Positions 1-37,945 of a stretch of 37,945 nt of DNA are shown here, piece by piece; position 1 is the first letter of the stretch; the number at the start of each line of letters is the position of its first letter. The position numbers were made by a program, and so were the translations under genes. The DNA comes from Lachnospiraceae bacterium NK4A144. GTDB lineage: Bacteria; Bacillota; Clostridia; Lachnospirales; Lachnospiraceae. Location of the stretch: positions 1-37,945 of the forward strand of contig AUJT01000033.1 in assembly GCA_000424365.1 (NCBI GenBank), read 5' to 3'. Below the pieces are notes generated by a model that did no database searches, had not been told where the DNA came from, and saw only the letters and a list, made by a program, of their open reading frames with translations.

Positions 1-165
1 ATCGAAGAAATCCTTGATACACTGAGCCCCCTTGAGAAAGAAGTGCTGGACCTTCATATGACTGGACTTAAAAACGGTGAGATCGCGCGGGTCCTCGGAC
101 GCGATGAAAAATCCACCGATAATGCCCTCCAGCGTATCAGAGCCAAGGTGCGTAAGGCACTGTAA
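1..165 (+). CDS. sigH: C-terminal end of SigH-like sigma-70 factor (partial)
   Basis: The frame is open from the window edge and gives 54 residues before TAA at 163-165. The sequence is a sigma-70 region 4 helix-turn-helix: an LSPLEKEVLDL segment, then GEIARVLGR, then KSTDNALQRIRAKVRKAL. The last segment closely resembles the KSIDNALQRVKRKL tail of Bacillus SigH, the RNA polymerase sigma factor for early stationary-phase genes. The 5' part lies outside the window, so regions 2 and 3 cannot be checked. A strong terminator follows directly and separates this gene from the glycan locus. It is most likely the conserved chromosomal neighbour of the accessory region. SigH is favoured over other sigma-70 types on this tail alone. 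Confidence 0.75.
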   Translation: MEEILDTLSPLEKEVLDLHMTGLKNGEIARVLGRDEKSTDNALQRIRAKVRKAL

Positions 166-184
166 GAGTGTAAGATCACCATCT

Positions 185-232
185 AAAAAGCAGAGCAGGA
201 ACCATTTATCACGGGTTCCTGCTCTGCTTTTT
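185..232 (+). terminator. Strong intrinsic terminator after the sigma gene
   Basis: There is a perfect 19-bp stem, 185-203 pairing with 214-232, with a 10-nt loop. The arms begin with five A and end with five T, so the hairpin could terminate transcription in both directions. It isolates the sigma factor gene from the recombinase/loaP control section. Confidence 0.9.
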
Positions 233-279
233 ATGCGGAGCACTTAGCGAGGTTTTCGAGCTTAGCGTAACTTGTTGCA
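231..279. repeat. 49-bp direct repeat, copy 1 (partner 2932-2982)
   Basis: The segment begins TTATGCGGAGCACTT and ends GTAACTTGTTGCA. A second copy in the same orientation lies at 2932-2982. By eye 43 of 49 aligned positions match, with a 2-nt indel in the centre. The pair brackets the recombinase and loaP genes. It may be a dispersed genomic repeat or the mark of a past recombination. Confidence 0.6.
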
Positions 280-611
280 CGGACACTATATGCTCAAAAC
301 TTTCGTAGAATGCTTAAATATCTGTAAGTCCTTAAAAATAAAATCTGAATTTATGATATCACTTACCCTAATCAATTACAATAAATGTTAACAAATGTAC
401 TGAAATATATACGTAATATTTTGGGTGTATTGCTGAAAATTTTAAAAATACTATATTTTCTATCGGTAAAAAGCATTTGAATATTTATTCGGCGCAATTA
501 TCTATATCCATACACTGTAAAAGCATTTTCATTATGGTCAAAAATTTGGTCATACAGTCTGGTTAATCCGCAGCATATATAATTTATTTGAATTCAAAAA
601 GGAGAATCACT
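280..611. other. AT-rich intergenic region upstream of the recombinase gene
   Basis: No coding frame is convincing here. The region is very AT-rich and probably carries the recombinase promoter. The best candidate is TTGCTG at 430-435, a 16-bp spacer and TATATT at 452-457, but it lies far from the start codon at 612. A second TATAAT-like box near 578-583 lacks a good -35. The motif AAAACTTTCGTA at 296-307 recurs inverted at 1971-1982 beyond the recombinase gene. Confidence 0.4.
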
Positions 612-1748
612 ATGTCCAGAGCTGGAAAATACATATATAAAAGAAAAGACAAAAGATGGGAAGGCCGTTACATCAAGTATTACGAAAACGGAAGAGCAAA
701 ATACGGATCTGTATATGGTCATACATGTCAGGAGGTGAAGGACAAGCTTGCCAAGCTAAAAGAAAGAATTTCAAAACGGAAGCTGAATAGTCCTGCCGGA
801 AATATTGAAAAGATAAGTAAAAATTGGCTGGCCGAGATTTCGCCGTTGCTAAAGGAGTCTTCAATTAATAAATATGAGGATATTCTTCAAAACTATATCA
901 TTCCCCAATTTCAGAATTCTGACCTATCTGACATAACTAATGAAAACCTGATAGATTTCAGTGGTAAGTTGTTAAACACAGGCGGAGTTAAAGGGAAAGG
1001 GCTTTCGCCATCCACGGTAAAACAAATATTGTCAGTAATGAATTGTCTCCGTATACATGCTCTGCGCCATAATTATACAGTGAATTACAGCACGGAGTGC
1101 GTAACAATAAAGAAAGCTCCTGATGAAATTCGTGTTTTCTCTGAGGCAGAAGAACAAAAGCTTATCGAATATCTCTGCAAAAATTACAATCTTACCTCAC
1201 TTGGAATCCTGCTTTGTCTTTTTTCAGGCCTTCGTGTAGGCGAAATATGTGCCCTTACATGGGATGATTTTGATTTTAATTCGGGTACATTTTCAGTAAC
1301 AAAGACGATGCAGCGCGTAAGAATAAAAGGAGACTCTGATAAAAAAAGCGAAGTAAAGATACTTGAGCCCAAAAGCAGATGTTCTGTAAGAACCATTCCA
1401 ATACCAGATAATCTGAAATTACTGCTTCTTTCTGAACAAGAGAAAGGAGCTTTTATTTTGACCGGAAATAGGGATAAGTATATCGAACCTCGTACGCTTC
1501 AGAATCGTTTCAAAAGGATCCTGGAGAAAGCAGGAATTGCAAAGGCAAATTATCATACAACACGTCACTCGTATGCAACACGTTGTATAGAACAGGGAGT
1601 AGATGTTAAATGTCTTTCGGAGATGCTGGGGCATGCCAGTGTTTCCATAACCCTTAATCGCTATGTTCATCCAAGCATGGATCTTAAAACATCTCATTTG
1701 TCAAAACTAACCCATTGTTATCCTATAAATATTGTCGATGCCGGATAA
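612..1748 (+). CDS. Tyrosine recombinase/integrase
   Basis: A 378-residue phage/Tn916-type tyrosine recombinase. All catalytic positions are visible: Arg208 in GLRVGE, a likely Lys254, His315-x-x-Arg318 in HTTRHSYAT, His341 in LGHAS and the nucleophile Tyr351 in LNRYVH. Residues 1-60 are basic and resemble an arm-type DNA-binding domain; residues 65-165 are the core-binding (SAM-like) domain. The ATG at 612 is preferred over an upstream in-frame TTG at 588 because AAAAAGGAG sits 7 nt before it. The gene lies alone between the sigma-gene terminator and loaP, and inverted repeats follow it at 1787-1941. This suggests a site-specific recombinase acting on the locus, either an inversion switch or a relic of island integration. 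The enzyme looks intact. Confidence 0.9.
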   Translation: MSRAGKYIYKRKDKRWEGRYIKYYENGRAKYGSVYGHTCQEVKDKLAKLKERISKRKLNSPAGNIEKISKNWLAEISPLLKESSINKYEDILQNYIIPQFQNSDLSDITNENLIDFSGKLLNTGGVKGKGLSPSTVKQILSVMNCLRIHALRHNYTVNYSTECVTIKKAPDEIRVFSEAEEQKLIEYLCKNYNLTSLGILLCLFSGLRVGEICALTWDDFDFNSGTFSVTKTMQRVRIKGDSDKKSEVKILEPKSRCSVRTIPIPDNLKLLLLSEQEKGAFILTGNRDKYIEPRTLQNRFKRILEKAGIAKANYHTTRHSYATRCIEQGVDVKCLSEMLGHASVSITLNRYVHPSMDLKTSHLSKLTHCYPINIVDAG

Positions 1749-2059
1749 ACCGGGACATTTTAGCCTGTCTATAAAAAATCACGTTCTTGTCAGTTTTTTG
1801 TTCAACGCATATTGAAATCCTGACTATTTGCGGTTTCATAGCTTTTTTCATTCATTTAAGCAATCTACGAAACTTTTTGGAAGAGCTGAAACCAATATAA
1901 CAGAGAATTAATCAACAGAGAATATGTTTGAAAACTGACAATTAGAAACACGCATTAACTGCGAGTTTCGTACGAAAGTTTTCACTGAACAGAAATGGGC
2001 AATTTTAAATGCGAAGCATTGTCCGTTTCAAAAGTCATACTTAGGGGGAGAGTAGACTT
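1749..2059. other. Recombinase-loaP intergenic region with inverted repeats
   Basis: This 311-bp stretch has no gene but much structure. An 11-bp inverted repeat, TTGTCAGTTTT at 1787-1797 and AAAACTGACAA at 1931-1941, encloses 133 bp; the similarity extends inward (CATATT at 1808-1813 against AATATG at 1921-1926). Inside are two direct copies of AACAGAGAAT at 1899-1908 and 1914-1923. A palindrome, TTTCGTACGAAA, lies at 1966-1977. A small hairpin (AATGC-GAA-GCATT) near 2009-2021, extendable by a GGGCAA/TTGTCC pairing, lies just before the loaP ribosome binding site. The only -10-like box in the enclosed segment is TATAAC at 1896-1901, without a clear -35. Confidence 0.6.
1787..1941. repeat. 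Inverted repeats bounding a 133-bp segment (candidate inverton)
   Basis: The arms are TTGTCAGTTTT at 1787-1797 and its exact reverse complement at 1931-1941, with weaker matching beyond the 11-bp core on both sides. The total span of 155 bp, next to a tyrosine recombinase gene and upstream of loaP, matches the geometry of invertible promoters that control capsule loci in gut bacteria. No strong promoter is visible inside, so these may instead be recombinase-binding or former attachment sites. Confidence 0.45.
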
Positions 2060-2614
2060 ATGTGGTATGTGGTTCAGACAAGAACGGGCGAAGAAGAAAA
2101 GATAAAGCAGATTATCGGGAAACTAAAGAGCCTTGATAAAGATGCGGTATGCTTTACTCCGACTTATGAGGGAGTAAAGCGCAGCGGCGGGAAGAATCGG
2201 ATCTATTTAGCTACACTATTTCCGGGATACATTTTTGTCGATACGAAGCATCCGGAAAAAATACTTGATGCACAAAGTAAGATGACAGAATTCATAAAGC
2301 TGCTTGGCGTTGAAAATAATGAAGAAGGTATTGTGATAACGCCGGTTAGTAATGAAGAGAAAAAATTTATCAAATCACTTATTGATGATGATTATCTGAT
2401 GCATGTGAGCCTCGTAAAGCTCAATGAAAAACATAAGATCGAAAGCATCGTTGGCCCGTTAGAGCAATATTGGGACAAGATAGTAAAAATGGAATATCGT
2501 AAGCGCCGTGCGATTGTCGAAACGGAGATATTTGGACATAAGCACAGGATCCTGTTCGGATTGTGGGGTTATGAAGATCCTGCACGGGATAATATTTTCG
2601 TACAGAATTCTTAG
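2060..2614 (+). CDS. loaP: LoaP-type NusG paralogue (transcription antiterminator)
   Basis: A 184-residue NusG-family protein with an NGN domain at residues 1-110 (start MWYVVQTRTGEE; core LFPGYIFV at 53-60) and a C-terminal KOW-type domain (IVGPLEQYWDKIVKM, then RRAIVETEIFGHKHRI). Length, the WYVVQ start and placement before a long polysaccharide cluster fit LoaP, the specialised NusG of Firmicutes. Known LoaP proteins bind RNA polymerase and a hairpin in the nascent leader and let polymerase read through terminators in long polysaccharide or polyketide operons. GGGGGAG precedes the ATG. Terminators lie at 3929-3972, 32417-32471, 34610-34648 and 36129-36170, and no clear promoter precedes the first glycan gene, so read-through driven by this protein is plausible. 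Housekeeping NusG is unlikely given the context. Confidence 0.88.
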   Translation: MWYVVQTRTGEEEKIKQIIGKLKSLDKDAVCFTPTYEGVKRSGGKNRIYLATLFPGYIFVDTKHPEKILDAQSKMTEFIKLLGVENNEEGIVITPVSNEEKKFIKSLIDDDYLMHVSLVKLNEKHKIESIVGPLEQYWDKIVKMEYRKRRAIVETEIFGHKHRILFGLWGYEDPARDNIFVQNS

Positions 2615-3005
2615 AGTTATTTCTTATTCAAAAGTTCCAAATCATAAAAAAGCATTGAATGCATTAAGCGTTGAGTAACGATTTTGCAGAGATGTTGTCA
2701 TATGATGTCATGAACTGCATTTGATTTAAGATGCAGGATGGCGAAGCGCGGTCAAAAAGCAAGAGTACTTTACATCGGAGTCCACGCATGGTACTATGAT
2801 TAAGCATTTTAAATCATGTCTGGATTCTGGCGTTCGCCGATAAATTCCCATGTGAAGAAAATATATAGTGATATTGAATCTAAAGACCCATAAACATTTT
2901 ACTTCTTAATTCTTTATCCGGACATATTTAATTATGCGGAGCACTTGCTGAGGTTTTATCGAGCCTGGTGTAACTTGTTGCAATATTAAATAAGGAGAAA
3001 AGAAT
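2615..3005. other. Intergenic region between loaP and the Rpn-like pseudogene
   Basis: The first 150 bp after loaP is unique and contains small hairpins: GCATTGAATGC near 2653-2663, and CTGCAT/ATGCAG near 2717-2738. From about 2768 the sequence closely matches 34831-35072, the leader of the intact Rpn-like gene, so it belongs to the duplicated element. At 2938-2983 the two leaders carry unrelated inserts between the same flanks: repeat 2 of the direct-repeat pair here, a CGTAACTG/CAGTTACG hairpin in the other copy. No protein-coding frame is convincing. Confidence 0.6.
2932..2982. repeat. 51-bp direct repeat, copy 2 (partner 231-279)
   Basis: The segment begins TTATGCGGAGCACTT and ends GTAACTTGTTGCA, like copy 1. 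It sits inside the leader of the decayed Rpn-like element, where the intact element carries a different hairpin insert. That placement suggests a small mobile or dispersed repeat, not an ancestral part of the leader. Confidence 0.6.
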
Positions 3006-3907
3006 TTGACAGAAGAACAAAGAGACAATCCGTTGTATTCGGATACGGCGTATGATGATGCATTCAGAACAATGGAAACATTGTGTGATGATCTTATAAT
3101 ACCGTTTGTTAATCTTATGCTTGGAGAAAAGTATGATTCTACAGCGGTTTTAAGAAGACTTCGCAACGAACATTTTGTAGAACACGAAGACGAATCTACG
3201 GATAGAAGAATTACGGATTCATTTTTTGAGATTATCTTTAATGGGATAACGAAAAGATATCATCTGGAATGTGAGAGCCAAAAGTACAGTGATGATATAC
3301 TCATAAGAATTTTTGAGTACGCAACGCAGATTGCCAAGGAAAATGGTGAAGGCAGTACCTATAAAATGAAGTTCAATTTTCCTAATTCCGGGCTTTTGCT
3401 TTTAAAGAAATTTGGTGGCGCATGTGATAAAGCTGTTATCGAGCTGGAGATGCCAGATGGTTCATCGTTGGAAAATGTCTTATTTTAATGAGGATGATAT
3501 TTTTGATAAGAAAGTACATATGTTTATCACGTTTTTGATATTTAACTATAAGGATGAGCTTAAAGACATTAATGACATTTTCCTTCCATGCTATCATAAG
3601 ATTAGTACATAGCGTGGCATATAAGTTTTCAATGAAATATAAAAATGTTCAGAAGAAAGTGGGTGATGTCATGGGTGGAAAAGTTATAGAATTGCCAGAG
3701 ATAAAAATATATGCTGAAGGAAAAGCTGAAGGTGAGGCTAAGGGTAAAGTAGAAGAACGTGTAGAAAGCATTAAGATTTTTGTCCGGGATAAAATAGAGG
3801 ATGAAATAGTAACAGAAAAGATTATTGATAAACTCAAGAAGAACTACAATCTTTCGCCTGAAGAGGCGAAGCGATACATAGATCAGTGTATGGCTGAGAT
3901 GAATTAA
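3006..3907 (+). pseudogene. Rpn-like PD-(D/E)XK nuclease gene, decayed
   Basis: This is a broken copy of the intact gene at 35073-36107. It starts at the same TTG after AATAAGGAGAAAAG and is almost identical for about 155 codons, including the conserved LECESQ and RIFEYATQIA segments. A deletion of about 20 bp near 3470 shifts the frame and brings a stop at 3486-3488. A second deletion of roughly 90 bp near 3580 removes the charged helical segment. The remainder, to MAEMN and TAA at 3905-3907, is readable in another frame. The Ala-Glu-Gly-Lys repeat near the end is about 24 bp shorter than in the intact copy. The family is related to recombination-promoting nucleases. This copy should be inactive. 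Confidence 0.85.
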
Positions 3908-3928
3908 TAGAATAAATATGAAAATGGG

Positions 3929-3972
3929 AACTCTCAATGCAGTCGATAAGATGGCCTGCATTGGGAGTTTTT
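3929..3972 (+). terminator. Terminator upstream of the glycan cluster
   Basis: Arms AACTCTCAATGCAG (3929-3942) and CTGCATTGGGAGTT (3956-3969) pair with one G-U, followed by T residues. The homologous hairpin at 36129-36170 has changed both arms together (TGCAG/CTGCA becomes TGTAAG/CTTACA), so pairing is conserved. Polymerase coming from loaP would have to pass it to reach the cluster. Confidence 0.85.
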
Positions 3973-4005
3973 ATATACACAAAATATTTGGAAAACGTAA
4001 CAGTT

Positions 4006-4024
4006 CATGGGGGCTGACCCCATG
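4006..4024 (+). promoter_or_regulatory. GC-rich leader hairpin before the first glycan gene
   Basis: CATGGGG (4006-4012) pairs with CCCCATG (4018-4024) across a 5-nt GCTGA loop. It stands out in an AT-rich leader. It may be an RNA recognition element for LoaP or a dispersed hairpin repeat; the flanking CGTAACAGTTC resembles part of the hairpin near 35010-35047. No T-tract follows, so it is not a normal terminator. Confidence 0.4.
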
Positions 4025-4081
4025 TTCGGGAGAATCCGATGAAGAACCTTATTAATTTTGAGTCTATATAAGGAAGGCATA

Positions 4082-5131
4082 ATGAAGTTGAACAAATGCA
4101 AAATCTTAATAACCGGTTGTGCTGGATTTATAGGAGGAGCATTAGCGTTAAGGCTTGTTGAAACAACTTCAGCACAGATAATCGGCATAGATAATATGAA
4201 TGATTATTATGATGTGAGACTGAAAGAGTATAGGCTCAAAAGAATAATTGAAAAAGATAATGAAACGAAGTTTGAATTCGTAAAGACCGATATAACGAAC
4301 AAACAAGAAGTGTTTGAAATATTCGAAAAATTCAAACCGGATATAGTTATTCATCTAGCTGCACAAGCTGGAGTTAGATATAGCATAGAAAACCCTGATA
4401 CATATATCATGTCTAACATTATTGGATTCTACAACATGTTAGAAGCATGTAGATATGCGAAAGAAAAATTAGGTTTTACAGTTAAGCACTTTATGTTTGC
4501 AAGTTCATCATCGGTTTATGGAAACAATGAAAAAATCCCTTATTCTGAAAATGACAATACAGACCATCCGGTGTCTTTATATGCAGCAACAAAAAAAGCA
4601 GATGAAGTGATTGCGTATTCATATTCAAAACTTTATGGAATACCAATGACAGGAATGCGCTTTTTTACTGTATATGGTCCGGCAGGACGTCCGGACATGG
4701 CATGTTATGGTTTCACAGAAAAACTTGTGAATGGTAATAAAATCGAACTCTACAATAATGGTGAAAATAAGAGAGATTTTACATACATTGATGACGTTGT
4801 TGATGCAATAGTTGAAATATCAAAGAGTGATCTATCAGCAATCAAAGATGAAGTCAATTATAGGATATTCAACATTGGAAATACAAATCCAATAGATACT
4901 AAAGCATTTGTATCCATTTTATTTAAAGCACTGAAAGATGTCGGATTAATTAAAAAGGAAACCCTGCTAAATGAGCATATAATCGCCCGAGAGAAACAGC
5001 CAGGTGATGTAGATGTTACTTATGCAGATGTAGAGTTGATACAAAGGTCTTATAGGTTTACACCCTGCGTTTCTATTAAAGAGGGTGTTAGAAAATTTTC
5101 TGAATGGTATAAGGAATATTTGACATATTGA
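4082..5131 (+). CDS. NAD-dependent epimerase, UDP-glucuronate 4-epimerase type
   Basis: A 349-residue extended short-chain dehydrogenase/reductase, the first gene of the cluster. The NAD-binding motif TGCAGFIG is at residues 11-18, the active-site serines SSSS at 141-144 and the catalytic YAATK (Tyr167, Lys171) follow. The segment GIDNMNDYYDVRLKEYRL near residues 35-52 is a signature of bacterial UDP-glucuronate 4-epimerases, which interconvert UDP-GlcA and UDP-GalA. This fits the downstream UDP-glucose dehydrogenase gene at 30104. The ATG at 4082 is chosen because AAGGAAGG precedes it at proper distance; an upstream in-frame start at 4058 lacks one. No clear promoter lies between the 3929 terminator and this start. 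Substrate is inferred from family similarity; another UDP-sugar is possible. Confidence 0.82.
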   Translation: MKLNKCKILITGCAGFIGGALALRLVETTSAQIIGIDNMNDYYDVRLKEYRLKRIIEKDNETKFEFVKTDITNKQEVFEIFEKFKPDIVIHLAAQAGVRYSIENPDTYIMSNIIGFYNMLEACRYAKEKLGFTVKHFMFASSSSVYGNNEKIPYSENDNTDHPVSLYAATKKADEVIAYSYSKLYGIPMTGMRFFTVYGPAGRPDMACYGFTEKLVNGNKIELYNNGENKRDFTYIDDVVDAIVEISKSDLSAIKDEVNYRIFNIGNTNPIDTKAFVSILFKALKDVGLIKKETLLNEHIIAREKQPGDVDVTYADVELIQRSYRFTPCVSIKEGVRKFSEWYKEYLTY

Positions 5132-5213
5132 AGCGAATGATAACATATCGTAACGAACTTTAAGGATAAATGTATCCCTATTCTGAATGCATTACATTAA
5201 CAAAAGGAGAGTT

Positions 5214-7052
5214 ATGACAGTTTTAGGTATATCCGCACTTTATCATGATTCAGCTGCGGCACTGGTTAAAGATGGTGAAATAGTTGCAGCTGCACAGGAG
5301 GAAAGATTTACAAGGAAAAAACATGATCCATCTTTGCCCCAAAATGCAATTAAGTATTGCCTTAGAGAAGGAAAAGTAGAAGTGGCAGATTTGGATGCTG
5401 TTGTTTTTTATGATAATCCATTTCTTACAGCTAACAGATTTGCGGCAAATTTGGCATATACAGGGAAGAATAGCGAAGATTTGTTAGAAATGTCATTAGA
5501 GCCTATTTTATTAGAGAGATTAAAGGTCGCGGAGAACTTGAGGAAGATACTTGGTCGTATTGGAAAGGATGATATTCTTTAGGCCACTAAGCATCACATC
5601 GCTCATGCAGCTTCAGCGTTTTATCCCTCTCCGTTTAATAGGTCAGCAATAATAACTGTTGATGGAGTGGGTGAGTGGACCACAACATCTATAGGTTACG
5701 GGGACGGAAAATCAATAATATTGGAAAAAGAAATAGAATATCCGCATTCTCTGGGACTTTTATATAGTGCATTTACCTATTTTTGCGGATTTAAGGTTAA
5801 TTTCGGAGATTACAAATTGATGGGATTGGCACCGTATGGTGAACCTGTTTATAAATCTCTTATTTTGGATGAATTAATTGATGTAAAAAAAGATGGCTCA
5901 TTTAGACTAAACCTTGACTATTTTGATTTTCAAAATGGACGAGCAATGACGAATGATGCTTTTGCCAAACTTTTTGGAGGCGAAAGAAGACTTCCTGAAT
6001 CTCTTATAACAAAACGAGAAGTAGATATGGCTTCTTCAGTTCAGGCAGTTGTTGAAGATGTTGTTTTGAAACTTGCTGGAACAGCAAAAGAAATGTATGG
6101 AGATAAAACAGATAATCTATCATTAGCAGGAGGGGTTGCACTCAATTGTGTGGCTAACGGAAAACTGCTAAGGCATGGTATATTCAAAAATCTTTGGATA
6201 CAGCCTGCATCAGGAGATTCTGGGGGGGCGCTGGGAGCAGCACTTTACTATGCGCATAACGTTAGAGGGATTGAACGTTTCAGAGATGATAAACATGATA
6301 TTCAAAAAGGAAGTTATCTTGGATGCAGTTTTAGCGATGATGAAATAGAAAGCTTCTTACAAGCTAAGGGATGTAAATATATAAAATCAGAAAATATCCA
6401 TGAAGATGTGGCTGAACTGTTAGCAGATGAAAAAGTTATAGGACTATTCGAAGGTCGTATGGAGTATGGACCAAGGGCACTAGGAAATAGAAGTATTATA
6501 GGTGATCCAAGGTCTGAAAAGATGCAATCAAAATTGAATCTGAAAATAAAGTATAGAGAGTCATTTAGACCATTTGCACCATCGGTTTTGGAAGAGAAAG
6601 CGTCAGATTATTTTAAACTCGAAGGCGAGAGCCCATATATGCTATTGTGTGCTGATGTAAAAGAGGAAATTAGGAAAAGTTTTGATCTGAATTCTGAACT
6701 TGATAACAGTAAAGGAGACCTTTTGCAGGTGGTTAATTGTCCAAGATCATCTATTCCGGCAGTCACTCACGTAGATTATTCAGCAAGAATACAGACTGTA
6801 AGCAAGGAGACAAATCCATTTTATTATGAGCTTATAAAGGCATTTGAAAAGAAAACAGGATGCGCAGTGATTGTAAATACTTCATTTAATGTTAGAGGAG
6901 AGCCAATAGTCTGCACACCTGAAGATGCATTTTTATGTTTTATGCGAACTGAAATGGATGTCTTGATAATGGGTAATTACATATTGTTAAAAGGAGAGCA
7001 GAAGCCTCTGGAAGAAGCCAGTGATTGGAGAAAACAATATGAATTGGATTAA
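5214..7052 (+). pseudogene. O-carbamoyltransferase (NodU/CmcH family) interrupted by one in-frame TAG
   Basis: The frame from ATG 5214 (ribosome binding site AAAGGAG) to TAA 7050-7052 spans 613 codons, the normal family length, but codon 123 (5580-5582) is TAG. No frame change occurs. Both sides are well conserved: LGISALYHDSAAALV at the start; then, directly after the stop, KHHIAHAASAFYPSP (catalytic HH) and VDGVGEW; later EYGPRALGNRSI, FRPFAPSVL and NTSFNVRGEP. The family uses carbamoyl phosphate and ATP to carbamoylate hydroxyl groups of sugars or natural products. Here it would decorate the glycan. The product is active only if the codon is suppressed or is a sequencing error. A fragment restarting at GTG 5667 would lack the HH motif. 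The otherwise perfect frame suggests a recent mutation. Confidence 0.85.
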
Positions 7053-7371
7053 CGGTAAAGATGTCGAAAAACTGAAAAGTATCCTTTCGGAATATGAAAA
7101 CATAAATCGATTTGAAAGGATAAATTCGGATACAGAATTATATTTCAGGAATATTTCATCAACAGATGAAGACTTTACTGAAATTAGATTTGATACCATA
7201 TTGGATCTTAAAAGTAAGATAGGCTCTCATTCTCAAAATTGCGATGAAAAAATTGTACATGAATTAGCAAAGCTGTACTATAAATTACTTTTTTATGACA
7301 GCAATAGCTCCCAAAATAGTGAACAAAAGAACGATGATTTATCTATTCCGGATTACATATATACTTTTTAG
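7039..7371 (+). CDS. Small protein of unknown function (110 aa)
   Basis: The ATG at 7039 overlaps the end of the carbamoyltransferase frame by 14 bp and has GGAG 8 nt before it, which implies translational coupling. The 110-residue product is charged and probably mostly helical, with no signal peptide or membrane segment. A short amphipathic stretch, IVHELAKLYYKLLFY, lies near residue 75-90. No known family is recognised. The coupling suggests a partner or accessory of the neighbouring enzymes. Confidence 0.6.
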   Translation: MNWINGKDVEKLKSILSEYENINRFERINSDTELYFRNISSTDEDFTEIRFDTILDLKSKIGSHSQNCDEKIVHELAKLYYKLLFYDSNSSQNSEQKNDDLSIPDYIYTF

Positions 7372-7389
7372 GAATGTAAGGATAAAAAT

Positions 7390-8481
7390 ATGGTTAAAAA
7401 ATTTCCAGACGCAAATCGTGTAGATATAAAAAATGATGAAGGATATTTTATATGCAATGAAATTCCTGTTCTTTGCCATATAGATATGGATAGCAAAAGG
7501 CATACTCCTGTTACGCATATCGGCTTAAGTGATGGGTTTAATAGAGGACTTTACCATATATGCAAGAGAAGTGGAGATTATGTTTTTTGTTTTCCTGATT
7601 GGGGGAATAGTATATATGTTTGGTCATTGGTTGGAGACAAATCATACAATATTTTAATAGAAGGTGGCGAGACCGGAGTCTTTTCTGACGCATATGAATT
7701 TGAGGGGAAGATATATGTTCATTCTGTTAAAAGAAAGTCAGTTATTTCGATAAACAATACACCTCCGTTTAACTTAAATGAATATAGTTATGAAGCGGAT
7801 TCAGATTATGAAGGTGTCATGTACTCATCTGCAGATATAAATAAAGGTTTACTTTATCTGCCAATGGGAGAAAAAGGAAGCATAGTAACATTCGATATGC
7901 ATGATCATAGTTTTATACGTGTAAAGATTGAAGGTCTTACCGATATTGTTACTCTTACGTATTTTTCTGAGAATAGATTATTCATTTCATTAAGGAATAA
8001 TCATTCTGTATATTTATGTTCGACAAATTATCCTAATTTCAGTATAGAGAAGACGATACCTATAGAGATATTACCTGACGAAAATATCGGAGAAACCTGC
8101 ATTGAAAAAATGATTTATAGAAATAATAAGCTGTGGATTATCAGTTCAGCCTTAAATTACATCTTTGTTTATGATTTTATAAGCGGAGAGCTGAATAAAA
8201 GTGTTGTAGACATGAATAACAGATATGCGAAATATGATGGAAGGAATGCTTATTATCTTTTTTTGTATCACCATGGTAATAAGTTGGGAGTATTAAGTAG
8301 AGAAAATTATTCTGTTTATGAATATGACATGGATAATGGTGATAAAAAGGAGATTGTATATACTACAGATGCTAGGAGTTATTCAAAGATATATGGTCAA
8401 GGTTTTTTGAAAAATGAAGACGCTTATTTCACAATCAGTGATTTCTTATCGCTTATTAATGATGAAGAAGTTCTAATATAA
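7390..8481 (+). CDS. Beta-rich protein of unknown function, possibly a beta-propeller (363 aa)
   Basis: The protein has no signal peptide or membrane segment. It consists of repeated short beta-strand-like segments with aromatic residues, for example YVFCFPDWGNSIYVW, GKIYVHSV, LLYLPMG, NRLFISL, NKLWIISS and KLGVLSRENYSVYEYD, spaced about 40-50 residues apart. This pattern resembles a beta-propeller of six or seven blades, but no family is recognised and the fold is inferred. It lies 18 bp after the small gene at 7039 and 22 bp before the SGNH gene, clearly in the same operon. It could be a scaffold or a glycan-recognising subunit. Confidence 0.6.
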   Translation: MVKKFPDANRVDIKNDEGYFICNEIPVLCHIDMDSKRHTPVTHIGLSDGFNRGLYHICKRSGDYVFCFPDWGNSIYVWSLVGDKSYNILIEGGETGVFSDAYEFEGKIYVHSVKRKSVISINNTPPFNLNEYSYEADSDYEGVMYSSADINKGLLYLPMGEKGSIVTFDMHDHSFIRVKIEGLTDIVTLTYFSENRLFISLRNNHSVYLCSTNYPNFSIEKTIPIEILPDENIGETCIEKMIYRNNKLWIISSALNYIFVYDFISGELNKSVVDMNNRYAKYDGRNAYYLFLYHHGNKLGVLSRENYSVYEYDMDNGDKKEIVYTTDARSYSKIYGQGFLKNEDAYFTISDFLSLINDEEVLI

Positions 8482-8503
8482 AAATGTATTACAGAGGGGA
8501 ATA

Positions 8504-10303
8504 ATGGTATCTATATATAATTTGTTCGCCCAGAGTCTTTCTGGCGAAGTTTATATTTATGGATTTGATGTGCAATCAAAGAAACTATTGATGATACTGA
8601 TAAATTGTAATATCTACGTAAGCGGATTTGTTGTAGAAGAGAGATTATTTTCAGGGGAATTTCATTATATAGGAAAGAGATTATATACAAGGGAAGAATT
8701 CGAAAGAGAGACTGATCGATCGAAGGCAACATTGCTTGCATGGAATGAAAAAACGATAGAAGAAATCAAAAATCAGCAAACATTAAAATTAGTTCCGTTT
8801 CTATCATCTGATAAGACTTTTGTAATATATGGAGCCGGAATGATGGGCAAGAAGGCTCTTGAATTAATTAATGAATTTGGTGGTAATGTCATAGGATTCT
8901 GCGACAGAGATATAAAGAAACAGCAAGATGGCTATCTGGGTTATAAAGTTTATTGCATTGAAGATGTGCTTGAGCAAAAAGATTGTGAAATTACGCCTAT
9001 TGTTGCAATTTATCAAAATGATGAAAATCAAAAGATATGTTCTAAATTCAAATCGGAAGGTATAGATAGTTACAGTTATTCTGAGAGAGAAGAAAACTTT
9101 TCAACGTCAATTATATTCGATGATAAATACCCGGGAGGAGATACTGAATTTCTTTATTATCTGTATGAAAAGAGCAAAACCAGAAAAATAGTATTGTTAG
9201 GAATACACTCAGATATTTTATTGGATGCAGCTGATAAATTCAGTTTGGCTGGTTTGGAAATATATAGGATTGCTTGTTTTGATAAGGAAGATATAAATGA
9301 CAATCATGGAAATAAATTCATAGATGCATTCGATTTAATTGACGAAAAAATAGACGATAGCATTTTCGTAACGATAGCATATGAGGATGAAGACATAGAT
9401 AAGATTAACACATTTATCAGGGTCTCAGGAATAGATGAAAGGATAGTGATAAGGCAAAGGCAAGGGCCTAATCGTTTATACCATATGTTTTATTTGGATG
9501 TCAATTTGGGCTATTGTCTTGGAAACCATGATACTGTCTTACAAACAAGAAATAGAATTAAACATAGTAGAATAGCCATTATCGGTGGTAGTGCATCTGA
9601 TATTCATGCTTTTACTGAAAAATCATGGCCTGAATATTTGGTGGAAGTAATGGATGAACATAATATAGCGGCAGATATATTATGTGGTGCAGTTGCTGGA
9701 TATACGGTAAGTCAGGAAATTATTAAATTTTTAAGGGATATATATATCCAATTCAAACCGGATATTGTTATTAGCTATTCTTTTTATAACGAACTCAGTG
9801 GAGTATATGCTGATAATCATCCTTTTGTGCATGATTATCAAAAAAAGATATTTACAATTTTTGAAAAGGCAAACAGAAGAACTTCATATGCTGATACAGA
9901 AATAAAAAATAAGCTAAATTTGGGTGAGGAACAAAAGGATATTATTGGTCACTGGATTTCTATTGAAGATGCAATGCATTCAATATGTAAAGCACAAGGA
10001 ATTAAATTCTATTCTTTTATACAGCCGGCACTTCCTGTAAAAACTAATAAAAGTGAAGCTGATATTGAGGCATTGGAGCATGTATTGCCTAATAATCGTA
10101 ATCGATTTGCTGATATATCAAAAAACTATAACTTGTTGCAAATACAAGCAAATGATATCGCGTGGATGTACGATGTTTCAGGATATATTTCAAATAGAAA
10201 AGCCAGAACATTTTACGATTTATGCCATTTGTTTGAAGAAGCAAATAAAGATGTTGCAAATTATGTCTTTGAACAGCTAAAAGAGTCAATTGATGATAAG
10301 TGA
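8504..10303 (+). CDS. SGNH-hydrolase-like enzyme with three N-terminal Rossmann-like modules
   Basis: A 599-residue protein. The C-terminal part (about 355-599) has all four SGNH blocks: GGSASD with Ser363, GAVAGYT, SFYNE with Asn429, and DLCH (Asp572, His575). SGNH enzymes are esterases, acetylesterases or acyltransferases on glycans. The N-terminal 320 residues look like three successive Rossmann-like units, near residue 15 (VYIYGFD), near 106 (FVIYGAGMMGKKALEL, then GFCDRD) and near 228 (KIVLLGIHSD). The middle one matches the module fused to many other enzymes of this locus. No signal peptide is present, so it acts in the cytosol. GAGGGG precedes ATG 8504. It may add or remove an acyl group on the growing glycan or an activated precursor. 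Substrate unknown. Confidence 0.7.
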   Translation: MVSIYNLFAQSLSGEVYIYGFDVQSKKLLMILINCNIYVSGFVVEERLFSGEFHYIGKRLYTREEFERETDRSKATLLAWNEKTIEEIKNQQTLKLVPFLSSDKTFVIYGAGMMGKKALELINEFGGNVIGFCDRDIKKQQDGYLGYKVYCIEDVLEQKDCEITPIVAIYQNDENQKICSKFKSEGIDSYSYSEREENFSTSIIFDDKYPGGDTEFLYYLYEKSKTRKIVLLGIHSDILLDAADKFSLAGLEIYRIACFDKEDINDNHGNKFIDAFDLIDEKIDDSIFVTIAYEDEDIDKINTFIRVSGIDERIVIRQRQGPNRLYHMFYLDVNLGYCLGNHDTVLQTRNRIKHSRIAIIGGSASDIHAFTEKSWPEYLVEVMDEHNIAADILCGAVAGYTVSQEIIKFLRDIYIQFKPDIVISYSFYNELSGVYADNHPFVHDYQKKIFTIFEKANRRTSYADTEIKNKLNLGEEQKDIIGHWISIEDAMHSICKAQGIKFYSFIQPALPVKTNKSEADIEALEHVLPNNRNRFADISKNYNLLQIQANDIAWMYDVSGYISNRKARTFYDLCHLFEEANKDVANYVFEQLKESIDDK

Positions 10304-10332
10304 AGTAAGAGCGTTTATAGAGGTATTACGAG

Positions 10333-11505
10333 ATGCAAGATATATATCTTGAAAAGGACGGTATAGGTCAAGTTCTTAATACTTATGAGAGTATATATAT
10401 ATTTGGATGTGGACTAAGGGGAAAAGAAGCAGCTTATCACTTAAATAAAGCAAATATAAAAGTTTCAGCTTTCTATGATAATGATTGGACCTTATGGGGC
10501 AAACGTGTTGTTTATAACTGGTATTGTGAAAAGCCTCATAATGCAGATGTGTCAGCGGTATGTATTATTGCGGTATCAAAGAAATATCAATATGAAATAA
10601 AAAATCAAGTGTCTGAATTAGGATTCAAAAATGTTTTGTTATGGAAAAGCTCTTTTGATGAAGAGATAGCTGTACAAGAAGAATATTTTGATAGATATAT
10701 AAGCCTTCTAAATAAACGAACGCCAAAGTCAAAATTATATTTTGTTATGGATATTACTGAACATTGCAATTTAAACTGCCAGATGTGCGATCATTTTTCA
10801 CCTCTATCTGATAAGTATTTTGTTGAAATACAGTCTGTTGAGAAGGACATCAAAAGGATAGCCGAACTGTTTGGGAATGATGTACCGTTCGTATGTTTGG
10901 AAGGGGGGGAGCCACTGCTGCATCCAGAAATATGCAGAATTATTTCGATAGTAGATAAATATCTTCCCAATACAGAGATTCAGATTTTTACAAATGGAAT
11001 CAAACTCTTAAGTATGACAGAAGAGTTTTGGCGAGTGTGTCGAGATTCATCTGTAGTCCTGATGATTACAAAATATCCGATGGGGTTTGATTATTCTAAG
11101 GTTGAATCGATCGCAAAATTAAAAAGTGTTGAATTAAGGTATTTTAACAATAAAGAAGAGATTAAATCTTCGATACACAAACCTATAGATCTTACAGGAA
11201 AACAGGATTGTTATAGCAACTTTCATTCATGCTATATGGCAAATGCAGAATGTGTTGATTTAAAAAATGGCAGATTATATCCTTGTACATTTGCGGCTAA
11301 TATTCACATTTTCAACAAGTATTATGGAAAGAACATTACTGTGTGCGATAAAGATTATTTGGATATTCATTCTGAAATAACAGCAGATGATGTAAGATAT
11401 TTTCTCTGTAATCCGATACCTGCTTGCAAGTATTGTATGGTTGATAAGTGGAGCTACGGACATAAGTGGGAAGTTTCAAAAAAACATATCGAAGAATGGA
11501 CATAG
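10333..11505 (+). CDS. Radical SAM enzyme with N-terminal Rossmann-like module
   Basis: A 390-residue protein. Residues 20-105 form a Rossmann-like module (IYIFGCGLRGKEAAYHL, then FYDND and WGKRV). The radical SAM core starts near residue 135: the [4Fe-4S] triad is Cys145-x3-Cys149-x2-Cys152 in CNLNCQMC, and GGEP at 191-194 contacts SAM. The C-terminal part has spaced cysteines (CYSNFHSC, LYPCTF, LCNPIPACKYC) suggesting SPASM/twitch-type auxiliary clusters. Such enzymes generate a 5'-deoxyadenosyl radical for epimerisation, dehydration or C-C/C-S bond formation. In a glycan cluster with no peptide precursor a sugar or attached group is the likely substrate. It differs clearly from the twin enzymes at 21497 and 23126. 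The next gene starts 9 nt after its stop. Confidence 0.85.
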   Translation: MQDIYLEKDGIGQVLNTYESIYIFGCGLRGKEAAYHLNKANIKVSAFYDNDWTLWGKRVVYNWYCEKPHNADVSAVCIIAVSKKYQYEIKNQVSELGFKNVLLWKSSFDEEIAVQEEYFDRYISLLNKRTPKSKLYFVMDITEHCNLNCQMCDHFSPLSDKYFVEIQSVEKDIKRIAELFGNDVPFVCLEGGEPLLHPEICRIISIVDKYLPNTEIQIFTNGIKLLSMTEEFWRVCRDSSVVLMITKYPMGFDYSKVESIAKLKSVELRYFNNKEEIKSSIHKPIDLTGKQDCYSNFHSCYMANAECVDLKNGRLYPCTFAANIHIFNKYYGKNITVCDKDYLDIHSEITADDVRYFLCNPIPACKYCMVDKWSYGHKWEVSKKHIEEWT

Positions 11506-11513
11506 GAAATGAT

Positions 11514-11981
11514 ATGAAAAAAATATGTATTTTTGGCACTGCATCGAAACAATACATAATGGGACTTATTAAGGATAGTCATAAACAGAATTGTGACATT
11601 ACGTTAGTGATACCACAAAAGAATGTTAAAGATTACAGAGATTTAAATAAGTTGCGAATCATAATTAATAAAGGTGATTTTATAGATTATATGTGTCTAA
11701 AGGGAAATAAGCAGCTAAGTGATAAGCATTATGATGAGGTGTATGTCCTTTCTTCACAAAAAGACAATTTTTATCAGTTTTGCGATTGTTATTGTGTTAT
11801 CTCTGAGATGAGTTATTCAAAAATGATTTGGGTAGGTTCGAACGGAGAAAGAATTATTCAAGATAATGGTTTATTGGAAAAAACAGAAAGATGTGCGCAA
11901 TATCTGATTGTAAGCTTTGTATATAAGATTGCGGAAATTCGATGTGCGATAACTGATTTTATCATGGGATACAGGTGGTAG
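11514..11981 (+). CDS. Small Rossmann-like protein of unknown function (155 aa)
   Basis: The ATG at 11514 has AGGAAA overlapping the end of the preceding radical SAM gene. The protein begins MKKICIFGTASKQYIMGLI, a beta-strand and glycine-turn start resembling the Rossmann-like module of neighbouring enzymes, but the classic GxGxxG is not kept. The centre has DEVYVLSS and MIWVGSNGERI strand-like segments. The C-terminus is hydrophobic and helical (LIVSFVYKIAEI), possibly an interaction surface. No family is recognised. Its stop lies 2 nt before the amidotransferase start, so the two are probably translationally coupled. Confidence 0.6.
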   Translation: MKKICIFGTASKQYIMGLIKDSHKQNCDITLVIPQKNVKDYRDLNKLRIIINKGDFIDYMCLKGNKQLSDKHYDEVYVLSSQKDNFYQFCDCYCVISEMSYSKMIWVGSNGERIIQDNGLLEKTERCAQYLIVSFVYKIAEIRCAITDFIMGYRW

Positions 11982-11983
11982 AT

Positions 11984-13891
11984 ATGTGCGGTATAGCTGG
12001 AATTATAAATAAGAACGGAGATAAAGTTTCCAGACAAACAATTGAAAAAATGACCAATGTTATGTACCACCGGGGGCCTGACGCAGGAGGTGTTTTTATA
12101 AATGATAATGTCAGCCTTGGACACAGAAGACTTTCGATAGTTGATTTGAGTGATTTAGGTAATCAACCGATGGAATCAAGTGATGGAAACATAGTTATAG
12201 TTTTTAATGGAGAAATATATAATTATCCGGAAATAAAAAAGTCACTTGAGTCGAAAGGGACGAGTTTCAAAACTAATACAGATACTGAAGTTATTATAGA
12301 GTCTTATCGCATTTGGGGTGAAAAATGTGTAAATAGATTTAATGGAATGTGGAGTTTTGCACTGTACGATAAACAAAAAGAAGTATTGTTTATGTCTAGA
12401 GATCGGATGGGAGTTAAACCGCTTTATATCTTAGATAGACAAGATTGCTTTGCGTTTGCATCGGAAATAAAGAGCTTAGTAGCGGTATTTCCGGACGAAA
12501 AGATTGTAGATGAAATACAGTTAGCTAGATATTTAAGAGGAATACAGGAAGATTCAGATGATAGGACATTTTATAAAAATATAAAAAACTTTACTCCAGC
12601 CACAAATGTGATTTATAATCTCAATTCTGGTAAACAAAAGCAATATAAGTACTGGAAAGTAGATCAGGCGAGGTTTAAGGAAAAGTGGAAGAGCAAAAGA
12701 CCGGATATTTTATTTAGAAAGTTATTTGAGGACTCAATAAGAATCAGGCTTAGAGCTGATGTTCCTGTAGGTGCAAGTTTATCAGGGGGATTGGACTCAT
12801 CAGCAATAGTTGAAGTCGGAAGAAAAAAATTCAATAAAAGATTTCATACATTTTCTTCTATATATAATTCAGATAAATATGGAGAAGAACAGTTTATTGA
12901 TTGCGTAAACAAGGACACAGATTCGATTAGTCACTATATTTATCCTGATAAACAGCCGAATAAGATGCAGGACTTTCGAGATATGCTTTATTATCACGAT
13001 AATCCTCCTTGTTTTGCGTCACCATACAGTGGATATTGTGTGTATAGGGGAGTAGGGGATACTGTGACAGTATTGCTTGATGGACAGGGAGCTGATGAGT
13101 TGTTTGCGGGTTACTGTGGTCTTATAACATCTAGGATAAAAGACTTGCTGGAGGGTGGTCTGACTAATAAGTTAAAAGCAATTACGACTACATCATATTG
13201 TAATAAAATTTGGTCTAATGCGGAATTTATACCTGATGAAATTAAGTTAAGGACATTAGGAATTATATCTTTTAAAAAATATCTCACAAAAAAAAGGAAG
13301 AAAAAAGAAAAATTTCAGATATCGCCCAAAGAACTATTTGATACCAAACTGTTAAGTATCGATATTGAAAATGTTTACGAAGATGAAAATGGTATAGAGG
13401 GAAAATTCAAGAGAGCTCTTTATCATGAACAGTTTCACAGTACTTTACAAAGAATATTGCATGATGTTGACAGAAACAGTATGTCACAATCTTTAGAGGT
13501 AAGATTGCCCTTCCTTGATTATCGCATTGTTGAGTTTTCCTACAGTATAGATGATGATTGGAAATTCAGAAATGGCTGGACGAAATATATTATACGCAAA
13601 AGCCTTAAAAAGTATATGCCAAAAAAAATATGGTCAAGGAGGCAAAAATTAGGCTTTCCTGCACCGTTTGAATTTTGGATGAGAGATTCAGAATACAAAG
13701 ATGAGATAAGAAAGCTGGTATTTGATCTTGCCGATAGAGGATTACTAAATAGGTCTTATCTTAGAGAATTATACCAAAAACAATTAGATGGATTGTTGGA
13801 TGAACAGGATTTATTTTTTAGATTCATGATGCTTGAGATGTGGCTTGAATCAGAAATAGACAGTGAAAACTACAAGTGGAAATTTGCATGA
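11984..13891 (+). CDS. asnB: Asparagine-synthase-type glutamine amidotransferase
   Basis: A 635-residue two-domain protein. The start at 11984 gives MCGIAGI, so Cys2 becomes the N-terminal nucleophile of the class II glutaminase; an upstream in-frame ATG at 11975 would bury it. The glutaminase domain carries RGPD, GHRRLSI, FNGEIYN and SRDRMGVKPLY. The synthetase domain has the ATP pyrophosphatase loop SGGLDSS at 267-273 and later LPFLDYRIVEF. Free asparagine synthesis is the textbook role. In polysaccharide loci related enzymes (the WbpS type) amidate uronic acid carboxyls to uronamides with glutamine nitrogen. With UDP-glucuronate supply here (4082, 30104), glycan uronate amidation is the better inference. 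The gene is intact. Confidence 0.88.
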   Translation: MCGIAGIINKNGDKVSRQTIEKMTNVMYHRGPDAGGVFINDNVSLGHRRLSIVDLSDLGNQPMESSDGNIVIVFNGEIYNYPEIKKSLESKGTSFKTNTDTEVIIESYRIWGEKCVNRFNGMWSFALYDKQKEVLFMSRDRMGVKPLYILDRQDCFAFASEIKSLVAVFPDEKIVDEIQLARYLRGIQEDSDDRTFYKNIKNFTPATNVIYNLNSGKQKQYKYWKVDQARFKEKWKSKRPDILFRKLFEDSIRIRLRADVPVGASLSGGLDSSAIVEVGRKKFNKRFHTFSSIYNSDKYGEEQFIDCVNKDTDSISHYIYPDKQPNKMQDFRDMLYYHDNPPCFASPYSGYCVYRGVGDTVTVLLDGQGADELFAGYCGLITSRIKDLLEGGLTNKLKAITTTSYCNKIWSNAEFIPDEIKLRTLGIISFKKYLTKKRKKKEKFQISPKELFDTKLLSIDIENVYEDENGIEGKFKRALYHEQFHSTLQRILHDVDRNSMSQSLEVRLPFLDYRIVEFSYSIDDDWKFRNGWTKYIIRKSLKKYMPKKIWSRRQKLGFPAPFEFWMRDSEYKDEIRKLVFDLADRGLLNRSYLRELYQKQLDGLLDEQDLFFRFMMLEMWLESEIDSENYKWKFA

Positions 13892-13901
13892 GTTGGTGGA
13901 T

Positions 13902-15167
13902 ATGGATACTTTCATAGAACAAAACAAATATAAGGTTTCTGTAGTTATGCCGGTATATAACAAAGGAGTGTTGTTTGAGGAGGCTGCTAAGAATGTATTA
14001 AATCAAACCATCGATTCAATCGAATTGATCTGCGTGGATGACTGTTCATCAGATAAAAAAACCTTATCTGTATTGGAAGAACTTGCTAATCTTCCAAATG
14101 TAACTGTTGTAAAAAATAAAGAAAATGTTGGAGCTGGAAAGAGTAGAAATATAGGATTTTCTTATGCATCAGGTGAATATGTTATTTTTCTTGATGCAGA
14201 TGATTCGTTTGATGTAAACATGCTTGAACGTATGTATGCTAATGCCAAGTCGAATAATGCAGATATGTGCATATGTGGTAGTAAGTGGAAATATGCAAAC
14301 GGGATTTGTAAATCTTTTGATGTTGATGACACAGTGCATAAGAAGGACAACTGGATAATTAGCATCTCATATAATCCTTGGGATAAACTTGTGAAAAGAA
14401 GCGTGTTAAGGAATGAAAACATTTATTTTCAGAATCTTTCGTCATCAAACGATATATATTATTCCTGTGCACTTTTTATGGTTTGTAAAAATATTACATA
14501 CCTGAAGGAACAATATCTGGTTACTTACAATGCTGATGTAGAAGGACAAATATCATCAAAAAGGAACCCGCAAAATATAGTAAGGGTTGCGGAAGAAATT
14601 CAGAATAATTTTCCGAAAAATGAACAGCTAAATAATGGAATATTAATTCTTTTTTTAGTAGTCAATATGATATTTGAATTTCGAAGATGTAATTCTGATA
14701 ATCTGAAGAAAGAATGTTATGAGACTGTTAAGAGCATTGTTAGTAAGAATTCAAATGATGAGTTGAATATAACGGATAAATACATGTTTCATTTAGTTAA
14801 ACAAACATTGTCCGAGAAATATGAGTCAAGATGGTTCGATACGGCATTAAATCTTGAAGACAGACTGAGGTTTTATTATCCTCAAATAATAGATTATATC
14901 AAGTATTACAAACGGCCTCTGCTGTGGGGATTTGGAGCAAGAGGAAAAGCTTTTGCAGACTTGTGCAAAGAGCATGGTTTTTCACTTTGGGGCATATTTG
15001 ATAAAAATCCCAATATGATAAATCAAAGTACTAATTTTAGTATAATTTCAGATCAAGAAGTCGCGATAAATTCACCTGACGTGATAATAGCGTCAAATTA
15101 TACGATTGCAAATTTTATAAATGACAAAGGTTGCACAGAAATTGTGAATTTAGAAGATTATTGTTAA
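13902..15167 (+). CDS. GT2 glycosyltransferase with C-terminal Rossmann-like module
   Basis: A 421-residue protein with a GT-A family 2 domain at residues 8-230 (VSVVMPVYNK, ICVDDCSSD, KSRNIGF, and the metal/nucleotide-binding FLDADD). The segment SSSNDIYYS follows, where family members carry an acidic catalytic residue. The last 100 residues form a Rossmann-like module: PLLWGFGARGKAFADL, GIFDKNPNM, then PDVIIASNY. The ATG at 13902 lies just after the amidotransferase stop; a longer start at 13863 overlaps that gene. It is closely related to the next gene, so the pair is a tandem duplication. No membrane segment. Donor and acceptor sugars cannot be read from sequence. Confidence 0.85.
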   Translation: MDTFIEQNKYKVSVVMPVYNKGVLFEEAAKNVLNQTIDSIELICVDDCSSDKKTLSVLEELANLPNVTVVKNKENVGAGKSRNIGFSYASGEYVIFLDADDSFDVNMLERMYANAKSNNADMCICGSKWKYANGICKSFDVDDTVHKKDNWIISISYNPWDKLVKRSVLRNENIYFQNLSSSNDIYYSCALFMVCKNITYLKEQYLVTYNADVEGQISSKRNPQNIVRVAEEIQNNFPKNEQLNNGILILFLVVNMIFEFRRCNSDNLKKECYETVKSIVSKNSNDELNITDKYMFHLVKQTLSEKYESRWFDTALNLEDRLRFYYPQIIDYIKYYKRPLLWGFGARGKAFADLCKEHGFSLWGIFDKNPNMINQSTNFSIISDQEVAINSPDVIIASNYTIANFINDKGCTEIVNLEDYC

Positions 15168-15177
15168 GGATATGCGC

Positions 15178-16449
15178 ATGTGTGATGTATCAATAATTGT
15201 ACCTGTATTTAATACAGGGCAAGATTTAGAAAGGGCAATTAGTTCTATTTTGTTACAAAGATCTGTTTCTTATGAAGTAATATGCGTGAATGACGGAAGC
15301 GATGATGATACTACCATTAAGATTTTAGACGAGTTAAGAAATAAAACTGGGATTCAAGTGTTGGACTTAGCTATTAATCATGGGGCTGGGTATGCCCGAA
15401 ACATAGGATTAGATAGTGCTAGTGGAGAGTACGTTATTTTTCTTGATTCTGACGATGTATATGATGCAAATATGCTTTCCAATATGTTAATCAAAATAAA
15501 AAATGAAAATGCTGATGTTTGCCTGTGCAATAGTAAATGGGTTGATGGGGATGGAAATGTGTTTTTGCAAAACTCATCTGCTATTGATAAAAAATATGAA
15601 GATTGGATTATGAGATTTTCTTATGAACCATGGACTAAGTTAGTACTAAGAAAAACTATTGTTGATAATAATATAAAATTTCAGGAGATATCGTCATCTA
15701 ATGATATTTATTACTCTTTTTCTATATTAAGTGTTGCTCGGAATGTCACTGTTTTTGATGAATACCCTATGGTAACACATTTTTTGGGCAAAACAACGCA
15801 AATATCGTCAAATCATGATGCAAGAAATATTTATTATGTTGGAGAAAAAATTTGTAATGAATACCATGAAAAAGGCTTGGTGACTATTTCTGATATAGCG
15901 TTATTTTTGATAATAGGTATCGCTAGAGAATACAAGTGGTGTCGAAATGATAAACAGAAAGAGGAATGCTATGAATTAGTAAAGAGTTTTATTATTTCAA
16001 ATGAGAAAAATATCATTTTTAGTAACTATTATCATTCCTATTTGTTGAGAAATATTATTAAAAATAGTTATGAGTCTGGTTGGTTAGAAGAGGCGTTGAG
16101 CGAAAATTGCAAACTAGAATCATGGTTACCTATTATTGTTTCAAAGATGGAAAAATTCAATAATGTTGTCCTGTGGGGAGCTGGTAACAGAGGAAAAATC
16201 TTTTTGGGAATTTTAAAACGGAAGAATATTAGAATTCGTGCAATAACGGATATAAGATTAGATTTACAAAAAGTCGAAACCATAACAGATATCATGATTA
16301 TTCAACCTGACGAAGCAATAAAGTATGCAGATTGTATTATCGCTTCGAACAAGGAAATTCGCGATTATGTAATAGAACGGGGGTTTAGTAAATATATTAT
16401 AAATCTGGAAGATTATCTTTTAGGTAATATTGATATTTTAGAATCATAA
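15178..16449 (+). CDS. GT2 glycosyltransferase with C-terminal Rossmann-like module
   Basis: A 423-residue paralogue of the preceding gene with the same architecture: VSIIVPVFNTG, ICVNDGSDD, ARNIGLDSASGEY and FLDSDD in the GT-A domain, then SSSNDIYYS, a helical middle region and a C-terminal module (VVLWGAGNRGKIFLGI, AITDIRLD, ADCIIASNKE). The ATG at 15178 is preferred over 15172 because AAGGA lies 7 nt before it. The shared SSSNDIYYS and the similar W-x-KLV segment support recent tandem duplication followed by divergence, probably giving two linkages in one repeat unit. No transmembrane helix. Confidence 0.85.
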   Translation: MCDVSIIVPVFNTGQDLERAISSILLQRSVSYEVICVNDGSDDDTTIKILDELRNKTGIQVLDLAINHGAGYARNIGLDSASGEYVIFLDSDDVYDANMLSNMLIKIKNENADVCLCNSKWVDGDGNVFLQNSSAIDKKYEDWIMRFSYEPWTKLVLRKTIVDNNIKFQEISSSNDIYYSFSILSVARNVTVFDEYPMVTHFLGKTTQISSNHDARNIYYVGEKICNEYHEKGLVTISDIALFLIIGIAREYKWCRNDKQKEECYELVKSFIISNEKNIIFSNYYHSYLLRNIIKNSYESGWLEEALSENCKLESWLPIIVSKMEKFNNVVLWGAGNRGKIFLGILKRKNIRIRAITDIRLDLQKVETITDIMIIQPDEAIKYADCIIASNKEIRDYVIERGFSKYIINLEDYLLGNIDILES

Positions 16450-16468
16450 ATTTTAATACCGAGGAGTG

Positions 16469-17914
16469 ATGATATTGAATATAGCTATAATGGTTCCATC
16501 GCTTCACAGCGGAGGTGCAGAAAGAGCAGCAGGTTTATTATCAAAAAATTTATCCCACTTCTACAACATCTTTTTATTTTTAGTTGATGTGGAAAATATT
16601 GCTTATGATTATGATGGAACAATAGTTGATATAGGTAAAGGGTGGCCATTTTACGGAGATGAAATAATAAGAGCAAAAAAAAAATATTCCATTGATGTAA
16701 GTATTAGTTTTATGGAAGAGATGAATGTATGGAATATTAGAACTCGTATTAATGAAAAAATTATTATCTCTGTGAGGTGTGCACATAAGTCTATGATTCC
16801 TCCATATGCCTGCGATGAATTATTGATTAACAGGTGGTATAAATATGCGGACGCGATTGTTGCCTGTTCATATGGTGTTGAGTATGAATTAGTAAATCAT
16901 TTTGGGATAAAACGCCCCATACATACTATATATAACTACATAAATAAGGGCAAGATTGTTCAAAGTGCAGATGAATTGTTTGACGACAGAGTGAAAGGCT
17001 TTATAAGTGATGCTTCTTTTTATATTAATATTGGGAGATTGCATATACAAAAAAGACAGAAGGAACTGATAGATCAGTTTTCTAGTTATGTAAAAAGAAA
17101 TATGGTCAATGAGAAATTGTTGATTTTAGGAAGTGGGAATCTGAGAGAAGAGCTTAATGAATATATATCAAGTAAAGCTATGGATAATTATATAATGATT
17201 TTTCCATACGATAGCAATCCTTTTAAATATATAAAAAAAGCTCGTGCATTGATTTGCACCAGTAGATGTGAAGGGTTGCCCAATGTGATACTTGAGTCAC
17301 TGGCTTTGGGTGTACCGGTAATTGCCTCGGATTGTATGGCAGGACCAAGAGAGTTGATTGATGATAATTTGGATTATGCTGAACCATTTAAGAAGATAAA
17401 GATTTGTAAAAGAGGCATATTACTTCCTTTTGATTTAAATGAAGATGCCGAGTGCTTAAGCAAAGCAATTATTGAACTTAAAAACAATGATTTGTACAAA
17501 AAGATGGCAGGAAATGGTAAGAGGTATATTGATAAATATGATTTAGCTTATATAAACAGTAAATGGAAAGCTGTAATTGATGAGCAAAATGATGAAATTA
17601 AATGTAATTATCATGATGAAGACAAGGCAATTTTGGATAATGCTAAAGAAATAATTATCTATGGTGCAGGCAAGGCGGCAAAACAATATTATGAGAAATT
17701 ACATAATTGTTACAATATTTTAGCTTTTGCTGTGAGTAATAAGGAAGATTCAGGAGGATATCTATATAATTTGCCAGTTAAGGTGATTGACGATTTCCTG
17801 GATGATAAAAATGACATTGCTATTATTGTCGGAACAAATTGGATATATGCTAATGAAGTTGTTGATAATTTAAATAGGCTTGGGTTCAGTAAAATAGCAC
17901 TACCATGGTTTTAA
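16469..17914 (+). CDS. GT4 glycosyltransferase with C-terminal Rossmann-like module
   Basis: A 481-residue GT-B, family 4 retaining glycosyltransferase. The N-terminal domain has the acceptor-side loop SLHSGGAERAA. The C-terminal donor domain has INIGRLHIQKRQ, ILGSGNLR and the E-x7-E type motif in RCEGLPNVILESLALGVPV. After the GT domain, residues 390-481 add a Rossmann-like module (IIIYGAGKAAKQYYEKL, AFAVSNKEDSGGYLYNLPV, IAIIVGTNW). GAGGAG precedes the gene. ATG 16469 is close to it, and a TTG at 16475 would have better spacing, giving MNIAIMVPSL. The module at the end is not part of a normal GT4. Confidence 0.87.
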   Translation: MILNIAIMVPSLHSGGAERAAGLLSKNLSHFYNIFLFLVDVENIAYDYDGTIVDIGKGWPFYGDEIIRAKKKYSIDVSISFMEEMNVWNIRTRINEKIIISVRCAHKSMIPPYACDELLINRWYKYADAIVACSYGVEYELVNHFGIKRPIHTIYNYINKGKIVQSADELFDDRVKGFISDASFYINIGRLHIQKRQKELIDQFSSYVKRNMVNEKLLILGSGNLREELNEYISSKAMDNYIMIFPYDSNPFKYIKKARALICTSRCEGLPNVILESLALGVPVIASDCMAGPRELIDDNLDYAEPFKKIKICKRGILLPFDLNEDAECLSKAIIELKNNDLYKKMAGNGKRYIDKYDLAYINSKWKAVIDEQNDEIKCNYHDEDKAILDNAKEIIIYGAGKAAKQYYEKLHNCYNILAFAVSNKEDSGGYLYNLPVKVIDDFLDDKNDIAIIVGTNWIYANEVVDNLNRLGFSKIALPWF

Positions 17915-17950
17915 AACTACGATAATCTCGATAAACATGAGGAACACAAT

Positions 17951-19072
17951 ATGATAGCTATAGAAGAAAAAATAGTTAATATCTGTGGGGTCACTGTAGC
18001 AGGGTTGCTGTTAGCTAGTCAATTAAAGAAAAGGGGATGTGAATTGGTTTTTCTTGATAATGATCCCCAAAAAGAAGGTATAGAAATCATAGATGGGATC
18101 AGATGCTATTCGATGCATAAAAAGAATAACGGATTATACATTATTGCTGTGAAAAGTCCCCAAAATCAGGCTGATATATGTGAGCAATTAAAAAAATTAG
18201 GAATAGAATCGATTAGAAAACTTTCATTAGAAGAACAAAATGAATTGGTAAGATCTGCTGAAGATAGAATTTATATTGAATGCATGTGGTTGTTAAAGAT
18301 GGGATATTCACTACAGATTGATAATCCTAGGACGTTTAATGAAAAGATTCAGTGGCTTAAGCTATATGATAGAAACCCCATACATACGACGATGGTTGAT
18401 AAGTATAAGGTTAAGGATTATGTGACGAAAAAAATAGGTAACGAGTATGTAGTTCCTATTTTAGGAGTATGGGATTCTTATGATGAGATAGATTTTGAAA
18501 GACTACCCGAACGATTTGTTCTAAAGTGCAACCATGACTCCGGCAGTGTAGTTGTTTGTACAGATAAGAACAAATTTGATTCCAAGAAGTATAAAGACAA
18601 ATTTGAATCAGCCTTAAAAAGAAATTATTTTTACGATTACAGGGAATGGCCGTATAAAGATGTACCGCCAAAGATCATGGCAGAACAATACATAGACAGC
18701 GGAGATCAAGAAGCTTTACTTGTATATAAGTTTCTTTGCTTCAATGGAGAACCTAAAATTCTACAACTGATACAGGACGATAAACACGAGAACGAAAGCA
18801 TTGATTATTTTGATATGGACTGGAACCTTCTAGAACTCACACAAAATTTTCCTAATAGTCGTAAACATTTAGAAAAACCTGTTTCGTTTGAAAAAATGAA
18901 GGAACTTGCAAGGACTTTATCAAAGGATGAAATGTTGGTAAGGGTTGACTTTTATGAAGTCAATAGTGAACCACTCTTTTCTGAGTTTACTTTTTATTCT
19001 GATGCCGGTTTTGAGAAGTTTAATCCACCGGAATGGGATAAGAAATTAGGAGATTGGCTGATACTACAATGA
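17951..19072 (+). CDS. TupA-like ATP-grasp ligase with N-terminal Rossmann-like module
   Basis: A 373-residue protein. Residues 8-100 are a Rossmann-like module (IVNICGVTVAGLLLAS, FLDNDPQKEG). Residues 110-373 match TupA-like ATP-grasp proteins: NPRTFNEKIQWLKLYDRN, VDKYKVKDYV, RFVLKCNHDSGSVVV, the lysine-rich ATP-binding segment, and VRVDFYEVNSEPLFSEFTFY. The family is named for TupA of alkaliphilic Bacillus teichuronopeptide synthesis and is thought to form amide bonds between uronic acids and amino acids or peptides. With the amidotransferase at 11984 and UDP-uronate enzymes here, it suggests aminoacyl or amide groups on a uronic acid. GAGG precedes the ATG. The stop overlaps the next start by four bases. 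Ligase activity is inferred. Confidence 0.83.
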   Translation: MIAIEEKIVNICGVTVAGLLLASQLKKRGCELVFLDNDPQKEGIEIIDGIRCYSMHKKNNGLYIIAVKSPQNQADICEQLKKLGIESIRKLSLEEQNELVRSAEDRIYIECMWLLKMGYSLQIDNPRTFNEKIQWLKLYDRNPIHTTMVDKYKVKDYVTKKIGNEYVVPILGVWDSYDEIDFERLPERFVLKCNHDSGSVVVCTDKNKFDSKKYKDKFESALKRNYFYDYREWPYKDVPPKIMAEQYIDSGDQEALLVYKFLCFNGEPKILQLIQDDKHENESIDYFDMDWNLLELTQNFPNSRKHLEKPVSFEKMKELARTLSKDEMLVRVDFYEVNSEPLFSEFTFYSDAGFEKFNPPEWDKKLGDWLILQ

Positions 19073-20241
19073 TAATAAATTATTTCGGTTCTGATGACTT
19101 GAAAAAGAAACAAAAGACTGGCTACAGGATTGTTCTCTATGGTGCAGGTATTTCCGGTAGAATCGTATGCAAATTACTGAAGACTTGCGGGGTAATTCCT
19201 GACTTATTTGCAGATAATTCTATTGAAAAAATTGGTAAAGAGATTTGCAATGGTGTGTTATGTTTCAAGCCACAGGATATTGAAAATAAAGACCGGTGTT
19301 TAGTATTCGTATGCATTCAGTGGGAAAAGAAAGATATTTTATATAAAAAAGCCTGTGAAGATGGATTTGAAAATTTTTGTCATATTTCCGGAATAATAGA
19401 TGAAATACTAACTATGAAGAGGCATTTGATATCAGATGTTTTAGAGGTTCTTGAAACTGAAGATGTAAGTAATCTTATTATAACTCGTGATATAAATGCT
19501 TTAGAAAAGAAAAGTCATACTTGTACTTCATACAAAGGAAAGATAGCCGTATACACGGCAGTATTCGGAGAATATGACCCAGTATATGAACCAAAATATA
19601 TTTCTGAAAATATAGATTATTACTACATTTCTGACGTAAGACCGAAAGATTTATATTCCTATAATTGGATTGATGCAAGCGAGTATATTTCTGAAAATAT
19701 AGTCGGACCGATAAAGAGAAACAGATGGTTCAAGATGCATCCTCATATTGTTTTCCCAGAATATGAAGCTTCTATATATTTTGATGGATGGGCTGAAATA
19801 ACAAAAGATGTTTCTGCATATCTTCACAGTAATAAAACAGGAATATCGGTTTTTAGATACTATAACAGAGATTGCCTATATTATGAAGCATTACAGATGG
19901 CAAATTACAAAAGAGTTATAAAAGACGAACTTCTAAGGCAAATAAATAGGTATCTTGATGAGGGATTTCCACTACATTATGGTATGGCAGAAATGCCGGT
20001 GATTGCCAGATTCCATAATAATCCTTTGTGCATCAAAATCATGGAGGAATGGTGGAATGAATTTAATCAAACAGCACTAAGAGATCAGCTTTCGTTTATG
20101 TACGTTATGTGGAAAAATGGTCTGGGATTAGCTGATCTATCCTTATTAGGTGAGGATTACAGAAAAGCTGAGGAGTATATATTTCATCAACGTATTAATG
20201 ACACAAAATATATAGCAAATCCGGATTTCAAATATTATTAA
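19069..20241 (+). CDS. DUF616 putative glycosyltransferase with N-terminal Rossmann-like module
   Basis: The ATG overlaps the preceding TGA (ATGA), so translation is coupled. Residues 25-120 of 390 are a Rossmann-like module (IVLYGAGISGRIVCKLL, LFADNSIEKIGKEICNGV, LVFVCIQW). Residues 160-390 match DUF616, the TOD1/MUCI70-like family: IAVYTAVFGEYD, PHIVFPEYEASIYFDG, and RYYNRDCLYYEA. DUF616 proteins are thought to be cytosolic or Golgi-type glycosyltransferases. The usual metal-binding Asp is seen in IYFDG. No membrane segment. The next gene starts 12 bp downstream. Confidence 0.82.
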   Translation: MIINYFGSDDLKKKQKTGYRIVLYGAGISGRIVCKLLKTCGVIPDLFADNSIEKIGKEICNGVLCFKPQDIENKDRCLVFVCIQWEKKDILYKKACEDGFENFCHISGIIDEILTMKRHLISDVLEVLETEDVSNLIITRDINALEKKSHTCTSYKGKIAVYTAVFGEYDPVYEPKYISENIDYYYISDVRPKDLYSYNWIDASEYISENIVGPIKRNRWFKMHPHIVFPEYEASIYFDGWAEITKDVSAYLHSNKTGISVFRYYNRDCLYYEALQMANYKRVIKDELLRQINRYLDEGFPLHYGMAEMPVIARFHNNPLCIKIMEEWWNEFNQTALRDQLSFMYVMWKNGLGLADLSLLGEDYRKAEEYIFHQRINDTKYIANPDFKYY

Positions 20242-20253
20242 AGGGGTAGAAAT

Positions 20254-21462
20254 TTGAAAAAGGTATCTATTGTCGTTGCGGTTTACAATGCAGCACCATA
20301 TTTGCAAGAGTGTATTGAGTCTTTAACATGTCAATCCTATAAGAACATTGAAATCATTTGCGTAAATGACGGATCAACAGATGATTCTCTAAGTATCTTG
20401 AATGATTATGCTTCCAAAGATATCCGTATACAGGTCTACTCAAAAGAAAATGAAGGTAAAGGTGCTGCTCCGGCAAGAAATATGGGGCTTGATCATGTAT
20501 CCGGAGACTATGTGATTGTATTAGACAGTGATGACTTTTTTGAGCCGGATATGGTTGAATCCATGGTAGAAAAAGCTATTGAAACTGATGCTGATATGGT
20601 TTTTTGTACAGCAAGACATTATGACCATTTGAATCATTGTCGTGGATCAATATTTAAGCGTCCCGAGTTTCAATATGTACCTGACAAGAATCCATTCTCC
20701 TATCGCGATTGTCCTGATTATATTTTTCAGATTGCAGATTTTGTTGCATGGAATAAGTTGTTCAAACGTGATTTTTTAGAAAAAAATAAGCTTCGTTTTG
20801 AAGGAATACCAATTTCAGATGATCAGTATCCATCCGTAATGGGATCTGTCCTTGCCAACCGGATAGTAGTAATCAACAAGCCATTTATTAATTACAGAAT
20901 AAATACAGGAAAAAGTCAGGTTGATTCTCAAGCTAAACATCCGGAAGCTGCATATCAGGCAATATTTTCAGTAGTAGAACGCATGAGGAAATTAGGTATC
21001 TATGAGGAAGTCAAACGGAGTTATTGCAATATAGCTATACTTCTCATGCGACAGTACTTTGACAGAATGAGAAGGTATGATGATTTAAAATTTTTATATG
21101 AAAAATTCAATAAAGAAATTTTTCCGTTTTTGGGTGCTGAGAATCTTCCGATTGAATATTTTTATGATCATAGAGTTGGTGAATGGTACGAGCTGATCAC
21201 AAATAATAGTCTAGGAGAGGTTTTATTTCAAGCGGCAAGGAGCTACGGCTCTGATATGACAACCGCAGGTCTAAGATTTAGATTTCCGTTTTCTGATGCT
21301 GATAAAGGAAGCAATATTGCAATCGTTGGAAAGGGAATTGCCGGAAGGTACTGGTATTCGCAGGCTGTTTTATCGGGATACTACAATGAGGTTTTTTGGA
21401 TCGGAAAAGAAGAGGATTTATCAAAAGTTTCCGGTGTAGATAAAGTTTTATATGCCAAGTGA
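20254..21462 (+). CDS. GT2 glycosyltransferase A of the twin radical SAM/GT2 pair
   Basis: A 402-residue protein starting with TTG at 20254, with AAGGGG 7 nt upstream; the first residues MKKVSIVVAVYNAAPYL make this start convincing. The GT-A domain shows VNDGSTDDS, ARNMGLDHVSGDY and LDSDDFFEPDM, then FVAWNKLFKRDFL and ISDDQYPS. The last 80 residues carry a Rossmann-like module (IAIVGKGIAGRYWYSQAVLSG). It is strongly similar to the GT2 at 24776 through the whole length, including the odd GKGxAGRYWYSQ turn. The two flank the twin radical SAM genes. Confidence 0.87.
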   Translation: MKKVSIVVAVYNAAPYLQECIESLTCQSYKNIEIICVNDGSTDDSLSILNDYASKDIRIQVYSKENEGKGAAPARNMGLDHVSGDYVIVLDSDDFFEPDMVESMVEKAIETDADMVFCTARHYDHLNHCRGSIFKRPEFQYVPDKNPFSYRDCPDYIFQIADFVAWNKLFKRDFLEKNKLRFEGIPISDDQYPSVMGSVLANRIVVINKPFINYRINTGKSQVDSQAKHPEAAYQAIFSVVERMRKLGIYEEVKRSYCNIAILLMRQYFDRMRRYDDLKFLYEKFNKEIFPFLGAENLPIEYFYDHRVGEWYELITNNSLGEVLFQAARSYGSDMTTAGLRFRFPFSDADKGSNIAIVGKGIAGRYWYSQAVLSGYYNEVFWIGKEEDLSKVSGVDKVLYAK

Positions 21463-21496
21463 ATAAGGCATAATTCAGATTCTTTGGAGGTATGTT

Positions 21497-23113
21497 ATGC
21501 GATCCCCTTCTGAAATGGGAACAATTCAAATAGACATCACTAATGCTTGTACATTACAGTGTTCGAATTGCACGCGTTTTTGTGGCAATCACAGTAAGCC
21601 ATTTTTTATGAACTATGAAGATTTTAAAAATGCTGTGGATTCTCTTGATGGATTTAATGGTGTAACTGGTGTAATGGGGGGAGAACCTACACTTCATCCT
21701 GAATTTGAGCGTTTTGTTTTGTATCTTCAAAAAAAGTTTGGAAAAAGAAAACGTGTAAACAGGCTGTTGTATCCACAAAATGATTTCATATGGGAAATAA
21801 GAAGAAGGGAAATAGAGAGTAGTGTTTTAAGAGAAAGACCTGATGGGAGTCGTTTTATTAAAACACATGGTCCTGGTCTATGGTCTAACATGAGCGCCTC
21901 GTATTTGAAATATTATGAGTTAATACAGGATACTTTTGAGGTACAGTATCTAAACGACCATATGAATCCGTCATATCATCAGCCCGGTTTATTTAGCCGA
22001 AGGGACTTAGGAATTACTGACGAGGAATGGATTCCAATTAGGGATAAATGTTGGATTCAGAATGAATGGAGTGCAACCATAACTCCTAAAGGGGCTTTTT
22101 TCTGCGAAATTGCAGGAGCATTAGACATGTTATTTAATGGCCCCGGCGGATGGAAGGTTGAGAAAGGCTGGTGGAGAAGAACTCCTGAAGACTTTAAGGA
22201 TCAGCTTCATTGGTGTGAAATATGTGGATTTGCATTAAGTACATTTGTCCGAAATGCTGAAGAAGAAACTGATGATGTATCCCCATATGTGTATGAAAAA
22301 TTGAAAGCTTTAAACAGCCCAAAGTTAAAGAGCGGACGAATAAATATAGTACAGATAAAAGATGGAGTCATTGCTGAGGAATCAAAGGCAGAGATAAAAA
22401 CATTTAACTCGTACGACCGATACATGGAACATTATGAGGATCGATTCAGCAGAAACAATTCTATTCTGTATAAATGTGATTACATTGAAAAGAACATAGA
22501 CATAGAATCCGGTACTTTTGGTGTACAGCTAAATGAACTACTAAATTTAAATGAGAATTGGATTCTTCTTAAGAACGATTCATACTCAGATGATTCAGAA
22601 ATAAAAGAGAAGATTGGAAAAGTAATCTGGAATCCGGGATGTTTGCATATTGGTAAGGGGTATATTTTCTTTAATAAAAATGCAAATTCAATAAAGGAAA
22701 TGGGATATCAGAAAATTGCAAACATGAAGCATAGATGTGAATTTATAGAAGCATGGCAACCGGATAAAATCATATCTTTGACTGATATCGTAGAAAAGAC
22801 AAAACTTAAATTGCCGTCAATTAGTCCTAATGTAAGATATGTAATTTGGGGGGCTGGTTTATATGGTGAATATATTTCAGATGCTGTGAAATGTTCCGGA
22901 GGGTCAGTACCGTTTATTGTGGATAATTCTTGCGAGAAGCAAGGAACAGATCTATATGGTTCGCATGTTTTTTCACCTGATAATCTTTTAAAAAAGGATG
23001 ATGATTGGGATATATTGATTATTGCGCACTTTACAAAATTTGAAGAAATTGAAAAAGAAGTTCTAAATATGGGAATAAGTAAGGATAGAATTCGTCTTCC
23101 TTATGAAATGTGA
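21497..23113 (+). CDS. Radical SAM enzyme A with SPASM-like and Rossmann-like C-terminal domains
   Basis: A 538-residue protein with GGAGG 6 nt before its ATG. The radical SAM core is at the very N-terminus: Cys18-x3-Cys22-x2-Cys25 (plus Cys29) in CTLQCSNCTRFC, and GGEPTLHPEF from 61. A cysteine-containing region follows (KCWIQNEWSATITPKG, AFFCEIAG, HWCEICGF, near 185-245), suggesting an auxiliary cluster. Residues 446-538 are a Rossmann-like module (YVIWGAGLYGEYISDAV, FIVDNSCEKQG, ILIIAHFTKFEEI). Function unknown; a radical step on a sugar or sugar-linked group is inferred. By eye about 70% of the first 240 residues match the next gene. This copy is more AT-rich than its twin. Confidence 0.85.
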   Translation: MRSPSEMGTIQIDITNACTLQCSNCTRFCGNHSKPFFMNYEDFKNAVDSLDGFNGVTGVMGGEPTLHPEFERFVLYLQKKFGKRKRVNRLLYPQNDFIWEIRRREIESSVLRERPDGSRFIKTHGPGLWSNMSASYLKYYELIQDTFEVQYLNDHMNPSYHQPGLFSRRDLGITDEEWIPIRDKCWIQNEWSATITPKGAFFCEIAGALDMLFNGPGGWKVEKGWWRRTPEDFKDQLHWCEICGFALSTFVRNAEEETDDVSPYVYEKLKALNSPKLKSGRINIVQIKDGVIAEESKAEIKTFNSYDRYMEHYEDRFSRNNSILYKCDYIEKNIDIESGTFGVQLNELLNLNENWILLKNDSYSDDSEIKEKIGKVIWNPGCLHIGKGYIFFNKNANSIKEMGYQKIANMKHRCEFIEAWQPDKIISLTDIVEKTKLKLPSISPNVRYVIWGAGLYGEYISDAVKCSGGSVPFIVDNSCEKQGTDLYGSHVFSPDNLLKKDDDWDILIIAHFTKFEEIEKEVLNMGISKDRIRLPYEM

Positions 23114-23125
23114 GGTACAAAAAAT

Positions 23126-24757
23126 ATGCGTTCACCCGCAGACATGGAATTTATTCAAATAGATATAACGAATGCCTGCAATATGAGGTGTTCAAACTGT
23201 ACAAGGTTTTGCGGTAACCACGCAAAGCCTTTTTTTATGGATTTTGATACCTTTAAACGTGCGGTAGATTCACTGGATGGTTTTGAGGGTGTGACAGGTA
23301 TTATAGGTGGTGAGCCTACATTGCATCCGGAGTTTGAACGGTTCGCAAGGTATATGCGTGAGAAGTATGGTGAGCCTTCCGGTGGTGATAGATTGTTATA
23401 TCCGCAGAGTGATTTCATACATTCTGTCCATCTTTGTGAATTCGATAGTGAGAAGGTACGGGAACGATCCGATGGCAGCCGGTATATGAAAAAGCACGGT
23501 GCCGGTCTATGGTCAAATATGAGCGCTACTTATCGGAAATACTATGAAGTGATCCAGGACACTTTTTCTGTGCAATACCTGAATGACCATCTGAATCCTT
23601 CATACCATCAGCCGGGGCTTTTTTCCAGAAAAGATTTAAATATCCCTGATGATGAGTGGTTCAGGCTTCGTGATAAGTGTTGGATCCAGAATACATGGTC
23701 AGCAACTATTACCCCGAAAGGGGCTTTTTTCTGTGAAATTGCAGCTGCGCTTGACATGCTTTTTGACGGTCCTGGCGGATGGAAGATTGAGCCGGGATGG
23801 TGGAAGAGAAAGCCGGAAGATTTTGCGGATCAGATGCACTGGTGTGAGATATGCGGTTTTGCGTTAGAGGGAAGAACTTTTACGCGTGATTCTCAGGAAG
23901 AGACAGATGATGTATCTCCAACAGTATTTGAAATGCTGAAAAAGACTGGGAGTCCTAAGCTAAAATCCGGACATATTAATGCAGTCAAGATTGAAAACGG
24001 TGTTATTAGTGATTCGAGTAAGCCTGAGGATAAGCGTTTTGTAGTTGGTAATCGGTATATAGCTAAATATGAGGACCGTTTTCAGGAGAAAAATTCTGTA
24101 CTATTTCAGATTGACTATGATGAGCTAGTTATAGCTGATGGTGAGGAATTTGGAAGCGAGCTCGTGAAAGTAATGCATGGTGATCATGAAAGCAGCGCAG
24201 ATTGGGTATTGCTGAAACATGATAGAGATACAGATATAAGTGACTTGGAGTCTATGATTGGTCGTCGGGTATTTAATCCCGGTGTACTTCATGAAGGACG
24301 GGATTATTTATTTTTCTGCAAGGGCGCGATATCACTTCGAGAGTTAGGCTATGACAGGCTGTCTCATTTGATGAGTGTGCTGGAGTTTAAGAAATCCTGG
24401 AATCAGGGAAAGATCATTAATATTTCAGAGATCGATCGTAAAACAGATCTTAAGCGTGAATCTTTGAAAACAGATGCAAGGTATGCTATCTGGGGGGCTG
24501 GGATGTTAGGAGAGAATTTTGCTGAGATGGTGGAGCTGTCAGGAGGCAAAGTCGTTCTCGTAATTGACAAGGCAGAGGATAAGACAGGGAAGCTTTTTGC
24601 AGGGGTAGAGATTTCAGTGCCGGAGAAATTGGCTGAACAGTCTGATACATATGATTATCTGTTGATTGCGCATCACCTTAAGTTTGAAGATATAAAACGT
24701 GATGCTGTAGAAATGGGTATTCCGGAAGAAAAGATCATTATGCCGTATGAGGTTTAA
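23126..24757 (+). CDS. Radical SAM enzyme B, paralogue of the preceding gene
   Basis: A 543-residue protein with the same three parts as enzyme A: CNMRCSNCTRFC near residue 18, GGEPTLHPEFERF, the same cysteine region (KCWIQNTWSATITPKG, CEIAAALDML, HWCEICGF) and a C-terminal Rossmann-like module (YAIWGAGMLGENFAEMV, LVIDKAEDKTG, LLIAHHLKFEDI). It starts 12 nt after enzyme A, with GAGG upstream. The strong similarity makes tandem duplication certain, but base composition differs: this gene and those after it are visibly richer in G+C. Conservation of all Cys residues in both copies argues that both are active, perhaps on two sugars or positions. Confidence 0.85.
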   Translation: MRSPADMEFIQIDITNACNMRCSNCTRFCGNHAKPFFMDFDTFKRAVDSLDGFEGVTGIIGGEPTLHPEFERFARYMREKYGEPSGGDRLLYPQSDFIHSVHLCEFDSEKVRERSDGSRYMKKHGAGLWSNMSATYRKYYEVIQDTFSVQYLNDHLNPSYHQPGLFSRKDLNIPDDEWFRLRDKCWIQNTWSATITPKGAFFCEIAAALDMLFDGPGGWKIEPGWWKRKPEDFADQMHWCEICGFALEGRTFTRDSQEETDDVSPTVFEMLKKTGSPKLKSGHINAVKIENGVISDSSKPEDKRFVVGNRYIAKYEDRFQEKNSVLFQIDYDELVIADGEEFGSELVKVMHGDHESSADWVLLKHDRDTDISDLESMIGRRVFNPGVLHEGRDYLFFCKGAISLRELGYDRLSHLMSVLEFKKSWNQGKIINISEIDRKTDLKRESLKTDARYAIWGAGMLGENFAEMVELSGGKVVLVIDKAEDKTGKLFAGVEISVPEKLAEQSDTYDYLLIAHHLKFEDIKRDAVEMGIPEEKIIMPYEV

Positions 24758-24775
24758 GTGAATTGGGGCAATGCG

Positions 24776-26020
24776 ATGGATGAGAAGAACGTAAAAAACA
24801 TAATATCGGGTGAACCGCTGGTTTCCATTGTTATCCCCGTGTATAACGCTGAAAAGTATCTGAGGCAGTGTCTGAATTCAGTGCTCGATCAGACTTGGAA
24901 GAATCTGGACATCGTTTGCGTGAATGATGGATCAAAAGATGAGTCACTCCATATTCTCAATGAATATGCAGACCATGATTCACGTATTCATGTATTTACG
25001 AAAGAGAACGAAGGGAAAGGCGCAGCATCCGCCCGTAATATGGGGCTTGAAAACGCTGAAGGTGAGTATGTTCAATTTCTTGACAGTGATGATTTTTTTG
25101 AGCCTGATATGATTGAAGCTCTGATGAATAAGGCGGTAACAACAGAGGCTGAAGTCGTAATTTGCAGAGGTCAGACTTATGAAGATTCATTGCAGAAGGT
25201 AACCGGAATACTTCCTCATCCTGATCTGCAGTTTGCCCCGGCTAAGCCGGCATTTTGTTGGAAAGAAGTTCCGGAATATATCTGTGAAATAGATGATAAC
25301 TATGCCTGGAATAAGCTGTTCAAGAGAGCGCTGTTGATTGAGCATGATCTGCATTTTACACCAATTCCTATTTCGGATGATCAGGATATATCAATGATCG
25401 CGCCAATTGTAGCTGAGAAGGTTGCAGTAGTAGACAGGGCATTTATAAATTACAGAGTCGGTACAGGTACGAGCCAGTGCGATTCTCAGACAAGGCATCC
25501 GGAAGCAGCTTATGAAGGCTGCTATACGGTTGTGAAAAGGCTCAAAGAACTTGGTGTATGGGATGTTGTAAAACAAAGCTATTTGAATGTTGCCATTCGC
25601 CTCATGCGTGAGTATTTCGATCGCATGACGGAATATGAAAAGACAGAGTTTCTGTATAGAAAGTATAGAGAAGACATTTTTCCTTTTTTGGAAGCAGAGG
25701 ATTTGCCGGAAGGATATTTTCATGATGAACGTATCTGGAGCTGGTATCAGTTAATTATGAGTAAGCCGCTTCCTGAGATTATTTTTGAGGCCGCAAGGGC
25801 ATCCGGCGGGACCATGACCACGGCACCATTACGGTTTCAGGTGCCTTATGAGAGCATCCGGAAAAATAGCCGGATCGTGCTGGTAGGAAAAGGTCTTGCA
25901 GGAAGATACTGGTATTCTCAGCTTCTATTATCCGGGCATTGTGATGTGATCTATTGGACAGACAGCGAAGATCATATACCTCAGAATCTGGAGTTTGATT
26001 CGGTGGTAAGGGCGAGGTGA
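24776..26020 (+). CDS. GT2 glycosyltransferase B of the twin radical SAM/GT2 pair
   Basis: A 414-residue paralogue of the GT2 at 20254. The GT-A domain shows LVSIVIPVYNAEKYL, VNDGSKDES, ARNMGLENAEGEY and LDSDDFFEPDM; then YAWNKLFKRALL and ISDDQDIS; the C-terminal module is RIVLVGKGLAGRYWYSQLLLSG. ATG 24776 has GGGG 7 nt upstream; a GTG at 24758 right after the previous stop is also possible. Together with the gene order GT2, radical SAM, radical SAM, GT2 it shows that each radical enzyme has a matching transferase. Confidence 0.87.
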   Translation: MDEKNVKNIISGEPLVSIVIPVYNAEKYLRQCLNSVLDQTWKNLDIVCVNDGSKDESLHILNEYADHDSRIHVFTKENEGKGAASARNMGLENAEGEYVQFLDSDDFFEPDMIEALMNKAVTTEAEVVICRGQTYEDSLQKVTGILPHPDLQFAPAKPAFCWKEVPEYICEIDDNYAWNKLFKRALLIEHDLHFTPIPISDDQDISMIAPIVAEKVAVVDRAFINYRVGTGTSQCDSQTRHPEAAYEGCYTVVKRLKELGVWDVVKQSYLNVAIRLMREYFDRMTEYEKTEFLYRKYREDIFPFLEAEDLPEGYFHDERIWSWYQLIMSKPLPEIIFEAARASGGTMTTAPLRFQVPYESIRKNSRIVLVGKGLAGRYWYSQLLLSGHCDVIYWTDSEDHIPQNLEFDSVVRAR

Positions 26021-26023
26021 ATA

Positions 26024-27127
26024 TTGAATAACGAAGTTTATATATTTGGAGCAAAAGCTACAGCAGCCGGACTGTATAAGGCATTATCGGTTTTGGAGCC
26101 GGATAAGAAGGTAAAGGCGTTTCTTGTTTCAAACTCAGATGGGAATGTATCAGAGATATTTGGTATTCCTGTAAAAGTTTTGTCAGAGGAAGCAGGCTGT
26201 TTATCTGATAGAGATAAGAATGATGTTTTAATTTACGCTGCAGTCCCAGAGCTTGTCCATGAAGAGGTTAAAGATCTGCTTGTTGGATATGGATTTCAGA
26301 ACCTGGTGATGCTGGACTCTCGGATTGAAGCGGATATGATGGGACGATATTTTGATATTGTTGGCAGGTTCCGATCAGTTCATTCTCTGAGTGTTGATGA
26401 TGAAATGGAGAATGGTCCTAAGGTGGCTGTATATGCGGCATCGTTCTATAAAGATAAGCCTTTGAAGAATCCTCCGGTCATGCCGACTTACGTAAAAAGT
26501 TTATATTTAGGGTGTGATGGAGCAGAAAAGGCTGGAATAGACATCAGAAATCTGGCGGATTTCTATGATAATACGGGAGATAACATTTCATCGAAGAACC
26601 CGAATCGCTGTGAGATGACAGCCCATTACTGGGTATGGAAGAACAGATTAATGACGGATGATGAATACGTGGGGATTTATCATTATCGCAGGATTTTGGA
26701 TCTGTCTGATGATGATCTTAGGAAGATGGCTGCTAATGATGTGGATGTTGTTCTGCCTTATCCAATGATCCATTATCCCAATGCAGCTATTCAGCATACC
26801 TGGTATGTTCCTGAAAAAGATTGGAATCTGATGAGACGGGTGGTTGAAGAGATTAGTCCTGAGTATGGATTGAAGTTTGATGAGGTGTTTAATGCACCTG
26901 AGTTCTACAACTACAATATGCTGGTTGCCAAGAAAAAGGTGTTTTCAGATTATTGCGCCTGGTTGTATCCGATTCTTGACAGGATTGAGGAATTATCAGA
27001 ACCGAAAGGAAAGGACAGGCATGATCGTTATACAGCGTACATGAGCGAGAGCCTGGAAACGTTGTATTTTATGGCTAATCTGAATAATCTGAAAATTTAT
27101 CATACTGGAAGGCTGCTATATACATAG
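26024..27127 (+). CDS. DUF4422 putative glycosyltransferase with N-terminal Rossmann-like module
   Basis: A 367-residue protein starting with TTG at 26024, with GAGG overlapping the previous stop. Residues 4-100 are a degenerate Rossmann-like module (EVYIFGAKATAAGLYKAL, AFLVSNSDGN, VLIYAAVPEL). Residues 125-367 match DUF4422: VAVYAASFYKDKP, the diagnostic DNISSKNPNRCEMTAHYW, and YVGIYHYRRIL. DUF4422 proteins are glycosyltransferases of capsule clusters; some have been linked to galactofuranose transfer, which would fit the nearby glf gene, but this is an inference. No membrane segment is visible. Confidence 0.82.
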   Translation: MNNEVYIFGAKATAAGLYKALSVLEPDKKVKAFLVSNSDGNVSEIFGIPVKVLSEEAGCLSDRDKNDVLIYAAVPELVHEEVKDLLVGYGFQNLVMLDSRIEADMMGRYFDIVGRFRSVHSLSVDDEMENGPKVAVYAASFYKDKPLKNPPVMPTYVKSLYLGCDGAEKAGIDIRNLADFYDNTGDNISSKNPNRCEMTAHYWVWKNRLMTDDEYVGIYHYRRILDLSDDDLRKMAANDVDVVLPYPMIHYPNAAIQHTWYVPEKDWNLMRRVVEEISPEYGLKFDEVFNAPEFYNYNMLVAKKKVFSDYCAWLYPILDRIEELSEPKGKDRHDRYTAYMSESLETLYFMANLNNLKIYHTGRLLYT

Positions 27128-27203
27128 ACAGTTTATAGCTGAGCCGTGCCTGTTCCTTAAACAAATGGGAGTGCGGAAGGATACTCAGGAAAAAGGAGAC
27201 ATT

Positions 27204-28178
27204 GTGGCAATTCTGGTCTGCGGCGGAGCCGGATACATCGGTTCCCATATAAATAAACAACTGAATCTTGAAGGTTATGACACTATAGTTTTCGATAATC
27301 TGGTCTACGGTCACAGAGAAGCAGTGAAGTGGGGCAGGTTTGTCCAGGGTGATCTGAGTAATATCTCTGACATTGAAGATGCGTTTGAGAAGTATGATAT
27401 TGATGCTGTGTTTCATTTCGCAGCATTTGCTTATGTCGGTGAATCGGTGGATAAACCGGAGAAATATTACTATAACAATGTTGTTAACACATTGAATTTG
27501 TTACGTGTTATGCGGGAGCATGGCTGCAGCAAGATCATTTTTTCATCAACCTGCGCCACCTATGGCGAGCCGGAGAGAGTACCGATAACTGAGGATATGC
27601 CTCAGAATCCTATCAATCCATACGGCATGACGAAACTCATGGTAGAGAGGATATTTAAGGATTATGCGAAGGCTTACGGCTTAAAATTTGCTGTTCTTCG
27701 TTACTTCAATGCTGCCGGTGCTGATCCGGACGGTGAGATTGGCGAGAGTCATGATCCTGAGACACATATCATTCCTCTTGTTCTTGATGCAGCAAGTGGA
27801 AAGAGACCGGATATCAAAGTTTTTGGTACGGACTATGATACTCCGGATGGAAGCTGTATTCGTGATTATATCCATGTAACTGATCTTGCGGATGCACATC
27901 TGAAAGCGCTTCATTATCTTGAGAAGGGCGGTGAGCCTGATTTTTTCAATCTTGGGAATGCAATCGGTACGTCGGTACTTGAAGTAGTGGATGCTGTGAA
28001 GCGTGTGACGGGTAAAGAGTTCAAGGTTGTTTTAGCTCCCCGTCGTCCCGGAGATCCTGCAAAGCTTGTTGGAAGCAGTGAAAAGGCTCAGAGGATACTT
28101 GGATGGAAGCCGGAGTTTGGAGACATTCATACCATTGTTTCACATGCATGGAAGTGGCATGAAAATGCGGAGTATTAA
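27204..28178 (+). CDS. galE: UDP-glucose 4-epimerase
   Basis: A 324-residue enzyme interconverting UDP-glucose and UDP-galactose. The NAD-binding CGGAGYIGSH is at residues 6-15; the catalytic region has SSTCATYGEP and YGMTK, and later LRYFNAAGADPDG and RDYIHVTDLADAH, all typical of GalE. The GTG at 27204 is chosen because GGAG lies 5 nt before it and the protein then begins MAILVCGG; an upstream in-frame ATG at 27165 would add residues not seen in GalE. A gap of 76 bp after the DUF4422 gene holds no terminator. UDP-galactose made here feeds the mutase encoded next. Confidence 0.92.
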   Translation: MAILVCGGAGYIGSHINKQLNLEGYDTIVFDNLVYGHREAVKWGRFVQGDLSNISDIEDAFEKYDIDAVFHFAAFAYVGESVDKPEKYYYNNVVNTLNLLRVMREHGCSKIIFSSTCATYGEPERVPITEDMPQNPINPYGMTKLMVERIFKDYAKAYGLKFAVLRYFNAAGADPDGEIGESHDPETHIIPLVLDAASGKRPDIKVFGTDYDTPDGSCIRDYIHVTDLADAHLKALHYLEKGGEPDFFNLGNAIGTSVLEVVDAVKRVTGKEFKVVLAPRRPGDPAKLVGSSEKAQRILGWKPEFGDIHTIVSHAWKWHENAEY

Positions 28179-28179
28179 A

Positions 28180-29277
28180 ATGTATGATTACTTAATAGTT
28201 GGTGCAGGACTTTACGGAGCGGTTTTTGCTCAACAGAAAACTGAACAGGGGAAGAAATGTCTGGTCATTGACCGACGTGACCATATTGCAGGGAACATAT
28301 ACAGTGAGCAAATTGAGGGTATAGAGGTCCATAAATATGGACCCCATATTTTTCATACAGATAAAGAGAATGTTTGGGAATATGTGAACCGGTTTGCAAA
28401 GTTTAATCACTTCACATACTGCCCTGTTGCTGATTACAGGGGTGAGTTATACAATCTGCCCTTTAATATGAATACCTTTACAAAGATGTGGCCGGATGTG
28501 AAGACGCCTGCAGATGCTGAGAAGAAGCTGGCAGAGCAGAGAGCGGAGTTCGCAGAGATAGAACCGAAGAATCTGGAAGAGCAGGCATTAAAGCTTGTTG
28601 GCAGGGATATCTATGAGAAGCTGATAAAGGGCTATACAGAGAAGCAGTGGGGAAGACCGTGTAATGAGCTGCCATCGTTTATCATAAAGCGGCTGCCGGT
28701 CAGGATGACTTTTGATAATAACTATTTCAATCATCCACATCAGGGAATACCGATTGGCGGATATACTGCAATGGTTGAGAAGATGCTGATAGGCACCGAA
28801 GTCAGGCTTGATGAGGATTATCTGTCGAATCGAGAGAGTTATGATGCTTTAGCAGATAAGGTTATATACACCGGTCAGATCGATGAATACTATGGTTATC
28901 AATTTGGAGAGCTGCAGTACAGAAGTCTTCGGTTTGAAACTGAAGTACTTGATGTCGGGAACTATCAGGGTGTTGCAGGGATGAACTATACGGATTCAGA
29001 TACACCTTTTACGAGAATAGTAGAGCACAAACATTTTGAATTTGGCAATAGAAATCCGGATAAGACGGTGATTACCAGAGAGTATTCACAAACCTGGAGC
29101 AAGGGAATGGATGCTTATTATCCGGTGAACGATGCGGAGAATGCAGCTCTTTATGAGAAATATAAAGAACTTTCGGATAAGGAGAGCAAGGTTCGTTTTG
29201 GAGGAAGACTTGGGACGTATCGATACATGGATATGGATCAGGTGATAAATGAAGCACTGATGGATGCGGGAGCTTAA
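28180..29277 (+). CDS. glf: UDP-galactopyranose mutase
   Basis: A 365-residue FAD enzyme converting UDP-galactopyranose to UDP-galactofuranose. It begins MYDYLIVGAGLYGAVFA (FAD-binding), then VIDRRDHIAGN, and YGPHIFHT; GYTEKQWGRP, RMTFDNNYFN and TRIVEHKHF are family signatures. It starts one base after the galE stop, with GGAG in the galE end. The product would be used by a galactofuranosyltransferase, possibly the DUF4422 enzyme. It converges with the PIN toxin gene, 38 bp away. Confidence 0.93.
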   Translation: MYDYLIVGAGLYGAVFAQQKTEQGKKCLVIDRRDHIAGNIYSEQIEGIEVHKYGPHIFHTDKENVWEYVNRFAKFNHFTYCPVADYRGELYNLPFNMNTFTKMWPDVKTPADAEKKLAEQRAEFAEIEPKNLEEQALKLVGRDIYEKLIKGYTEKQWGRPCNELPSFIIKRLPVRMTFDNNYFNHPHQGIPIGGYTAMVEKMLIGTEVRLDEDYLSNRESYDALADKVIYTGQIDEYYGYQFGELQYRSLRFETEVLDVGNYQGVAGMNYTDSDTPFTRIVEHKHFEFGNRNPDKTVITREYSQTWSKGMDAYYPVNDAENAALYEKYKELSDKESKVRFGGRLGTYRYMDMDQVINEALMDAGA

Positions 29278-29315
29278 CCAGGGAAATTAGACGCCAAAAA
29301 GATGACTGGCAGCTT

Positions 29316-29738
29316 TTAGCCAATCATCGTCAGAATCTCGTCAGGTGTATAAAGAGTAATCTCGAATTCGGCGAAATCTTTTGAATTTCTCGTGACGATG
29401 CCATCGCATTTGTTGGATTTTGCGCATGTGGCGAGGAGACAGTCCTCAAAATCCTTTGCTCTTTTAAGAAAGGCCTGGTTAACATCATCGTTTGTGACGG
29501 TAAGAACCTTTACAATATTGAGAATGTGTCCCAAAGCTTTATATGCCTCATCCGTACTGCTCAACGCTTTTCGGGTTATATAGAAGATGTCGGTGGCAGT
29601 TGACGCGGAAATGAATCCATGTAGCTTGCCTTTTTCGCACAGATTAAGCACTCCTTTAGATTGCTCAAAGAATGGTTCGCGCTCTAAAAGGACATCGAGA
29701 ATGATATTTGTGTCAATCATTAATCGTTTTGGCTGCAT
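29316..29738 (-). CDS. PIN-domain ribonuclease toxin
   Basis: A 140-residue PIN (VapC-like) protein on the minus strand. The acidic metal-binding residues appear in LMIDTNIILD near the start, KDFEDCLLA near residue 103 and IVTRNSKDF near 120. The start is the ATG at 29738, preceded by GGAG, which overlaps the end of the antitoxin gene by 26 bp. Such proteins cleave RNA when released from the antitoxin. It sits as a divergent island inside the sugar-precursor genes, between glf and ugd. Confidence 0.85.
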   Translation of the reverse strand: MQPKRLMIDTNIILDVLLEREPFFEQSKGVLNLCEKGKLHGFISASTATDIFYITRKALSSTDEAYKALGHILNIVKVLTVTNDDVNQAFLKRAKDFEDCLLATCAKSNKCDGIVTRNSKDFAEFEITLYTPDEILTMIG

Positions 29739-29955
29739 AACGCTCCATCCTTTCATCACGCAGGGAATGGCGGTCGATATCTGCAGGGACTTTTCCCTTT
29801 AGGATACCGGATATGGAATCGACAGCAGAAACATTGGGATTCACCAGTTTAGCGACAGTTTTGCCATTGCGGGTGATCAAAATGTCATCTGTGTTTACAA
29901 AATCAAGATAATGTCCAAAATTCAGTTTGAACTCGGTGGCGGTAACTTCAATCAT
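29713..29955 (-). CDS. Phd/YefM-family antitoxin
   Basis: An 80-residue protein with a typical Phd/YefM DNA-binding N-terminus (MIEVTATEFKLNFGHYLDFV, then DDILITRNGKTVAKLV) and a charged C-terminus that would bind the PIN toxin. AGGAGG lies just before the ATG at 29955; a longer upstream frame has no ribosome binding site. The promoter is at 29978-30006 and near-palindromic AATCGAACGATT sites lie beside it, so autoregulation is likely. The antitoxin precedes and overlaps the toxin gene. Confidence 0.87.
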   Translation of the reverse strand: MIEVTATEFKLNFGHYLDFVNTDDILITRNGKTVAKLVNPNVSAVDSISGILKGKVPADIDRHSLRDERMERYAAKTIND

Positions 29956-29977
29956 AGGAACACCTCCTTTTGATGTT

Positions 29978-30006
29978 ATTGTAATCGATTCTGATTGGAA
30001 ACTCAA
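29978..30006 (-). promoter_or_regulatory. Promoter of the toxin-antitoxin pair
   Basis: On the minus strand TTGAGT (30006-30001), a 17-bp spacer and TACAAT (29983-29978) form a good sigma-A promoter, and the strong ribosome binding site follows about 15 bp later. The spacer includes AATCGATT, a half-match to the operators upstream. Confidence 0.7.
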
Positions 30007-30009
30007 TAT

Positions 30010-30053
30010 AAATCGAACGATTATCGGGTAATAATGTGAAAAATCGAACGATT
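30010..30053. promoter_or_regulatory. Paired near-palindromic operator sites between antitoxin and ugd
   Basis: AAATCGAACGATT occurs twice, near 30010-30022 and 30041-30053, about 30 bp (three helical turns) apart. The core AATCGNNCGATT is symmetric. The sites lie between the antitoxin promoter and the ugd start, so the antitoxin could repress its own promoter and influence ugd. Confidence 0.55.
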
Positions 30054-30103
30054 TCTGTTATGGATAACACACAACTTAAAAACAGCAGAAAGAGGGAAAG
30101 TAT

Positions 30104-31453
30104 ATGAGGGTAGCAGTAGTTGGAACGGGGTATGTAGGCTTAGTAACCGGCACCTGTTTTGCAGAGATGGGTAATACAGTTTGGTGTGTGGATGTAAATG
30201 AAGCGAAGATTAATGCTTTGAAAAAGGGTATTATACCAATCTATGAACCGGGATTATCGGAAATGGTGGAAAGGAACTATGCGTCACATTCTCTGAACTT
30301 TACTACAGATATAGCAGAAGCACTTGAGACTTCTGAGATTGCTTTCATAGCCGTTGGGACCCCTATGGGTGAGGATGGCAGTGCAGATCTTCAGTACGTA
30401 TTATCAGTAGCAAAGTCTATCGGTATCCACATGAAACGTCATATGTATGTGGTTGATAAGTCTACTGTTCCTGTAGGTACAAGCGAGAAGGTCAGAGTTG
30501 CTATCCAGAAAGAATTGAACAAGCGTAACTCTACTCTCTCTTTTGATGTCATTTCAAATCCTGAATTTCTGAAAGAGGGTTCAGCTATTGCTGACTGCAT
30601 GAAGCCTGACAGGGTTGTTATCGGAGTGGACAGTGAGCGTGCTGAAGCGGCAATGAGAGAATTATATAAGCCGTATTTCATGAATAATGACAATCTTATA
30701 TTTATGGATATCCCATCGGCAGAGATGACAAAGTATGCTGCTAATTCCATGTTGGCAACAAAGATATCCTTTATGAATGAGATTTCTAATATCTGCGAGA
30801 GAGTCGGTGCAGACGTTAATAAGGTAAGACGCGGTATCGGATCGGATAAGCGTATCGGGTTTTCCTTTATATATCCGGGCTGCGGTTATGGGGGAAGCTG
30901 TTTCCCAAAGGACGTACAGGCACTGATAAGAACTGCAGAGAGTTTTGGATACGAATCAAAGCTCCTGCAATCAGTGGAGGATGTGAATAAGGCACAGAAG
31001 GAAGTTCTTGTCCGGAAGGTAAAGGAGAAATTTGGTGATGATCTGAGTGGAAGAACATTTGCGGTCTGGGGACTGGCTTTCAAGCCGGATACAGATGATA
31101 TGCGTGAGTCACCGGCAATCACCATCATTTCTGAGCTGACCTGTGCAGGAGCCAGGGTGAAGGCCTATGACCCGAAGGCTGTGAAGGAAGCAAGGGAGTG
31201 CTATCTAAAAGGTAATGACAAGGTGGAGTACTGCGATTCAAAGTATGAGGCCTTGAAAGATGCTGATGCGCTTATATTGATCACAGAATGGAAGGAGTTT
31301 AGAAGTCCTGATTTTTATGAGATTGCAAGGCTCTTAAAGAACCCGGTATTATTTGACGGCCGCAATCAGTATGATATGAAGCGGGTTGCTGAATATGGGA
31401 TCGAGTATCACCAGATAGGGGTGAGGAGTATTTCGTCGGAGGTGACTATATGA
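30104..31453 (+). CDS. ugd: UDP-glucose 6-dehydrogenase
   Basis: A 449-residue enzyme oxidising UDP-glucose to UDP-glucuronate with two NAD. It begins [16 protein letters not shown] (NAD-binding); [11 protein letters not shown] lies in the substrate domain, and YGGSCFPKD, near residue 265, holds the catalytic cysteine. [15 protein letters not shown] is in the C-terminal domain. AGAGGG precedes the ATG. UDP-glucuronate supplies both the 4-epimerase encoded at 4082 and the decarboxylase encoded next, whose start overlaps this stop by four bases. Confidence 0.94.
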
Positions 31454-32400
31454 ACAATCTGACCGGAATGAAACGCATTTTAGTCACCGGCGGCGCAGGA
31501 TTCATCGGTTCGCATCTATGTAAAAGGCTTGTTGAAGAGGGTAATGATGTTATCTGCCTTGACAATTTTTTTACCGGTTCGAAGCGAAATATCGAGAATC
31601 TGCTTGATTACCACAATTTTGAATTGATCCGTCATGATGTGACGGAACCGATTCTGTTAGAAGTTGACCAGATTTATAATCTTGCTTGCCCGGCGTCTCC
31701 TGTGCATTATCAATATAACCCTGTGAAGACAATAAAGACTTCTGTTATGGGTGCGATAAATATGCTTGGAATGGCGAAGAGGGTAAAAGCGAGGATATTG
31801 CAGGCTTCTACATCTGAGGTCTACGGTAATCCTGCAGTTCATCCGCAGCCTGAAGAGTACTGGGGGAATGTTAATCCCATCGGTATCCGTTCCTGCTATG
31901 ATGAGGGAAAGCGAGTTGCTGAGACATTGTTTTTTGATTACCACAGACAGAATGGCGTGGATATCAAAGTGATACGTATATTTAATACTTACGGACCGAA
32001 TATGAATGCCAATGATGGACGGGTGGTATCGAACTTTATTGTGCAGGCGTTAAAAGGTGATGATATCACGATTTACGGGGATGGTACTCAGACCAGAAGC
32101 TTCTGCTATGTGGATGATCTGGTGGAAGGTATGATACGGATGATGAACAGTCGTGATGGATTCACAGGACCTGTGAATCTTGGTAATCCCGGAGAGTTTA
32201 CGATGCTGGAGCTGGCAGAGAAGGTTATTAAGTTGACGGGTAGTAAGTCGAAGATCGTATATAAGGAGCTTCCGGCGGATGATCCGACACAGCGAAAACC
32301 TGTTATCGATCTTGCAAAGAAGGAGCTCGAGTGGGAACCGACAATTCCGCTTGATAAAGGTTTAGAGAGAACCATCGAGTATTTTAGAAGTGTTGTGTGA
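31450..32400 (+). CDS. UDP-glucuronate decarboxylase (UDP-xylose synthase)
   Basis: A 316-residue extended SDR enzyme that decarboxylates UDP-glucuronate to UDP-xylose. [12 protein letters not shown] binds [26 protein letters not shown], the catalytic YDEGK and [16 protein letters not shown] are hallmarks of the UXS family and separate it from GalE. It is translationally coupled to ugd (ATGA overlap). A long hairpin terminator follows. A 3' fragment of a diverged paralogue lies at 34354-34565. Confidence 0.92.
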
Positions 32401-32416
32401 CATAATTGTTGAAAAA

Positions 32417-32471
32417 GGGGCGGCTGAAAAAATGCAGAGGATCTTGGATCCTTGCAGTTTTCAGCCGCCTC
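32417..32471 (+). terminator. Long hairpin terminator after the UDP-xylose synthase gene
   Basis: The outer arms 32417-32430 and 32458-32471 share GGCGGCTGAAAA/TTTTCAGCCGCC. An inner stem (GAGGATC/GATCCTT) extends the hairpin to about 55 nt. The T-rich stretch after it is short, so it may be a terminator or an imported repeat. It ends the main block of sugar-precursor genes. Confidence 0.7.
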
Positions 32472-32531
32472 ATTTTGTTTATGGTGATTAAACATATATA
32501 TCATGCAGGACGATATAGATGTAGAGGGGGG

Positions 32532-33008
32532 ATGAATGCAGCTTTTAGCATCAACGATCGTATCACCACACATAAACGCTTTCCAGACTATATGCAAAAC
32601 AAGTATTCAACACATCCTGAGGATATGCCACCGGCATTTCGTAACATCACGGAATGGGATGATGACAGAATCCGTAACTGGGCAGCGTCCATTGGCAAGT
32701 CAACCAGAATGGTCGTTGACCGGATATTCGAGAGCGTGAGTATAAAAGAACAGGGCTATAATCCCTGTCTAGCTGTACTTCGTCTCAGCAGGACGTATAC
32801 AGATGCCCGTCTGGAAACTGCCTGTGAGCTTGCAATCAGTAGAGGGATTAAGGTGCCCCATTATCATCACCTTAAGGCAATACTTTCCGCAAATCAAGAC
32901 ATCATTTACAAGGAGCGTCAGAACGCACCTTGCAATGCTGCTGACCCTTCGATGGGCTATCTTCGAGGTAGCGATTATTACAAGAAGGGAGGTTCAGCAG
33001 ATGATTAA
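32532..33008 (+). pseudogene. IS21-family transposase (IstA) C-terminal remnant
   Basis: The readable frame gives about 158 residues matching only the C-terminal part of IstA: HKRFPDYMQNKYSTHPEDMP, WAASIGKST, EQGYNPCLAVLRLSRTY, ARLETACELAISRGI and HHLKAIL. The N-terminal helix-turn-helix and DDE catalytic core are absent, so it cannot transpose. An AGAGGGGGG sequence precedes ATG 32532, so it could still be translated. The end overlaps the istB-like gene by 8 bp, as in intact IS21 elements. Confidence 0.8.
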
Positions 33009-33741
33009 CGAAGAAACCAAGCGTAAACGCAGGTTGATGAATATCGGCGAGTACATTGATGCTATTGAATTACAGACATATGATCCGGAGACGTTAGCGC
33101 TGCCTTTTGATGAGCGATTCCAGATGATTACGGACACGGTATATCAGAAGAAATACAACGACAAAGTCAAGCGTCTAATAAAAGGAGCAAAGCTTCGTCT
33201 TCCTAAGGCAGATGTACATGACATCCTTTACACGGATAATCGCCCGTTAAAGCGTGGAATTATGGATGAAATAGCCAGCTGTAAGTTCGTAGAAGACTGC
33301 GGAAGTATCGTCTTTCAAGGATATACTAGTTCAGTAAAGACATTCCTTGGCTGCGCTGTAGGAAAGGAGGCATGTAGACAGCAGTATCGAGTACGTTACA
33401 TACGTCTCCCTGAACTTCTGACGGAGTATGCAGATAAATCGGTACTTCCCGGTGGTAAAACCAAGGTGCTGAATAAATATGCATCTTTTAAGGTACTTAT
33501 CCTGGATGAATGGCTCATACAGGATCTATCAAAAGATGACATAGAGTTTATATTTGAGCTCTCAGAACGTCGTTTTGACTCTGCTTCCACCGTATTCTGC
33601 ACTCTGTATCGACAAGAAGATTGGGTAAAACGCCTCGGTGGAGGACCTTATGCAGAATCAATCGTAGAGCGGTTTGCTCATAACAGTACATGGGTCGAAA
33701 CTGGTGACGTAAACATGCGACAGATATTTTCACGTGCATAA
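33001..33741 (+). CDS. istB: IstB-like ATP-binding protein of IS21, probably defective
   Basis: A 246-residue protein matching the IstB helper ATPase of IS21 transposition. The Walker B region KVLILDEWL is kept, as are MTERF-like segments (LSERRFDSAST, SIVERFAHNS). The Walker A is altered: YTSSVKT in place of the usual TG-[ST]-GKT, with two glycines replaced by Ser and Val. ATP binding is thus doubtful. It follows the istA remnant with an 8-bp overlap. Confidence 0.8.
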   Translation: MINEETKRKRRLMNIGEYIDAIELQTYDPETLALPFDERFQMITDTVYQKKYNDKVKRLIKGAKLRLPKADVHDILYTDNRPLKRGIMDEIASCKFVEDCGSIVFQGYTSSVKTFLGCAVGKEACRQQYRVRYIRLPELLTEYADKSVLPGGKTKVLNKYASFKVLILDEWLIQDLSKDDIEFIFELSERRFDSASTVFCTLYRQEDWVKRLGGGPYAESIVERFAHNSTWVETGDVNMRQIFSRA

Positions 33742-33786
33742 CGGCATGATCTGAACCGCGGTCAGTAGTATCTAAACAAAGATCTC

Positions 33787-33813
33787 CATGCGCCGAACGC
33801 ACTTCGGCGCATG
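33787..33813 (+). terminator. Hairpin after the istB-like gene
   Basis: CATGCGCCGAA (33787-33797) and TTCGGCGCATG (33803-33813) form a perfect 11-bp stem with a 5-nt loop. There is no T-tract, so termination would be weak; it may be part of the insertion sequence end. Confidence 0.5.
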
Positions 33814-33911
33814 CTCTGATCACGCGGAATAATCAGCAAGGATTCTTTGCAAGGGATTGCAAGGGATATCAGAAAACCATATGGAGTTTTGGGCTTAAAT
33901 ACGTTATACTT

Positions 33912-33938
33912 ATCGAGGTCAAAAAGTTTGACCTCGAT
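33912..33938. repeat. Perfect 12-bp inverted repeat at the ORF6N fragment start
   Basis: ATCGAGGTCAAA (33912-33923) and TTTGACCTCGAT (33927-33938) surround a 3-nt AAG spacer. The right arm includes the ATG at 33937. It lies where recognisable ORF6N similarity begins. A tandem TTGCAAGGGA pair lies just upstream near 33846-33865. This looks like a rearrangement junction. Confidence 0.55.
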
Positions 33939-34317
33939 GCAAATAAAAGGATCCAAAGGCGGCCGAACATATAACCCTTACGTTTTCACCGAACAAGGAA
34001 TATATATGCTAATGACAGTCTTGCGTGGAGATCTTGCGGTAAGACAGAGTAAGGCACTCATAAGACTATTTAAGGGCATGAAGGATTACCTTATTGAGTC
34101 TCCCGTGGCAATCGGACAGAAGGAACTGCTTCGACTTTCTTTACAGACTGCTGAAAATACGCGTGATATAAAGCGGATGAAGGAGAACATGGCTACCAAG
34201 AGCGACTTGGAGCAATTTCTAGTAAACTTCACTGATAATCATTTGGGGAAGGAATTCCTTTTAGTCGATGGACAGACGATAGAGGCAGAGGCTGCCTATA
34301 TCGTCAACTTCCTGTGA
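33937..34317 (+). pseudogene. ORF6N-domain protein, 5'-truncated
   Basis: The frame from ATG 33937 gives 126 residues. KGGRTYNPYVFTEQGIYML and VLRGDLAVRQSKALIRLF match the second half of the ORF6N DNA-binding domain found in phage and mobile-element regulators. The usual N-terminal half is missing; the sequence before it is unrelated. A helical C-terminus follows (KRMKENMATKSDLEQFL). Its end overlaps the next fragment, again showing an accumulation of debris. Confidence 0.7.
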
Positions 34318-34353
34318 AAAGTAACACTCAATATTTAAAAACAAGAAAACAAA

Positions 34354-34565
34354 GAGAGTTTACAATGCTTGAATTGGCAGAGATGGTAATTGATCTTACT
34401 GGTAGTAAATCGAAAATTGTATACAAACCTTTGCCACAGGATGATCCTACACAGAGACAGCCTGTAATCGAACTTGCTAAGAAAGAACTGAATTGTGAGC
34501 CGGCGATTTCTCTACGTGAAGGCCTAAAAAGGACGATTGATTATTTTGATGAGATGCTGTCATAG
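34354..34565 (+). pseudogene. 3' fragment of a second UDP-glucuronate decarboxylase gene
   Basis: From GAGAGTTTAC onward the translation ([20 protein letters not shown], then [20 protein letters not shown]) parallels the last 70 residues of the complete gene at 31450, with about a third of codons changed. The 5' three quarters are missing. It is a diverged paralogue, not a fresh copy, so a second polysaccharide locus has been spliced in here. Confidence 0.85.
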
Positions 34566-34609
34566 GAACAAGCAGGAATATTAGCAATTGTCTATAAATT
34601 AATATGTCG

Positions 34610-34648
34610 CGATGCGAAGCAATTACGGTAGCTTCACATCGTTTTTTT
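34610..34648 (+). terminator. Intrinsic terminator before the FkbM remnant
   Basis: CGATG-C-GAAGC (34610-34620) pairs with GCTTC-A-CATCG (34631-34641) with one mismatch, followed by seven T. The same order (terminator, then TGGGAAAA, then ATGAATAAAG) is seen at 36129-36192. Confidence 0.8.
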
Positions 34649-34659
34649 CATGGGAAAAT

Positions 34660-34756
34660 ATGAATAAAGAATTGTTGTTGGCAAGAAAAGCATTACTTAG
34701 GATAAATGCAGTATTGGAATATCTTGATAAGAAAAATTCAGGAGTGCATTATTGCG
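34660..34756 (+). pseudogene. 5' remnant of an FkbM-type methyltransferase gene
   Basis: The start MNKELLLARKALLRINAVLE nearly equals that of the intact gene at 36183, but similarity ends after about 30 codons. The next bases, with GAACAATTGTTAAAA at 34777-34791, match the sequence just downstream of the intact gene (near 37465). So almost the entire coding region has been lost. Confidence 0.7.
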
Positions 34757-35072
34757 TTTCCAGGACTGTGTACGAACAATTGTTAAAAATGAGTTCATGG
34801 CCTTTGGAATGCTTGCATTTCAAAAGTCATACTTTACATCGGAGTCCACACATGGTACTATAACCGAGCATTTTGAATTATGTCTGGAATCTGGCGTTCG
34901 CCGATAAATTCCCATGTGAAGAAGAACATATAGTGATATTGAATCTAAAGACCCATAGACATTTTACTTCTAAATTCTTTATCCGGACATATTTAATTAT
35001 GCAGGGAACCGTAACTGTAAGAATCTGGAAGGTTCTGAACAGTTACGCAAAATTAAATAAGGAGAAAAGGAT

Positions 35073-36107
35073 TTGACAGAAGAACAAAGAGACAATCCGT
35101 TATATTCGGACACTGCGTATGATGATGCATTCAGAACAATGGAAACATTGTGTGATGATCTTATAATACCGTTTGTTAATCTTATGTTTGGAGAAAAGTA
35201 TGATTCTACAGCGGTTTTAAGAAGACTTCGCAACGAACATTTTGTAGAACATGAAGATGAATCTACGGATAAAAGAATTACTGATTCATTTTTTGAGATA
35301 ATCTTTAATGGGATAACGAAAAGATATCATCTGGAATGTGAGAGCCAAAAGTACAGTGATGAGATACTCATAAGAATTTTTGAGTATGCAACGCAGATTG
35401 CCAAGGAAAATGGTGAAGGCAGTGCCTATAAAATGAAGTTCAATTTTCCTAATTCCGGGCTTTTGCTTTTAAAGAAATCTGGTGACGCATGTGATAAAGC
35501 TGTTATCGAGCTGGAGATGCCGGATGGTTCATCACTTTCATACGACGTACCGGTAGTGAAAATGTCTGATTTTAATGAGGATGATATTTTTGATAAGAAA
35601 GCATATATGCTTATCCCGTTTTTGATATTCAACTATGAGGATGATCTCAAAGACATTAATGCCAGTAAGGAACGTTTGGAAGCACTTTTTGAAAAGTATA
35701 AGAAAATCTATAGTAGACTTGAACATGAGCTTGAAGCGGGCAACTTGTCGAACCTTTCCTTCCATGCTATCATAAGATTAGTACATAGCGTGGCATATAA
35801 GTTTTCAATGAAATATAAAAATGTTCAGAAGAAAGTAGGTGATGTCATGGGTGGAAAAGTAATAGAATTGCCGGAGATAAAAATATATGCAGAAGGAAAG
35901 GCTGAAGGAATAGCCGAAGGTGAGGCTAAGGGTAAAGCTGAAGGTAAAGCCGAAGAACGCGTAGAAAGCATAAAGATTTTTGTCCGGGATAAGATTGAGG
36001 ATGAAATCTCAACAGAAAAGATTATTGATAAACTCAAAAAGAACTACAATCTTTCCGCAGATGACGCAAAGCGATACATAGATCAGTGTATGGCAGAGAT
36101 GAAATAA
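35073..36107 (+). CDS. Rpn-like PD-(D/E)XK nuclease family protein
   Basis: A 344-residue protein beginning at TTG 35073 with AAGGAG upstream. Residues 1-150 resemble the nuclease fold of Rpn/transposase-31-like proteins: DDAFRTMETLCDDLIIPFV, DSFFEIIF, then YHLECESQ (E-x-E-x-Q) and ILIRIFEYATQIA. The usual PD-(D/E)XK spacing is only approximate, so the family call is moderate. Near residue 275 is a run of Ala-Glu-Gly-Lys repeats, a variable feature of this family, and a basic helical tail follows. Rpn proteins of E. coli promote RecA-independent recombination through DNA cleavage. The decayed copy lies at 3006-3907. Confidence 0.75.
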   Translation: MTEEQRDNPLYSDTAYDDAFRTMETLCDDLIIPFVNLMFGEKYDSTAVLRRLRNEHFVEHEDESTDKRITDSFFEIIFNGITKRYHLECESQKYSDEILIRIFEYATQIAKENGEGSAYKMKFNFPNSGLLLLKKSGDACDKAVIELEMPDGSSLSYDVPVVKMSDFNEDDIFDKKAYMLIPFLIFNYEDDLKDINASKERLEALFEKYKKIYSRLEHELEAGNLSNLSFHAIIRLVHSVAYKFSMKYKNVQKKVGDVMGGKVIELPEIKIYAEGKAEGIAEGEAKGKAEGKAEERVESIKIFVRDKIEDEISTEKIIDKLKKNYNLSADDAKRYIDQCMAEMK

Positions 36108-36128
36108 TAGAATAAATATGAAATTTGG

Positions 36129-36170
36129 AACTCTCAATGTAAGATAAGACGGCTTACATTGGGAGTTTTT
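36129..36170 (+). terminator. Terminator after the Rpn-like gene
   Basis: AACTCTCAATGTAAG (36129-36143) pairs with CTTACATTGGGAGTT (36153-36167), followed by T. Both arms differ from the copy at 3929-3969 by paired changes. The FkbM start lies only 13 nt beyond, so that gene needs read-through or its own hidden promoter. Confidence 0.85.
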
Positions 36171-36182
36171 GAATGGGAAAAC

Positions 36183-37439
36183 ATGAATAAAGAATTGTCG
36201 CTGACAAGAAAAGTATTGCTTAAGATAAATGCAGTATTGGAATATCTTGATAAGAATAAAAATCAGGAGCACATTATTGACTTGATAGATTCGGTACAGA
36301 GCCTTCATTTATTTCTTTATGGAATTGAAAGCAGCCGCTTTAAAGAATATTCAGACAATGCAGCGGCTATGGATGTTTCATTATTTCTGAAGGAAGTTAA
36401 GAAATTTGCAGCTGAAGCTGAAGTGCTCATAGAGAAATTGAGTAGATACAGCAGAAAAACAGATTACGATTTCTATAAGCTGATGGAGTATGTTAATGCT
36501 GCATCTGAAAAGCAGATGTTGGATATTGCTTTTCAAAGACTGGTAGAAATATTTTCAAATTTGGATGAGAAAGCAAGACGGATTGTATTACACAATTGGA
36601 ATATATACAGTCATTTATGGGGAGCATTCGATCCTGTTAATGGCATATTTGATCATCTGAGTAATGCTATACATGAATTAAAGTTAAACAGAGAGAAGAT
36701 CATTGCGCTTTATGAGATGCTTTCGGATTATCGTTCTAAAACTGTGTTTTATTCAGTGATATATTTTTGGCTTTATCTTGATGTTGGTGCTTTGGATAAA
36801 GCGAAAGAAACTACATTTGATGATTATTATGATCATGATATTTTAAATCATCTGACACAGGACGAAACAGTGGTTGATTGCGGTGCTTTCACAGGAGACT
36901 CTGCGGCAGACTATTTAGAGAATTTCGGTTCATGCAGAAAAATGTACTTATATGATATGATTCCGTCAAATTTAGAAAAGGCGCGACAGAGACTGCAGGA
37001 TTATGATGTGGATATTGATTATCGGAATTTTGGTGTGTCAAGTCCTGAGAATGAGGGAGACGGTGTTAATATTTTTGATGAAAGCATGCCTTCTTTTTCA
37101 TTACTGGATAAAGATGGCGAAATACAGGAGCACACCGAGAATAACAGAGTTTCTCTCGTAACGATGGATCATGACATAAAAGAGCCTATATCATTTATCA
37201 AAATGGATATTGAAGGCGCTGAAATAGATGCATTAAATGGATCAAGGCAGCATATTTGCAGCGATCATCCTACACTCGCAATATGCTCGTATCATCGCTA
37301 TGATCATATATGGAGAATTCCGGAATTGATAAGATCTTTTCGTTCTGATTACCGTTTTTACATGAGGTATAATGGAGAACCATCGTCCTTCTTATGCAGT
37401 GAATATGTGCTGTTTGCTGTTCCGGAGAGAGCCGTATGA
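36183..37439 (+). CDS. FkbM-family methyltransferase
   Basis: A 418-residue protein. The N-terminal 200 residues are helical with no recognised domain (HIIDLIDSVQSLHLFLYG). The SAM-dependent methyltransferase follows: motif I VVDCGAFTGDS near residue 230, YLYDMIPSNLEKA, and the FkbM signature FIKMDIEGAEIDAL, ending LAICSYHRYDHIW. FkbM enzymes O-methylate sugars or natural products, fitting glycan decoration. Start ATG 36183 has a weak GGGAA upstream. A 5' remnant of a paralogue lies at 34660. The IS1182-type end follows. Confidence 0.85.
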   Translation: MNKELSLTRKVLLKINAVLEYLDKNKNQEHIIDLIDSVQSLHLFLYGIESSRFKEYSDNAAAMDVSLFLKEVKKFAAEAEVLIEKLSRYSRKTDYDFYKLMEYVNAASEKQMLDIAFQRLVEIFSNLDEKARRIVLHNWNIYSHLWGAFDPVNGIFDHLSNAIHELKLNREKIIALYEMLSDYRSKTVFYSVIYFWLYLDVGALDKAKETTFDDYYDHDILNHLTQDETVVDCGAFTGDSAADYLENFGSCRKMYLYDMIPSNLEKARQRLQDYDVDIDYRNFGVSSPENEGDGVNIFDESMPSFSLLDKDGEIQEHTENNRVSLVTMDHDIKEPISFIKMDIEGAEIDALNGSRQHICSDHPTLAICSYHRYDHIWRIPELIRSFRSDYRFYMRYNGEPSSFLCSEYVLFAVPERAV

Positions 37440-37671
37440 TATGATGATCGAGGGATAAGTATGAACAATTGTTAAAATGAAGTTAAGCATTGGGTATTGA
37501 AAGGGGCTGTCGCATTAGATGATTAAGTCATCTGGGCGATAGCCCTTTTTGGCACCCAAAAACGAGTACTTGCATTTCCTTTTTGCTTATACATCATATT
37601 TTTAGAGTAACTTAATAGACCGAAGATAACTTCGGATCAGATTCAAAACTTCGATTTTGGAGGATCAAAAA
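37440..37671. other. Intergenic region and IS end
   Basis: This holds the sequence downstream of the FkbM gene, including GAACAATTGTTAAAA near 37463 that recurs at 34777, then the IS1182-type end at 37503. A short palindrome CCGAAG-ATAA-CTTCGG at about 37620-37635 may end the transposase transcript on the minus strand. No gene is seen. Confidence 0.5.
37504..37550 (+). terminator. Terminator-like hairpin at the end of the IS1182-type element
   Basis: GGGCTGTCGC (37504-37513) pairs with GCGATAGCCC (37536-37545) with one G-U; an inner AGATGA/TCATCT stem extends it; five T follow. The GGGGCTGTCGCA start is also typical of the terminal inverted repeat of IS1182-like elements. It would end the FkbM transcript and protect the element from read-through. 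Confidence 0.7.
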
Positions 37672-37945
37672 TTATGCTGTTTTCTTCAGCTCAAAAAGAT
37701 GGGTTCCTGTTCGGCCAGACATGATTTTGTGATGCAACTTATTGATATCGAATCCGATTGCAAGCATAACACTTTGTGCCAGAACATTCTTCGTCCCTCT
37801 ATACAAATATCTTCGGAAGTTCATGTCTTCTTTTACATTCGCAAATGAACCTTCAGCCTGAATGCTGCGGTTCATTCTGAGTTGTGTACCGAATTCGCTA
37901 GTTATCCGTTCTAGGCATTCACTGCGTTTTTCTTCAAGTTTCCTA
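37672..37945 (-). CDS. IS1182-family transposase, C-terminal part (runs off window)
   Basis: The minus-strand frame is open from the window end to TAA at 37672-37674, giving 90 residues. RSIQAEGSFANVKEDMNFRR, YRGTKNVLAQSVMLAIGFDI and NKLHHKI are the C-terminal end of the DDE transposase of IS1182/IS4-related elements. The catalytic glutamate probably lies in QAEGSF. The rest lies beyond the window, so intactness is unknown. The element end is near 37503. Confidence 0.85.
   Translation of the reverse strand, partial: RKLEEKRSECLERITSEFGTQLRMNRSIQAEGSFANVKEDMNFRRYLYRGTKNVLAQSVMLAIGFDINKLHHKIMSGRTGTHLFELKKTA

Follow-up and report, generated by a model that had tools for sequence, protein, structure and literature searches.

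A Rossmann-like module on unrelated glycan enzymes

The window, by which we mean the whole 37,945-nucleotide stretch of the Lachnospiraceae bacterium NK4A144 genome analysed here (contig AUJT01000033.1), encodes within positions 8504..27127 ten proteins that possess a homologous Rossmann-like module of about 80 residues near one end. An earlier note had described such a module on a series of unrelated glycan enzymes, at either the N- or the C-terminus. Both placements are seen in the window, and the module proves to be more widespread than that note saw, with TupA-type ATP-grasp and DUF4422 proteins joining its examples. All features below lie on the forward (+) strand, and E-values are those of a hidden Markov model (HMM) trained on other genomes unless stated otherwise.

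The SGNH-like protein (8504-10303), so labeled by eye and matching no hydrolase family in the Pfam scan, has its module (IYGAGMMGKKA) at 8822..9064 (E=1.3e-14; 26.6 bits against PF17836, cut-off 23.4). A possible second module, first in order, precedes it at 8549..8776 and is weak (E=0.0077; E=5.4e-10 with the self-trained HMM), while a third (225-325) receives no support from the other-genome HMM. N-terminal modules occur in a radical SAM protein (10333-11505; module 10393..10626, E=2.1e-13; PF04055 at 39 bits vs 29.5), a TupA-type ATP-grasp protein (17951-19072; module 17981..18205, E=2.6e-9; PF14305 at E=4.6e-59), a TOD1/MUCI70 (DUF616) protein (19054-20241; module 19126..19350, E=3.4e-13; PF04765 at 52.1 bits vs 21.4) and a DUF4422 protein (26024-27127; module 26036..26296, E=5.4e-11; matched by PF14393). 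The DUF4422 module reads VSN where most modules have an acidic residue.

C-terminal modules are found in two family 2 glycosyltransferases (GT2), at 14913..15137 in 13863-15167 (E=6.2e-5; bounds from the self-trained HMM) and at 16162..16386 in 15172-16449 (E=6.4e-10), and in a GT4 protein (16466-17914; module 17651..17887, E=5e-16). Two further radical SAM proteins follow the same plan: 21497-23113 (module 22835..23077, E=1.2e-19; PF04055 below cut-off at 26.1 bits) and 23126-24757 (module 24479..24721, E=3.1e-17; PF22674 at 32.5 bits vs 27; PF04055 below cut-off at 27.8 bits). Two additional GT2 proteins have C-terminal half-modules only. That of 20254-21462, at 21313..21459, is not significant alone (E=52) and has relatives with the same short form as well as with longer or whole modules; that of 24758-26020, at 25871..26017, scores E=1.9 alone and likewise has relatives.

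Homology and known relatives

The homology presumed in the earlier note is borne out by an HMM trained on other genomes only, with modules on the same partner cluster left out: it recovers all ten window proteins at E-values from 3e-5 to 3e-16. The controls of this search rule out convergence or low-complexity chance. Nor are these simply the usual NAD-binding enzymes, as the window proteins named by eye as GalE, UXS and UGD, together with an epimerase, give no match to the module HMM. Distant matches are obtained to Rex-like and ketol-acid reductoisomerase proteins of the same genome.

Solved relatives of the module profile include 3nkl, Rex, the regulatory domain of WbaP, VioB and some NAD(P) dehydrogenases. 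The best match is 3nkl (7.6e-12) and the second Rex (3.4e-11), with WbaP chains at about 1.5e-5, NAD(P)-dependent dehydrogenases at 4.5e-6 and 1.2e-5, and VioB (7txp) at E=2e-5 with a sub-profile. As the dehydrogenases match about as well as WbaP, and Rex better, a uridine ligand is not singled out by this comparison.

PglD_N (PF17836) holds the UDP-sugar for an acetyltransferase domain, and the likeness to it that had been suggested from the sequence alone is supported: the module shares with PglD_N and with the NeuD/PglB/VioB family (TIGR03570) a strand, a glycine loop, a helix and a strand ending in D. The PglD_N cut-off of 23.4 bits is passed by the SGNH-like module and by a module fused to TylF in the same genome (31.2 bits), the other window modules falling below it; of 48 proteins with the module, 6 match PglD_N at E<=0.001. 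Against TIGR03570 the SGNH-like module reaches 3.4e-9, far below the cut-off of that model. Unlike NeuD, PglB and VioB, however, the window proteins lack a matched acetyltransferase domain, and the module occurs on many other enzymes or alone. A suggested likeness to the C-methyltransferase C-terminal domain (PF08484) survives only as weak matches of 13.3 to 16.5 bits, in three window proteins and one other in the genome, none of which reaches the cut-off of 23.5.

Profile kinship also extends to the PF13727 domain (WbaP, 3nkl) of large phosphoglycosyl transferases and PglF-type dehydratases. It is kinship rather than membership, PF13727 itself being absent among the Pfam matches of the window proteins. 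In published accounts, PF13727 is one domain of membrane enzymes of two families, whereas the module belongs to many soluble enzymes and to small stand-alone proteins. The four transmembrane helices of the WbaP type were not found in 22 window proteins, among which the maximal 19-residue hydrophobic mean was 1.94, in an epimerase. The WbaP study describes its domain as an accessory, uridine-nucleotide-responsive one that makes most dimer contacts, is stabilized by UMP, UDP and UTP and is destabilized by UDP-Gal; full-length WbaP is inhibited by UMP (PMC10942596). The same kind of domain lies in the modeled dimer of EpsZ, which is reported to be promoted by a response regulator (PMC12802240).

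The likeness to Rex (CoA_binding, PF02629) is evident from the solved match and from the genome's own Rex-like protein, which the module HMM finds. Rex responds to NADH/NAD and binds DNA through an N-terminal domain; that domain (PF06971) is present in the genome's Rex-like protein and is not found in the window proteins scanned. A last relative is PF22674 (C2185-like N-terminal domain), over its cut-off of 27 at four places genome-wide, including radical SAM 23126, the only window module to pass; radical SAM 21497 falls below. PDB 2g6t (HI1244 homologue), which we take to be the prototype of the PF22674 model, was matched at E=2.2e-5 by a single sequence, but it is titled uncharacterized, and just this one window module meets the PF22674 cut-off. 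With the terms used, no description of the shared module was found in the open-licence literature.

Distribution across loci and enzyme families

In the window's genome, 31 of 34 module matches fall in three glycan loci, and the partners comprise 13 Pfam families over their cut-offs; further partner families appear in other genomes. Methyltransferases, radical SAM proteins and ATP-grasp proteins are among them, with the module at either end. Among the GT2 ORFs of four genomes, the module is present in 22 of the 34 that lie in module-rich neighborhoods and in 0 of the 167 that lie elsewhere. For this count, 206 GT2 hits were merged to 201 ORFs and set against 78 module rows of other genomes and 35 of the window's own genome. 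The latter consist of 32 of the 34 matches with E<1e-3 (C7:70719 and C30:8546 left out) and three additions: the weaker C16:58870, which has self-trained HMM support, one from another search and one computed. On a tree of 67 of 76 GT2 ORFs, weakened by two slice-end fragments of module-bearing GT2s that were scored as lacking it, the trait requires 11 changes, so the module-bearing GT2s are not a single clade.

The module is missing from 38 of 59 proteins more broadly related to the radical SAM family, although one clade keeps it. The 59 come from 64 loci, of which five were set aside (one truncated at its start, four with very weak matches), and further radical SAM ORFs were not counted as neighbors. 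The radical SAM tree shows three changes only, too few for a test, and the independent contrasts (3 supported pairs for radical SAM, 5 for GT2) are likewise too few; on average 1.4 and 2.6 of these, respectively, run in the expected direction and none in the opposite one. The objection that the module is an ordinary part of each enzyme family is rejected for these two families, by the GT2 ORFs outside such neighborhoods (0/167) and by the radical SAM relatives that lack it (38/59).

Stand-alone modules and their relation to WbsX

Related loci also encode the module as a separate protein of 126-171 residues. Fifteen short module ORFs were seen, of which 11 are of one kind and the remaining four, being unlike it, were left out of the stand-alone alignment. 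A hydrophobic N-terminal stretch is present in 6 of the 11; by eye, there is at most one such stretch ahead of the module. A profile built from these 11 finds hits in 33 of 250 genomes of the family (E<=1e-12), and 26 of the 54 matches listed, in 21 genomes, are frames of <=215 aa. Neither of the two matches in the window's own genome is a stand-alone. Among the 19 loci fetched that encode a stand-alone, the slice contains one or more module-bearing, enzyme-size ORFs in 17 and two or more in 16; the remaining two have none. Stand-alones are not specially placed beside module-less enzymes: the module is lacking in 47 of 64 of their immediate neighbors and in 174 of 254 ORFs of >200 aa in such loci generally.

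The glycosyltransferase WbsX occurs in both fused and separate forms. Eight of 13 WbsX ORFs are fused to the module, and four are unfused and touch or overlap a stand-alone module gene, so that fusion and adjacency interchange. The search for WbsX was confined to loci retrieved beforehand, part of them through the stand-alone profile, and used a model trained on six of the eight fused proteins. The window's own genome encodes a 913-aa relative of WbsX, within a GT2 region away from the three loci, that lacks the module and is not accompanied by a stand-alone. Stand-alones with a probable membrane anchor and the WbsX pattern indirectly favor a separable partner-binding unit.

Conservation of the pocket and locus-specificity

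In 223 modules (229 rows before merging identical ones), weighted conservation is 95% and 83% at two glycines of the loop, 56% at a third (with A in 20%) and 78% at the acidic position (D). The count excludes one Rex-like and three reductoisomerase-like proteins (of the latter, Pfam confirmed one and two were judged by eye), as well as one that by eye resembled FlaA1. Pocket and core appear to make up the most conserved positions, and no exposed conserved patch was seen by eye in this alignment. V, I or A replaces the acidic residue in about one fifth of modules (59 of 296). Together with the WbaP relative, the conserved glycine loop and acidic residue favor a nucleotide as the probable ligand, as far as sequence can tell. 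An aromatic residue precedes the glycine loop in 97% of cases (Y, F or W); its use as a mark of UDP-sugar binding was dropped, VioB having no such residue.

Modules on different enzymes within a locus are 20.7% alike (638 pairs), and those from different loci of the same genome 20.5% (906 pairs). The permutation p-value for same-locus likeness is 0.23 (0.20 for pocket columns, 0.41 for the rest), and partner surfaces specific to a locus are therefore not indicated. Likeness instead tracks the partner family (24.8% across genomes). The earlier note had offered a shared docking or sensing domain, or one that holds a common nucleotide sugar, as an explanation. This is partly supported: a homologous module on unrelated enzymes stands, and partner surfaces particular to a locus did not emerge.

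Possible roles of the module

These features suggest a shared connector or switch by which a glycan assembly line would be held together. Our preferred reading, which we hold tentatively, is that the module is a nucleotide-binding accessory subunit coupling the enzymes of one glycan locus, in cis or in trans. This portable and presumably non-catalytic module would bind other modules or enzymes, including membrane-anchored stand-alones where present. Its state would be set by a nucleotide ligand, with uridine nucleotides or nucleotide sugars the most likely. It would act in cis when fused and in trans as a separate gene, and may serve both membrane recruitment and regulation.

An alternative that we consider unlikely is that each module senses a uridine nucleotide or nucleotide sugar (NAD would be the ligand by analogy with Rex) and adjusts only the enzyme to which it is attached, binding no others, the restriction to certain loci reflecting pathways that need feedback. 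The pocket motif is indeed the best conserved part, locus-specific surfaces give no sign, and the WbaP domain responds to UMP, UDP, UTP and UDP-Gal, with WbaP itself inhibited by UMP (PMC10942596). However, stand-alones without an output domain must work via another protein, the module also occurs on methyltransferases, radical SAM enzymes and ATP-grasp proteins, whose families do not necessarily produce UDP or UMP, and 59 of 296 modules have V, I or A at the acidic position. Substrate handling, in which the module would retain a nucleotide sugar, or the glycan being extended, close to the active site in the manner of PglD_N, is improbable: one window module exceeds the PglD_N cut-off, 6 of 48 proteins match it at E<=0.001 and VioB is among the solved matches, yet the same module, at either end, accompanies enzymes with very different substrates and also exists as stand-alone copies. 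Least probable is a largely functionless module made common by the exchange of genes and end-fusions among these loci; strict locus restriction for GT2, half-modules in two window GT2s and their relatives, and likeness that follows partner family rather than locus would fit, but pocket residues kept in 223 modules, repeated fusion to unrelated families and stand-alone-size short frames in 21 of 250 genomes argue against it.

The proposed coupling of locus enzymes through the module recalls the dockerin/cohesin systems, in which one small module is common to many unrelated enzymes and separate copies are anchored. The present module differs in being cytosolic and of another fold, with no repeated-receptor scaffold seen. 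A full cytosolic counterpart is a more doubtful extension: here a nucleotide-gated module, carried by many enzymes of a locus and by small membrane-anchored stand-alones, would gather sugar transferases, radical SAM enzymes, methyltransferases and ligases into an assembly line linked to the membrane, in which a fused form could replace a separate one and vice versa. In our judgment, the ordering of a dozen soluble glycan enzymes on a single product is largely an open problem in bacteria, and a module that marks the enzymes of a locus and has anchored stand-alones would point to the enzymes that act as a set and to the surface or ligand of interest. Pfam and NCBIfam leave the module unannotated in most window proteins scanned, and the 11 stand-alones reach a best E of 4.7e-4 in Pfam and 2.7e-3 in NCBIfam; the domain and its small stand-alone forms merit a name.

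A homologous module on the glycan enzymes of the window

The glycan genes of the window (contig C30 of a 4.09 Mb genome) lie in a row, all on the same strand, and ten proteins encoded between 8504 and 27127 carry a homologous module of about 80 residues each, bearing out the earlier note, which had described a Rossmann-like block recurring on glycan enzymes. The module is C-terminal in two GT2s, one GT4 and two radical SAM proteins, and near the N-terminus of a radical SAM protein, a TupA-type ATP-grasp, a TOD1/MUCI70 (DUF616) protein, a DUF4422 protein and an SGNH-like protein. Two further GT2s (20254-21462 and 24758-26020) end in a half-module; in their relatives the module is either just as short, or extended, or complete. 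The asparagine synthase (11975-13891) and a small ORF (11466-11981) showed no module in the HMM test of window proteins.

Because identity of the modules to the first alignment row is just 13-38%, homology was tested with an HMM built from other genomes only and free of modules borne by the same partner cluster. It recovered all ten window modules (E = 3.4e-5 to 3.4e-16) and gave no match to the controls, namely the window's other Rossmann enzymes and reversed or shuffled proteins. At Pfam cut-offs, one window module passes PglD_N and another PF22674; the remaining eight passed no model in the Pfam scan. The module is real, common across these loci and poorly annotated, a known fold that is newly used. 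A tandem pair of modules is seen in a few proteins, from the related loci L073, L081 (11798-13123) and L180, with a possible pair, one module of it weak, at 8504-10303 in the window.

Distribution and partner families

The genome has 34 matches at E<1e-3, 31 of them distributed over three loci, with 11 in the window, 15 at C2:198-257 kb and 5 at C16:50-63 kb. A Rex-like protein and a ketol-acid reductoisomerase are among the other three. Partners passing Pfam cut-offs in this genome are radical SAM, GT2, GT4, TupA ATP-grasp, TOD1/MUCI70, DUF4422, cytidylyltransferase-like, AP-endonuclease-like TIM barrel, GT sugar-binding DXD, TylF, DUF268, RgpF and WbsX, to which strong matches among 48 module-bearing proteins add LicD, FkbM, CDP-glycerol glycerophosphotransferase and MptE-like. 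By simple blastp grouping, which gives a rough figure, 292 module-bearing ORFs from 40 loci form 80 partner clusters, 51 of them single-member. Within the genus, 22 of 48 genomes have a match at E<=1e-9, the highest counts being 34 (this genome) and 28. In the family sample, 47 of 60 genomes match at E<=1e-6, mostly once and in a Rex-size frame, and five besides this one have three or more matches. At least 49 of 299 genomes in the phylum sample match at E<=1e-10, and at least nine others have three or more matches, these counts being lower bounds with at most 17 candidates scored per genome.

The module as a property of the locus

Among 201 GT2 ORFs from four genomes, the module is present in 22 of the 34 in module-rich surroundings (two or more further module-bearing ORFs no more than 10 kb away) versus 0 of 167 elsewhere (Fisher p = 4e-21, a value that ignores kinship). 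Two of the 12 module-rich exceptions are the half-module GT2s of the window. Module-bearing GT2s are scattered over a poorly resolved tree, with 11 changes. All 21 radical SAM relatives with the module lie among at least two other module ORFs; of the 38 relatives lacking it, nine do so and 22 have none. Since the radical SAM tree has only three changes, this link to the locus is an association and not a phylogenetic test.

Stand-alone modules

Related loci also encode short proteins of 126-171 residues, scarcely more than the module. A helix precedes the module, with a tryptophan conserved in 10 of the 11 aligned proteins; six of the 11 have a hydrophobic N-terminal stretch before it. Their best database matches are at E=4.7e-4 (Pfam) and E=2.7e-3 (NCBIfam), and against solved chains their profile gives weak dehydrogenase matches only (best E=0.019). 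Across 250 family genomes, 33 match this profile at E<=1e-12; among the 54 matches listed, 26 (21 genomes) fall in frames no longer than 215 aa, and the others occupy longer frames, including WbsX-size ones. Of 20 loci fetched with the profile, 19 hold 23 stand-alones, 14 with the hydrophobic stretch; within the fetched slices, module-bearing ORFs >200 aa accompany the stand-alone in 17 of these 19 loci (two or more such ORFs in 16) and are absent from two. The window's own genome has no stand-alone, both profile matches being in 426- and 519-aa frames. This short-ORF family, many of whose members have an N-terminal hydrophobic stretch, occurs in L093, L096, L097, L180, L181, L187, L192 and L195-L213. 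Flagellin-like, Maf-like and NeuB-like genes were recognised by eye in some of these loci (L208:17027-18001, L208:14989-16866, L210 and L197), and therefore flagellin glycosylation may be the task of some stand-alone systems.

Of the 13 WbsX ORFs from already fetched loci, a non-random choice, eight are fused to the module; four are unfused and touch or overlap a stand-alone gene (0, 12, 7 and 6 bases). By eye, the end of the catalytic part coincides in the three complete unfused ORFs, the fourth (L212) being cut by the slice end. The L197 partner bears its own hydrophobic stretch and the L180 partner lies upstream of WbsX, so neither is a broken fusion; the L192 pair may be a frameshift split. 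The 13th WbsX, of 913 aa, is encoded in the window's genome, within a GT2 region that is not one of the three loci, and lacks both module and stand-alone partner. Such gene fusion usually suggests that the parts act jointly.

Possible ligand and function

The glycine loop (G at 95%, 83% and 56%, weighted, 223 modules) and the acidic residue after the second strand (D at 78%) are among the best-kept positions; V, I or A replaces the latter in 59 of 296 modules, about one fifth. Solved chains matched by the module are 3nkl, Rex, 2g6t, NAD(P) dehydrogenases, WbaP and VioB. According to PMC10942596, the WbaP domain is stabilised by uridine nucleotides and destabilised by UDP-Gal, provides most dimer contacts, and belongs to an enzyme inhibited by UMP (apparent IC50 4.1 uM); the equivalent EpsZ domain is modelled in a dimer promoted by the response regulator EpsW (PMC12802240). 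In view of these data, the best-founded analogy for the module would be an accessory domain binding a nucleotide and a partner. NAD is a further possible ligand.

Docking, sensing or a common nucleotide sugar had been proposed earlier. Locus-matched surfaces would make the modules of one locus alike, and no locus-specific likeness was found (same locus 20.7% vs 20.5% between loci of one genome, p=0.23), which counts against docking of that kind and leaves generic docking, sensing or both. Likeness instead tracks the partner family (24.8% across genomes). Our leading reading, held tentatively, is that a nucleotide-bound module would couple glycan enzymes in cis or in trans. Pure sensing by the module is rather unlikely, although to be taken seriously; a role in substrate handling is improbable. 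Hitch-hiking, in which the module would simply be carried along, we consider slightly more improbable still.

Other features of the glycan island

By eye, no flippase, polymerase or transporter was recognised at 4058-32400, and none of the 22 window proteins tested shows a clear membrane segment, an epimerase having the top 19-residue hydrophobicity mean (1.94). A carbamoyltransferase is in two ORFs: 5187-5582 aligns with model positions 2-90 of the N-terminal domain, and 5667-7052 with positions 160-346 as well as with the C-terminal domain. The island opens with a NusG-like protein (2060-2614, by eye), which we take to be of the LoaP/RfaH type; such an opening gene is common for long polysaccharide operons. 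A closely similar gene pair, nuclease- or transposase-like by eye, flanks the whole island, the left copy (3006-3907) split into two ORFs and the right (35073-36107) whole, and could serve its recombination.
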